Shown here piece after piece: positions 1 to 64,000 of a stretch of 64,000 bases of DNA; positions within the stretch are counted from its first letter, which is position 1, and every line of letters begins with the position of its first letter. Under the pieces are notes generated by a model that was not told where the DNA came from, searched no databases, and worked only from the letters and a program-made list of their open reading frames with translations. This DNA comes from Diadema setosum (taxonomy: Eukaryota > Echinodermata > Echinoidea > Diadematoida > Diadematidae), in contig NC_092688.1 of assembly GCF_964275005.1 (NCBI RefSeq), positions 24,330,940-24,394,939 on the forward strand. Direction: 5' to 3'. Made by a program: the position numbers and the translations under genes.

Positions 1-612
1 AAGTATGTAGCAGGACTGCCAACATTTTCCCATCATTAAACGAAGATCATTCAAGGGGTACTTGTGTAATTAATGAATCTCAATGTGCAAATGAATCACT
101 GGGACTTTTGATATGTTCTTATCTAGACATGAGGATATATTGACGTTTTCAGGAAGCCATCTGCATAATCAGCGAGACTTGGCAGCCCTGATGTAGTATG
201 GCAATCTTTCAGAGCTACATTGTAATTAACAATCAAATAACGAAACATTAGATACTTATCCCCCTTTTGGTGAATCATGACTTGATACGAAAAAAAAAAA
301 CAGTTTTCTTACGTAAAGGGACAGAATTATGAGCAGATGTAAAACACCATTGCTGTTCACTCACACTTTTTACTTTATGCCAAATTGCAACATTGTTCGG
401 AATGTTTCAGCTATGATTATACGGCTGATTCCTCAGTTATGAGATTTTTCGTGAAAATTTGAGTAAACCTATGAATGCATATTTCATGTCCGGTAACGAG
501 GTATCATCCTCAATTCCCGCTCTTACGCTCAGTGTTATACTGTGTTATATTCAATGTAGCCAAATGAATTTTTCACCTTTGACAAAGTACAAGCTGAAAA
601 TCAACAACAAAC

Positions 613-834
613 CTGTTGTCGCATTTTCGAATTTCCAGCAGAATGGGATTGACACGTTCCAGGTGGGAAAGTAAGTCGATCGTCCGGGTAGTCCTATACA
701 CTGCAGTGTCGCACTACCATTGATGCTGTAGCCTTCATCACAGGTGAGAGTTATCTTAAACCCGAAGCTTGTTATATCAGAGTCCCAATGACCGTTGGGT
801 ACATGACCAGGGTGTACACAATTCCCCACCGAAA
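613..834 (-). CDS. Gene D sushi (CCP) domain exon
   Basis: This 222-nt exon, phase 1 to phase 1, encodes one complete sushi/complement control protein module. It shows VGNCVHPGH, NGHWDSD, ITLTCDEGY, ATLQC, a tryptophan before the last cysteine and IPFC, giving the four-cysteine pattern. All four paralogues have a sushi exon of exactly 222 nt. The donor is GTTTGT, weaker than the GTATGT of gene C. Confidence 0.8.
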
Positions 835-3800
835 CTGTCGTGTTGACGAAAACAAGTAATGCAGATATCATGGTTATAAGTTGGATGTCATTTCTATCTG
901 CTCAACTCTATCTGCATGCAAACAGGTGTAAGATTTTGTGAAGTATCACGAATTCCCTATTTTTTTTTATATATGATTTTCGTTTCGCTTCAAAACACTT
1001 TTTTTTAATGATTTCTTTTTGCTTCAAAACACATACAACTGCGACCAAAGCCAGGAAGATCAAACGCTTGGCAAATGCAGAGATGCAACATCACTAAATA
1101 TACCGACTATGTTCATTCGCTCACTTGCATGCAAGTGCATGTCACAAAACAAACACAATTTACTAATCAGTAACTGATTCATCCTTTCGCCTATTACAGA
1201 GGATCCACTGTGACCATTACCGTAAAGTTGCAACGACAGTATTAAACACAAACGTTCAGGAAATCCACATTTGTAAAATAGATCATACATTGAACTTTTT
1301 TCTTGCAATACACAGTTCTTACACCTATACGATTCATACAAAGAAAAAAGAACAAAAAAACAATTGCATTGCTTATGTCTTTCTCGACTTTTGTCATACT
1401 ATTATCTTAATTTGTTATATATTCATTATTGAATGCTTATAATTCATGGTCTGTAGGCATTTCGTACTTACCGTTGAATAAATAATGGACTTGTTGGTCT
1501 GATTCATGTGCTGCCTGTCTGGGACATGTCCATGTTTGAAAATTACTTCCTTCAGACTCTATCTCCCCGTACGGTTCTGACGGAAAACATTTTGTGTAAA
1601 TCTATTACGTTCAACAGCAGTGTCATATTCTGGGGTTTGTAGAAATAGATAAGCAACAAATTTTATTAGAATGTAAGTCAGATCCAAAGAAAGACAAAGC
1701 CTGAAATGTCCGTCCATCGGCCAGTTAGCATCTGCGAAATCCAGGTTTCCTACAAATGCAAAGCAAGATGATAGTACCCTGGGGAAAAAATACCAATTAT
1801 ACTCTGGTCATGATTATCACAGCAAGCTTTGTTACATACATCATAACATATTAATTCTGATAAGGCTTCCCATCACAATTGATTAAACGCACTTTAACAC
1901 ACCACCAATAACTCAGGGCAGAATTCGAAGTTATATTTTGTTCTTTCATACTCTTAACTTATGGATTCCTTGTTTACAGAATAAAGATAATAATCGATGG
2001 TCAGCATATGCCCCTCGTCCATGCCGTCTGTATTATCAATGTATTATCATCGAATGTATTGGCGTCAAATAGTATTTAGTTGGATGTTGATAATGAAAGA
2101 AAAAAACACATGTTCCTTGCAATTTGGCAACATTCCTAGTCTTTATGGCTTACAGTGTTATTTCAGTGCATTGATATAGTAAATTTCAACATGCAACAAG
2201 CATTGCATTAATAGGCTTACCTTGGCATTTGAGTTTAACAGCCGCATTCGAGGAACAGTCATCGGGTGTCAGTGAACAATCCTTCAAACGTTGAAACCTG
2301 CCTGGAACTATGCATTGATAAATACATGTAATCGTAGAACTCATTTGTAAACCTTTAAAGTCATCGAGAAACTCATACAAAGCGAGGTTACAAAGAAATA
2401 TTCTGAAAGTAAAATCTGAAAATATCTGAATCAAATTGAATTGGATTGAATTGAAAGGCACATAATCATTATAAAGATATGCTTTAACTGCATCAAGTCC
2501 ATCTTGAGATTGAAGAAAAAGGCAAATCTTAACACCATGACTGACATTTTTACTAACAATTTCTTAACTATGTTCTGTAAATGCAGATTTACCGTGTGAC
2601 AGTCTGTAAAAGCATAGCTTTGTTTATTTTTGAAGTCGATATGATTTCAAAAGCATTTCTCTTATGTGCACTTTTTATATTACAATCAAGCAATTCCGCA
2701 ATCACCATTAAAACATGATAAACGTCTAGCATTCTTCCGTGTTACTGTTCTTGGGAATGTTTTAGCCGAATACTCCTCAGCTGCAGGAAAGCCGAGCTCT
2801 CCACACACCAGTCCGGCAGCTTTGGCGTTGAATCCTTCAAAACAGACATATCTGTCGGTTTCGAAGGCGACCATTCCCTCAAGGGGAGAGGGTCCGTCAG
2901 CAAGGGTCACATTAGGTGTTTCTTTAAAGCAAATGATAAATACATAGATATTTTTGAAATGATACCATTCTGGCTTTACGTCCACATCGAAGCATATCAA
3001 AGGAATTATAGCACGATTAAAACCAAGCAGGACTTTGGGAGGGTTGCTGTTTCGAAATAAGAATGATTACAGTTGGTAATGTTTTTTTTTTTTTCTACTA
3101 GAGGATGTACTCCTTTATGAAATATTAAAGACTCCTGTTTTCAAATCTTAAATTTCAATACTTGAAATCTTAATGGGGGGGGGGGGGGCAATAAAGGGTG
3201 CAATAAGATGCAAAAAGTATTGAATAATGTGCTCATATTTAATTTTTTAAAGAGCCCCCTGTTCGCTTCTCGGTATTTTGGCTAAGATCATGTGTAGTAT
3301 CATTGTAATTAGTGTGCGATCGATATATTCCCACATAGATTTTTTTGTGTGTTGTTTTGCGTTGCTTTCGCTACATAATTTCCCAAAAGGAATGCATTTT
3401 CTAATTTTTGAAATATGGTTGAATTAATAGAGGAAATCATCAAATCCAGGCAGTATAACAAGTTATCACAATCCATGGAGATAATCAGATTGAAGAAGTG
3501 AGCCATCTATTTTGTTAGAGGCGTGATGGAAACATCTAATTTGCTTTGTAACTGCGCATTTTACTTTTATATTGCGACCGACATGTCCATAGTACATTAT
3601 CTTCGGCATAGCTGTAAGAGCACATTCATATCAGGTGGTATAGGGACTTGATGGAAGTTGATGTACTATGTTTTTTGCTTTGTTTTTTGTGAGATGCGGA
3701 ATTAAACGAATTTTCAAAATCGAAAGCTAATATACATCGTATGCTTAATCACTAAAAAATATTAATGCCAAAGGTTAACGCTTTGAGTTTTGTTTTTGAT

Positions 3801-5333
3801 AATGAAGACATAGTTTGACGTAAGAGGACATTATGGTAAAGGACAAAAGTGCAATTCCACCCTCGCTTGTACGTTATTGGATTGCAATAAGCTCGTTGTC
3901 GACCGTTTTCTCTGTAGTCAACCTATTTATGCACTTTTTTTTCACTTGATAGAAATGAAACAAAAATGTAAAATACAGGTAGGCCCATTTCAATATCTGT
4001 ACTTGTAATCATAATCATAAGGATATCAATGATTACTTACCCTCGTTACACTTTGCCCTGATGTTGAATTTCACTGGGTAGGTATATATAACGTATAGTG
4101 ATCTTTGTCTGATGAGCAAGCGATAACATGGGGGAAGACGGTATGTCACGCGGAATAACGATAATAGATGACTTGTTAGCTATCTCATCCTGCACATTTA
4201 ACCCTAAACCTAGGTTATTGATTGACTTCACTTCAAGTGAAATTCTCGACCCGCAAGGTGCTTGTACAGTCCAGCTCTCCCCTCTGAGGACGCAATATCT
4301 GTCACACGACAGCTCGCGCTGTACTGGTTCCCCCGAACAGTTTAGAGATAGATCTGCGGTGGATAAAGATGGGGAGATAAAGTGCATCGTGATTCAGTGA
4401 TAAGTCATGAGTTGAAGGACAACAAGCTAGAAGCTAACATTTCTCCTGTCCCTTTTCACTTTTCTTGTAGGTGGAATGTTCACATACTAGTAATCGTTTC
4501 ATCTCTTTTAACTTTAGTTGATTTTTTTTTTCAAGAAAAGATTCCAGTTGGGTTCTGAAGGTGCATTTAAGGGTTTTAGCTTTCCATTCATTAACCTTTT
4601 TTTTTAATTGTTTGTGGAATTCACGACACTCATTGTGGAAATGGGTTTAAAACATTCGAACTAAATGATATAAATGCACACTGGATTTATGAGCACTGTT
4701 TCAGTCTTGAGCTATCTGTTATGGCTTATTAGTGTTTGCGATCACAGGCACACAATTACCTTAAAAGAAGCATGATACACCTATGACATATTACACTGTA
4801 GCACAGGCAAAATATTTACGTCGACAATAACGATTAAATCTAATGACGACGAAATTGAAAACAACTATAGTCGCATTGGGTATGAAACTGCATAAACAAA
4901 TAATGGATCGTGTAATGCGGAATGGCTAGAACCAGGCACATACAATGTACATCTCTCCTCCGTCACACACGCACGACACACACACTCACACACACACACG
5001 TGAAAATGATAATTATTTTATGCAAACAAACACGACAAAAATTGAACATACATATCAACACACAGAACAAGAAAAAATGATTTCTAACAAAAAAAAGCAA
5101 AATTAAAAGGAACAGAAGTTTCACCATCAGGATCAGGAAGAGAAGTCTTTGTGCTCACAGGCGACCCCCTCTTTTAAATTACATTGCAACTCGACAAACC
5201 ATATAGAAAACAAAATGTTATACATACATGTCTCTCTTGACAAAGTGAGCGACGGATAACAGTACAAGAAAACGACAGAGAACCATGTTAGATAGACCAT
5301 CCCTCCGTCCTTTCCGATATTTAAAGCCATCAT
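613..5333 (-). CDS. Gene D: CUB-SRCR-sushi receptor, 3' end beyond the window
   Basis: I assembled this by hand from splice sites and homology to genes C and B. Exons in transcription order are signal peptide (5333-5228), CUB (4353-4041), SRCR first half (2921-2706), SRCR second half (2307-2221) and sushi (834-613). All junctions seen are phase 1. A WSC-like exon present in B and A is represented at 1740-1472 only by a sequence with stops. The domains belong to families that bind carbohydrates, proteins or microbes outside the cell, so a surface or secreted recognition receptor is the natural reading. Stalk, transmembrane and tail exons would lie left of base 1. The gene is most similar to C, including upstream DNA, so D and C are a recent duplicate pair. 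The CUB exon carries the one-base discontinuity seen also in B and C. No known gene name can be assigned. Confidence 0.7.
1472..1740 (-). pseudogene. Gene D: decayed WSC-like exon
   Basis: This aligns with the intact 276-nt WSC-like exons of B and A. The recognisable end reads [14 protein letters not shown] and HYLFN, followed by a good GTAAGT donor. The homologous frame has several stops, including one where the first-block LGCY tyrosine would be followed, and a TGA after PRI that is also present in gene C. Because neighbouring exons are phase 1-1, skipping this exon would keep the reading frame. Confidence 0.55.
2221..2307 (-). CDS. Gene D SRCR domain, second-half exon
   Basis: This is 87 nt, phase 1 to phase 1, with acceptor ATGCATAG and donor GTAAGC. 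It encodes [15 protein letters not shown] and KLKC, the C-terminal part of an SRCR domain. The same 87-nt exon occurs in C (23398-23312) and B (39641-39555). The SRCR module is therefore split at a conserved position throughout the family. Confidence 0.7.
2706..2921 (-). CDS. Gene D SRCR domain, first-half exon
   Basis: This is 216 nt, phase 1 to phase 1. The product matches the N-terminal half of a scavenger receptor cysteine-rich domain: [12 protein letters not shown], then VCFEGF, LVCGELGFPA and RRLSC. The donor after the last codon is GTGATT, which is weak. Gene B has a better donor (GTATAG) at the corresponding place. Intact, unlike the gene C copy, which has a 4-nt insertion. Confidence 0.7.
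4041..4353 (-). CDS. Gene D CUB domain exon
   Basis: The acceptor is CCACCGCAG and the donor GTAAGT. The opening frame reads a diverged CUB domain: [18 protein letters not shown] matches the CUB pattern of W-x-I-x-AP-x-G-x-x-I-x-L-x-F, preceded by two cysteines. The exon is 313 nt, one more than a multiple of three. The frame used by the first ~90 codons ends in a stop just before the donor, while the next frame gives [13 protein letters not shown] and a phase-1 exit matching the next exon. The switch falls at 4081-4087. Confidence 0.65.
4982..4999. repeat. CA microsatellite in gene D intron 1
   Basis: This is a short CA-rich tract within the first intron of gene D. The surrounding intron (4354-5227) shows no other recognisable feature. 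Confidence 0.6.
5228..5333 (-). CDS. Gene D exon 1: signal peptide
   Basis: Candidate ATGs are at 5333, 5330 and 5300. The ATG at 5300 begins MVYLTWFSVV and runs straight into a hydrophobic core, as expected of a secretory signal. The exon ends in phase 1 at a GTATGT donor, leaving a T that joins the AT opening the CUB exon. Gene C has an equivalent exon at 26596-26494 ([10 protein letters not shown]). I favour the 5300 start because the hydrophobic stretch follows it directly; the longer starts are also open in C. Confidence 0.65.
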
Positions 5334-5640
5334 TTTGTCGAGGTATCAACTGCAAACCGTCGGTCAAATCTGATGATTAGTGCCTTCTCTGTGTCGGTTA
5401 TCCCTGCCCTTGACTCTTTTGTAATACGGAGTGTGGAGTGATCGAACCTTATTCTATTACAAGAAACAATTACAACAATGATTATGATCAGCCAGAAGGA
5501 CCGAAGTGCGCGTATCAAAAATTGCGCAGGTACTCGTGTGTGCGTGACAAACTACAGATCGTTAAAGCAATTTCGGTCCGATATTCACGTAGCCTATTTC
5601 CAGACAATGGAGGAAGGTAGAGTGACTACTTTAATAAATT
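5334..5640 (-). promoter_or_regulatory. Putative promoter/5'UTR of gene D, conserved with gene C
   Basis: DNA immediately upstream of the gene D start closely matches the same position upstream of gene C (26597-26960): the same run around 5420-5500 (GATCGAACCTTATTC), the same ACCGAAGTGCGCGTAT block and a downstream CT-rich tract in each. Non-coding conservation of this extent shows that the duplication included the 5' flank and probably the promoter. I see no convincing TATA box, and the transcription start cannot be placed from sequence alone. Confidence 0.4.
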
Positions 5641-5676
5641 TCATGCATTGGTTCATTATAATTACGATTTGCACAT

Positions 5677-5716
<40 letters not shown>

Positions 5717-6032
5717 CTTAACATGTAGAAAGACGACTCCTCCATCCTTACATTCACATCCGTGTTTGGTTACGGCTTGAGAAAAAAAAAAAGACTTGCA
5801 GGCATACGTTAACTTTGACAAACAAAGTATCTCATTGTTTCTGCGTTCTGTAAGTAAGCTCATTATACTCTTTCATTCTTTCAGTTTCGAGTTATTGAGA
5901 ATCAAGCCACTTCAATCCACTGCATGGTGGAATTTGAATAGTAAAATGATGCTTAAACCTATCCCCTCTTTGAAAGAATGGAGGCAATCACAAAAATGTA
6001 GTAATAGTCAGGTCGCTTAGTGAAATAATCGT
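5641..6032. other. Upstream flank of gene D: CT tract, no gene seen
   Basis: This contains a CT-rich tract near 5685-5715 and flanking DNA that still resembles the gene C upstream region (around 26980-27240). I see no coding exon here. The open frames are shadows of low complexity. Confidence 0.5.
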
Positions 6033-7790
6033 TACACGGCGGATAAAAGCATCAATTTTGACACATTGGGTTCCTTGAGGACTATTGAACAATATTAGAC
6101 TAGGAACCCTTTGGGAATTTTAAAGGGAAACACTAAAAATATCAAATTTCAAAATGGCCGACACTTAATTGGCAAAACCCTCACTTTTCATGTAATATGG
6201 GTGATACGATGACAATAATTTCATTATATATTATATATATATATATTTTTTTTGGGGGGGGGGGGTTTGCTTTAGAACCTCGTATAAGCTTGAACGCTGC
6301 GGTAGGAGCATTATTCATATTCTTGCGTAATCTCAAGTCTCTGAACTGCTTGGGGAGGGGTAGGACAAAAAAGGGCGGGACCCCCCCCCCCCTTAAAACA
6401 AATGGTTGGTCGCTTGTTCTTTGCATGTTTTGTCTCGTTTTTGCTCTATACACGGCGGATGAAAGCATATAATTTGGCACATGGATTCCTTCGGGACTAG
6501 GAAACAATATTAGAGGAGCCCTCCTGGAAGGCCTAGGGAAAAAAAAACACACCCACACACCCACACACACACACTCCACACATACACACACAAAGAAGAT
6601 CAAATTTCAAAATGACCGACACGTATGACAAACCTCTCACTTTTCTTGCCACGTAGGTGATGCGATGACAATATTTAGTATAATTATTAAATCTTTATTT
6701 TTGTTTCGTTTAAAACCTGAATTTGGACATTTCGGTGGGAGTATTATTTATATTCTTGCATAATGTAGTCTCTGAATGGCTGAGGAGGGAGGTAGGACAA
6801 AGGGGTGCCCCCCACCCCCCCCCCCCCCCCACCCCCATTTAAACAGTGGTGACTCGCTTGTTCGTTTGCGTGTTTTTGTTTGTTTGCTTGTTTGTTTGTT
6901 TGTTTTTTTCGTTGTGCTTAATACAAGACGCATAAAACTTCAAATTCGGCGCACGGATTCCTTGAGGACTAAGAAACAATATTAGAATAGGAGCCCTCCT
7001 GGAACTTTAAAGGAAATAAAACACACACACACACACACACACAGAAGATAAAGTTTCAAAATGGCCGACGCTTATGGCAAACTCCTCACTTTTCATGTCA
7101 TGTAGATGACACGATGATAATATTTAGTATTATATCTTTATTTTTTGTTTGGTTTAAAACGTTAATTTGGACATTGCGGTAGGAGCATTATTTTTAAATA
7201 TTCTTGCGTAGTATGGTCTCTGAACGGCTGGGGAGGGAGGTAGGACAAACGGGTGCACCCCCCCCCCCTCCCCATTTTAAAAGTGATGCTTGGCTTGTTC
7301 GTTTACGTGCTTCTTTTTTTCGTCTTGCTTTATACATTTCAGATAAAAACATCAAATTTGGGGCACGGATTTCTTGAGGACTATTAAACAATATTTCATT
7401 ATATAAGAGTCCTTTTAAGGAAAGCACACACACACACGCTCAAATTTCTAAATGGCAAGCACTTATGGTAAACTCCTGGCGCTTTTCATGCAATATAGGT
7501 GATTCGATGACAATATTTGTATATTTTTTATTTTTTGTTTGGCTAAGAACCTTTATTTGGACATTGTGGTAGGAGCATTGTTTACATTTTCTTGCGCAAT
7601 ATAGGTGTCTGAACTCGGGGGGGGGGGACTACAAAAGGGGCGGGTTTCCCTAGAAAATTGCTGTTTCCTTGTTCTTTTGAGTGCTCTTTTTTTCGTTGTG
7701 CTTTTACACGGCAGATAATAAAGTTCAAATTCGGCACAAGGTTTCCTTGAGATCATAAAACAATATTACTTAGGAGCCCTCTTATCTGTT
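6033..7790 (+). repeat. Degenerate tandem array, about 5 units of ~370-470 bp
   Basis: Units begin near 6033, 6449, 6922, 7332 and 7705 with variants of ACGGCGGATAAAAGCATC. Each continues through a TTCCTTGAGGACTA block, a CAATATTAGA block, a CAAAATGGCCGACAC block, a GGTAGGAGCATTATT block, a poly-C tract and a CGCTTGTTC block. Unit-to-unit spacing is about 416, 473, 410 and 373 bp. The copies are diverged and have variable CA or C tracts. It looks like an old satellite or transposon-derived expansion. The open frames inside it are low-complexity artefacts. Confidence 0.75.
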
Positions 7791-7817
7791 TTCTGGCGTC
7801 TGGCCGGCTTGCGAGTG

Positions 7818-8045
7818 TCAATTGCAGCTGTACTGACCATTAGTAAGGTGATATTGAGCTTTTTTGATCATGTCCCGGATATATTTATCGGCGTCGAATG
7901 CTGAAACTTTATGAAGGACATCCTCCACCCTGTTCTTAATGTTTTCATGCACTTGGCAGCAAAGACATTTTCTGGTAAAATTGATCTCTGTGGGCCTTAC
8001 ACGTATATCTTGCTTTGGAATGTTATACAGCAGAAAGCACATCAT
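7818..8045 (-). other. Unassigned 75-residue open frame
   Basis: This is an ordinary-composition open frame between the tandem array and two MITEs. It contains KCLCCQVHEN and a charged segment ending in DADKYIRDMIKKAQ. I do not recognise a family. It could be an isolated exon, a fragment of a transposon protein or chance. Neither a convincing acceptor nor a donor was identified. Confidence 0.2.
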
Positions 8046-8073
8046 GATGAAGGTAATAGTAGTAGCAGTATAA

Positions 8074-8254
8074 ATGCAATCCCGTTATAACAAACGTCGT
8101 CGGAATCGGCATCCCCCCCCCCCCCTTATATCGACATTTCGTTGAACAGTAAAGTATATAGAAAGATATAAGATTATAGTTTTGGGACCTGATTTTTACT
8201 CATTAATTACAAAAATTCTTACAGTGTTCGTCATAACAGCTCTGGAGTGCACTG
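8074..8254. mobile_element. Diverged TTATAACG-type MITE
   Basis: The left end has CAATCCCGTTATAAC. The right end has CGTCATAACAGCTCTGGAGTGCACTG, roughly its inverse, followed by TA. This is a decayed relative of the better preserved element at 8523-8708 and probably derives from a pogo/Tc1-like transposon. A poly-C tract lies inside. Confidence 0.5.
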
Positions 8255-8522
8255 TATCCACAAATACATTTTACTGCACTGAAACTAATTTCAGTTTAAA
8301 ATGAGTCTTAGAGTCTCAGAGCATGGGAGTAACATGGGTGGATCGAGGAATTTCGCAAGGAGAGGGGGCGCCTTTACAAGATAGAAGCGAACGCATGCCT
8401 TACTCCTCAATGTTTTCTTTTATTTCTTTGTTTTAATAAAGAATAGAAGGAGCGGGCCTGGTGCACCCCCACCCTGATCCGCCACAGGGTAGTAAACCTG
8501 TCTATTTCAGAAACTAAAAATA

Positions 8523-8708
8523 CAGTGCACTCCCGTTATAACGAACACGGTTATAACGAAATTCCGCTTACAACGAAATAAAATTTAGGGCCGCAACATT
8601 ATCAACTCTATGTATTTTTATTGTTTATTCATTCGGTTATAACGAAATTTCGTTATAACGAAAGAAAACTGCCGGTCCCGAGGACTTCGTTATAACGGGA
8701 GTCCACTG
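8523..8708. mobile_element. TTATAACG MITE (pogo/Tc1-like), 186 bp
   Basis: The ends are CAGTGCACTCCCGTTATAAC and its near-perfect inverse (GTTATAACGGGAGTCCACTG), with TA directly on both sides, the expected TA target duplication. Internal GTTATAACGAA repeats occur in both orientations. It is too short to encode a transposase. Confidence 0.75.
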
Positions 8709-8897
8709 TATATGTATATTACATTTGATCGGTAATTAATTCCACCAACTCCATGTTTCAGATGCTTTGATGTTCATCATGGTCTGAAGTTTGGGTTTCT
8801 TTTTTCAGTTCCATGAAAAATAAATCTCAACTTAATATATGTTATCATACCCTTACTTATACGCAACACAGTATATATCTGTCATATAATAAAGAAA

Positions 8898-9025
8898 TAT
8901 TGAAATTTAGCACTTTCACCCTAAAAATCGAAAAATTCTAGAGGGCTCCTACTCTAGTATTAATGAGTAGATCCTAGGGGACCACCTCTCCAAATTTAGT
9001 GCTTTTATCCGCGTTGTAACGGTAA
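8898..9025 (-). repeat. Inverted outlier copy of the 6-7.8 kb array unit
   Basis: The reverse complement begins ACGCGGATAAAAGCACTAAA and proceeds through GGAGCCCTC to AAATTTCAAT. It matches the start of the array units, but lies on the other strand about 1.1 kb past the array. Confidence 0.55.
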
Positions 9026-9312
9026 GCTCAAATTTTGACATTGAGCGACCTGACTACTTGTAGTAACAAGAAAATGAAGATATGTCACCATTTTTCAACA
9101 GAAAAATCCGTTTTGATGTTTTTAAATGCGAAATTACATGCAAATCATTATACTTCAGATCTTGAATTGAATAATGATAATAGTAAGACCTCGACACTGA
9201 TTTTTTGTTCTCTGGTGGACCGTTCGGCCACAAAAATCCTACCATCCAGAATTTTAGTGGCTGGAGGAAAAGACTTATATTAGTTGGAAATAAACAGAAA
9301 ATTTGAGTCGTA

Positions 9313-9886
9313 CGAGGGGCGACTGAAAAGTTTTGAGCCTAACATAGAAAGGATTAAGATATGAAGGCCAAAATCGGTCCACGAAGTCTTCATTATATCT
9401 TAATCCTACCAACCAAATTTCTTATAACAATTTTTATCCTTATTTTACAGGTTCTTGAACTTTCTGTATCAGGTGATTCATAAAAAATGGACAAAATGAT
9501 CACAAAAGGTGTCTTGTTTCACCAGGACAATGCTCCAGCGCATTCATCAGCGGTTGCAATGGCAACCATTCATGACTGTCGGTTCCAACTAGTTCCGCAC
9601 CCACCGTATTCACCAGATCTAGCCCCATCGGACTTCCACCTCTTTCCGAACCTCAAAAGAGATTTGGCTGGACAACGCTTCACCACTGATGAGGAGGTCT
9701 TTGATGCTGTTGACTCCTACCTGGAGGACCAACCAAAGAACTTCTACTGCAGCGGCATAGAGGCACTACGTCACCGCTGGAGGAAGTGTGTGGACTCACA
9801 AGGGGACTATGTAGAAAAATAGAGCAATAGAGTACTTCTACCTCTTACCATCTTTTGAAGGCTCAAAACTTTTCAGTCGCCCCTCG
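9313..9886 (+). mobile_element. Mariner-type transposon, internally deleted, 574 bp
   Basis: Perfect 28-bp terminal inverted repeats, starting CGAGGGGCGACTGAAAAG at 9313-9340 and ending at 9859-9886, are flanked by TA. A normal mariner is about 1.3 kb. This copy keeps only the C-terminal part of the transposase (9487-9822), so roughly half the element is missing. The intact ends imply it could once have been mobilised in trans. Confidence 0.9.
9487..9822 (+). pseudogene. Mariner transposase, C-terminal fragment
   Basis: A 111-residue open frame holds the last two catalytic aspartates of a DD34D transposase. One is in HQDNAPAH and the other in SPDLAPSDFHLFP, with exactly 34 residues between them. 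The helix-turn-helix domain and the first catalytic aspartate are absent, so it cannot be active. The frame ends in a stop 37 bp before the right inverted repeat. The ATG at 9487 is probably not the original start. Confidence 0.9.
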
Positions 9887-9933
9887 TAAGTGCCGGCTAA
9901 TGTTGCTAATACATCGCTTATGTCGAGCTCTGT

Positions 9934-9975
<42 letters not shown>

Positions 9976-9977
<2 letters not shown>

Positions 9978-10225
9978 GAAGAGTTTGTTTGCAAAAACCG
10001 ATAAGTCCATTTTTGAAGATTTTGAAGTACGGCCTTTGTCATGAAGTACAAAATAATACCTTTTAAATGATATATTGGTCACTACATATAAAGGTATATT
10101 TTTGAAGTTATGGTCAAAAGAAGCAAAAATTTTCTTATTATTCTCTTTATTTTTCTTGACCTTTAATCGCAAATATCTCCATTTGGCAAATATGGACTTA
10201 TCGGTTTTTGCAAACAAACTCTTCA
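9976..10225. mobile_element. Hairpin MITE with GAAGAGTTTGTTTGC ends
   Basis: The left arm, GAAGAGTTTGTTTGCAAAAA onward, is repeated inverted at about 10190-10225. Both ends abut AT dinucleotide runs. Shorter relatives occur at 50128-50195 and 54598-54680. Confidence 0.65.
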
Positions 10226-10275
10226 TATATATATATATATATATATATATAGTGTTATATACATACATATATCCC

Positions 10276-10423
10276 CAACCTTTAAACACATTCGTTTTCT
10301 GTTTTCAGATTGATACTCGTATGACCCCACAAATAATCGTCGTGAAGTTGACATGATTTTAATGTGTGTGTGTAAAACACACACTTATACGCCCGTGCGC
10401 ACGAGCGCATACACATACGCAGA

Positions 10424-10461
<38 letters not shown>

Positions 10462-10545
10462 ATATCATGTCAACTTCACGATCGTTGGTCTGGTCATATG
10501 AGTATCAATCTGAAAACAGAAAATGAATGTATTTAAGGGTGGGGG
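10276..10545. repeat. Foldback: ~80-bp inverted arms around a CA tract
   Basis: The left arm (about 10276-10358) includes CATTCGTTTTCTGTTTTCAG and GAAGTTGACATGAT. The right arm (about 10463-10545) is its inverse. A GT/CA-rich loop separates them. The outer right flank (10537-10625) recurs at 27670-27770, so the foldback belongs to, or inserted in, a dispersed repeat. Confidence 0.65.
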
Positions 10546-10625
10546 AGAGCTGCTGCTACTGATGAAGAAAGCCGTAACATATTTTGCATTTTATAACCGA
10601 AGGGAACACCAACACGCTTTAGAAG

Positions 10626-12031
10626 TATTGCCGTCAACTAAGTTATCACAATTATGTTCAGAATATCCATAGTAGCGGCTTTGAATTTGTGCAAAAATAT
10701 TTCCTCTACTTAATATTATCTGCATTGCACCCAGAAAGATTTTGTGCTCATTTTGCTGACATTCAAAGTATTCAAGGTAGTAATGCTTTGTTCTATAAAT
10801 TGAATATCAGCAGCAATGATGCATTACTTTTTGACATAATTTCTCTCATTCTTAATTTTTCACAATTCATTTTCTGAATTATGTCCCGCTAAAAGTATTT
10901 ACTCTTTGTCAATGATTTTCCTGTTTTGTAAAACAAAAAAAAGCGAAAACAAGAGAATGTGTCAGTTGATTTTCGATATTTTAGCACATTGTTAAAGAGG
11001 AAAAATTGTGTTTTTAATGTTGCTTGTCATGGCAATCGTAGCACTAACTTTCTGGGACCCTATCTTTTCTTTTTTTATATTAAGAAGTAATGAATAATTC
11101 TGTAAATACCACGATGATTCAAAATACAAGCATGATCCGTATTTTTGAAAGATACATTTCTGATTGCAGACTTGCTTTGATTCAACATAGTTGATTCAAC
11201 ATCGTTGATTATTCTTATACAAATAATAATTAAAAAAAAAAATCATTTTCCAAGACGAAGACGTTTTGATCGCTGACAGTTGTCTTATATTGAGGTGTAC
11301 TTGTCCTTCTGAGATATTAGAAACTGTTGAGTTTTGATAACTTGTGTTTTTGTTTTTACACTACATTCTCAACAGTCATGTTATCTTTCCATTTCTTTGT
11401 GGTAAATCACCAACATCCTAAATTTTTTGAAGATAATCTGATATTCTGTTACCATGCATGCACAAGTCACACCATAACCACATGTAAACACAACGCACGC
11501 ACGCACACACACACACATACTCACCCACACTTATATCACAATGGATAGATTAAAATTGTAACGTATGTCTTTATATTCTTAGAGCATATATTAGAGCTAT
11601 ATGTTTGCATCGTGTTATAATGTAAGCCTTTTATACATGATTTCTGTGAAGAATCGTCTAACGTTAACTCTCTCCTTATCACTAATTTCACCTGAAGAAA
11701 CTTGCCAGTTGATAGCCTTTACATATTTCTCTTTTATTGAAACATGGGTTAAAACCATGATATTAAACTGATATTCGTGGCACTAAATAGGTACTACAAA
11801 CACACACTCACACACACACACAAACAGACATTCTGTCAAGTTAAAACAATACACAAAAGGGAAAAAGAGGGAGGGATAGAAATGTATACACTCAAACATG
11901 TCGCTGCAAGAAACGTGAAAGTACGACGCTTATCTGAATGTAACCTTAGAATTGACAATCAATTTGTTAATTTTATTTTACTCGATATTCTAATCTGGCC
12001 AATACGTTGAGGATATATAATATGTATTATA
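10626..12031. other. AT-rich intergenic DNA, no gene seen
   Basis: This contains CA-rich microsatellites near 11500 and 11805. The open frames are low-complexity or AT-rich and have no family match that I can recognise. Confidence 0.5.
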
Positions 12032-12721
12032 TGTGACCCTGCACCTCAAAACAAACAAAAAGTCGCCAGACATGAATTTTTAGTTAAGACCATATTCTAA
12101 AAGAGCAGATCTTAAGCTTTAGAATGATGCATAACTCAAATCAAATGGACTCTCCTAATCTTAATATTGGAAAGAAAGCACAAACTCAGGAAAAGTGTGA
12201 ACTGAGAAAAGAGGCTCTGAAGTACAGTGTCTATTCAAGCGCTTAATCTTCACCAAACCGTCCTGGCTGTGCGATGAATGGGACAAAAAACAGGAAGTAA
12301 ACCACCAGAGTAACAGCAATAAAGGGATTATCAGATTAAACTGAAATTACGCATGCCTCATTAACACATTCTGTTCATAATTAATGCCAACTTTCAAAGC
12401 AGTAGCACTATCCTTTCAAAAGATATTAGAGTTGAAAGTGAAGAGTGTGTACAAGGTTTTTTTTCAGAAATGAAAAAGGGATTCTAAAGACACACCTAAT
12501 CACACTACTCTACCAAAAATGTTCGAGCTAAACTGCTAAAAAACCACACTTTCCTGCCCGTTTTATGATACCAAATGTTAGCATAATGTAAAAGATGACC
12601 CGCTCTTTCAGAAAATATGAAAAAGTGAAGTTCGGCTAGGTTGACCCATTTCACTTATTTTCAATCCTCACGCAAAATCAGTGTGTGCGACTTTATGTTC
12701 GTTTTGAGGTGCACGGTCACA
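12032..12721 (+). mobile_element. 690-bp MITE, GTGACC family, copy 1
   Basis: The terminal inverted repeats are TGTGACCCTGCACCTCAAAA on the left and, read inward on the other strand, TGTGACCGTGCACCTCAAAA on the right. TA flanks both ends, indicating a Tc1/mariner-type target. There is no transposase frame. Other copies in the window are at 13320, 41174, 41279 and 59653. Confidence 0.8.
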
Positions 12722-12981
12722 TATTACTTTCAAAATGATTACGAAAATAAAAACATGTCTTTTCATTACACATTACAAAATTATTAATCTATTTTGACTC
12801 CAGTTAACGCTGTGGGATGTTGAGATGTAAGCGTCTACCGTTAAAAGAAAACCTCAGTTGCAAAGAACATTACTATCACGTCATAGATTATTGATTTTTC
12901 CTACCAGAGATCACATTTATTGACACAAAAGGCCAGTCAATATATATGTATGTAGTGAAAACTTTGAGCAAAGAAAATGGG

Positions 12982-13052
12982 TTTACATCGGGATTCGAAC
13001 TCGAGACCTCTGGATAACTAGACCGGTGCTCTAACGGCTGAGCTATTGAAAG
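12982..13052 (-). tRNA. tRNA-like unit, Thr(AGT)-like, probably SINE or pseudogene
   Basis: On the minus strand the unit has a D arm (TAGCTCAGCCGTTAGAGC), an anticodon loop CTAGTTA (AGT in anticodon position) and a T arm GAGTTCGAATCCC. The acceptor arms pair poorly and the anticodon stem has mismatches. It shares flanks with the unit at 13097-13167, so it is more likely a tRNA-derived repeat than a working gene. Confidence 0.5.
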
Positions 13053-13096
13053 CCCTAGATCGGTGTTCGATCGGTGGGACGAACACCGATCTAGGG

Positions 13097-13167
13097 CTTT
13101 CAATAGCTCAGTTGGTAGAGCACCGGTCTAGTAATCCGGAGGTCTCGGGTTCGAATCCCGATGAAAA
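13097..13167 (+). tRNA. tRNA-like unit, Thr(AGT)-like, head-to-head partner
   Basis: The D arm (TAGCTCAGTTGGTAGAGC), anticodon loop CTAGTAA with AGT, and T arm CGGGTTCGAATCCCG are all good. The anticodon stem is better than in its partner. The acceptor ends pair imperfectly and no CCA is encoded. Flanking bases on both sides mirror the minus-strand unit. It may be a real tRNA-Thr, but a tRNA-derived SINE arm is more likely. Confidence 0.55.
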
Positions 13168-13239
13168 ACCATTTTCTTTGCTCAAATTTTTCACTATTTA
13201 TCATTTGTTTCTGGTCAGTATTCCCATTCTTTGTTTCAA

Positions 13240-13246
13240 AACATAT

Positions 13247-13289
<43 letters not shown>

Positions 13290-13319
13290 GTAATATACAT
13301 ATATATATATATATATATA
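13240..13319. repeat. AT dinucleotide microsatellite
   Basis: Alternating TA runs abut the left end of the second 690-bp MITE. This fits insertion into a TA-rich target. Confidence 0.8.
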
Positions 13320-14010
13320 TGTGACCCTGCACCTCAAAACAAACAAAAAGTCGCCAGACATGAATTTTTAGTTAAGACTATATTCTGAAAGAGCAGACTT
13401 TAAGCTTTAAAATGATGTATAACTCAAATCAAATGGACTCTCCTAACGTATCTAAATATTGGAAAGAGAGCACAAACTCGGGAAAAGTGTGAACTGAGAA
13501 AAGAGGCTCGGATGTAAAGTGTCTATTCAAGCGCTTAATCTTTACCAAACCGTGCTGGCTGTGCAATGAATGGGACAAAAAACAGGAAGTAAACCACCAA
13601 AGTAACAACAATGAAGGGATTATTAGATTAAACTGAAATTAAGCATGCCTCATTAACACATTCTGTCCATAATTAATGCCAACTTTCAAAGCAGTAGCAC
13701 TATCCTTTCAAAAGTTATTAGAGTTGAAAGTGAAGAGTGTGGACAAGGTTTTTCAGAAATGAAAAAGGGATTCTAAAGACACACCTAATCACACTATTCT
13801 ACCAAAAATATTCGATAAAAGAATGCTAAAAAACACACTTTCCTGCCCGTTTTATGATACCAAATTTTAGCATAATGTAAAAGAAGACCCGCTCTTTCAG
13901 AAAATATGAAAAAGTCAAGTTCGGCTAGGTTGACCCATTTCACTTATTTTCAGTCCGCACGCAAAATCAGTGTGTGCGACTTTATGTTCGTTTTGAGGTG
14001 CACAGTCACA
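13320..14010 (+). mobile_element. 690-bp MITE, GTGACC family, copy 2
   Basis: This has the same orientation as, and is very similar to, the copy at 12032-12721 over its full length, with matching GTGACCCTGCACC and GGTGCACAGTCACA ends. The two copies are separated by about 600 bp. Confidence 0.8.
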
Positions 14011-14017
14011 TATATAG

Positions 14018-14870
14018 TATGTCCAAAAAAAAATACAACGGGACCCTCCGCAATGATATCTTTAAAATAGTGAATCAGTCTAAATAGAAATTCAGGGTAT
14101 GAAACTGTAACTCATTGCCCACATCTAACAGAAAACCCATTCGATTTGCTTCAGTGGTCAAAGTAAAATGAGGAATTTTGTAGAGGATGTCGGGAATCTC
14201 TTCCCTCCAAGTTCTGTCTATTATTCACACACAACAGCATTGAACTGCCTAAATTGGAAGAATCAGACTCATGACATGCTTTACAACGATCCACATTTCT
14301 CTGTAACCGCTTAACCAAATTGAATAGGATTTTCTGTAAAATAGAACTAAAATGTTATATTCTAAGACTCTAAAGAAACACTTAGACAGGTCGATTATAC
14401 TGGGTGTAATAGAACATCTGATTTTAATTTTGGGGGGACATACTGCAATATCTCCCCAAAAGATTAAAAAATCAGATTTTCGCACTGATAACACCCAATA
14501 TGATTAATTTTTTTAAATGCTAGTTCAGCTCTATTTTGCAGAAATCCCCATTCGATTTGGTTAAGCGGTCACAGAGAAATGTGGATTGTTGTGAAACATG
14601 TCATGAGTATTATTCTTCCAAGTTTAGCACTTCGATGATCTTGTGTATGAATAATAGACAGAACTTGGAGGGAAGAGATTCCCGACATACTCTACAAAAT
14701 TCCGTATTATTATCTCTTTGACCACTGCAGTAAATCGAATGGGGTTTTCTGTAAGATGTGGGCAATGAGTTATAGTTACATACTCTGAGTTTGTATTTAG
14801 ATTGATTCACTATTTTTGAAGATATCATTGCGGAGGGCCCCGTTGTATTTTTTTTTTTTTTTTTTTGGGA
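14018..14870. mobile_element. Long-inverted-repeat (foldback) element, ~850 bp
   Basis: Arms of about 330-340 bp (14018-14352 and 14520-14870) are inverted copies of each other over nearly all their length. Shared blocks include ATACAACGGG, CTCCGCAATGATATC, CTCATTGCCCACATCT, TCTTCCCTCCAAGTTCTGTC and CCACATTTCTCTGT. A ~165-bp centre lacks coding potential. Transcription through it would make a long double-stranded RNA hairpin. Confidence 0.8.
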
Positions 14871-15550
14871 GGGGGGAACATGTGAGACATTTCCCTTAAA
14901 CAAATGTGTTTAGTTGTTGAACGTGTAACGTTTAAGAAAGAGATAATAACAATGGCAAAGAACAACTACCGCTTCATAGACGTTTGACTTGCCCTACCGG
15001 ATATCACTATTTGACACACACACACACAAAAAAAATGACTTTGCAGAGCGAGAGAGAAAGAAAGAGAAACAAATCTTCTATTAACGATATCAATTTAATT
15101 AGAAAATACACTTTTTCACATCAGATTTGATTACATTAATCAGTCAGCTAATATGACACGCAAAAACAATCTATGGCTGTTAAATACAAAATGGAATTAC
15201 AAATTGTAATAATAAATTGACACCATCGATCAATTTCAACTAATTTATAAACAATTTACAATTTGTTTTTGCATAATCGTCTCGTAATTTTTTTTTTCAA
15301 TATTTGATAATTGTGACAGGTCTAATAGTTTAATGGAAAGATATGAAATCCAATAAACAAAATAATTTGTCCTTCCACACTGTTTAACAGTGGAGTTTGT
15401 AAGTGTATAGCCTTGTATCTTGTACTTTCTGTTATTGATGGAAACCAATAACTGAACTGAACTGAATTGAATTCCTATTATCATAACTATTAGTTTACTG
15501 ATGAAAAGGTATAAAATGAATATCTATTATGCAAAGTCTAGATCACGCTT
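14871..15550. other. AT-rich spacer downstream of gene C, no gene seen
   Basis: This is AT-rich DNA with short A, T and GA tracts. I see no coding exon. Confidence 0.45.
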
Positions 15551-16300
15551 TTAAGCATGTGGCATGTCTGGTATTCGTGTAAATATGCGCGGTTCAATAT
15601 ACGAGTACTTTTGGCAATAATGCGGTTCTTGGAGTGTCTCTGATTGATCTGGAGTAATTATTCTATCAATATCTGTTTCGAGAACAAGATAAGACATTTT
15701 CATCCACCTTACGCTTTTCGCTAGATTTGCCCGAGTAGATAAATGTAGAGTACAACTGATCATTAAGGTAAGATGGGCGCATTTTCATTTCTACCGATAA
15801 ACGTGTGCTCAGAAACAGGCAGCGTCCCTTGGAGGGTCTCGGATTGGACTGGAGTAATTCTTTCGGTATGTGACTCGAGAATGAGATAGCCATGTTCATC
15901 CACCTCCATCTTTTCGCTTGGTTCGTCCGAGTAGATACATTAGAGTACAATAGATCATTCGGTTCGTCAAAAGAGAGGTACGTTTTGCAGTTCTACCGAC
16001 CGACGTGTACCCGGCGCAAGACTGCGGTTCTTGGAATTTCTTGAATTGGTATGGAATAATCCTACCGGCATTTGCTTCGAGAATAAGAAAGCCATGATCA
16101 TCAATCTCCGGTTTTTCGGTTGGTTTGCCTCAGAGGATAGATGGATGAATGTAATAGGTTATTTCTGTGTGTTGCGAATGCAATGTTATTCTTACGGTCT
16201 GGAGTATTATCACCGGCATTTGATTCAGTAGCGAGGCAGTCATGTTCCTCCAGTCCAGGCTTTTCGCTTGATTTCCTTGAATATAATAACTATGATTGGG
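15551..16300 (-). pseudogene. Degenerate extra tail repeats of gene C
   Basis: Downstream of the tail stop are four more copies of the repeat, in shifting frames. Core variants are HDCLATES (about 16.23 kb), HGFLILEA (16.08 kb), HGYLILES (15.88 kb) and SYLVLETD (15.70 kb), most followed by an ITP-Q or similar block and an IYS start. Tyrosine is replaced by Cys or Phe in two of them. They look like a formerly longer tail, or an alternative 3' exon, now eroded by indels. The last frame ends at 15551. Confidence 0.55.
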
Positions 16301-16304
16301 GTCA

Positions 16305-16592
16305 TCCCACAAGACCGACACCCACGAGTCATACAGCCCACGAGTTCGACATTGAAAACAGGTCCATGAGTCATATATTTCACGTGTCATACAGCCCATG
16401 AGTTCAACACTAGGCAAATAAAGCCCATGAATTGGACATAATATACAAGACGGGTTTTTGTCGGTCTCCTAGGCCTTTCTCGCTTAATGTAGAACTCATG
16501 GACTGTATGACTCGTGAGCTGTATAATTCATGGGCTGTATGACTCTTGAGCTCTATGACTCGTGGGCTGTATGACTCGTGGGTGACGGTCTC
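16305..16592. mobile_element. GACTCGTGGGCTGTAT inverted-repeat MITE inside the tail repeats
   Basis: The ends read AAGACCGACACCCACGAGTC and, inverted, GACTCGTGGGTGACGGTCTC. Inside, multiple diverged copies of CATACAGCCCAYGAGTT occur in both orientations. It lies between the second and third tail-repeat units of gene C, so it interrupted the array after that array had formed. Confidence 0.65.
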
Positions 16593-16729
16593 GTTACGTG
16601 CATCCGTATGATTGTAGAATATAATGGATTGTCATTGTGAGACATGTGTCACATTTATTGTGAGAGGGAAACGTTTTTCATCACTACCATTAAGCGTGTA
16701 CTCGGGACGTCAATGTGGTATTGGTTGAT

Positions 16730-17068
16730 TTAAGATTGGTAGGGAGTAATTTCACCGGTATTTGCTTCGAGGGCAAGATATCCATTTTCATCTACCTCAA
16801 GATTTTCTCTTGATTTCGCTGAGTAGATGGACGTACAATAAAAGGAATCATTTAGGATCATTTCATTTTTCCTGATATTCTCGTACTCCGAGCGTGTATG
16901 CTGTTCTTGTATTGTCTCGAATTGGCGGTCTGTAGTAATTTCACCAGAATTTTCTGCGTTAGAAACATTTCTATCCATCTTTGGTATTTCTTTTCGTTGC
17001 CTTGAGTAGACGGATGCAGAACTAGGAATATCCCTCACGCTGCCCATTTCCTCTGCATGATTGTGGTT
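16730..17068 (-). CDS. Gene C cytoplasmic tail exon
   Basis: A strong acceptor (CATCCTTACAG) gives a phase-0 exon of 112 codons plus TAA. The tail has two diverged copies of a repeat unit of about 60 residues. Each has a V/I-YS start and an EIT block, and the second copy adds [20 protein letters not shown]. Tyrosine motifs are SVYSRQ, SEYENI (fits the S-x-Y-x-x-I ITIM consensus, and Y-E-N is a possible GRB2 site), SIYSAK and GYLALE (Y-x-x-L). Phosphotyrosine signalling is the inferred role. Confidence 0.65.
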   Translation of the reverse strand, partial: NHNHAEEMGSVRDIPSSASVYSRQRKEIPKMDRNVSNAENSGEITTDRQFETIQEQHTRSEYENIRKNEMILNDSFYCTSIYSAKSRENLEVDENGYLALEANTGEITPYQS

Positions 17069-19140
17069 CTGTAAGGATGCATAGAGCACACAGGAAAATG
17101 TGGATAACAATGTTTGCGCCGCTAACACGATCACTCGATATACTTGATCATTCTCAAGAGACGCGTGTAAAATAGGAATATTCAATCTGCTTTGTGTCTT
17201 TGGTCAAAAAAGGCACTATCCAGAGTACTTAGAGAAGTTGTACTTGACATTGATTTCTACAACTACACTCACCTCCCCCCACAAAAAAAAATACATAAAT
17301 AACAACTGACAGGATTAATATCATAAAGGCGATATTCGACTTTTCATTAACTGTTTCGATTTGCAAGGCACAATGAAACCGTTAGTTCAGAAAGGAATAT
17401 TCTGAAAAAAAAATTCATTTTAGAATTGAAGATATATGCCTACAGGTAAAAGATATCGATTTAAATTTATAGTATAACGTCACTGATAATAGATGCACTT
17501 CTTACTGTCACACTGTTGCCTCGTTTGTTGAGAAACTTTCGAAGCATACCAATACCCAACATAGCGAGAAGAAGTCCCAAGACCACCGATGACGTTAGTA
17601 GCGCTTTATTCCTGAATCCTTCCCTGTCTGCAACTTAAGAGATGACAGATTCAATCAGGCTGTTAAGATTTGTTTCGAATAACAATGATATGTCATCCAT
17701 TGTCAGATACAGACATGGTCACAAAGAATACAATAAGTTTACACAAAACCGAGCAAAAAGATTATTAGGAACGGTATTCTTCGGTAAACTTCATAATGAC
17801 AATGTGGTACCAAAAGGTGGAAGTTGTTATGTGTATTTTGCTGGGGGTTTGCGTTTGAATCAATGTTTCAACAACATAAACAACGAAGTTTTTCGTCTGC
17901 GAAGTCGATGTTAAGAGAAGCCAAAGATAACTATTATGTTAAAAGAAAAATGACAGCAAATGAAAGTTTTTGCTTTAGAAATACAAGCGTTCAATTCAAT
18001 TAACAATAAGTTATTTAAATGCCGTTTATAAAGATAAACTTTAACGTTGACTGTCTTTGTATTTATGCCTTGTGCACAAAATATCTAAATACACAAACAC
18101 ACATCCTCAAATTTGGTTATGTTTTTATCTGGCTTTATACTTCTCTACCAAACTCCTTAAGGAAAATGTGGAGCAACGGTAGTATACCTAGAGAGAAGAG
18201 CTATCAGGCTAACGCTTTTACATAGTATGCAACTTATTTGGAGTGGTGTCGTTTGTTGCTGGTAATACCACTGCAACTTCAGTTGGCTTTCCATCTCCTG
18301 TTTGGAGCAAAAGGCAGTTTATTTTTAGAAAGAAAAATGGTACAGATGGCAACAATGATTTTTCTCTCGGTATCTAGCCCCACCTCCTCCCCCGTACCAC
18401 ATTATACATACTGTAAACCTCTCCATATCGGCTGTAGTCGTAAAAGAAAACAACAAAAAACAAACATGCGTAACTCTCTTTTTTTATTATTTGTGTCAGC
18501 TATCATGTAGTTGTAAGTGCATGCTCATCGAGAAATGAGGCATGGTTATTATGGTAAAAACGTTTACGAAGTTATTTACATCTTCATAAGTCTTTCAAAT
18601 CATTTTTCCGTTGTCAGCATTCGTGTGTGTACAAAAAGTTGTATGTGTGTGTCTTTTTTGGGTCAAATATTCCCTTATCACAGTGTAAATTGTTTTTCTA
18701 GGTATTTTATCTTGCTATTCGTACCTGTTTTTTTTTTTTTTTTTTTTAATGCTACAACATAATGTAGTAGCTGCATCATAGTACTCACTTCTATACACTT
18801 TGAGGATAAACGACTTTAAGTACTAAAGCATAAAACCATAGCGGAAAGTAGATTGCTTTTGAATGCTGAGTGATTTAATCGAAGAATGACAATACAATAT
18901 ATATAAAAATCAACAATCCTCTCGACATGAACATTTATTCTATCTATGGGGGAGGTTAATTAAAAAGATTTTTTTTTTGGTTCAATTTTCTTCTCTTAAC
19001 ATAAGAAACAACCGATCTGTAGGCCTTAAAAACTTAATTATGGTTAAAATGATCGTTGAATGAACACTGGGACGTGTCATACAAAAGCAATATGAAAATG
19101 TGTATTCAAAATGTATACATGAAACGAAAGGTTGTGTGAG

Positions 19141-19182
<42 letters not shown>

Positions 19183-19184
19183 TT

Positions 19185-19242
<58 letters not shown>

Positions 19243-22209
19243 AGAGAGAGAGAGCATGTGTGTGTGTGTATGTTGTATTCGACTGAAGAATATCTTACTT
19301 AAAAATGACGTGGCTGTGGTCTCTGGCACTTGGGTTAATTCCTGATTAGTCAGTCCCTCGCCTGTGCCATAAAAAAGAGAACAACGGCAATACGGGGATA
19401 CATTGCTTTAAAAGATGCCAAGACCTAGCCAAAGCTTGCTTCAGCCTCTTCGTAGGCAAGAAAACATTTCGACGCGTTTTCCCCCTAGTACCAAATAAAC
19501 GACCGGGTAGGTTGTGGGGAGACTAGGTAATGGGAAGAATGCTTACCACTTTCGGCCATATTCGGAAATCCCCGCAAGGAAGAATGGTGCATTATAAGCG
19601 CCACATGCAGCCTGGAAAAAAAAAAAATGTCGTCTGGATCTGAACTTTACCGATAAGCGTAAAATTCGATGCACATATTTATATTCCTTTAAGAGCAAGA
19701 CTATTCTAGCAGGCCTGTGTGTGTGTGTGTGTGTTTTTTTTTATGTATCTCGGGAAGTACGAATGAGCATCGATTAAATTGGGATTTCTTTGCCATCCCT
19801 GTGCTACCGGGTATTTATTAAAAACAGAACAAAAAAAAAAAGAAAACTTGAATGAAATTAATTGTGTTGTTGTTGCTGTTGTTGCTGCTGCCCTTTTTTT
19901 TTCTCAATAATGGCATTCATTGTTCACTGGCTGATATTTCTACAGTGTACAAAACACTATTACATAATGAAGTTAATGATATTGTAGTCATTTCACGATG
20001 ATCAAATTACTAAAACAAGTAGAGTATTTGCACAATCAATACAACAAAATAAAATGAGGCACACACATCACATCACAACACAACAGCATCAACTCTGATA
20101 AAGCACACGAGTACCTTGTAAGTATTTAAGATTCTCCTCACTGGAAATGTAATCTGTATTTTGTGTAGGCGTTGTGCTGATAGCTCCACCTACGCATTAA
20201 CAAAAACGTGCAAACAGCTTTTAGTTTACAACGTAGAGCGGCAACTCATCTGGCACATAATCATAATAATGAAACACTCTTATGGACGCTGTGAGATTCG
20301 GTCTGTCTTTTAAAGCTGTTGATGGCACAAGAAGTACGAACACATCAAAACTATATCCCAATAACGACATTTCATGGACACTGATTTCCCATTCCACTTA
20401 TTCATTCTATTAATTCATGTTTTCTTTAAAAGCAGGCTTGTCCCGTTAAAGCCACAGTGGCCTGCTTTGCAGTGGAGCCCTGCGTCAAGTACCAAAATTA
20501 CAAAATCAAATACGGACTTTCAAAAACTTGAACATAATGAAGGTTACAAAGGGATAAGACAAATCAGTGTGTAAAACAAGAAACTACCTACGTTTCAAAG
20601 TTGAAGTGTGCAAATAATTTGCAACCACAGTATTTCGTCGCATTTTAGTTGCTACTTTCATAATTCACTTCCATAGAAAAAAAAAACAACAACATGAGAA
20701 TGACGGTTATTAGTTACTGCATTTCAAAATTACTCAAATTGTTCGCAAAATCAACTTATTCTGCTTTCGACGTCTTACGGCAAGACCGTCATTACAATTT
20801 AAGGTATTCGTATTCGCAGTCTTCTTATCTTTAGTCACAGAATTATGAACAGCTCACAACGTAATTCACTTTTCTTTAATTTTAGTGAACAGTAGGTCTA
20901 AATTTTAGCCTAAATAAGCGCTTCTGATTTTGACTGATATCACTTTGACAAGGGAATTTTTGGAAATTAAAATCCCCAGAGATTTCTGTTATGATATGAT
21001 AAAAAAAAAATTCCTGCTCTCTTTCTCTTCCTCTCGTCCAAAACTTCTGTTTAATGCAGCCAACTGAAAGGTTCGCCTTTGATATGATACAAGCTTGTTG
21101 ACAACATACCTTTTGCTACATTTTCGAATTTCCAGCAGAATGGAATTGGCATGTTCCAAATAGGAAAGTAAGTCGACCGTCCGGGTAGACCCACACACTG
21201 CAGTGTCGCACTGCCATTGATGCTGTAACCTTCATCACAGTTGAGAGTTATCTTAGACCCAAAAGTTGTCATATTTGAGTCCCAATGACCATTTCTCACA
21301 TGACCGGGGTAAACACAAAACCCCACCGGAACTGTTGAGTTGAATAAAACAACACTCAACCAAAAAAGTAAGTCCCCCCCCCCCCGTATCATTTTTGGAT
21401 ATATCTTAGGAAGTATTATACCGATTTTCATAATTCAAACGGGAATGGATAGGGAATTTTATTACTCATAATATGAATGACACATCATTGCCACCAGATG
21501 TCATTATTGGTGTGGGAAAAAATACATTTTATGTCAAAATGCATGGGAAAAAAAGTTGCATTTAAGGTTATATGAAGCATATTGTGAACATTTCCTACGC
21601 AAGTTAGCACATGACCTTTTTAAATTGTTATGTAATTGTCTGGAAATTTTTCAGGTACAATGTTCCCTATTATGCTACTACTATGCTATTATGCTCAGGT
21701 ACAATTCTTCCCTATTAAAGAGATGTTATGCATACTTTTCAAACAATAGGCCTTTTTAATATGAAAATGTTGGTCTAAGCCATGTGCTTTTTAATTCCAA
21801 TTTGGGTTGATCACATTAATGTGCTTATGGCCATTTTTCATCATGCCGCGTCTGCAAATTTTTGAAAAAGGGAGAGCTACAGCTTTCCTTGAAGATGGGG
21901 TTCCGGTTATAAAGAGTTGGCCAGGATACTAGGGGTTTCAGGAAACTGGAGAGGTCAAAGATCTGCCATGAGTGATTGTTTGATTATTTGTGTAAAAGTC
22001 AATGCAATCACTAGAGTGCAACTTTTCTTCTATGCATTTTGAAATGAAATGCGTTTTTCACACCAATAATGATATCTGGTGGCAATGATATGCCATTCAT
22101 GAAATGAGTAATAAATTCCCTATCCAAACCCGTGTCAATTATGAAAATAGGTAAAATATTTTTGAGATATATACAAAATGCTAAGGGGGAACTTACTTTT
22201 TTGGTTGAG

Positions 22210-22255
<46 letters not shown>

Positions 22256-25200
22256 CTTACATGAGTTGTAAACACGAACACCTTCCTTTTAGAACACAAC
22301 TCTGTCCGTATGTCCACACAAATTGATATAGGGTTATGTAACATTTTATGAATTCCCTATTTTTACGATCTGCATGTGCATTTAAGCAGTATTGAAATCA
22401 CTTTAGTAAATAATTATGTTCGAATCCCCCTTAAATGATTTCGTTTTGCAGTAAAAAAAAAAAACACACATCCGAGACCAAAGCTACACTATTATATCAA
22501 TAATTATCTATTTATTATTGAATTCTCTAATTCCTATGCATGGTCTATAAGGCTTTCGTACTCACCGTTGAATAGATAATGGATTTCTTGGTCGGATTCA
22601 TGCGCTGCCTGACTGGGACATGTCCATGCTTGAGAATCAGACCCTATCTCTCCGTAAGGCTCTGACGGAAAATATTTTATGTAAATCTATTGCATACAAC
22701 AGAAGGATCATATTCTCTGATTTGTTACAACAGATAGACATAAGATTTTATTATAATGTCCTTCAAAGAAAGACAAAGCAGGAAATGTCCGTTCATGGAC
22801 TTGGTAGCATCTCGGAAATCTAGGTTTCCTATAAAATGCAAAGAAAAGTGATAGTAGCCTGGGAAAGAAATACCAGTCATACTCTGGTAATGATTATCAG
22901 GCCAAGCCTTGTTAAATGAATTATGACATTTGACTTGACTTGATTTGATTTTTGACATACTTACTTCCGATAAGACTGCCCATTACATTTGATTCAAAGC
23001 ATTTTATCAATACACCAACATTAAACTCGGAGCAGAAATAGGAGAAAATCGTTCATACTTTAATCTATGGATTCCTTGTTTACAGGATAAAGATGTGGTC
23101 AGCATAAACATGCATTGTGCCCTTCGTCCATGTCGTCATTGTATGATATTACCGAATATATTGCCGTCAAAGAGTATAATAATGATAACAAAAAAAGACA
23201 ACATGTTCACATGTTCCGTGCAATTTGGGAACGTTCCTAGTCTCTATTGCTGAAAGTGGGCTTTTTTCAGTGTACTAACATAATTATATCACCGTGTAAT
23301 AATAGGCTTACCTCGGCATTTGAGTCTAACAGCCTCATTTGAGGAACAGTTATCGGCTGTCAATGAACAATCCTTCAAACGTTGAAACCTGCCTGGAACT
23401 GGTTATTAATATACAATAATGGAACTCATTAATGGTCCTTTAAAGACATAAAGAAACTCATACACATTCAAATTACCAACGAATATAAAAGTAATGTCTG
23501 GAAAGCACATAAATTATGATAAACATTTTTAACTGCATGAAGTCCATCCGGATGTTAAAGAGAGAGCAAATGGTAGCAGTATGAATATTCATGACAGACA
23601 TTCACTCACAAATTTTTAACTGCAGACTTGACCTCTGACAGTCTGTAATGCCACAATATCAATTGGCTTCGAAATCTATATGATTTAAAAGGAATAACCT
23701 TGTGTGTATTTTTTTTTATTATACAAATAAGCAATACTGTAATCACCATCAAGGCATGATAACCGTCTAGTCCTGCTCTGTGGTACTGTTCTTGGCAAGG
23801 TTTGAATCGAATACTCCTCTGGAAAGCTCTGGGAAGCCGAGCTCTCCACAGATAAGTTCGGCAGCTTCTGCGTTGAATCCTTCAAAGCAGACATATCTGT
23901 CCCTTTCGAAGACGACCATTCCTTCAAGAGGAGAGGGTCCATCACCCAGGGTCACATTAGGTGTTTCTTTTGAAGCAAATGATGAATACATGAACAGTTT
24001 TAAAATGATAACACATTGTCTTTACGTGCACATCGAAACATACCAATGAGATTATAGCACGATTAAAACCAAGCATTACTCTGGGAGTTGCTGTTTCGAA
24101 ATAAGAACGATTACCTCTGGTAGTGTTTTATTTTCTACCTAAAGTGTATACTCCTACATACAATGTTAAAGACACCTGTTTAATGACAGGCAATAAAGAC
24201 TGCAGTAAGATTTGTTTTTGTTTTGTTTTTGGGGTTTTTTTAAAGATAAGTTCATGATGTGCTCATGCTTAATTTTGTTCACTTCTCGGCCTTCCGGCTA
24301 AGATCATTAGTTTTATTGTAATTAGTGTTCCATCAATATATTCCACATAGATGTTCTGTTTTGCGTTGCTTTCGCGGGTGCAGTTCGTTATTCCGAAGGT
24401 TCGCTAATCCGAAGGTTCGTTATTCCGAAAATGAAATTCGGAAAAAAAAAAAACGAACCTTCGAAATAACGAATCTTTGGTCTAAAGAGCCTTCGGAACA
24501 ACGAACCTTCGGAATAACGAGCTGTAACCGCTTTCGCCACATAAATTTAGAAAAGGAAGGCAATTTTTAATTTTTGAATTATCGTTGAATTGATTGGGGA
24601 AATCATCAAATCCACGCAGTAACAAGTAATCACAATTTGTAAGATAATCAGATTAAAGAAGTGAGTAACTTATTGTGTAGCGGCGTGATAGAGACATCAC
24701 ATTTGCTTTGTAATTGCGCATTTTACTTTTATTTTACGACCGGTATGTCAATAGTGCATTATCTTCGTTATAGCCATAGGAGCTCATTGATATCAGGATG
24801 TTTAGGGACTTGATGAAAGTCCATGTAATACGTTGTTTGGTGTTTGTTTGCTTGTTTGTTTGAAAGATATGCATCGTATGCTCACTAACTCTTTCAAAGG
24901 TAGAAATATGAATAGCAAGGGTGGACGCTATGGGACTGTTGTTTTTTTTTTTCAATAATGGCGACATATTATTTTGACGTAAGAGGACATTATGGGGAAG
25001 GAAAAAAGTGCAATTCCACCCTCGAGTTAACGTCATTGGGTTGCAATCAGCCCATTGTATTTTCGAGTTTCAATCCAGAACATGTCGACCGTTTCCTCTG
25101 TTGTCAACCTTTTTATGCGCTTTTTCAAGTGATAGAAATAAAAAAAAACCCTGAAAAATGTGAAATACAGGTAGGTTCGTTTATGTAACTGTACTTGTAA

Positions 25201-26596
25201 TCATTATCATACAGATATCAGTGATTACAGTTGCACTTACCCTCGTTACACTTTGCCCTGATGTTGAATTTCACTGGGTAAGTATATATAACGTATAGTG
25301 AACTTCGTCTGATGAGCAAGTGATAAGATGGAAGAAGACGGAACGCCACGCTGAATCCTGATGATAGATGACTTGTTTGCTATCGTATCGTGCAAATTTA
25401 CCCCTAACTCTAGGTTATTGATTGACTTCACTTCAAGTGAAATTCTCGACCCGCAAGGTGCTTGTAGAATCCAGCTGTCCCTTCTGAGGACGCAATATCT
25501 GTCACACGACAGCTCGCGCTCTAGTGGTTCCCCCGAGCAGTTTAGGGATAAATCTAACGTGGATAAAGAGGAAGAGATGAAGTGCATCATGATTTAGTGA
25601 TGAGTTTATGACTTCAAGAAGAAGGCAATATTACCATGATTACTCGTACACTTTTCACTTAAAAAAATGTTCACATTTTTTTACTTGATTTGAAATCCTC
25701 TTTTTTTTTTTTACAGGACAGAACCACATTGGCTTTGGAGGTGTTAGCTTTCCATTCACGAAACTTTCTTTTAATTGTGTGTGAATTTAAGACTGAGGTA
25801 TCACAACAGTCGTTGTAGAAAGGGGTATAAAATATTCGAGCTAAATAATATGAACGCATACTAAATATATGAGCAGTGTTTTGAGTCTCAAGCTATCAGT
25901 TGCGGTTTCTGAGTCTTGGCAATCATAGGCACACAATAACCTTCAAAAAACATGGTACATCAATTACATAATATGTCATGTTATGTAGCCCGTGCTACGA
26001 TGTAGGATTATAAGATTGTAGCACAGGCAAAACTATGTACGTTGACAATAACGATTAAATCTAGTAATGACAACACAAATTGCTAGCAGCTATAATGACA
26101 GAAGGTAAGAAACTAGAGAACTAGACTAGAACTATGCTGACGAGAACCCTGCATGTACCAACCCTTCCTCCATCACACACGAACAACAACAACAACAACA
26201 CGTACAGAGAGAGAGAGAAAAAAAAAGAGAGAAACATGCACACATTTATTTTTGGCAAATAAACATGACAAAACAAAACGAACGTACGCATCAGCACAGA
26301 GGACAAGCTAGAAAATTTCAATTTCTAACAAAGAAAGCAGGAAAAAAGTAGTAACATAAAGATAGCACTTTCCAAAAGTTCAACTCCCAGGGTTAAGGAG
26401 ATAAGCCTTTTTTTTTCTCACCGATCCCGTCCTTTTAATGACAATGCAACCCGACTAAACTAAGAAAAGAAAAAAAAAAACATACATACGTACATGTAGG
26501 CCTTGACACTGTGAGTGAAGGAAATAAGCACAAGAAAACGACAGAAAACCATGCTAGGTAGACCATCCTTCCGTCCTGTGCGATATTCGAAGTCAT
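16730..26596 (-). CDS. Gene C: CUB-SRCR-sushi receptor with GYLALE/SEYENI tail
   Basis: Exons in order are signal peptide 26596-26494, CUB 25553-25241, SRCR halves 23966-23747 and 23398-23312, a dead WSC exon near 22840-22560, sushi 21331-21110, Thr-rich stalk 20189-20142 and 19361-19299, transmembrane 17627-17506 and tail 17068-16730. The extracellular exons enter and leave in phase 1, and the transmembrane exon leaves in phase 0. The predicted protein is a type I membrane receptor of roughly 500 residues if the WSC remnant is skipped. The tail differs completely from those of B and A, and carries an ITIM-like SEYENI and a GYLALE motif. Damage is present: a 4-nt insertion in SRCR exon 1 and the shared one-base discontinuity in CUB. 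It is either decaying or expressed with exon skipping. Ligand and name are unknown. Confidence 0.65.
17506..17627 (-). CDS. Gene C transmembrane exon
   Basis: This is 122 nt, entering in phase 1 and leaving in phase 0. A short RNKA segment is followed by about 20 hydrophobic residues ([20 protein letters not shown]) and a basic stop-transfer RKFLNKRG. The sequence is unrelated to the transmembrane exon shared by B and A, which leaves in phase 2. The whole membrane-to-tail 3' part therefore has a different origin. Confidence 0.65.
18725..18747. repeat. Poly-T tract in gene C intron
   Basis: A homopolymer T run in the intron between the second stalk and transmembrane exons. The remainder of this intron (17628-19298) shows no other feature apart from the AT and GA microsatellite near 19140-19260. 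Confidence 0.5.
19141..19272. repeat. AT, GA and GT microsatellite in gene C intron
   Basis: Two long AT dinucleotide runs are followed by GA and GT runs, ending about 30 bp beyond the donor side of the second stalk exon. Confidence 0.85.
19299..19361 (-). CDS. Gene C Thr-rich stalk exon 2
   Basis: This is 63 nt, phase 1-1, with acceptor TATGGCACAG and donor GTAAGA. It encodes [29 protein letters not shown] aligns with TQELT-LKTTM in gene A and TQELM-FHDTA in gene B, supporting a true stalk exon. Confidence 0.6.
20142..20189 (-). CDS. Gene C Thr-rich stalk exon 1
   Basis: This is a 48-nt exon, phase 1-1, between AATGCGTAG and GTGAGG, encoding [14 protein letters not shown]. The Ser/Thr content suggests an O-glycosylated stalk. 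Its small size makes it tentative, but phase and composition match the stalk exons of A and B. Confidence 0.5.
21110..21331 (-). CDS. Gene C sushi domain exon
   Basis: This is 222 nt, phase 1-1, with a good acceptor (CAACTCAACAG) and GTATGT donor. It encodes a complete four-cysteine sushi module ([27 protein letters not shown]) with a tryptophan before the last cysteine. It is strongly similar to that of gene D. Confidence 0.8.
22209..22256. repeat. AT microsatellite in gene C intron
   Basis: Alternating TA run between the sushi exon and the dead WSC exon. Confidence 0.8.
22560..22840 (-). pseudogene. Gene C: decayed WSC-like exon
   Basis: Homologous to the WSC exons of B and [10 protein letters not shown] near the start, and [14 protein letters not shown] then HYLFN at the end before a GTGAGT donor. 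In-frame TGA and TAG codons break it between the halves. The TGA following the R-I codons is at the same place in gene D, so the break predates the D/C duplication. Confidence 0.55.
23312..23398 (-). CDS. Gene C SRCR second-half exon
   Basis: This is 87 nt, phase 1-1. [15 protein letters not shown] and RLKC match the SRCR C-terminal half. It is intact, with acceptor AATAACCAG and donor GTAAGC. Confidence 0.7.
23747..23966 (-). pseudogene. Gene C SRCR first-half exon with a 4-nt insertion
   Basis: The product begins [18 protein letters not shown] and [10 protein letters not shown] as in gene D, then loses frame. The rest ([19 protein letters not shown]) continues in another frame. Against gene D, four extra bases are present near the GELGFP codons, and the exon is 220 nt instead of 216. 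Read straight through, it ends soon at STTEQD-stop. Skipping both SRCR exons (phase 1-1) would restore frame. Confidence 0.7.
24376..24530. mobile_element. Hairpin MITE with TTCGTTATTCCGAAGG ends
   Basis: The ends CAGTTCGTTATTCCGAAGG and CCTTCGGAATAACGAGCTG are inverted copies, with further CCGAAGGTTCG blocks inside. About 155 bp, in the CUB to SRCR intron of gene C. Gene D lacks it at the matching place (around 3340-3370), so it inserted after the D/C duplication. Confidence 0.7.
25241..25553 (-). CDS. Gene C CUB domain exon
   Basis: This is 313 nt, the same length as in gene D, with an acceptor ending TTAG and a GTAAGT donor. [18 protein letters not shown] identifies CUB. As in D and B, the first frame (LTIRY-type end, here FTIRY) terminates before the donor, while the +1 frame gives [11 protein letters not shown]. 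The switch lies at 25281-25287. Confidence 0.65.
26494..26596 (-). CDS. Gene C exon 1: signal peptide
   Basis: ATGs are at 26596 and 26566. The second starts [12 protein letters not shown] and leads into a hydrophobic core ending near SLTVS. The exon leaves in phase 1 at GTACGT, and the final T joins the AT that opens the CUB exon. It closely matches the gene D equivalent. Confidence 0.65.
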
Positions 26597-26960
26597 TATT
26601 TTGTCGCGGTATCAACTGCAAACTTTCGGTCTAAATTGATGATTAGTCCCTTTTCTCTATTGGTTATCCCTGCCCTTGACTCTTCTGTAATACCTTTGCT
26701 CAATAAAGATATACGCCCAGGTCTGCCCGGAGTGCGGAGTGATCGAACCTTATTCTATTACAAGAAACAATTACAACAATGATTATGATCGGCAAGAAGG
26801 ACCGAAGTGCGCGTATTAAAGATTGCGCAGATACTCATGTGTGCGTGACAAACTGCAGTTCGTCAGAGCAATGTTGCTCTGATATTCATGTAGCCTAATT
26901 CCAGACAGTTTTTGGAGGAAGGTACACTGACCACTTTTATGAATTCCGTGCATTGAATCA
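26597..26960 (-). promoter_or_regulatory. Putative promoter/5'UTR of gene C
   Basis: Matches the gene D upstream block, except for an extra segment around 26700-26730 (CTCAATAAAGATATACGCCC). The shared blocks and the following CT tract (26985-27020) place this as the duplicated 5' flank. The transcription start is not determinable by eye. Confidence 0.4.
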
Positions 26961-27538
26961 TTATAAATACAATTTGCTTCCCCCTCCCCCCCCCCTCTCT
27001 CTCTCTCTCTCTCTTTCTCTCAACAGAAAGACGACTCCTTCACCCTTACATTCACATCAGTGTTTAATTACGGCTTGAGAAAAAGGACTTCCAGGTATGC
27101 ATACTATTAAAGTAATTAAAATGGACAAAGAATCTCATTGTTATGTGCTCTATGAGTTAGCTCATTATCTTCTTCCATAACTTTCAGTTTCGAAGTAACG
27201 AGAATCAAGCCACTTCAAACCACTGCGTGGTGGGATTTGTGTGATATAATGATGTTATTTGTTATACGATGTTAATGATGTAATAACAGAAATGTCGCAA
27301 CGGGAAAAGAAGAAGATATATCACTCTCTGCCCATGTGATAAATACTCAACTGTGATTGATTTGAATGTGAAATTACATGTAGATCAGTAAATCTACAAT
27401 TACTTTAAATCTTTAACTGAATACGGATATAAATAAATAAATAAATAAATAAATATATATATATATATATATATATAATGTATATATAATGTATATATAT
27501 ATATATATATATGTATATATAATGTATATATATATATA

Positions 27539-27589
<51 letters not shown>

Positions 27590-28424
27590 GCATATACATA
27601 TACAATGTATATGTACATGATAATTTTTACTTCATCATCGTTGAAGTCATTAATACAAATCTAAAACGAATTTTTTAAGGGTGAGGCAGAGCTGCTGCTA
27701 CTGATGAAGAAACCGGTAACATATTTTGCAATTTATAAGCGAAGGGAACATCGACGAGGTTTAAAGGTAGGGTACAGTTTCGGGTTTGATTGGGCTTGAG
27801 GTTACCAACGTTTTTTCATAATGACTTTGTGAGAAAGAGAAAGAGAAACCTCTTTGTAAAATATGACAGAGCACATACTTCTAAGAGGCATTATATGTAT
27901 ATTTGATGAAAATCTTGATGAAAATTGGTTTTGAAATGGCTGAGATATGCAAAACGAAGCTATACTAATGGTAGGATTGCTTTGTTTTTGCATATCCAAG
28001 CCTTTTCAAAACCGAATTTCATCAAATAAACTTTGAATTCCTGTAGGAATTGTGGTTTTTTTTTTACATTTCATAAAGCAGTTTCTAAGTATCTTGGAAA
28101 AAGTTACAAGTTTAATTATCACCTCAACCGATACTATACCATCCCTTTAAAAGTGACGCAATCTAGTATCGATAGGCAAGCAGCCTGAATATTAGCAAGA
28201 ATGGTGTCATGTTCCGATTATTCAACCCCAATGTAGCAAGTTGTGAAACACGTTGTACATTAGTTTTTGAGCTGATAAGGCTTTCATCTTGTAATTGGTA
28301 GTAAAATTTCGTACTAAAACCTAAAATATAAGGAGATATCACGATTTTTCCCATTAAACCAAAACTGTATACGGTTTAGTCTAGAATTTTTTTTTTTTCA
28401 TTCTAATTATTGTTCACATTTTAT
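26961..28424. other. Intergenic DNA upstream of gene C
   Basis: A CT tract is followed by flank that still resembles gene D upstream DNA to about 27240, then a long AT/TA microsatellite (27440-27620), then a repeat shared with 10537-10625 (27670-27770). The AT-run frames are not genes. Confidence 0.5.
27440..27620. repeat. Long AT/ATGT microsatellite
   Basis: Interrupted TA dinucleotide runs with AAAT repeats at the left and ATGT interruptions. Confidence 0.9.
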
Positions 28425-28512
28425 ATATCATCGGACTCATGCCAAAAGGGCCTTAACACCATAGACTTTGTACACTGCTAGGGCCCTTTTGGCATGAGGC
28501 CGACGATATATA
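28425..28512. repeat. Hairpin: CATGCCAAAAGGGCC palindrome
   Basis: The arms CATGCCAAAAGGGCC and GGGCCCTTTTGGCATG, extended by TATATCATCGG and CCGACGATATATA, are inverted copies around a ~30-bp loop. This is a compact MITE or foldback. Confidence 0.65.
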
Positions 28513-31286
28513 ACAATACTTAACATTGATTATACTTATTCAAATTTTTACATAGGTTGTTTCCATCCCTAACTCACCTTTAAGGACTATTTTAACGCAC
28601 TAAAGCTGGGGTTTTGTTTCGTCTGCAACTGGTAAGTAATAAGGAGTGCAAAAATCGACATGTGCCAGAGCATAGGTTGCTTATGTGATGTTAGATTGAA
28701 ACAGTTGAGATGTGGGTTTTTATTTGGTTTTGCCGATCTTAATAACATCCCTAGCAATATCAACTATGCCACATATGTCAAACCACACAAGGATTCACAC
28801 ACAGCAGGTCAGACTCACACACACCCACACACACACACAGGCACACGCACGCACACACACGCATGCGCCCGTACATGATGAATACACACGCTACTACTCA
28901 CACACATCATCATCTGCACATAACGCATTAAGATGCAAACTGACTAAGCTCTTTCGAAAAAGCAATTTATTGTGATGTTAATGCATAGAATTGTCATCAC
29001 GGCATTATGATTGAATTTGAATTCATTCCATATAAAATGGACATTTGCGATTTTACAGAAATGTTCATAACTTAATGATGACTTGGTTTCAAATTGTTAA
29101 CCACAGAAATTATGTAGTTTTGCACTGTCTCTAAACGAGACTATAATAAAGAGGAATAATCAGTGGTTCCTTCTTTCATTCCCAAATTTTCAATAGGCTT
29201 ATGTTCTTTTCAGCATGATTTCCAAACCCATGCCTGACTTATATTAGTAGTCATCACATACGTACAAAAAGGGAAAATTACTCACAAAGAATGGCAGCAT
29301 TCAATAAGCTTTTGATCTTATGTGTGAACTAGTGCTTCAAGTCTTGCCTGACTTTGGAGGCATCATCAGTACTGAATAGGGCAAACATGTTGTGCCTTCG
29401 GGTTACCCCACAACAGTGATGTGTCTTCGGGATAGAAAGTGCACGGGGCGTCAAGGTAATAATGTGACAGGGGTTTTGAGATACTTTCGATAACGGCGTT
29501 TTAACAAACGTCAGATGACTTTGTAGGCGTATGGTTGTGTGTGTGCGTGTGTGTGAGTGTGACTGCGACTTTGCCTCTGAAAAACAAACAAACAAACATA
29601 ATTGTCTGCATTGCATTTCATTTGATGCATCCAATTCATTCTCTCACTTTATACGTTTGCGCAAGTCGATTTTAGTATTCTGGAAAACAATTCCCCGTGC
29701 TCATCCAAGCATGGAAATATACCACACAAAATCACACATACATGCCCAGACATTTATTTTCCATTGTTCTTTTTTTTTTCTTTTTTTTTATTGTACATGT
29801 ACAACAATTATCTAAGCTAATATGAACGTTATTCTATGATCGACGGTCATCTGCGATGTTGATCTTTTCTTTTCAAAGTGCAGAATGCTGACATGGGTTG
29901 TTGCTATTTCAATGGATGACGCTGTTTGGTACATTTGCATGGCGCATTTCACACTTCCGATAGTGATACTGATGTAAATATCTCATTTTAAGTTTATCAT
30001 TGCAGAAGTTCTCATTGCAGAATTTCTACTAAGCACTTCAAACTCACAGATTACAAAAAAAAAAAAACAAAACAAACATCAAAGACACCACTGGACCATT
30101 TCTTAACCTCACTTTGGTTTGAGCAAGTACGATGAAACCATCAAAATTGTTTTTATTACATACATAATAACCTTTATGTCGTTTGCTGTATTCTAGGACC
30201 TACCATTCATACTTCTGCTTACTATAGCACGCTATTGACAAACAAAAAAATAATGGTGAATCAGACGCCATTTCTGTAACCGTGTCACTGTGTATATAAT
30301 CTACAATGATCGTATATTATACAATGTGAGAAATATGATCCCGACCAAGGAGCACACAAAACAGGCCCAATTGATCTACTCGTTTAATAATATTTCGTGA
30401 CGTCACGCATGGACACAATTATATTCAACAGGTTGTTTTTTTTTTCTCCATTTGTCTAGGATAACGAAAGAGCACTTGACTTTCTCTTTCAGAAAATGCA
30501 TGATTCTGTAGTATCAGAGGCTTCCATCCTATTGAAGGTCAACAACTCGAACATTGTCAACTAATAAAATGGACATGAAAATTAGTTCTTGTTTATGTAT
30601 ATGGTTACATGGCTTAATTATCGAAAGTGAATAATTTCCATAACACTACATAACAATGTATTTCCATCTTTATTCTTCCACAGCAGCAGGCACATTGTAT
30701 ACTGGAGTCATTAATCATTCAATCCAATGTAGAAACAAGTATTGTACATGTCATTTTTGGATGTTGTCGTATTACATTTATATTAATAGTTTTAGTCTAC
30801 TATTGAAACATCAAAAAGATTCGTAGCTACTTACTCATAAAACCAGGATGCTACTTGCACGCATGATACTTGATAGTTCATCACTTGATAGTTCATCATT
30901 CTCTCTCACCGATTTTGCCCATACTCATGAGTATAACAAAACATTGATTTCTACCACGCGGACCTGAACACAGTGGGTGCCACTTTATGGACCATGGAGT
31001 CATAATCAAAGTTCAAAGGTGTAATGAAATAGTTTGTTGGCTAAAGTTTTGAAGAGATTTGTGTGGCACTACATAACGTTATAGCTACAATACGCCAGTC
31101 CTAGCTATTCACTTCAAAATACAGAATTTAACACTTCACAAAACAAAAGTGTTTTTTCCTCACCAAAGACATCCATATCTTGAGCAGACAAACAACACAG
31201 GTACTTAACAATTACACCATAAAACTGCCATCAGATATTGATATCAATGAAGCACTGTAAAACGCAAGTGATGTTCTCGCGTCTGT
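28513..31286. other. Intergenic DNA between genes C and B
   Basis: CA-rich microsatellites are near 28800-28870, with a GT tract near 29530. From about 30680 the sequence resembles the 3' flank of gene A (around 52560-52740: CTGGAATCAT, CACGCATGATACTT), so the B/A duplication included 3' flanks. A TTTATT at 30669-30674 gives AATAAA on the minus strand and could be a gene B polyadenylation signal. No other gene is seen. Confidence 0.45.
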
Positions 31287-32256
31287 CTACATAATATTTG
31301 TAACATTCATGTACAATTCCTCCTGCGATGTCTGTTTGACGTCCGTGTGTTCTCCCCTTCTTTTGTCCACCTTTGCGTACAACTCCTCGCATGGTGGGGA
31401 TGCTGACGAAGATGTATTTGCTGTTTTGTTCACAGTTGCATACAGTTCCTCACAAGGTTTAGGCTCTTTGGTGAAGCAAACTAGGTTTTTGGTATCGTGG
31501 TTGTCATCTTCTCTGATGCGACTACATTCGCCAGAGTCGAAATCATGAGAGTTCTCACAATTTACTTTATTTTCCAGAAGATCGTCAGAAGGCTCGGATT
31601 TTGCTGGAATGAAGCAAGCCATATTGTCGACTTTGCGAGAAGTGGAAGAAGAGGCTGAGAAAACCGGATCTTGTATCGGTGCCACCCCCTCCTGAGAGAT
31701 ATGATCGATGGAATCATATTCACTGTCCAAACACGTATTGCCCATTTGAGCAAAGACACGGTCAGGCCGTTCGCCAAAGTTCAGCGAATTATAACAGCTG
31801 TCATCAAACAAACACGCTTTAGCAGAGGAATTAAAGTCATCTTTCGTCAGACTGCCAGTTCTGTTATCAAGGTCTACATCCTGGTAGACACAGTCTTCAT
31901 AGCTGTTCGCTGCCTGTTGCAGCGATGTTTCTTGCAAACTGTGGTATTCATGCCAAGCCAAATTATTTTCTGCAGTCATCGAAGTCATGCCGGCAGGTTG
32001 AGGAACTTCCCTGTCTACCTCCGCAGTGTCCTGGTAGATGTGGTAAGGGTCCTCTTGTTCAAGTGAAGCGTCCCCAAATCTGTTTTCCTCATGACTAGGT
32101 AATGGAAGAGCCTCTGCGCCAGCGATAATACCCGAAGAGGGAACGATATTCGTCGTTCTTTGATTCCGGATTGAAGTGTTTACAGCATGCATCTGCAGTT
32201 GACCGTCATCTGAGTAGTCATTTGCCCGATTTGAAAGTCGAGATGTTCCTCGTCTT
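31287..32256 (-). CDS. Gene B cytoplasmic tail exon (ITIM-like and EELYAxV motifs)
   Basis: A single 970-nt terminal exon, entered in phase 2 at TTACTAG, encodes 322 tail residues and a stop at 31289-31287. Tyrosine motifs from N to C are DPYHIY, HEYHSL, VYQDV, CYNSL, DSEYDSI (fits the S-x-Y-x-x-I ITIM consensus), EELYATV, EELYAKV and EELYMNV; the last contains Y-M-N, a GRB2-type site. The three EELY motifs form a C-terminal tandem. The tail lacks any kinase or other catalytic domain. Family knowledge suggests recruitment of SH2 proteins after phosphorylation; no partner is known here. An ATG at 32396 lies in the intron and is not the start. Confidence 0.8.
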
Positions 32257-35200
32257 CTAGTAATAGGAGAGGGAAATACATAAAGCGCAAATATTTTATT
32301 GTGACGTCCAGAGTAATCACTGACATCAACGTAATGACGCAAGCATTTGTTGGTAATACAGTGTATTGCAATCCACGAAATTGACTTTTGAACCATAGTT
32401 CATTCATTGGCAGCATAGTTCTCCATTTCCGACTTTTTCCTTGTCATGGTTCGGTCACATTTTGTGAATGTATTTCTTCATCTAAAATATGTTTATAGCT
32501 TCATTGTAAACAAATGAGGTACATTTAAATCTCATTTGCATATGTAAAAGTTACATTGTCCTTTACTTTGTTTACATGCAATTTTCATATTGTATTTACT
32601 TCGGCCGCAGATGAAATAAAATAATATGAATGAAATGAATAAGTTATGCAAGAAATAGTTCAATGAGTTTGTATCACCCTCTTCAGTACATAAGTCCGGT
32701 TTTATCATCTGTTTTTCGTATTTCGTTAATTGGACATTGGAATACACATTATACATATATTTATACCTATGTATAATACTTTGCATTAATGTATTGTACA
32801 ATTATTCGTGACATTGAGAACCGTTAGGTCGCACATCATTCGGTATTTGTGACCCGCTACAACCAAAGGATCCTAAAGTCGCTGACGGGTGAGCCAAAAA
32901 AATCGAGTTTGAAGTCAGATCACCAAAATCTGTCAAAACGTTCGGATTTCTGTTTTAACATAATTTTGTAGTCTAATGTATCTTCTATCATCTGCCGAAA
33001 TTTCGAAGCTAAATGATCAAAGGAAAGGCCTGAAAATAGCTTTCTTTTTTTTTTTTCTGGGCCATGTTTAGCTCGCTCGTCAACGACTTAAGGATCCTTT
33101 TGTTGTAGCGGGTCACATTTGTTTCTCACACACTTCTAGGCCTATATATTTATAGTCATTTTGATATCATGTTTACCTAATGCAAGCATTTTAATTCTGA
33201 TAGTGTTCGTGTCAATTTAGTTTATTTCATGGATGTGCATATGTTTACAATTTCGTGTATGTTTTTTATGTAAAATATGACTTTTTTACATTATTATTTA
33301 CACCTGTTTATCCAATAACATCGGCCTTCTTGTCCATAGCAGCATGGCCATAAATCATTAAGTAGGACTGATCTTTATGATTCATGGTCATCCTGCTGGT
33401 AAAAACACAGTGTCTTACAAACCCAGTGTGAACACATTGTGAACACATTGTGAATCATCTATTTTACAGTATTAAGCATGTCATTACATTGTGAAGGTGC
33501 TGTGAAAACCACCCACAGTGTGAAAATATCTTCACTGTGATAAATTCGAGCGTTTTCACACAGTTGACTATGTGAACACACTTTAGAACAATGCCTTCTT
33601 TCAGGCAGGATTATAACGATGTATCATGATGTTTACACACAACGTGCACAACATTGTTTTACATTAATTCAAACCATATCATATCATCAATAAAGTAACG
33701 ATGTTAACACGTGTTCAAGAAAAAACAAAACCGATGAAAATGATAACACCTTACTTAAACGCAAATAAATAAGACACACCTCTTCTGCTGGTAGCGACAC
33801 CATGCCATGGAAACTGTGACAAGGACTAGAAGAGCGACACCCAGTAGGGTTCCAAGGATGTATGTAATAAATTCACTTCCAGGAACTGGAGAATCTGTAC
33901 GATGATTCATTAGGTTAAAAGATCACAACAAGTTCATGAATGATTTTCATATCTTTTCATAACACAAAAGAATTGATATCATACCTTGATAGGATCGACA
34001 TACTTCAAAATTATTGTTTGTGTATTCGACAAGTGATACTTTATTGTATTAGCAAATGATTCTTTTAACTTCGCTTTACTATTTATTGTATGGAACCATC
34101 CAGTGCCCGTATGTTGTTGTTACTCTTTTCTTTTTCTTAAATAAGAATAGCTTGGAAATTTACACAGGCTCTTAATTATCTTTTTTTCTGGAAAAATATA
34201 TAAAAGTTGGATAAGGCTGGATTAAGTAGGATAAAGTTACCACAATTCAACTAAATCTGCAACTAACGCGGCTCGGCAGTTTTGATATTTAAAAATCTTA
34301 ATGGAAGCGGTTATACTGAAATTTCAATTTGTTTGGAAACTTTATCATTGACATGTTATACATGTTATGTAACTCTGGATCCACTGCTTTATTTTACTCC
34401 AAGTTTCAGACAACCCATATTTTGTGCGAACTAAAATAGTTCGACCGAAGGCAACCACAATGCCCATTTTGACGTACATTGCAAAATCCACCGCTACACT
34501 TCTTGTAGGCTCTGTGATGCAGCTTATGACATAGCATAGCATTTGTTATGAGCTCACAGTCACCCTTGACAAAACATTATCACTTGCAACAGCAAAGCAG
34601 AAGCAAGTAAAGGTACTATTCATTTAACGCTTTATAATTTATAACTACAAGCAACTTACCTGAAGAAGCGATGGCGGTGTCATGAAAAGTCATGAGCTCT
34701 TGCGTAGACTGTCCATTGGCTATTTTTTAAAGTGATGTAGAACAGCAAAATAAGTAGTTCTTCGGTTAATAACGTATTATGTGTATGTGTTTGTGTGTGT
34801 GTTTATGGATTAGTTATGTCATACTGAAAATGCTAAATGAAAAGATGTGTATCTTCATTAGATCCAGTCCAACATCAAAATCTTTTAGTACTTGACATAT
34901 CGATATATTTCTTTTGTCTTTAAGCAGCTTTTTTAGTATTTTATAATAATTTTTGAATGATTATCGTTTTGATGTCTTCAATATGCCAACGTTTCTGCTT
35001 AGAAACTAATTCAGAGATAATTTTATTAAACAAATATCACTTCAGTGAGAGACAGTGCAGAAAGTTATCCATATACATTTACCATTTCTGTATAATATAA
35101 TAAGCTTCTTTGAGCGTACATATGTAGAGAAGCCATTTGGATAAGCAAACTCACTTAAAGAAGACGTCGTCTCTCGTGCCGTCGTATCTTGATCATACCG

Positions 35201-38200
35201 ACCTTTGTCTGCGTACAAGGACATCGTAAATTGGCGTCAACGACATAATCTTACTCCATGTATGATTTGCCTTTTAAAAACAACGAGCAGTCATATTACT
35301 TTAAAGAAAAAAAAATACCCATGTACTTGACATAGCTATTGGGTGTCAGGTTTATAGTTCATGCTTCAATATTGAAATGAGGAAGTATACCAGGTGTTCC
35401 CTGTAGGCGGTATGTTTCCTGTAAATCAGTTTATTATAAAAACACGTATAAAAGAGCCAAAAAAATGAGAATAAGGATATCGTATATTATGATATCTTTA
35501 TGATATCACATTTTCGGAATTATCTCCTATGAAAACGAAAAATATCACATAGGTTTCTATATTTTGTATCAATCAAATATATGAAAATATGCATCAAGTA
35601 ACCTATGAAAAGTGAATCATGCCATAAGTATATCAAGGTATTAGTTTACCTTTCTTTTTTCTATTTCCAAAAGTGACACGGCACAAATCAAATATTAGAA
35701 ACATAAGAACATTAAATGACATTTACCTCCATTGTTAAGAAAAGTTCATCTAGGAAAACATTTTAACTAATTGTGTTCACAGAAGCCATTGACAAAGAGT
35801 GCAAAAGAAAGGCAGCGGCAAATAAAGATAATACTCATTGAACGTATTTTATCAATATCGACGTAAAACTCACGAGAATAAGACACGGAGGTCCCACGTA
35901 CTGTTGTTAGTTCTTTGGTAGCCTCTCTGCTGTCTGGATGTTAAGTAATGAAGAACAACGACATAAGTAGTTCTGTCATCGATGACATAACTAATTAATA
36001 GTCCTGTGCAGGCATGTAAATATCCAGAAATACACACACAAAAAGGAGCACCACTATAAAGACACATGTGGACAACAAAGTCAATGATTATTGCGTTGTT
36101 CTGATTGAAAGATCATAACAACAAACAAATGCGTGAGCCCAGCAACATGTCCAATGATGTCGGGCTCGCATTTGTCAATTTTCTGCATAGTTACTACTGT
36201 ATAGGTTACTGAAATAAAAACAACGAAAACAAAAATACCATTAAGATCCCAAGAGAAGACATATTAACACGCACATACACACTCACTTACACGCATGCGA
36301 AAACAAGGGATGTTGTTGTTTCTAATCAAAGAGCAAGCTGTAATATTGTAATACTTACTGAAAGTGTTGATTGCAGTTTGTGTTGTTGAGGTGGAAAAAG
36401 TGGTACTATACCATTCAGTGTCTACAAACAAAGTGCGCACAAACACAAAGCGTAAAATTGGAATTAGAAAGAAGAAGAAGAATGAATCATGGGCACACTT
36501 CTTTTACACAAGCCACGAGGACATATCAGAATAACAAAATCTGCAAATTATCAAATCATTTGAAATAAAGGCTTAAAGTTGTACGGTGTGCAACTGCCAT
36601 TAATTCCTAAGTTGCAGGAAGGTCATAAGATAAGATAAAACCAAAACAAGAAGCAAAAGAGTTATTTACATGCACATACACACTCACTTTTCTTTGCTAC
36701 AGTTCTCTCCAATCCCTCCGCTGGCTTCCCTACATCATCGTATCACCTTTAGAATCCTTCTCATTGTTTATTAGATATGTAATAATGTATAGGGCCCCAT
36801 CTTTCTCAAAGACTTGATTTCTTCCGCTCCTCCACTTCAACCCGTTTTCTCCATTCTCCCTCCACTCTGCAAATATCACATGGTCCCGGCTCCCGTACAC
36901 GTTATGGTGATAGGGCTTTTCTGTCATTCGCCATCTCTTTGGAACAAACTCCCTCTTTATATTCGAAATGCTGAAATTGCAGATAAGTTTAAAGCATTGC
37001 TTAAAACTTATCAATTCACTCAATTTGCCTTGTTGTTGTTTCATATAGATGTAGATTATAATAGTTATTACATTATTGTATTTTAATTCAATATTTTCCG
37101 TTTGTTATGTAATGATAATTCATGGAAGAGGAAATTCTTAGATTTGATATTCTAACTCGTTTGAAAATGACATCACTATTAAACCCATTCGAACCAAAAC
37201 GCAAATGCACAATTCAAAATAAAAATTACGTTTGAAAATTTAATTTTGATAATAAGAGTCCTGTCCATTTTTGTGGGAATGTCCATACCAAAATAGATTT
37301 CAGGAGGAAATAAAGTTTCAGAACGAAATTTATGAGGATCATCGTTGCACACTATAGTTCCACGCGCGACCTGTTAATCTACATACTTATATAACACAGC
37401 CAATTTATGAAATGCTTTACAGTACCTCATTTTTTTTTTTTTTGGTAAGGTTTCTTGGGATTGCACAAGTAAAATATATTAATACAAATGTACCTCATTT
37501 TGTGAAAACAATAGACCTACATATAATGCACTTTCATCCTTCTCATTTTTAAATAAAGAGGGGTTACTTTTAGCTTTAATATTACAGACCATTTGTTTCA
37601 TTTTCGACGGGTTGGCAAGACCGGACTGACGTGTTCCAAACCGGGTAGTAAGTCGACCATCCGGGTAGCTCCACACACTGGAACGTAGCGCTGCCATTGA
37701 TGGCGTATCCTTTGTCACAGGTAAGAGTTATGTTAGAGCCATATGTTGTGATATCTGAGTTCCAGTGACCATTCATCATATGTCCGGGATGATTACAAAA
37801 TCCTATCGAAACTATAACAGGAAAAAAAAACAGGATTGCCTGTTGAAATATGCACAGATTAAAGTCAAAAGAAGGCATGAAAGAACACAAGGATTATTTT
37901 GATCTGTTCACCGCTTGGTATCGATGAGAGAGGATGATGGATGTATTTTTTTTTTCTTTTGGTTTAAAACAGAATTTTACACCTAAGGGCCAATACAACT
38001 CATTACCCATTTGGATCATACTGAGTCATTGTATACGTTGCTTTACAGCATCACAATAACTGGTATAGACGATGAATTGTTATATGCGCGAAGTAGTTAC
38101 GTCAATGAATAAATTACTGAATTTTTCATAGTACCAGTCATTATCATTTATGCTGTTAGTGTCAATATCATAAGCATATGTGAACAAAATATAATATCAC

Positions 38201-41200
38201 CCCCACCAGCACCCCACCACTTCCACCACACTCACAACATAATTCACCTGGTTGTACTCTGGAAGACCGGAAGAAGCTAGAATAGTAACGTACCTCATTT
38301 TTGCATAAATTCAAAATTTGAAAGTATATTATTGTATGGTTCAAAGATTTTATCAATATTAGCTTACCCTTTTTGTATCAAGTAGATTTATGTATTTCCT
38401 ACCTACAGTGCACGAGAACCCTATAATACAGACATTTGAAAACCGTACATTTGTAGCTGCCAATTAATATTGTTTAATATACAGAGTTCATAGTGTTCAG
38501 GGTAGTTGTATTTCATTGTCATTTATTGGTTTTTGTAATACAATAAAGGGTAAATTAGTGCAATTGAACAAAACCATAATCAAAAGAAATTGCCTTAAAA
38601 AGACTTATTAGTGCATTTTTGTAGTTCCAGCGTTAATTTCGTTTTGGTTGGTCATCCAAGCTTAATAGAATTAGAATCTCAAAATACTCGTAATCATCTG
38701 TGTGTTAATGATAGGTAATTTAAACTTGATTTTAATTCATATCGACGACGATTTTTTTTTCTTAATTTTGGAACTTACTATTATATAAATAGTAGACAAA
38801 ATGACTGGATCCAACCTCCCCCTGGCTATGGCATGTCCAGTTGTGTGAGTAACTTCTGTCAGAAAGTACATCCACATACGCTTTGGACCGCGAACATACA
38901 CAAGTCCTTTGGTGTATGAGAGCAATCTCATTTTGTTCGGATTCACTTCTGCAGGTAGATATACACTTCTCATCGGAATGCACGTCGAATCCAGGTTCAG
39001 ACAGCAGGGGGGAAGCCTGTTGGTTTCCTTCATAGCATCCAAGAAATCCAGGCTCTGTGGGAAACAAGCTATGATGGTTATGACCTACTTAATCAACATT
39101 ATTGATTTCTTTCTCGTCAACTCCTGTCAAAACATGAATTGAACAGTTAATTGCACCACGACAAGTTCGATCCATACTCATGTTTGTTTGGTTTGTTTGT
39201 TTGGTTGTTGTTGTTTTTTTCTGCCATTCCAATTAGAGTTGATAGTTAACAGAGCAGAGAGTATAGGGAAACAAGAAACTCCAATTACTTCAGACTGCTA
39301 CTAAACCAGTACAATATATTATTTTGCAACTCTTCGATAAATCTGTGAAGAAACGAACACCACAGCCTAGAAGTCTGTTTGTTTCATAGACATGAAAATT
39401 AACATGAAATTATATGAATTTTTAATGAATATTTTATGAAATGTTAATTTGAATAAAGTTATAGATATTAAATAGATTTCTGTGTTATTTGGTATTTTAA
39501 ATGACGAATATTGAAAAGTATAACGACAATCACATTCTGCTGTGTTAACCTTACCTCGGCACTTAAGTGTGACTCCCTTGTTAGAGGAACATTCGGTAGT
39601 TGTCATTGGGCAATCGCTTAAACGTTGGAACCCGTTGGAATCTGTGCATTAATGGCAGTTAAAGATCTTAAATGTGTTTATCAAACCCTTCGCATGCAAC
39701 AACAACTTAGTTGTCACGTTATATGGGCGAAGAACGCCATACAAAAGCAGCAGCAATTTCCTTTTGGAATCGGACATTGGTGATATAAAAGTAATTATCA
39801 GAAGCTATATAGGAAACAAACAAATGCCTCGTTCTATCAAAGGGGCTTTGAAATTTGCAAACGTGATTGATATAACGAATTATAAAATGGGTTCAAGAAT
39901 GTAGCCAATTGGAAGCGCTGAAATGACTCACGTGCGAGTGCATTATTTTTTTACGATCATGCACGGCCTGACGTCACAATGTTTACACTAGCAGTGCGCA
40001 CTCAATCAGTTGTTACAAGTGCGCGTCACGCGCTACTATACGCGCTGTCAATCCTGTAAACAACTTCTAGTTCGGGCTGCCAGCCGGCCTTTCTTGTGCA
40101 TAACATGTGGCGTACGTAATACGTACAGTACTTATGTGTGGAATTTCCGAGTGCGACGTGCGTAAACATCTTCGGACATCTTGACTTTTGAGCGAGTGCT
40201 ACATGTAGCTGACTGGTATTGACCCAAAAAGGTACGTGAAAAATGCTGTTAGTTTTCGACCCATTTTATAAAACAAATGATGCACAGGATTATTTCGTGG
40301 CGTTAGTGAAGGTGCGGCGCGCTTTCACTAACGCACTCTATCCTGTGCATCATTTGTATATCAAAGCTAGCTCATTATTTTGTCTTCTCTTATCTACTCC
40401 TATTGTAAATAGAATGGTTATTTCACGTGCTTGTTTTATTCTACATTTCCGATAACAATGTCGATCACTATCTGGACAAATGGTAACCGAAAATGCATCG
40501 AAATCTGGCAAACTTTTTGGTTTTGTTATGCACAATTTTAATCAAACTGTATTCATTTTTTACCTCGTTTTTTTTAAATAAAATATTGCGTGTATGCGTT
40601 TTTGTTTTTATTTTTCATTAAATCGACGTGCTTGATAATAAAGCTATACCTTGAGGTGGACACGATACGCGATGAGGCTTTCTCTGTGTTGCTGTACTGG
40701 GCAAAGTCTGAGCCGAATACTTCTCTACCGCTGGGAAACCGAGCTCCCCGCAGACCAAGTCAGCAGCTCTAGCGTTAAATCCATCGTGGCAGACATATCC
40801 GTCTGATCCGATGACAACTAAACCTTCCAGCGGAGAGGGCCCGTCAACCAGCCTCACAGAGGGTATTTCTTGATAGTGAATAATGGTGAAAGTGTAGACA
40901 TCAACTTTGAAGGATATCTATATTCACAGATTTGTGGCCAAAATGCTCTAAAACAGAGATTCGGAACTTTCTGAACAATGATTTTTTTAAGAGTTTCTTG
41001 CATTTCTTAGCCATAACTGGACTGGCAAAAGCCAATCAAACAAGTGGTAAAGTGGCTGTTTTGAAAAAACAAAATCTTATAATCTTTCATGCAGCCCCAA
41101 TTTATTGTAGGGATTGTCCAAGTAACGATTCATGTGAAAATACATTTTACGCACACACATATGCACACTCATTTGTGACCGTGCATCACAAAACGAACAA

Positions 41201-44200
41201 AAGTCGCACCCCTTGAATTTATGTGAGGACTAAGAAAAGGTGAAACGGGTCAACAAAGTCAATGTTAAGTGTTTTATAGTGACCGTTCATCACAAAACGA
41301 ACAAAAAGTCGCACACACTGATTTTGCTGGTGAGGACTGAAAATTAGTGGAATGGGTCAACCTAGCCAATCTTGACTTTTTCATATTTTCTGAAAGAGCA
41401 AGTCTTCTTTTACGGTATGCTAAAATTAGGGGTCATAAAACGGGCGGGAAAGTGTGTTTTTTAGCAGTCTATCTCGAACATTTTTGGTAGAATAGTGTAA
41501 TTAGGTGTGTCTTTAGAGTCCCTTTTTCATTTCTGAAAAACCTTGTACACACTCTTACTTTTAACCCTAATAACTTTTGAAAGGATACTGCTACTCCTTT
41601 GAAAGTTAGCATTAATTATGGACAGAATGTGTTAATGAGGCATGCCTAATTTCTGTTTAATCTGATAATCTCTTCATTGTTGTTACTCTGGTGGTTTACT
41701 TCCTGTTTTTTGTCCGATTCATCGCACAACCAGCATGGTTTGGTAAAGGTTAAGCGCTTGAATAGACACTATACTTCAGAGCCTCTTTTTTCAGTTCACA
41801 CTTTTCCTGAGTTTGTGCTTTCTTTCCAATATTTAGATTAGGAGAGTCCATTTGATTTGAGTTATACATCGTTTTAAAGCTTAAAGTCTGCTTTTTTCAG
41901 AATATGGTCTTAACTAAAAATGCATGTCTGGCGACTTTTTGTTTGTTTTATGATGCAGGGTCACATATTTTCTGAAAGAGCTACCCTTCTTCTACATTAT
42001 TGTTAAGTTTGGGATCATAAAATGAATGCAAATGTGCATTTAAGCAATATTTCTACGACCTTTTTTTGTAGAGTAGTGGGATCAGGTATGTCTTAGAGGC
42101 CCGTTTTCATTTCTTGATAACCACTTGCACTTTCTTCACTTTCAAGTCTGATAACTTTTGAAGGGACAAAGCTACTGCTTTGAAGTTATTGTTAATCATG
42201 GACAGAATGTGTTAATAGAGCATGCTCAGTTTCAGTTTAATCTGATAATCCGCTCATTGTTGTTGCCCCAGTGGTTTACATCCTGTTTTTTTTTTTGTCC
42301 CATTCATCTCACAGCTAGCACGGCTTGGTAAAGAATAAATGCTTGAATAGACAGCTAGACCCTGTACTTCAGAGCCTCTTTTCTCGGTTCACACTTTTCC
42401 AGAGTGTGTACTTTCTTTCCAATATTTAGATAGGTTAGGAGAGTCTGTTCTTTCAGAATCTAACTAAAAATTTATTTAGTTTTACTTTTTGTGTTTTTTG
42501 TGATGCAGGGTCACATTTACAAAACAAAATCTACTCCCAAATTCTTGTACATTCATGGAAGTTTATAGATTAAGACTATATTTGTGTAGACATTCAATTC
42601 AAACAGTCAGGGAGACTACCTATTTTGAGGGAAGATTGAAATCCCCCCAAAGAGGGAACATTGAACCGCGAGCAGATGTTACGTAACGGAGCGACGCGAT
42701 ATGGTCAGAGCGAACCGTTACAGATGTTCTTTTTCCAGTCGCTATGAGAATAATTCACCGAGAGGGAGAGAGAGAAACACAGTCATGTACACACACGCGA
42801 GCGTACACACACGGGTACGGAGGGTCATCCGCATCGAGTTGGAGGACGGATTGTTGCGTGTAGCTATTTTTAGCGCTCCTCTCTCTCCCCCTCTCTCCTA
42901 CATCGTTCTGTTGCTGCGTATCCGTGATCAGTGATGATGCTGATAAGCAAAATCCCCAATCACTTACCTTTCGCGACCCCCATGGCAGAAAAAAACCAAC
43001 AGCAAGTGAATTGACCATACACATCGACATTGTGTTGTTGGAAGGCGGAGCATGGTCGTGCAGACCTATGTTTTGATCGAAGTTAGAGCACGAGGAAGAG
43101 ACATGCAAGTTTGAAGAACAACAAAAACCTTCACAAGACAAGACTAATAGTGAGAGGTAATTATCATCTATTAACTCTATTTCAATTTCAACTATTTTAG
43201 TTAAAAGCATATGTGATTGTGACGTGTTGATCAAACTATGTCTAGAGACAAAGTGAGGGTGGATGTCGCAATATAGTTCCCTGGTTCATTACCGTGATAG
43301 TGTACGTGTGACGTTGCGATGATCTAGACAGGGAGGTGAGACCTCCCTGATCTAGATGAGGTAACCTTGTGGTTGCATGAGGCTTGTAACTTTTAACCCA
43401 GTGAGCATGATCGCAAGAGAGCAAGAAAGTATGAGGACACTGATGGTCATGTAGCAAAAGAAAGAACCCCGGAGCTCCGGCGGTCCGCAGTTGACGTTCG
43501 ACGGCTGTGCGAGAGCTCCAGCGTCATGCAAAATATTAGAACACCTACGGTGGCGGTGCCTTCCGTCTCTTGCTCTTTTCATTCGGACATTCCACAGAAA
43601 TACGGGCAAACCAGGAGTTTAGGGGACCGGACTATCTAAGTACAATACCAGTTCTCACCAACTCTTGATCATTTGACGAAAAAATAACTGAATTGTTGAT
43701 AGAAATATCGACAAACACATGACGGGCTACCACAATTCCCATTGACGATGAAGCTCAGCGGTAACAGCGCTCATGTACGCACGGTACGTCCGTGCACTGT
43801 GCTAACGCGATTCATGCACAGCGCATTGCAGACACACACACAGTCCGTCCCTGTGTTTCGTTGAATAATCGCTGCAAAATAAGAACGCCTTGAAAGAAGC
43901 TATGACATGGAGATTCAAAAAATACAATTTGGATTCGCGTTTTCATCCTTCAATTACAAATTTTCCTCACTATATGTGAATATTGATTTTTGGAGGAGAT
44001 AAACTTTATTTATTCATCTTTCATTGGGTGAAATTTCAATACCAACATTAAATGAGGATTTTTTAAGGTGAATTTTTAAAGACATGCATGTCAAAACGAT
44101 GCAGTGATAGCCATTGACTTTGACGCATCGAGCTTCGGCCAGAGACTGCGGAAAGGTCATGAATAATTCATTAAGCCCAACTTTCCCGATTATTCGCGAA

Positions 44201-47200
44201 TATATCCATTCCCTAAAAATCGGCTGTCTCCCTGACTGTCAAAGCGCTCCATTAGAAAGCAGATATTTCTAAATTTATTGATCCATTGATTCTATATCAG
44301 GGATTTGGAATTGTGAAAATTTGCTGAACAATGAAATTTGAAGAGTGCTTGCATTGTTGTTACATTCAGAAAAGCCACTGGAGTGGTAAAAGTCGGCGGT
44401 AGGGTCGCAATAAGACAATGTACCATTTTTGACGTTTGATATTCTACTACCAATTGTGACCCGCTACAACAAAAAGGTCCTAAAATCGCGCACGGTCGAA
44501 GCCGTGAAAATCGAGTTTGAAGTCAGAGCATCATAATTTGTCAAAACTTACGATTTTCTGATTTTGACATATTATTGGAGTCTGACATGTCTTCTATCAT
44601 CTGTCGAAATTTTGAAGCAAAATGATGAAAGGAAAGTACAAAAAATAGCGTTTTTCTGGGCCATGTTTTTGGCGTTTCAACGAAGCAGAAACCGGTTCGA
44701 AAATTTGGATTGAGCGCCACAGATAGGCTCCGCCCATAACAACGACCGGAGTGATCTCATTGGTCAGTTTGCTGCTTGCCGCTAACCGAAGCGTGAAGCT
44801 CGCACACTGCCAAGTCGACTGGTGCGTGCGGGCGGGGTGCGCTATGCCCAACCGCTTCTCCTGGCATCCTGGTCACTGATTGGTCGGTGAGGAGACCGCC
44901 GACGCTGTGCTTGAATGAGCATTTCGGGGGTTGCTAGGGTTTACCTTCTATTGTCCGGAGGTGAAAATTGACTAGCGTGTCCCTTGATCGCGATTTCGTC
45001 GCAAGGAAAACTTTTAGGGCGCTTTTCTCGAAACAGCGATTTCCCATACGTCTGGACATGCTCTCTTTTAAACATCGATATCTCCGCAGCCGATTATTTT
45101 TATAATTATTGTTATATATCAATTTAAAGCAGAAAGATTAGGGAATTTTGTCATGCAATTTTCAAATAATCGACCTCACCCGACTTTAGAATCATTTTGT
45201 TGTTCCAACACTCGTTTATTGAAGAAACTGTCTGTAGGCAACAAGTTCATAATAAACACACACACACACGCACATACAATACGAAATCTACCCTTCTGAC
45301 ATACCACACGTTACATGATTAAGGGGGGGGGGGTTGGGATAAACCTGTCACCACGCGTTGATTCTTAGTGAAGCGTGTCCAGCATTTTCCTTACCACTAA
45401 ACAGAGAAAAGATAATGTTGTTTATTTTCATTAGTGTTAATTCGTCTCTCATTCAACGAAGATAACACATAAGCATGCTGAGGCAGTAATGTTACCATAA
45501 CCATTTGAAGACTAGGCCCAAATACACTCTAGCAGATGTCTCTGGAAAATACGTGTTTTAACAAAATCAGCTTGTTCTCAACGGGTTACCACCATAGGTA
45601 GCAAGAGATGGCTGGTAATGATTACAGTAACCGGTGTTACCGCTTTTGACAGAAATGTTGCAAGATCCGACTCGGAATGGTCCACTTTTATTCTAATAGT
45701 CAATATTGTAAGTGAAATACTCAATGTCGGGATATGCAATATCCGATAATCAAGTTCCATTTTTACGGAAGGATGCGCATACTCTTATCTTATTATCGCC
45801 ATTGTCTTCTTGCCATTCCCACATACAACTCAAACTAGTACAATGTTGTTAGAAAACCTTTCTTTTCTCTGTTGAAGTTGCATGTTCTATGATTACGACT
45901 CTGCGATTTCGGAATTTAGTGAGCACTGTATAGTAGTTATGTATTAGTTACATGTAGCAGTTTTTCACAGGACAAAGAAAACCAAAAACAACATTCCAAT
46001 AATCACAGAGCAACTCTTATTACATGTATATCAAAGATGTGACACTAAACAATCAGAAGCAGTGAGATATGATTTATGTATTAATTTTCACCGTATAAAC
46101 CGGCCTTGCTTTTCACTCCGAGGTGCAAGTTATTATTTTGATGAAAGGATTGACTGATTGATTTATTGCTTGATTGATTGATTACTCGCTCAATTATTGG
46201 TTGATTGATCGATCGTTGATTTTTGTTTGATTTTTTCTGCATTCTTATGCGTACAGATAACACAAGTCAATTAAACAAACTTATCGAGTATTGCTTAGAT
46301 CTAATAATTAACACAGGAAAGTGATTTCAATGACTGGTATCATTCAATGATAATGCGATAAATGAACACGAGCATATAATTTTATTATGTTCAGCTGCGT
46401 GTTATTTCATGTTTATTTAAACTTTAGAAGTACATGTGCCTACTGGTCAAGAGACAAATTAAGCAGCTCTCAGTATATCAAACAGAAGTGCAGAAGACCA
46501 CTATCAGAAGCCATTGCTTGAAGAGGAAGAGGGCCTAATTTATAATGTTTTTCATTTTATAAACATTTAATGTAGATATCTCATGCCGTTCATTCTACGG
46601 TAAATATTGAAATTAGGCGTATGTAGCGTAATTAATAAGGCTTCACCAATGCGTATTTATCAAATAGAAGCGACGGTCAGGAACAAAAAACAAAAAAAAA
46701 AAACAAAAAACAAAAAACGATCAGAACAAAATGAAACCAGCAATTTTGTATTAAAGCGTACTAATACATCTGTATGAACCACAACTATCTATATTCACAT
46801 CGACCCAATAATTTATACTTACCATCATAACACTTCACGGTCATGTTGAACTTTGCAGGGTATCTAGATATATAGTCCTACATATCGTATAGTCAGCTTC
46901 GTCTGATGGGCCAGTGATAATACGGGCGAAGACGGCAAGTGACTTACGATACGGATGTTAGACGTTTTGTGTGCTATTTCATCTGATACCTGTAATCCAA
47001 CCCATCTGTTATTGAGAGACTCAATTTTAGTGAGAATTCGCCGTCCAATAGGTGCCTGTATAACCCAACCATAACTGCTGGAGAAACAGTTTGTATTACA
47101 CGAGATCATACGCTCCACAGACTCCTCCATACAGTTCAGAGTTATATCTGCAGGATATAAAAAGGACAAATCAGGCAGTGTTGGCAGGGACAAGTGCGGT

Positions 47201-48093
47201 TATATGGCATAAATGATTTTAATTAGCTAGCTAAGATTGTTACGGTATGATTTTCTTTTTTCATTTGTAGACCTGTTTCGACATATCAAACTGTTCTGTT
47301 ATATTCAATGTTTCACAATGTCATTGATTGTTTAAGAGTGCAAGTAAGTAAGTGAGTAAATCCTCGTTGCATTTATTACTTAATCTCTGTGCTATGAACA
47401 AAATTAAGGATGACTGTTATTAAGTACGCTCGAAAGACCCTGAACTTTTAAGTCCTCTTCTTAAAGCGAAGTTTTTTTTGTTTTTTTGTTTTTTTTTTTT
47501 TTTACTTGTTTATTTTCTATCATCTGTTCCTTTCCGGTGATTTTGGAACAGACCATCTAAAGATAAAACATGATATCATATTTTAGAATATTACCTCAAG
47601 TCGATACACTTGACCCTACGATTTTCAGTTGGTACTTTGGTGCATAGCCAAATGTGACACACTTTGAACTAGTTACGATTATCAAGCTTGATTACAATCT
47701 ATTCTCATCATTCTTCTTAAATCATTCAATTGTAACTTCAGTATTCAGATGCATTGTAATACGCATGATAATCTCCAGTTCCAGTTGAAATAATCATCCC
47801 AGCTCGTTACAATAATGAACCAATGACAGTGTGTAAAGGAAAATTGAAATATGAGTTTCATGCACTCTGGTCTGATGCTCTTCTAGACATATCCATGCTA
47901 CGAATTATGAAATATAGAACGTGATAGCAACTGAAATCCTCTTTAGTAGCAATAATACTCGTTAAGCATTAACATTTTTATAACTATCATAGTAGTAATT
48001 ATGATGTTAATGCTACTTACAGACTGCATCCGTTGAGAAAGTGGGGGAGATACAAGAGATGACACCAGCAAACAGTAATACCACGGCAGCCAT
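31287..48093 (-). CDS. Gene B: full CUB-SRCR-WSC-sushi receptor with EELYAxV tail
   Basis: Twelve exons are assigned: signal peptide 48093-48021, CUB 47147-46823, SRCR halves 40868-40650 and 39641-39555, WSC-like 39054-38779, sushi 37811-37590, stalk 36421-36359, 35933-35874, 35208-35155 and 34719-34660, transmembrane 33894-33780, tail 32256-31287. All extracellular junctions are phase 1; transmembrane to tail is phase 2. If the CUB one-base excess is removed, the summed lengths are divisible by three and give about 840 residues, which strongly supports the model. It is a type I receptor with sugar/protein-binding modules outside and a tyrosine-rich tail inside, presumably a pattern-recognition or self-recognition receptor. 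No orthologue name can be given from sequence alone. Confidence 0.75.
32849..33117. mobile_element. 269-bp MITE, GTGACCCGCTACAAC family
   Basis: The ends TGTGACCCGCTACAACCAAA and, inverted, GTTGTAGCGGGTCACA are good terminal inverted repeats, extended by AAAGGATCCT-type blocks on both sides. It lies in the gene B intron before the tail exon. A partial copy is at 44455-44669. Confidence 0.75.
33395..33600. repeat. CACAGTGTGAA repeat cluster
   Basis: Repeated GTGTGAACACATTGTGAA, CAGTGTGAAAA and inverted TTTTCACACAG motifs form a small imperfect foldback in the gene B transmembrane to tail intron. Confidence 0.45.
33780..33894 (-). CDS. Gene B transmembrane exon
   Basis: This is 115 nt, phase 1 in and phase 2 out. 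A ~22-residue hydrophobic segment (YILGTLLGVALLVLVTVSMA) is followed by WCRYQQKR, a basic cytoplasmic anchor. It has the same length and strong similarity to gene A. Donor GTGTGT. Confidence 0.75.
34660..34719 (-). CDS. Gene B stalk exon 4
   Basis: This is 60 nt, phase 1-1: NGQSTQELMTFHDTAIASS. Same length as gene A exon 55596-55537 (NGQSTREPTAFHETTMSSS). Donor GTAAGT. Confidence 0.65.
35155..35208 (-). CDS. Gene B stalk exon 3
   Basis: This is 54 nt, phase 1-1: KGRYDQDTTARETTSSL. Same length as the gene A counterpart (56020-55967), with the shared TTxRE core. Donor GTGAGT. Confidence 0.65.
   Translation of the reverse strand, partial: TKVGMIKIRRHERRRLL
35874..35933 (-). CDS. Gene B stalk exon 2
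   Basis: This is 60 nt, phase 1-1: SREATKELTTVRGTSVSYS. It aligns with gene A exon 56557-56501 (ATQELTTLKTTMSSS). Donor GTGAGT. Confidence 0.6.
36359..36421 (-). CDS. Gene B stalk exon 1
   Basis: This is 63 nt, phase 1-1. TEWYSTTFSTSTTQTAINTF is Ser/Thr-rich and aligns with TEWHSVNISTSTTQTTINTT of gene A, as expected of a mucin-like O-glycosylated stalk. Donor GTAAGT. Confidence 0.7.
36690..37090 (+). pseudogene. LINE 3' fragment (reverse transcriptase C-terminus)
   Basis: A plus-strand open frame (from 36814) carries HSPSLWNKLPLYIRNAE followed by FKALLKTYQF. This is the typical C-terminal end of CR1/RTE-like non-LTR reverse transcriptases. The part upstream of 36814 is recognisable only with frame changes. 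It is a 5'-truncated, old insertion in the gene B intron between sushi and the first stalk exon. Confidence 0.65.
37590..37811 (-). CDS. Gene B sushi domain exon
   Basis: This is 222 nt, phase 1-1. IGFCNHPGH, ITLTCDKGY, ATFQC, a tryptophan and SCQP complete a four-cysteine sushi module. NITLT, NGSAT and NTSV are possible N-glycosylation sites. The donor is GTCTGT, weaker than consensus. Confidence 0.8.
38779..39054 (-). CDS. Gene B WSC-like domain exon
   Basis: This is 276 nt, phase 1-1, with acceptor TTTCCCACAG and donor GTAAGT. FLGCYEGNQ at the start, DEKCISTC in the middle, TCVCS, then NWTCHSQG and a closing VYYLY follow the order of a WSC domain, a cysteine-rich carbohydrate-binding module. 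It lacks one or two of the usual glycine/cysteine positions, so I call it WSC-like. The homologous exons of C and D are dead. Confidence 0.6.
39555..39641 (-). CDS. Gene B SRCR second-half exon
   Basis: This is 87 nt, phase 1-1. GFQRLSDCP, ECSSN and TLKCR match the SRCR C-terminal half. The acceptor is AATGCACAG and the donor GTAAGG. Confidence 0.7.
40273..40357. repeat. Hairpin with ACAAATGATGCACAGGAT arms
   Basis: Perfect 18-bp arms (40273-40290 and 40340-40357), with a second inner inverted pair GTTAGTGAA/TTCACTAAC, surround a GCGGCGCGC core. It lies within the SRCR intron of gene B, in a CpG-richer stretch (39930-40330) that also contains a CRE-like TGACGTCA at 39971. Confidence 0.7.
40650..40868 (-). 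CDS. Gene B SRCR first-half exon
   Basis: This is 219 nt, phase 1-1, with donor [34 protein letters not shown] and HRVSC follow the SRCR pattern closely, with the VRL start seen in canonical SRCR domains. The exon is intact. Confidence 0.75.
41174..42515 (-). mobile_element. 690-bp MITE family, older copy split by a younger copy
   Basis: The outer copy starts GTGACCGTGCATCACAAAAC at 41174, runs about 105 bp, and resumes after 41965 with TTTTCTGAAAGAGC, ending with GATGCAGGGTCACA at 42515. The two parts join in the order expected of an uninterrupted element. Confidence 0.7.
41279..41965 (-). mobile_element. 690-bp MITE family, younger nested copy
   Basis: Full-length, reverse orientation relative to the copies at 12032 and 13320. 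Starts GTGACCGTTCATCACAAAAC and ends GATGCAGGGTCACA, with TA at both sides. Inserted within the older copy. Confidence 0.75.
42650..43640 (-). other. Possible orphan exon or alternative 5' region within gene B intron
   Basis: On the minus strand a stretch containing an ATG (at 43036) and reading MSMCMVNSLAVGFFLPW ends at a consensus GTAAGT donor (AAAG|GTAAGT, exon end about 42970). The donor could end a first exon of an alternative transcript that skips CUB, but the phase in this frame is 0 and does not match the downstream SRCR exon. A second overlapping frame would give phase 1. Local DNA is richer in CpG. I cannot assign it. Confidence 0.2.
44455..44669. mobile_element. Partial GTGACCCGCTACAAC MITE
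   Basis: Matches the 32849 element from its TIR through TTTCTGGGCCATGTTT, then diverges into GC-richer DNA, so the right end is lost or belongs to a longer variant. Confidence 0.6.
44670..46822. other. Gene B CUB-SRCR intron, remaining part
   Basis: GC-richer DNA to about 44940, then AT-rich DNA with CA and poly-G tracts. No coding exon is seen. The intron totals about 6 kb and also holds the nested MITEs. Confidence 0.4.
46823..47147 (-). CDS. Gene B CUB domain exon
   Basis: Acceptor ATATCCTGCAG and donor GTAAGT. GWVIQAPIGRRILTKIES marks the CUB core, preceded by cysteines in LNCMEE and ISCNTNC. The exon is 325 nt, 12 longer than in C and D and again one more than a multiple of three. The first frame stops at TAG after VGLYI. 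The +1 frame reads YPAKFNMTVKCYD and exits in phase 1. The switch lies within 46863-46881. Confidence 0.65.
48021..48093 (-). CDS. Gene B exon 1: signal peptide
   Basis: ATG at 48093 begins MAAVVLLFAGVISCISP, a short classical signal peptide. The exon ends in phase 1 with a T before GTAAGT, exactly as in genes C and D. The sequence itself differs from the C/D signal peptides. Confidence 0.7.
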
Positions 48094-48663
48094 TCTTCCA
48101 AGGGTATTCAAACGGAACAAATTTCTCTTTATATGTTCAGAAACCGTTTTGGCGGTATACAATTTGCATCCAGTAAAGGCATTCGCTGCAGAGGCTTACG
48201 GATAAGTGCGGAGTTACCGACGCTCCAACTTCTTCAAAAACTTCTAGCGTTGTTGAAGAAGGAGCAGCAATCACATTATAGTGATATTGGATGGGGGTGG
48301 GGGACTCATCATTTAATCGGAACTTAGTCAAGCTGAGAGCTCATTGAATCAATTTTGGATGAGATATTTTGCTGATTTTGCCAGGCTTCAAACAAGCTAC
48401 AATAAACTCTTCAGGGTGTCACTCATGTCTCCAATTCGTATGAAAACAATCGCAAAATCTCCGCATGATATAAAAGCCATGTTGTAACATAGTTTCAAAT
48501 CCGTACATTAGTCAAGTTAGTATTAGAACAATGGTATGATGTCTCCTTCAGACGGGATAAGAATAATAACTGATTGTAGCACTAATCCACCTTCTTTTAT
48601 TACAGGAAACTGATATCAGTCTCCAAAATTTTCAGTTTCGATCACAAGTTGAATGAAAAAGTA

Positions 48664-48670
48664 CACACGC

Positions 48671-48708
<38 letters not shown>
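48664..48708. repeat. CA microsatellite
   Basis: CA dinucleotide run with CG interruptions. Confidence 0.85.
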
Positions 48709-48709
<1 letters not shown>

Positions 48710-50061
48710 TTTCATCGTCAAAATCTTATATCAGCAAAGCTGGAGCCATGACTTAACAAATTCAAATTTGTAACAAATGTTTACCCGCCATAGTGTTACT
48801 TGCTCATTGTATGCTTCCTTCTGCAATTTTGCATCTTGTATTTTGTTTCATTCTTTCTCTTTTTTTCTCCATCAGCAGATTTTCATCTTGCGCGTATTGA
48901 TATATGTGTATTGTGTCGCATGTCTTATACACAATGATAAAGTGCATTCCGAACTACTTACTTTCCCGTTATGGAATCACTTTGCCGGAGACACCTTCTG
49001 CTATTACTCTAATAACTATTAAAAAGTTTGCACTAGCAGATTGTAATGTAGGCGACGACTGCAAACTATTATGTCATATCAAAATAATCAATTGAATAGA
49101 TTTAATAATAAATTATGTATACATTTTTAATGGGGAATAAACCCCGAATATCTATGCGAAATGTGTGAATTAGTGCAGCAATATTAGTTTAACACTGTGA
49201 AAATTGAGGAAAATCGGAACATTGATTCAAAATTTATCATTCTTTTTTTTTTTTTTAAGTTTACCATCGCTGGTTGAGAAGGCCGCAACGGTTTGTAACG
49301 TCACTGCACGATAACAATATATGCATTTCATTGGTTTATTGAAAAGTATAAGTTTCCTCGACATGTTAGTGAAATAAATTATGACAAAGGTGATATCCTT
49401 CCCATGCTTTCTGAAAGCGGTAAGCCAAGTGTTCTCACATTATGGTAGAAAAATGAAAGCATGCTAAACTATCTTTATGTTTTCTTTATATTGTCGTGAT
49501 ATACTGTCGCTTCACGAACTGTTCTAGAAAAACAAAAGAAACGCTAGACTCTGTGTATACTATAGCACAAATAAAAAAGAAATTTAGTCAGCAAAGAAAT
49601 AGGTTTACATTGAAAGGGAGAATTGTTATGACATAAACAAACGCGTATATATACGTTATACATTATCATTATCATGTTTTCGTTCTACAAATCAAATGGA
49701 GGTTGTAAAGCTATGAGTTTCCTTTTTTATTTACCCAAAATTATGTGAAAATTCGGTCTCTCTTTTTACTTTTGGAATTGTATGGGATCATAGAATCATT
49801 GTTTCAGTCTTTAAGCATCTAAGAATGAAAATGCCGGTATCTGGATGAGTATATGAAATTATTTGTAATCCCCCCCCCACCTTCGCGAGAATGATAAATC
49901 CAAAACAAACAAGACTGAAAGGAAACCTGAATTAACATTGGCCGTGGCCTCTTACGTAATCACAATATATATAGACCTCGTTAAGATACCGCAAATATTC
50001 CCCTTCCCTTTTCTCCCTTTCTCTTTATCTCTGTCTGTCTTTCTTTCTCCCTTTCTTAATG

Positions 50062-50065
50062 TATG

Positions 50066-50122
<57 letters not shown>
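50062..50122. repeat. AT microsatellite
   Basis: TA run directly before the GAAGAGC hairpin at 50128-50195. Confidence 0.85.
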
Positions 50123-50127
<5 letters not shown>

Positions 50128-50195
50128 GCTATGAAGAGCTTCCTTCCAAAAGGCGCTAAATCCATCTTTTTTCAATGGATTTAGCGTTTTTTGGT
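50128..50195. repeat. Short hairpin of the GAAGAGC family
   Basis: TATGAAGAGCTTCCTTCCAA leads into GGCGCTAAATCCAT, and an inverse ATGGATTTAGCG follows after a short loop. Related to elements at 9976 and 54598, each next to AT-rich DNA. Confidence 0.55.
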
Positions 50196-52390
50196 CGTTC
50201 TTGTTGAGATAGTTAGAGATATTAATGCTGCTAAAAAAAAAACCCTCAAGAAATACAACGAAATATTATAATTTATTATCTTAATATTTAAAAAAAAATG
50301 TTTATTAATTTTTATTGTTATATTTATATAATATACATATAATAATAATTATACATATAATATATACGTACACGTATATATTATATACTAAAAGTATCTT
50401 CCTCACACACTTCATTCTTTCTCTTGCTCTTCTCTTGCTCTCTTCGTCCTTTATCCAACTATGTTTTTATCATACTGTATAGGTACGTCCATATACAGAG
50501 GCTGATTATCGATAATAGCTAATTATCATGGCCCTTCACTATAATTGGGCGGAACTTTGAGGTCTCCATAGCTACCTTAAATCAAGATTTTACAGTGGTA
50601 CACATATGTTGATCTAAAGCTGTAGAGAAATGTGGCCAATTGAGTGAAAATTACGAAATCCTAGATATCAAAAAAGAAAAAAAAATGTATAAAGATGAAA
50701 CTACCTAATATCAAAAGTTTTAGGTGGTTATACAGCTTTTAATTATTAACAATGAAGCTTCCATATGAACCGATTTCAGGTGGATTTGCATAAGAAATGT
50801 AGCCCTACATTTGTAGGTCACACAGGGTACATGGACCATAATCGAATGACTGACCCTGTAAACAAATACATAAATAAAAAAAAAGGACCACTACGGGTGG
50901 CATTGCCGAAAAGAATGAGTTTGAGATTCACCGTCATCGATGCTGCTCCACACGAGCTTCGAAGAAAATCGACCTACAAAATAATGTTATAGTGTGCATA
51001 ATAACTCAACGTACATGGTTAAGTCCCTGATTGTGATAAAGATCTTTACGAAAGCATACAAACGATAGAACAAGTGAGGGCGCTAGCACCACAAGCCTAA
51101 GGCGGCTAGATGTTTAATATACATTGTACATGTATAATTCTGAGTAGATACGACTGCTTTGGATTACCCCCCTCCCCCTTTGCTTGCATTGCAACATTGG
51201 TATTTTACTCTTTGTTTTCCCACTTAATGTGTCAGCATCAATTTCTTTACATGGGCACTAACAACTGCTGATATACGACTTACTATAACCGAAGAAATAA
51301 ATGGGACAATAAACTACGTTATCTGAAATCGATCAACACACGTAGGTGCACAATGACGTCCAACAAACGATCACATCAAAAACCTTTGAAATATCACCTC
51401 ACTCACTGTGCTGCTAGGCAATACAAACTCGTATGTGATAGTCTACAGGGCTTTACACTTAATTTTATTTTTCTCCTTTCGTCTTTCCAATTCAACTGAG
51501 CTCTTGAGTTACAATAAGTAAAATACGTGATATCGATTTCATGTCGTATCGCGCACGCATAGTAACTACATTACCTTGCAAGTGTCTGACAGTGGAATCT
51601 GAGATTGAATTGACAGTGTTGTCAACTACAGATTTTATGTTTTGTTGTTTGTTTGTTTTTTTATTAATTATTTTAAACTGTATATCGACGTTAAAAACAA
51701 TTCTTTTGGTTTTAAAACCAAACAACAAAACAATGTATATCCTTCAGTCAGAGACAACAAGCATTTCTTTACAATTTGTATTTCCCTTTGAGGAAGAACA
51801 GTACAATATTTCATTCTTCTCACTACAGGAATGAAAGAATCGTTGTGTGATGTGGTGTGATCATTGTGTATTTCACAATATTTTACTTAGATTGCCGAAC
51901 CTATTAATCTTGGTGTCTGAAGTTAACCTGACTTACTTACAATAACAGTTTCATAATTCGTAGAAAACATAAAGAAGAGTTTGAAAAAGAAACGCAAGTT
52001 CAACTACGACCTGTGTTCTGATTTTATGCGGCAAGAATATCGTGTTACACTGGCTATTAAAACATTAAATTGAAATCAATTCCATTTGAATAGTGATATC
52101 AAATCTCACGCTACCACACAAACCATCTTTGAAGACCCTTTCAGAAGTAATGCAAATACAGATATTCATTCAAATGACCATTTTATATTCAGTTTATATT
52201 CAAAACAGTTCAATAACTGCATAATTAAAAATGTTGTTACATACAAGTTGTTATAGTGCTACTAGGTAACGAAGACACTATACCGCTGAAAATGATTTGA
52301 AACATTCATATTTTTCCGTGCCTGTTCGTTTGCCTTTTTCCTTTTTTTTTCTTATTCATATTCGCGTTGCGTGATTCTACAATATCACAA

Positions 52391-52393
<3 letters not shown>

Positions 52394-52440
<47 letters not shown>
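52394..52440. repeat. AT microsatellite
   Basis: Alternating AT run. Confidence 0.85.
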
Positions 52441-52971
52441 TGAATTACTTAAGTAATGAGAAACCACCTCACACATTTCTTACGTGTTCATATACATATT
52501 TACATATTTGATTATTAGAATGACTAACACGACTTTTTTTTTCCCCCACAGACAACAAAGTATACTGGAATCATGAATCATGCACATTGTAATATTAAAA
52601 TCGTTTTGTCGTCACCAATTCAAGTCTATGATATACCATTTATGAAGTGGACTCGTTACTATTCCTCGTCAAGTTTAAATTCAAGAATAACTTTCAGCAC
52701 GCATGATACTTTGAAGCTTCTCATTCTTTCTATAAAAAAGCACATATTCTTGATTATACTAACCTAATGTCTGTATATGCTTTTACGCAATTTGAGTTGC
52801 ATCATTGAAACATCACATCATGATTCAATAATCCAAGGGTTAGGTGACACGTGTTGTCAACTCAGTTCTATATTTAGTCCCATATACATGTCCCATTGCG
52901 ATATTAATTGCAACATGACATCCAAAGTTATGATATGCAAAGAAAAAAAGATAATATATAACGTATGTATA

Positions 52972-53002
52972 CAATATATATATATATATATATATATTTA
53001 TG

Positions 53003-53063
<61 letters not shown>
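52972..53063. repeat. AT microsatellite
   Basis: Alternating AT run with one TTTATG interruption, about 280 bp downstream of the gene A stop. Confidence 0.85.
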
Positions 53064-53067
<4 letters not shown>

Positions 53068-53341
53068 GAGACAATGAAGACAGTAGATGGCCGGTGGTAG
53101 AAACCGGCATCGTGCGACATATACTGTCTTCATCATTCTTCCCACGATGACAGTAGCGTTCGGTAAAAATATCAGCATCATCCCAATATGAATATATTAT
53201 ATATTGCAGACCGACATTCCAGAAATTTTCAGAGGCATGATATATTCGGGAACTATATACATGTACGTGCACAAAACATTCGCATCATTACATTATAATG
53301 AAATGAAAATGTCAGTAAAACATTTACAAACAAATGTGTCT

Positions 53342-54362
53342 CTACATGTTTGTAACATTTATGTACAGTTCCTCTTGTGATGCCCGCGTGACTTCAGTGT
53401 GGTCTCCTCTTCTTTTGTCCACTTTTGCGTACAACTCTTCGATTGATGAAGGTGTCTTTGCTGTTTTGTTCACCTTTGCGTACAACTCCTCGCATGGTGG
53501 GGGTGCTGTTGATGATGTTTTTGCTGCTTTGTTCACAGTTGCATACAGTTCCTCACAAGGTGGAGATCCTGGTGTGATGGAAACCGGGTTGTCGATGTCA
53601 TGGCTGTTATCTCTTCTGATAAGACTGTATTCGCTTGGGTCGAGACCGTGAGATGTGTCACAATCTATATTGTTGTAAAGGAGGTCTTCAGAATTCAGGT
53701 TTCTTGCTGAAATTAAACCGGAACAAAACATGGTATCATCTCTACCAGAAATCGACTCAGAAGCCGAAGGAACCGGGCCATGGATCTGTTCCAAGTCGTC
53801 ATGAGAGGTTTGATTGATGCAGTCGTATTCACTGTCCAAGCACGAATTGCCAGAATGAGCAAAGACGAGGTCACGTCGTTCGCCAAAGTTAAGGGAATTA
53901 TAACAGCTATCATCAAACAAGCACGCTCTACCACTGATAGACTGAATGTCATCTTTTGTCATACTGTCAGTTTTATTATCAAGGTCTACATCCTGGTATT
54001 CACAGTCTTCATAGCTGTTTGCTGCCTGTTGCAGCGATGTTTCTTGCACGCTGTGGTATTCATTGCAACCCATTTTTTTTTCGGCAGCCAGCGAAATTGT
54101 GCCGGCAGGTTGAGGAACTTCCCTGTCTACATGTACCTCCGCAGTGTTCTGGTAGATGTGGTACGGGTCCCCTTGATGAGGTGAAGCGTCTCCTAATCTG
54201 TTTCCCGCATGGCTGGGTAATGGACGACCATCTGCCCCGGCGATAATACCCGAAGAGTCAACAATATTCGTCTCCCTATGATTCTGAACTGAAGTGTTTA
54301 CAGTATGCATCTGCAAGTGACCGTCATCAGAGTTGCCAGTTACCCTAGTTGTCCTGCGTCTT
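53342..54362 (-). CDS. Gene A cytoplasmic tail exon (four EELY motifs)
   Basis: The terminal exon, entered in phase 2 at TTTACTAG, encodes 339 tail residues and a stop at 53344-53342. Motifs from N to C include DPYHIY, NEYHSV, EYQDV, CYNSL, DSEYDCI (ITIM-like), then EELYATV, EELYAKV, EELYAKV and EELYINV. Against gene B one EELYAKV unit has been gained, or lost in B. The last motif (Y-I-N) again fits a GRB2-type site. There is no catalytic domain. The tail is otherwise conserved with gene B along its whole length. Confidence 0.8.
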
Positions 54363-55353
54363 CTAGTAAATAGAAACGGAGGGGAATTACTATTGACACG
54401 TCCTAAGTATTTGTGTATATTACCGTAAGGATAAATTCAAGCAATTCTTGCTAATATCGCAATCCATGAATTTGACTTCTGCAGCAAAAGCATGCTAGAT
54501 TAATTCCATGATCCTCCAATGTCCTCTCTAGGGCAAAATAATGTTTCTTGCCATTTTCTTTAAATGGGATAAGAAATACGCACTACATAACATATATATA
54601 AAGAGCTTGTTTCCAAATGTCGCTAAGTCCATTGAAAAATGATAGATTTAGCGCTTTTTGGAAGCAAGCTTTTCGTATATACACGTATGGCATTATACAT
54701 TATACATAACATTACCATTACATTAACTGGACACATAGTAGCGGTCTGACACGCATCTTTCCACGGATTAACAATCATCTTCATATCATATTTACCCAAT
54801 GTTAGCATTTAAGATTTGCGTATGAACTTTGACATGACTTCGATAAGCGGATGATGTTCGTGTCAGTTTTAATAGTTTTTTGATATCAATAATGCATCTG
54901 GAATATTTTGAAATAAATGTACATATACATATAAATCTATTTATCCAATAGCACCGACATTGTTAATACCCAAAAACACACGAAAATCAGTCGCACTTTG
55001 TGATTCATGGCTATACATGAACCATAATATTTACACACAATGTTCACACCATTTCATACTATGTAACTTTATCAATAACGTAAAGCTGTAAACACGTACA
55101 GTTGTATCTTCTCTTAAAAAAAGAATGTACAAGTACTTTAATAGCTTATAAATAAATAGAACGGGACACACCTCTTCTGACGGTAGCGACACCATGACAT
55201 GAAAACTATGACAAGGACTAGAAGAGCGACACCCAATAGCGCTCCGAGGATGTACGCAATAAATTTCCTTTCAGGAACTCGAGGATCTGTAAGATGATTC
55301 AATAGGTTGTTCAATCGTTTCCTGGACAAGTGATGTTTCCATATCTCTTTATA

Positions 55354-55389
<36 letters not shown>

Positions 55390-58300
55390 CTATACTACCA
55401 AGACATTTGGCAAAAATATCGTACTGTTATTAACTTTTGACAAAGCAATAAGGAGTACAGGACAAAAAAAAAACCCACAGAGGCAAATAAAGATATTTTA
55501 CTGAATGTGTTACATTTACACGGAGACGCAACTCACTTGAAGAAGACATAGTGGTCTCATGAAATGCCGTTGGCTCTCTGGTAGACTGTCCGTTGTCTGT
55601 AAAGTGAAAAAAAATACAGTGACATGATTAGTTCTTTCAATGTGTGTGCGTGTGTGTATGTGTGTGTGTTGTCAAAATTTAACTGTAAATATCAAATATA
55701 AAATTTCATGAAAACATTTATATCTTTGCTAGTAACAGCTCTGAAAGTCGAAGCGTCAAATTCTTTGAATACTTGAAATGTTTGTTCATGTTTTATATTT
55801 TCTTTTTGTTTTCATTTTTGTCTTATCCAGCTTGTTAATGATGAACCCTTACTATTCTTTCCCAAAGCAGCCTGTCTTTGAACTAATTCAGAGACAATAA
55901 TTGTTACAAAACATTCTTTAGTAAATGACGTATTGGTCTTATAGTATTTTGGATAAGCAAACTCACTTGATGAAGGCGCTGCTTCTCTTGTTGTTGAATA
56001 TGTAGTATACGGTATTTTGCCTGTGAACATTTAAAGTGTGAGTCAGCATCATCACAGAATATAAATTATAAGATAATCTAAGTCCATGTGACGATAACCT
56101 TAATCAGAAACTTGCATTCGTGCAAATGTACTGATAGAGTAGTCATGCACTTCATTTTTCAATTACTATAATGGTGCTAGGCTTATAATTTCTGCTCACT
56201 GAAGGAAAAATATAGCGAACGTAGTTGCTACCTTGATGAATTAAGAAAGTGTACCCATTTTATCTTTATTTTTTTTTCTTTTCAAGAGACAATTCCAAAG
56301 TAGCACTTCTGCATTCTGAGTTTTAGGTGCAGGAGAATATAGAATTTTAACTACTTTTACTTCATGTTTAAGAGATATTAACCTAGTAACACCATTGGGA
56401 ATTGTGCTCGAAGGAAACACTTACATAATTTATGAAAGCATAGGCAAAAATAAAGATGTAATTTCTGAACGTGTAAAGTCTATAAGGACACACAACTCAC
56501 TTGAAGAAGACATGGTGGTCTTTAATGTCGTCAGCTCTTGGGTAGCCTGTCCCTTACCTATTAGAAGTGAGAAAGAACAACAACATAAGTAACTTTCAAA
56601 TCGATGATATTACAAAAAATATTTGCCCTGTTGGAGGCAAGTCAACATCTCAACAACTTAAATTAGTGAAGAAAGAAAGAAGAAAGACAATAAAACCAAA
56701 ATACATCTTTGGACAACAAAAAGTCTTCTGGATGTTTTCATCGAAAGAAAGTAAAAAAAAAAAAAATGCTTGCGCTCAACAAGCATTTTTAGTATAGTTA
56801 TTGACATTAGTTAGTACAATAAAATGATTTTTTTTAAAACAAATAAGGCCAGCAATATCACATGAAAGACATGTTTGAACACAGACACAAGCAAAGGAAA
56901 CTGTTGATTTCACTCAAACAGCAGATTTTATTCGTGCAATACTCACTAGTTGTGTTGATTGTCGTTTGTGTTGTCGAGGTGCTAATATTGACACTATGCC
57001 ATTCAGTATCTACAAAAAAAAAAAAATTACACACAAAAATGGGTAAAACTGTAGTTAATGTAACATTGGTAATCACAGAAGAATGAAAAACAAAATTCAC
57101 TGAAAAAAGACGGTACTGCTATTATGAACCTAGACTGGAATACACAAAGGTTTAATATTAAGAAAAAGTCATCATGAGCACTCTTCACGTACACTCTGTA
57201 TTGCTACAATAAAATATCAAAATAAGCAGCTATTAATGATATTTGGTAAATAAAAACATTACGATATTAATAGCATACAGGTCGTACGATTTTCAACTCT
57301 CATCGACTGTTAACTTGTCATCATTGTTAGGTCTACTTGACGGACATAAGAAACAACAAACTAAACTTAAAATAGAATAGACTTGTTTGCTTTTAGTATG
57401 TCCTGCTTTCCTTTTGTTTCTAGTCTATTATAATAATCATTCCTGAAAGAAGAGACACTAATATATCATTTATTATGCTAATCCGTTCAAAGATGATATC
57501 ACTAACCCATTAAATCCAAAACTCATATGCCCATTTTTGTTTAGACTATTGTCCCCTCCATTTTTGTGAGCCTGATAATACCAATATTTCTTGTATGGAA
57601 ATAGAAAATCCAGAATGTAATTTGGATCATTGACATATCCTGATAGTTTTACGCACTCATTGAGCACATCCAATCAATAATATTATACAAAATGTTCAAT
57701 GCTGCTACATATTGCTCTGTTATTTTTTTCCTTACCTAATTTTCATGTTCCATTTTTACCACTTTCAGCACATGTGGAAACTAATGAAAAGTTTATGTTC
57801 AAAAACATTACATACACTTCATTATGTGCAAACATCACACATGCCGCTTGAATTCATACTTTCGTCCTTTATCTTTTAAAATATAACAGGGTTATGTTGT
57901 AACAGACCGTTTGTTTCACTTTCGACGGGTCGGCAAGAAGGGACTGACGTGTTCCAAACCGGGAAGTAAGTTGACCATCCGGGTAGCTCCACACACTGCA
58001 ACGTAGCGCTGCCATTGATGACGTAGCCTTTGTCACAGGTGAGAGTTATCTTGGACCCATATCTCGTGATATTTGAGTTCCAGTGACCATTTATCACATG
58101 TCCGGGGAGATTACAAAACCCTACCGAAACTATAAAAGAAGACGGAAAGAGGAATACCGTGAAAGTATTTTTGTATGAATAAAGATACCAAAGGAAAGTC
58201 CGAAGGAACACAGTGATTTGGACTTTACACTCCTTGTGTCGATGAATAATGATGTTGAGTTTACATTTCTAATGAGAAATTTACACCGAAGGTCCATATT

Positions 58301-59271
58301 GCATCATATTGAGCTGTTTAAATATTGCTTTATACTACTGGACAATAACTGGCATGAAAGTGGAAGAAATTGTATCGGTGAAGGGTAAAAATTATTGATT
58401 AAAAAAGTACTGAATATTTTCGAGGTACCAGACATGTGGCAAGAACTGTAAGCAAAGTATGTAATATGATTTTTGATTTTTGATAAAATTCGAAATATGA
58501 AAGTACATGAATTGATACATTGTACTGCTATCAGATGTGTTTTTCTTTGTAGCAAGTGCATTTATGTATATCACTCCGATATTTAAGGTAAGAGTGCGCG
58601 AATCCTAGAGAAATGTGAAAACCTTAGATTAAAATACTGTTCACACTGGTCTCGGTGGCTGTCATTGAGTTTCCAAAGTCACTTTTTTTTTTTCAACTCA
58701 AGAAAGGATAAATAAGTTTAAGTAAGTTTGATTAAAACCATTATTCAAAATCAAATGTCTTATCATAAAAACGTCTCAATCCTGCTTGGTTGTTGTTGTT
58801 TTTTTTTAATCGTTTATTTCTTGTTTTGCAAATATGTCCGAGGTTAATGGGTTAAATTATTTTTGAATTAAGACTTAAATCACATTTCCAATAAACATTT
58901 GATTGAAAAGTAATACTCCTATTTGAGAGTTTAAGTTTCCATTTCAACATTTTTTGCATCGCAAATATTTGTTTTTTCTTAATTTTGGAACTCACTGTCA
59001 TATAGAAAGTAGACGAAATGACCGGATCCAAGGTTTCCTTGGATGGGACATGTCCAGTTGTGTGAATAACTTTTGTCGAAAAGTACGTCGATATACGCTT
59101 TGGATTGCAAAAATACACAAATCCCTCGGTGTATGACAGCAATTTCATTGTGTCTGGATTCCCTTTTGCAGGTAGATATACACTTCTCATCGGAATGAAC
59201 GTCGAATTCTTGTGTAGAATGAAAGGGGACTGTTTGTTGGTTGCCTTTGTAGCATCCGAGAAATCCAGGCT
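53342..59271 (-). CDS. Gene A: WSC-sushi receptor with EELYAxV tail, 5' exons missing
   Basis: Eight exons are assigned: WSC-like 59271-58996, sushi 58129-57908, stalk 57009-56947, 56557-56501, 56020-55967 and 55596-55537, transmembrane 55286-55172, tail 54362-53342. Junction phases are 1 throughout and 2 at transmembrane to tail, identical to gene B, and the visible part is 621 residues with no break. Signal peptide, CUB and SRCR exons are not between the WSC exon and the LINE that begins near 60000. They may lie beyond base 64000 on the far side of the LINE, or be lost. The tail has one more EELYAKV motif than gene B. Confidence 0.75.
54598..54680. repeat. Hairpin of the GAAGAGC family downstream of the gene A transmembrane exon
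   Basis: AAAGAGCTTGTTTCCAAATG with GCTAAGTCCAT and, inverted after a short loop, AGATTTAGCG and GGAAGCAAGCTT. It lies in the transmembrane to tail intron. Confidence 0.55.
55172..55286 (-). CDS. Gene A transmembrane exon
   Basis: This is 115 nt, phase 1 in and phase 2 out. YILGALLGVALLVLVIVFMS is the membrane span, followed by WCRYRQKR. Strongly similar to gene B. Donor GTGTGT. Confidence 0.75.
55358..55388. repeat. CA microsatellite
   Basis: Pure CA run about 70 bp upstream (in gene direction) of the transmembrane exon of gene A. Confidence 0.85.
55537..55596 (-). CDS. Gene A stalk exon 4
   Basis: This is 60 nt, phase 1-1: NGQSTREPTAFHETTMSSS. Donor GTGAGT. Aligned with gene B stalk exon 4. 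Confidence 0.65.
55967..56020 (-). CDS. Gene A stalk exon 3
   Basis: This is 54 nt, phase 1-1: KIPYTTYSTTREAAPSS. Donor GTGAGT. Same length as the gene B counterpart. Confidence 0.65.
56501..56557 (-). CDS. Gene A stalk exon 2
   Basis: This is 57 nt, phase 1-1, using acceptor ACTTCTAATAG: KGQATQELTTLKTTMSSS. Donor GTGAGT. Confidence 0.6.
56947..57009 (-). CDS. Gene A stalk exon 1
   Basis: This is 63 nt, phase 1-1: TEWHSVNISTSTTQTTINTT. Ser/Thr-rich, aligned with gene B stalk exon 1. Donor GTGAGT; acceptor follows a long T run. Confidence 0.7.
57908..58129 (-). CDS. Gene A sushi domain exon
   Basis: This is 222 nt, phase 1-1. VGFCNLPGH, ITLTCDKGY, ATLQC, tryptophan and PSCRP make an intact four-cysteine module. 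It is closest to gene B. Donor GTCTGT. Confidence 0.8.
58996..59271 (-). CDS. Gene A WSC-like domain exon
   Basis: This is 276 nt, phase 1-1, with donor GTGAGT. FLGCYKGNQQ, DEKCISTCK, GICVF and NWTCPIQGN, then VYFLYD, follow the WSC order and match gene B along the whole length. Fully open. It has no ATG in this frame at the start, consistent with an internal exon. Confidence 0.6.
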
Positions 59272-59652
59272 CTGCTTGAAAACAGATTCATGGTTACTAT
59301 GACTTGCATAACTCCCACATGATTTATTCGGGGTGGCCTGCTATTACATAAAGTGGGGACTGTAGCGTTACCCCCTGTTCCACCTCCCCCCCCCCCCCCA
59401 TATATACTTTTGCGCCTTTCCTACTAGGTCATATTTAAAGTTTACACAGCCACGTTAGAAAAGAAACTCCAGTACAAGTAACTATCCTATTTTTGACTTC
59501 TGCTAGCACTTTATTATATCAATATTGCGTATCATATACAAATGGGAGTTCACTTCAATAAAACTAAACACCACATACAACAGCAACATATCTCTTTTTT
59601 TTTTTTCATATGGACATGGAGATGACATGAAATAGCTTTGAATTAACTTATA
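59272..59652. other. Gap upstream of gene A exons, no exon seen
   Basis: This contains a poly-C tract near 59389-59399. In gene B the SRCR second-half exon lies about 500 bp upstream of WSC. No such exon is found here. Confidence 0.45.
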
Positions 59653-59999
59653 TGTGACCGTGCACCTCAAAACGAACATAAAGTCGCACACACTGATTTT
59701 GCATGAGGACTTAAAATAAGTGAAATGAGTCAACCTAGCCGATCTTGACATTTTTATATTTTCTGAAAGAGCAGGTCTTCTTTTGCATTATGCCAAAATT
59801 TAGTATCATAAAAATCGGGAAAGTGTGTTTTTTAGCAGTTTATCTCGAACATTTTTGGGAGAATAGTGTGATTAGGTGTGTCTTTAGAGTCCCTTTTTCA
59901 TTTCTGAAAAACCTCGTACACACTTTTCACTTTCAACTCTAATAACTTTTGAAAAGATAATGCTACTGCTTTAAATGTTGGCATTAATTATGGACAGAA
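59653..59999 (-). mobile_element. 690-bp MITE family, truncated by the LINE
   Basis: Starts TGTGACCGTGCACCTCAAAA, with TA before it, and matches other copies in order up to TTATGGACAGAA, where homology ends abruptly. The next base begins the LINE-associated sequence, so the LINE inserted into this copy. Confidence 0.75.
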
Positions 60000-60285
60000 C
60001 ACGCATGTAGCGATCGGCATGATCGGACGCGTTTGAACTCTGCTCTATATTTCATCGTTTCCGTGAAGTGTTAACTCTGAAAAATGCATCGATAAAGGAC
60101 TCCAAAGTCATTCCTGCTTCTGTTGACTTATACTGACGGTAATACTCATATATTTCTCACTCTAATACTGTCGAAATATACATTTTGTTTGAGTGATCTG
60201 CATATCTCAACACCTGGCAGCGCACCCCACGAAATCGGCTTAGTCCCATGTACTTCGATTATATGGTTTCACCTGCGACGACACT

Positions 60286-61017
60286 ATGAGGTCGAAACTG
60301 GGACAGACTGAGGATGCTGCCGCCAGTGACCTTGCCAGAGATATTCGTGAAGAGGTGTCTAAGGCAATTGAGGACAACCGTCAACTTCTAGACACTCTCA
60401 TAAGTAAAGTAAAAGACTAATTGATTGAGGAAATCACCACCGTCATTACGCGGAAAGTAACTGACAATATCGAGGAGCGGTTTGAGTTTGATCTAGCAGA
60501 GAGAGATGACAAGATCGAAAAGCTCGAAAAGGAGATCGACAGAATGAAAGAAAAACAGGATGAAGCTGAGCAATATTCCCGGCGAAATTGTTTGATTATT
60601 CATGGGATTGAAGAAAAGGACAACGAAAGGACGGATACTCTCGTCAAGAATCTGTGTTCTGACAAGCTGGATGTTGAGCTTGGGGGAATCGACATTGACA
60701 GATCCCACAGACTAGGAGCCAAGAAGGGGAAAGTAAGAGGAATCATTGTGAAATTCACGAACTATGCAGTGCGTGATCGTATATATCAGTCCCGGAAGAA
60801 GCTGAGGAATCTGAATGGAGTCCCGATTTTCATTCAGGAGAGCTTGACGAAGATGAGAGGGGACCTCTTCTTGGAAATCAAATCAAACTTCAAACAAGTA
60901 GTGAAGCACATTTGGACACAAGATGGCCGAATTCATGCACGTACACAAGACGACCGACGTCTTACCTTCGTGTCTAAAACTGACCTCAAAAAGTTAAGAA
61001 CTCCTAACAATGGCTGA
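60286..61017 (+). pseudogene. LINE ORF1 (Transposase_22-like), one premature stop
   Basis: The ATG at 60286 opens a frame (MRSKLGQTED) that is in phase with the long open frame after 60421 and separated from it by a single TAA at 60418-60420. The protein has an N-terminal coiled coil (KIEKLEKEIDRMKEKQDE), then EQYSRRNCLIIHGI and KVRGIIVKF. These features are typical of L1/CR1-type ORF1 proteins, which bind the element RNA. It is 243 residues long if the stop is ignored. Confidence 0.8.
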
Positions 61018-61776
61018 AAGGAAACGTCTCTCTGTCATGTTTTGTATAGAGCTGGTGCCGTATTGTTAAAATCTTGCTTGCCCAAGACCAGATGGTCTTC
61101 TTGTGTATTGTGTCAAATGCCACTCTTGTACAAGCATGTCTTCCAATGCAATCACTATACTGAGCTTAATTAGCCTAGAGGGCTTGAACGTCCATTTGTA
61201 TGGCAAGCACTTTGGCTTTTCTTTTTTATTTGCGTTCTACTCATGAATAGCATCTACCTCTCTACTAAAGTCTATAATCCAATTGTTACAATGTTTTAGC
61301 CTGCTTACAGTGGGCCCTAATGACCTGCGTGTTGTAGTATGCCTTGACCAGTTTATGCAATCGTGGGCTGCTTTATCCCTTCTTGACATCTTTTGGTAGA
61401 TCTTGACCTGCTTGTAGTTCCAATGTTCTATTATGTCTTGACCTGTGTAGAGCCATTTTCCTGCTTTCTCCTGTTTTTACCAGTGTTACAGCCATCGTTC
61501 AGTGCTACTTCGTAGTCTTTCTCAAGTTTTCATGTTATATGCTGCGTCAAATAACTTGTGATATATTGGGTTGTTTTATATAATGGCCGCAGTTTAAGAT
61601 GCATGCATTCACCAGTTATGCGGCTATATTATTTTGATGTATTGCTTATATGAGTCAGATAATTTCATTCATATATCATATCGACACTTCACGGAACGTG
61701 TGATTTTCAAGTTTGTATCACGCACATTATTTAAAACATTAATTTGTGCAATTTTTATGTCAATTAATTAGTTTCT
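61018..61776 (+). other. LINE inter-ORF spacer
   Basis: About 760 bp between ORF1 and ORF2 lack a convincing frame. They are consistent with untranslated sequence inside the element. Confidence 0.55.
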
Positions 61777-63468
61777 TTGATATTTCTTTTTCTTTTTCTT
61801 TTCTCTTTTTTTTTGCCTTTTTTTATCCACATTCGTCTTGAATTTGAACTGGCAAATATGGTTACACAATATCCTTGTGTCTTATGTAATCTTGCTGTCA
61901 AAACAAATCAAAAAGGTCTTCTATGCACATCATGTGATCAATGGGTTCATATTTCTTGTAGTAATGTACCAATAAATTTGTACAATGATATATCTCATCA
62001 GTTTATTGGCTGGGAATGTCCGCGGTGTATTATGCAACATCTACCATTTTTTGATACAGACATTTGTAATGACAGCCAAATTGATCAATTATGTAGCCCC
62101 AAATTGTTAGACACCAATGTTCAACCCCCCCCCCCCCCCTCCTCCCCTAAACCAAATCTGGTATATTCAAATTTTTCAGGCAAAGGCTTGAAGTTTGTTC
62201 AATTGAACGTTGTAAGTCTTGTCAAACATATTGATGAAATACGTTCAATTTTGTGCTGTAATGATATACACGTTTTTGAAACAAGACTTGATGAGTCAAT
62301 ATATGATCGTGAAATAGACATTCCTCATTACAATATAGTTAGAAAAGATCGTAACAGATCTGGAGGTGGGGTATCATTTTACATCCATGAGAATTTAGAA
62401 TTCGAAATCATAGAAGACTCTCCTATGTCAGGACTGGAAGCAATTGTTTTGATTATTCGTCCTAAAAAGTCAAAACCTATTGTGATTGTCAACTGGTATC
62501 GGCCTCCAAACTCTAAGAGTGATCTTCTTGACCAATATGAACATTTTTTGGAATTTACAGAAAGTCTTGAGTGTCGCCTCATTATCATGGGCGATATAAA
62601 TCTTGACATTCAAAAGGAGGTTAGTGATTGTACTACTAAACGATATATACGGATAAATGATATATACTCTCTGAATTTTGTTAACACTACTGAATGCACC
62701 CGAATCACTAATGAATCTGCATCGCTTATCGATCATATGTTAACGAACAGTATTGAGATGATAAAGTCTTCTGGTGTTATACACAATGGTGTAAGCGACC
62801 ACTCAATGAGCTACCTTGTATGGAAAGCCCATCGGACTCAATCAGGCGTGAATTATATCACTTACAGAAAATCGAAAGGTGTTGACATTGAAATGTTCTT
62901 GTCTGATCTATCTCAGATGAATTGGATGGAGGTTGAGGAGGAGAATGACATCGATCAAGCTACTGCAAATTTCGAAAAGCTTTTGTTTCACGTTGTTAAC
63001 AAGCATATGCCTCTTAAAACTAAGAGAGTGCGTGCAAATAAATCCCCATGGCATGATGATTCGATTTTTGATCTTATGAAAAAAAGAGACTTAGCCAAAA
63101 GAAAAGCTACCAGCAAGTCTTGGAAAATACTGGCTTCATTATTACCAAAGGAAGGTTCCAATTCCCAGCCTCCACCCAGTCAGTGCCAGAGCATGGCAAA
63201 TCAGTTTAACCACCATTTCGCTAATGTTGCGACTGGACTGATCCCTGATTCATCTGAGAATGAGCCTGAAAATTGTAATTCAATTACTGATACCTGTGTC
63301 AATCATCCTTTCAAACTGTGTACTGTTAGTAAAGAAGATATTCTAAAACAAATACAATTATTAAAAAATAAGAAATCTGTAGGTTTAGATGGTATATCTG
63401 TACATATTTTGAAAATTTCTCAGAATGAAATTGTTAAACCTATAACATTTTTATTAATAAATCCATAA
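61777..63468 (+). pseudogene. LINE ORF2, PHD finger and endonuclease part
   Basis: The frame carries a PHD zinc finger (CVLC, CTSCDQWVHISC, WECPRC, giving C4HC3 near residues 33-85), then an APE-type endonuclease with LNVVSL, GGGVSFYIHEN, NWYRPP, IMGDINLD and SDHSM. The start of the RT fingers (KSVGLDGISVHILK) follows. The frame ends at 63468 when the reading shifts. The most natural ORF2 start is the ATG at 61858 (MVTQYPCVLC), since the preceding stretch is Phe/Leu-rich and may be 5' noncoding. Confidence 0.8.
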
Positions 63469-64000
63469 CCCTTGGTATCGTTCCCAAGAAATGGAAGATT
63501 GGTAAAATTATTCCTGTACATAAAAAGGGTGACAGATCGATTCCAAATAATTACCGACCAATTTCTATATTGTCATGTTTATCCAAAAACATTGAGAGAG
63601 TCATACAAAAACAGTTGATTAAGCATTTGAATCAGAATGATGTACTCACAATAGAACAATCGGGTTTTCGTCCTAATCATTCTACTTCCACAGCACTGAT
63701 TAAGGTCACGGACACGTGGTTAAAAGCCATGGATGAAGGAATGTATACAGGTGCCGTATTTGTCGATCTTCAAAAGGCTTTCGACCTGGTCAATGTAAAA
63801 TGCCTTCTCAATAAAATGCGTAAAATAGGGATCAGTAGCACCTCGCTTAAGTGGTTTGAAAGCTATCTCTCGGATCGGAGGATTGTTACTAGTATAGGAA
63901 ATTGTTTTTCTGAAGAATTACCCATTGAGCTGGGGGTGCCTCAAGGATCTATCTTAGGTCCCTTGCTATTCATTATATTTATCAACGATTTACCTTCTGT
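63456..64000 (+). pseudogene. LINE ORF2, reverse transcriptase part, shifted frame, incomplete
   Basis: The shifted frame is open to the end of the window. It shows IIPVHKKGD, NYRPISIL, EQSGFRPNHST, the catalytic FVDLQKAFD motif and GVPQGSILGPLLFIIFINDL. The YxDD box and the rest of the domain would lie to the right. The frame change is one nucleotide relative to the endonuclease part. Confidence 0.85.

Follow-up and report, generated by a model that had tools for sequence, protein, structure and literature searches.

Several receptor families outside the echinoderms combine related ectodomains with signalling tails of more than one kind. The fester co-receptors (FcoR) of Botryllus schlosseri form a large type I family with sushi domains and long tails that carry ITIMs, hemITAMs or Yxx[ILV] motifs, the kind of tail varying by locus, and the same source also records such tail motifs from the cnidarian Hydractinia (PMC12065747). 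Vertebrate NK-complex C-type lectin-like receptors (Dectin-1, CLEC-2, NKR-P1) are likewise clustered and have ITIM or hemITAM tails, with the consensus given as I/V/LxYxxI/V/L for the ITIM and DEDGYxxL for the hemITAM (PMC11484026). Among SRCR proteins, ruminant WC1 (group B SRCR) has phosphorylated tail tyrosines and binds bacteria (PMC8356672), and the SRCR superfamily of the sea urchin Strongylocentrotus purpuratus is described as expanded in tandem, with SRCR genes that also encode sushi (38), WSC (36) or CUB (35) domains (PMC10855680). Here we compare with these systems a receptor cluster from the sea urchin Diadema setosum, in which two tail classes occur within one family.

Organization of the locus

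The window, the whole 64-kb stretch of DNA that was analysed, carries on its minus strand parts of four paralogues, A (59271-53342), B (48093-31287), C (26596-15554) and D (5330-613), all in one orientation, as the original prediction had it. The receptor cluster as such is real, and its sequence supports a tandem family of putative single-pass, tyrosine-tailed receptors in an echinoderm. The predicted succession of a two-exon SRCR, a sushi exon, short Ser/Thr stalk exons, a transmembrane exon and a long tyrosine-rich tail exon is confirmed by exons, phases and Pfam (SRCR and sushi), the domain exons of the cluster being of symmetric phase 1. The full architecture had been ascribed to all four genes; gene B is the only one that runs from signal peptide to tail within the window, whereas gene A extends from WSC to tail only and gene D stops at the sushi exon, at the window edge. 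All features below lie on the minus strand, and P numbers denote annotated database proteins.

Gene A, whose nearest relative is D. setosum P0004, consists of a WSC-like exon (58996..59271, phase 1-1; 96.7% identity to P0004 over 92 aa), a sushi exon (57908..58129), four Ser/Thr stalk exons (55537..57009: 57009-56947, 56557-56501, 56020-55967 and 55596-55537), a transmembrane exon that matches P0004 (55172..55286), and a cytoplasmic tail exon with its stop (53342..54362). No match to a gene A SRCR, CUB-like or signal-peptide exon was found in 59272-64000 (best E 0.37). Gene B begins with the coding part of a signal-peptide exon (48021..48093) and a CUB-like exon (46823..47147), followed by SRCR exons 1 (40650..40868) and 2 (39555..39641), a WSC-like exon (38779..39054), a sushi exon (37590..37811), four stalk exons (34660..36421: about 36421-36359, 35933-35874, 35208-35155 and 34719-34660, with ends taken partly from splice-site reading), a transmembrane exon (33780..33894), and a tail exon with its stop (31287..32256). 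Its ectodomain is nearest to P0002 (D. setosum) and its tail to P0001 (D. antillarum), with which it shares 94% identity over 323 aa.

Gene C has a signal-peptide exon (26494..26596), a CUB-like exon (25241..25553), SRCR exon 1 (23747..23966), in which a 4-nt insertion (within 23829-23820) causes a frameshift and a stop, SRCR exon 2 (23312..23398), a 3' remnant of the WSC-like exon that resembles P0019 (22566..22661), a sushi exon (21110..21331), two stalk exons with matches to P0019/P0028 (19300..20190: 20190-20137 and 19371-19300), a probable transmembrane exon whose donor is not settled (17510..17630), and a hemITAM-like tail (15554..17203). Gene D comprises a signal-peptide exon (5228..5330), a CUB-like exon (4041..4353), an intact SRCR exon 1 (2706..2921), SRCR exon 2 (2221..2301), a WSC-like exon remnant (1472..1576) and a sushi exon (613..834); its stalk, transmembrane and tail exons would fall beyond the window.

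Ectodomain domains

Membership in the SRCR superfamily and in the sushi/CCP family is confirmed. The two joined SRCR exons of gene D (Pfam E 2.5e-7; 31.4 bits against a cut-off of 26.1) and the sushi exon of gene A (E 1.9e-8; 35 bits against 20.7) are both above threshold, and both domains are present in 23/23 aligned relatives (Pfam, E<=0.1). Genes B, C and D have one SRCR each, and P0002 has a single SRCR stretch; the predicted structure of P0002 has a mean pLDDT of 39.9, with 64-87 by blocks in the SRCR region and values below 50 for most of the tail.

The WSC-like exon fared less evenly. It finds weak support in genes A and B, the gene A exon scoring 16 bits against a Pfam cut-off of 27.8, and profile matches were obtained for three of 23 whole proteins at E<=0.1 and for eight of nine exons at E<=1 (best 2.2e-5), with no WSC match among PDB sequences. 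In genes C and D the exon is degraded, with indels common to both and what reads as an in-frame TAG. A fixed CUB-SRCR-WSC-sushi combination, as had been proposed, is therefore ruled out as a family rule by this degradation together with the lack of a Pfam match and the frame break of the CUB-like exon described below, and the family has two kinds of tail.

Two classes of cytoplasmic tail

The original prediction had a single, multi-ITIM-like kind of tail; genes A and B have tails of a Yxx[ILV]/ITIM-like class, and gene C has a second, hemITAM-like class (DE[HN]GYLxL). In gene A, 10 of the 13 tail tyrosines lie in Yxx[ILV] motifs (2.1 expected; 0/5000 shuffles as high), and in gene B seven of 11 (1.5 expected; 1/5000). 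The narrower pattern [SIVL]xYxx[ILV] occurs four times in gene A (2/5000 shuffles as high) and twice in gene B, a non-significant count since 257/5000 shuffles reach it. By the strict ITIM consensus (PMC11484026), gene A has one match (LLYNNI) and gene B none, the remainder having S at -2. The repeats EELYAxV (three in A, with EELYINV; two in B, with EELYMNV) are not ITIMs because they have E at -2. Both tails also contain a terminal YxNV, which is a Grb2-type motif. An ITAM in gene A was rejected: there is one pattern match, but 184/5000 shuffles are as high.

In gene C, DENGYLAL (16792-16769) lies within the open frame 17203-16733, beyond which are decayed repeats (DDHGFLIL, 16102-16079; DEHGYLIL, 15900-15877). 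Both DENGYLAL and the DE[HN]GYLVL present in 9/34 tails differ from DEDGYxxL by one residue, at the third position. The pattern [DE]E[DEHNSC][GC]Y..L occurs in 11/34 real tails against 3/6800 shuffled ones, nine of the 11 being DE[HN]GYLVL; in P0034 and P0035, which are counted in the hemITAM class, the motif is further altered.

Relatives and tail switching

Two homologue searches (E<=1e-3) gave almost exclusively Diadema proteins (35/36 and 39/41), the rest matching in SRCR domains only and including two fish; neither contained a match under the name S. purpuratus. In the searched protein database the named full-length relatives come from D. setosum and D. antillarum only, and the family, whose two tail classes are a new result of this analysis, has a range of Diadema only in that database. 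Because each 90% cluster is shown there by a single sequence (P0001 representing three and P0004 two), the clusters could conceal an annotated protein identical to one of the window. No description of these genes was found in open-licence PubMed Central, as covered by titles, the starts of abstracts and the matches listed.

Tails could be classified in 41 of the 44 annotated relatives, three being dropped as no sushi end was found; the rule applied puts 25 in the ITIM class, 11 in the hemITAM class, five in neither and none in both. Some overlap between the classes exists nonetheless, since the tail of P0011 starts as ITIM-class and continues with hemITAM repeats. On an ectodomain tree of 41 sequences (40 annotated proteins and gene B, with P0033 left out as too short), the hemITAM label requires seven changes, at least five of them forced by well-supported branches, and a single hemITAM clade (10 against 26) is rejected (p-AU 0.0009). 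This repeated change of tail class is why the family behaves like paired receptors. The near-identical ectodomains with different tails that mark such receptors are found in the gene predictions P0016 and P0025, which are 94.2% identical over 260 ectodomain aa and differ in tail class, with a tail identity of about 0-36% per block; P0008 and P0011 are 97.3% identical. The labels cluster weakly on the tree for hemITAM (21/500 shuffles as low) and not at all for ITIM (252/500), which fits swapping and is also expected of mis-joined gene models.

Such mis-joining by automated prediction in tandem arrays could explain the switching as an annotation artefact, in which a neighbour's tail has been attached to members of a plain ITIM-like family and a separate tail-bearing family lies nearby. 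The 44 relatives are database gene predictions, of which P0015, P0028 and P0037 carry a LOW QUALITY flag, the tail of P0011 is mixed, and the genes of the window share one orientation, as this explanation would have it; however, a hemITAM tail follows the same ectodomain type in both species (P0025 in D. setosum, P0029 in D. antillarum), and gene C has the mixture in its own DNA. Its ectodomain and stalk are nearest to P0019/P0028, which themselves have ITIM-class tails, its hemITAM-class tail lies 2-4 kb downstream, and no tail of another class was found before the next gene in a comparison from which the P0011 rows were left out. Tail switching occurs among the predicted proteins and, as an ectodomain/tail mixture, in gene C at the DNA level, and we consider an annotation artefact unlikely. 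Gene C, with its broken SRCR exon, is the only case of switching seen at the DNA level.

A candidate paired receptor system

We give a probability of about one half to the reading that this is a paired inhibitory/activating receptor family, which by analogy would work like Botryllus FcoR or the NK-complex receptors and be a member of neither. The product would be a type I membrane receptor with a signal peptide, SRCR, WSC-like and sushi domains, a Ser/Thr stalk, a transmembrane segment and a long tyrosine tail, the CUB-like exon being probably a relic or left out by splicing. A microbial or self ligand would be bound by its ectodomain, and a kinase would phosphorylate the tail tyrosines, to which SH2 proteins would be recruited. 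The Yxx[ILV]/ITIM-like tails of genes A and B may call on SHP-type phosphatases or Grb2-type adaptors and so dampen or modulate the response, and the DE[HN]GYLxL tail of gene C may engage a Syk-type kinase and activate it. We infer expression, ligand, SH2 partners, the sign of the signal and the immune role.

Instead of such a split, both tails could be multi-docking scaffolds of a one-signal co-receptor family like WC1, CD5 and CD6. The Yxx[ILV] repeats and the terminal YxNV of genes A and B are compatible with this, as are the phosphorylated tail tyrosines of the SRCR co-receptor WC1 (PMC8356672), but the two kinds of tail have vertebrate counterparts of opposite sign, which it would not lead one to expect, and its odds are low. 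Similarly doubtful is a role outside immunity, such as developmental, gamete or tissue-identity recognition, for example self/non-self of the Botryllus type: allorecognition is the task of one family that is functionally a near counterpart and combines these motif types in its tails (PMC12065747). Nothing bears directly against this role, though sea urchin SRCR expansions are discussed as immune (PMC10855680).

Coding constraint and decay

That the genes of the window are mostly decaying copies is improbable, in spite of the SRCR frameshift and decayed tail repeats of gene C, the degraded WSC exons of C and D and the CUB-like break in B, C and D. The tail frame of A is open for 339 codons and that of B for 323, with a dN/dS between them of 0.47 over 313 codons (p 8e-6), and the SRCR, WSC and sushi frames of gene B are all open. 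The original prediction had described the cluster as diversifying; positive diversification is not borne out, as dN/dS is below 1 in every finite-valued comparison with the single exception of one of 22 codons.

The CUB-like exon

The exon first read as a CUB domain does not bear that name out. None of three exons matches any Pfam model, none has a match to PDB sequences at E<=10, and the predicted structure is poor (pLDDT 47); the 50 Foldseek matches listed, out of 480, include no CUB fold, which at that pLDDT proves nothing, so "CUB-like" is a motif-level reading only. Structural identities suggested by such matches were discarded as meaningless. In genes B, C and D the end of the exon (YPxKFNxxxKC) is in a different frame from the first 88 codons, across spacers of 37, 25 and 25 nt (46896-46860, 25302-25278 and 4102-4078). 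A tiny intron in the spacer was rejected, as the GT..AG stretches that fit, 18-31 nt long, fall below the size of animal introns and gene B disagrees with C and D. No conserved internal donor was seen in the exon alignment. A database search with this region of gene B gave 20 candidates, none at E<=0.1; P0003, 65% identical to gene B over 57 aa, was likewise unreported in it.

Given the frame break, the join from signal peptide to receptor is unexplained unless the exon is skipped, and 24 of the 44 annotated Diadema relatives begin just past the break. It is very improbable that the break is decoded by a programmed +1 frameshift, or that the exon is kept for a short secreted CUB-like product and skipped for the receptor: the offset is the same in B, C and D (1 mod 3), the 88 upstream codons are free of indels with a B-D dN/dS of 0.35 (p 1e-4), and the donor and in-frame downstream codons are conserved with phases that permit skipping, but in the younger pair C-D clear constraint has gone from this exon (dN/dS 0.64, p 0.27) and persists in the first part of SRCR exon 1 (p 0.001) and in sushi (p 0.0004), the peptides of P0004 and P0022 imply, by reading, other offsets, which a TA-rich spacer prone to slippage would produce, and no shared frameshift motif was seen.

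Comparison with known systems

The Diadema family departs from each of its counterparts in its parts. FcoR receptors have Ig domains, with no mention of SRCR or WSC in the available part of the source, and belong to the fuhc allorecognition locus (PMC12065747); in Diadema, the 22 families recorded across 23 members (E<=0.1) include no Ig family, and so neither Ig V nor C2. WC1 has several tandem SRCR domains and is not known to have WSC, sushi or an inhibitory/activating tail split, and genes B, C and D differ from the WC1/CD163 group in having one SRCR each. The NK-complex C-type lectin-like receptors have a different fold and type II topology, and no sequence match with them was seen.

Mass mortalities of diadematoid urchins from a scuticociliate are known (PMC12865139), and a paired family would offer a concrete receptor set for testing in Diadema. 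Families that couple similar outer domains to opposite tails lie at the heart of NK-type self/non-self decisions and are known from vertebrates and Botryllus. Tentatively, and with slightly less assurance than for the paired reading itself, we suggest that a sea urchin lineage evolved its own paired immune-type system, in which SRCR-WSC-sushi ectodomains were repeatedly re-joined by exon exchange to ITIM-like or hemITAM-like tails in tandem clusters, convergent with the NK complex and Botryllus FcoR; if so, this echinoderm case on SRCR scaffolds would be the same logic built again from other parts.

Organization of the receptor cluster

The receptor cluster in the window is real. Open-frame self-comparison and splice-site inspection identify four paralogous gene pieces, all on the minus strand: gene A, partial, from its WSC-like exon (59271) to its tail stop (53342); gene B, complete (48093–31287); gene C, reaching from the signal peptide at 26596 into a tail region with its end close to 15554; and gene D, with its signal peptide at 5330, cut off by the window edge after its sushi exon (613). 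Upstream of A (59272–64000), the search for SRCR, CUB and signal-peptide exons gave nothing convincing (best E 0.37). The splice sites, as read here, place domain and stalk exons of both A and B in phase 1-1, with the transmembrane (TM) exon of each ending in phase 2. In A and B the Ser/Thr stalk exons are short and alike in size and ending, and their count differs among relatives, a pattern that suggests stalk length set by exon duplication.

Other features in the window include a 566-codon open frame (61768–63468, plus strand) that matches PHD finger and endonuclease/exonuclease/phosphatase domains and is probably a fragment of a non-LTR retroelement, and a pair of tRNA-Thr(AGT)-like genes, one per strand (12979–13053, minus; 13096–13170, plus), one also in Rfam, in a region having repeats in common with 41.2–42.6 and 59.5–60.0 kb. 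A local repeat family has several related copies at 6137–7572, and long TA/AT dinucleotide arrays, intronic and intergenic, lie at 13243–13320, 19142–19239, 27427–27602 and 52974–53064.

Domain content and state of the copies

The CUB-SRCR-WSC-sushi architecture of the original prediction is partly borne out: the cluster, SRCR and sushi hold up, but CUB does not, its exon matching no profile and being frame-broken in B, C and D, a break that the prediction missed. SRCR and sushi exceed Pfam cut-offs in the window genes, and both occur in 23/23 aligned relatives (E<=0.1). The WSC match is weak in A (16 bits versus a Pfam cut-off of 27.8) and reaches E<=0.1 in three of 23 whole relative proteins; against isolated exons the profile matches 8/9 at E<=1 (best 2.2e-5). 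The WSC-like exons of C and D have three 1-nt gaps in common relative to A and B and, by reading of the alignment, an in-frame TAG. Because the exon survives as the same short remnant in the annotated D. setosum relatives P0019 and P0028, WSC loss looks old.

The CUB-like exon has no match in Pfam or among PDB sequences (E<=10), and no CUB fold is among the 50 of 480 Foldseek matches listed for its low-confidence model (pLDDT 47). In B, C and D its first 88 codons and its last codons (YPxKFNxxxKC, followed by a GTAAG donor) are in different frames, separated by TA-rich minus-strand spacers, each 1 mod 3 in length (B 46896–46860, 37 nt; C 25302–25278, 25 nt; D 4102–4078, 25 nt). The B–D comparison shows past constraint on the exon (dN/dS 0.35, p 1e-4); between C and D it is not clearly constrained (0.64, p 0.27), in contrast to the first part of SRCR exon 1 (0.18, p 0.001) and sushi (0.24, p 0.0004). 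Skipping the exon preserves the reading frame; 24 of the 44 annotated Diadema proteins begin at a Met four residues ahead of its last Cys, and among the remaining 20 no protein combines a signal peptide, the whole exon and SRCR within its first 95 residues. The simplest reading is that the exon lost frame at a slippery spacer and would now be skipped or vestigial; programmed frameshifting that decodes the break is a less likely reading.

B is open from SRCR through tail, and D in SRCR and sushi. C is probably a pseudogene, since its SRCR exon 1 has a 4-nt insertion that introduces a stop, and its tail repeats are decayed; a 16-base tandem repeat (16488–16582) lies amid the latter. No positive selection is evident in dN/dS comparisons of the window paralogues, the one finite value above 1 being 1.19 (C-D, SRCR exon 1 second part, 22 codons).

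Two tail classes

Yxx[ILV] occurs at 10/13 tail tyrosines of A and 7/11 of B; the motifs of these tails include SCYNSL, SEYDxI and repeats of EELYAxV, and the tails end in EELYINV (A) or EELYMNV (B). The original prediction recognized this multi-ITIM-like kind alone and missed a second class, marked by DE[HN]GYLVL and close to the hemITAM consensus given as DEDGYxxL in PMC11484026. C carries DENGYLAL (16792–16769, minus strand), and STSIY-like repeats accompany the second-class motif in C and in the relative P0011. Among the 41 of 44 annotated proteins whose sushi end was found, the motif rules applied make 25 ITIM-class, 11 hemITAM-class (P0034, with GYLVI, and P0035, with Tyr replaced, deviate from the motif) and leave five in neither class. 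In the 34 tails scanned (the TM finder failed on 10/44 proteins), DE[HN]GYLVL occurs in nine, never together with LYAxV; a looser hemITAM-like pattern also matches DESCYNSL in P0030 and P0042, both with LYAxV. Three relatives of 309–337 aa (P0038, P0039 and P0040), in which no TM was found, are possibly secreted forms or partial models.

Putative tail switching

In a maximum-likelihood tree built from B and 40 annotated ectodomains (41 in all; P0033, <130 residues, left out), the hemITAM label needs seven changes, of which five or more are imposed by branches with good support; placing the hemITAM proteins in one clade is rejected (p-AU 0.0009). Label shuffles were as low as observed in 21/500 (hemITAM) and 252/500 (ITIM). 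The predicted proteins P0016 and P0025 are 94.2% identical across 260 ectodomain residues, falling to ~70% at stalk/TM and 0–36% per 30-residue tail block; P0008 and P0011, also predicted, are 97.3% identical, and the P0011 tail retains an ITIM-class start followed by hemITAM repeats. DNA-level support for the putative switching is gene C, the other cases being gene predictions: its ectodomain and stalk match P0019 and P0028, both ITIM-class, and from its sushi exon to 15401 the tail matches found are hemITAM-class only.

Range of the family and comparison with known systems

A B-model search (E<=1e-3) returned 36 proteins, 35 of them Diadema proteins and the other an SRCR-repeat protein; a profile search with the 23 relatives, scoring only the 7997 candidates with most words in common, returned 41, 39 from Diadema and two fish SRCR proteins. 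Neither gave an S. purpuratus-named match. Pooled, they yield 44 Diadema clusters at 90% identity (33 D. setosum, 11 D. antillarum). The family is seen only in Diadema, and other diadematoids may be absent from the database searched. A literature search gave no paper on these genes among the matches listed.

The module set is not new, since WSC, sushi and CUB domains also occur in SRCR genes of S. purpuratus (PMC10855680). From sequence and gene predictions, a paired-receptor mechanism is the best-supported reading. The Diadema family would work like Botryllus FcoR (PMC12065747), NKC receptors (PMC11484026) and WC1 (PMC8356672), yet by domain content it is a member of none of them.
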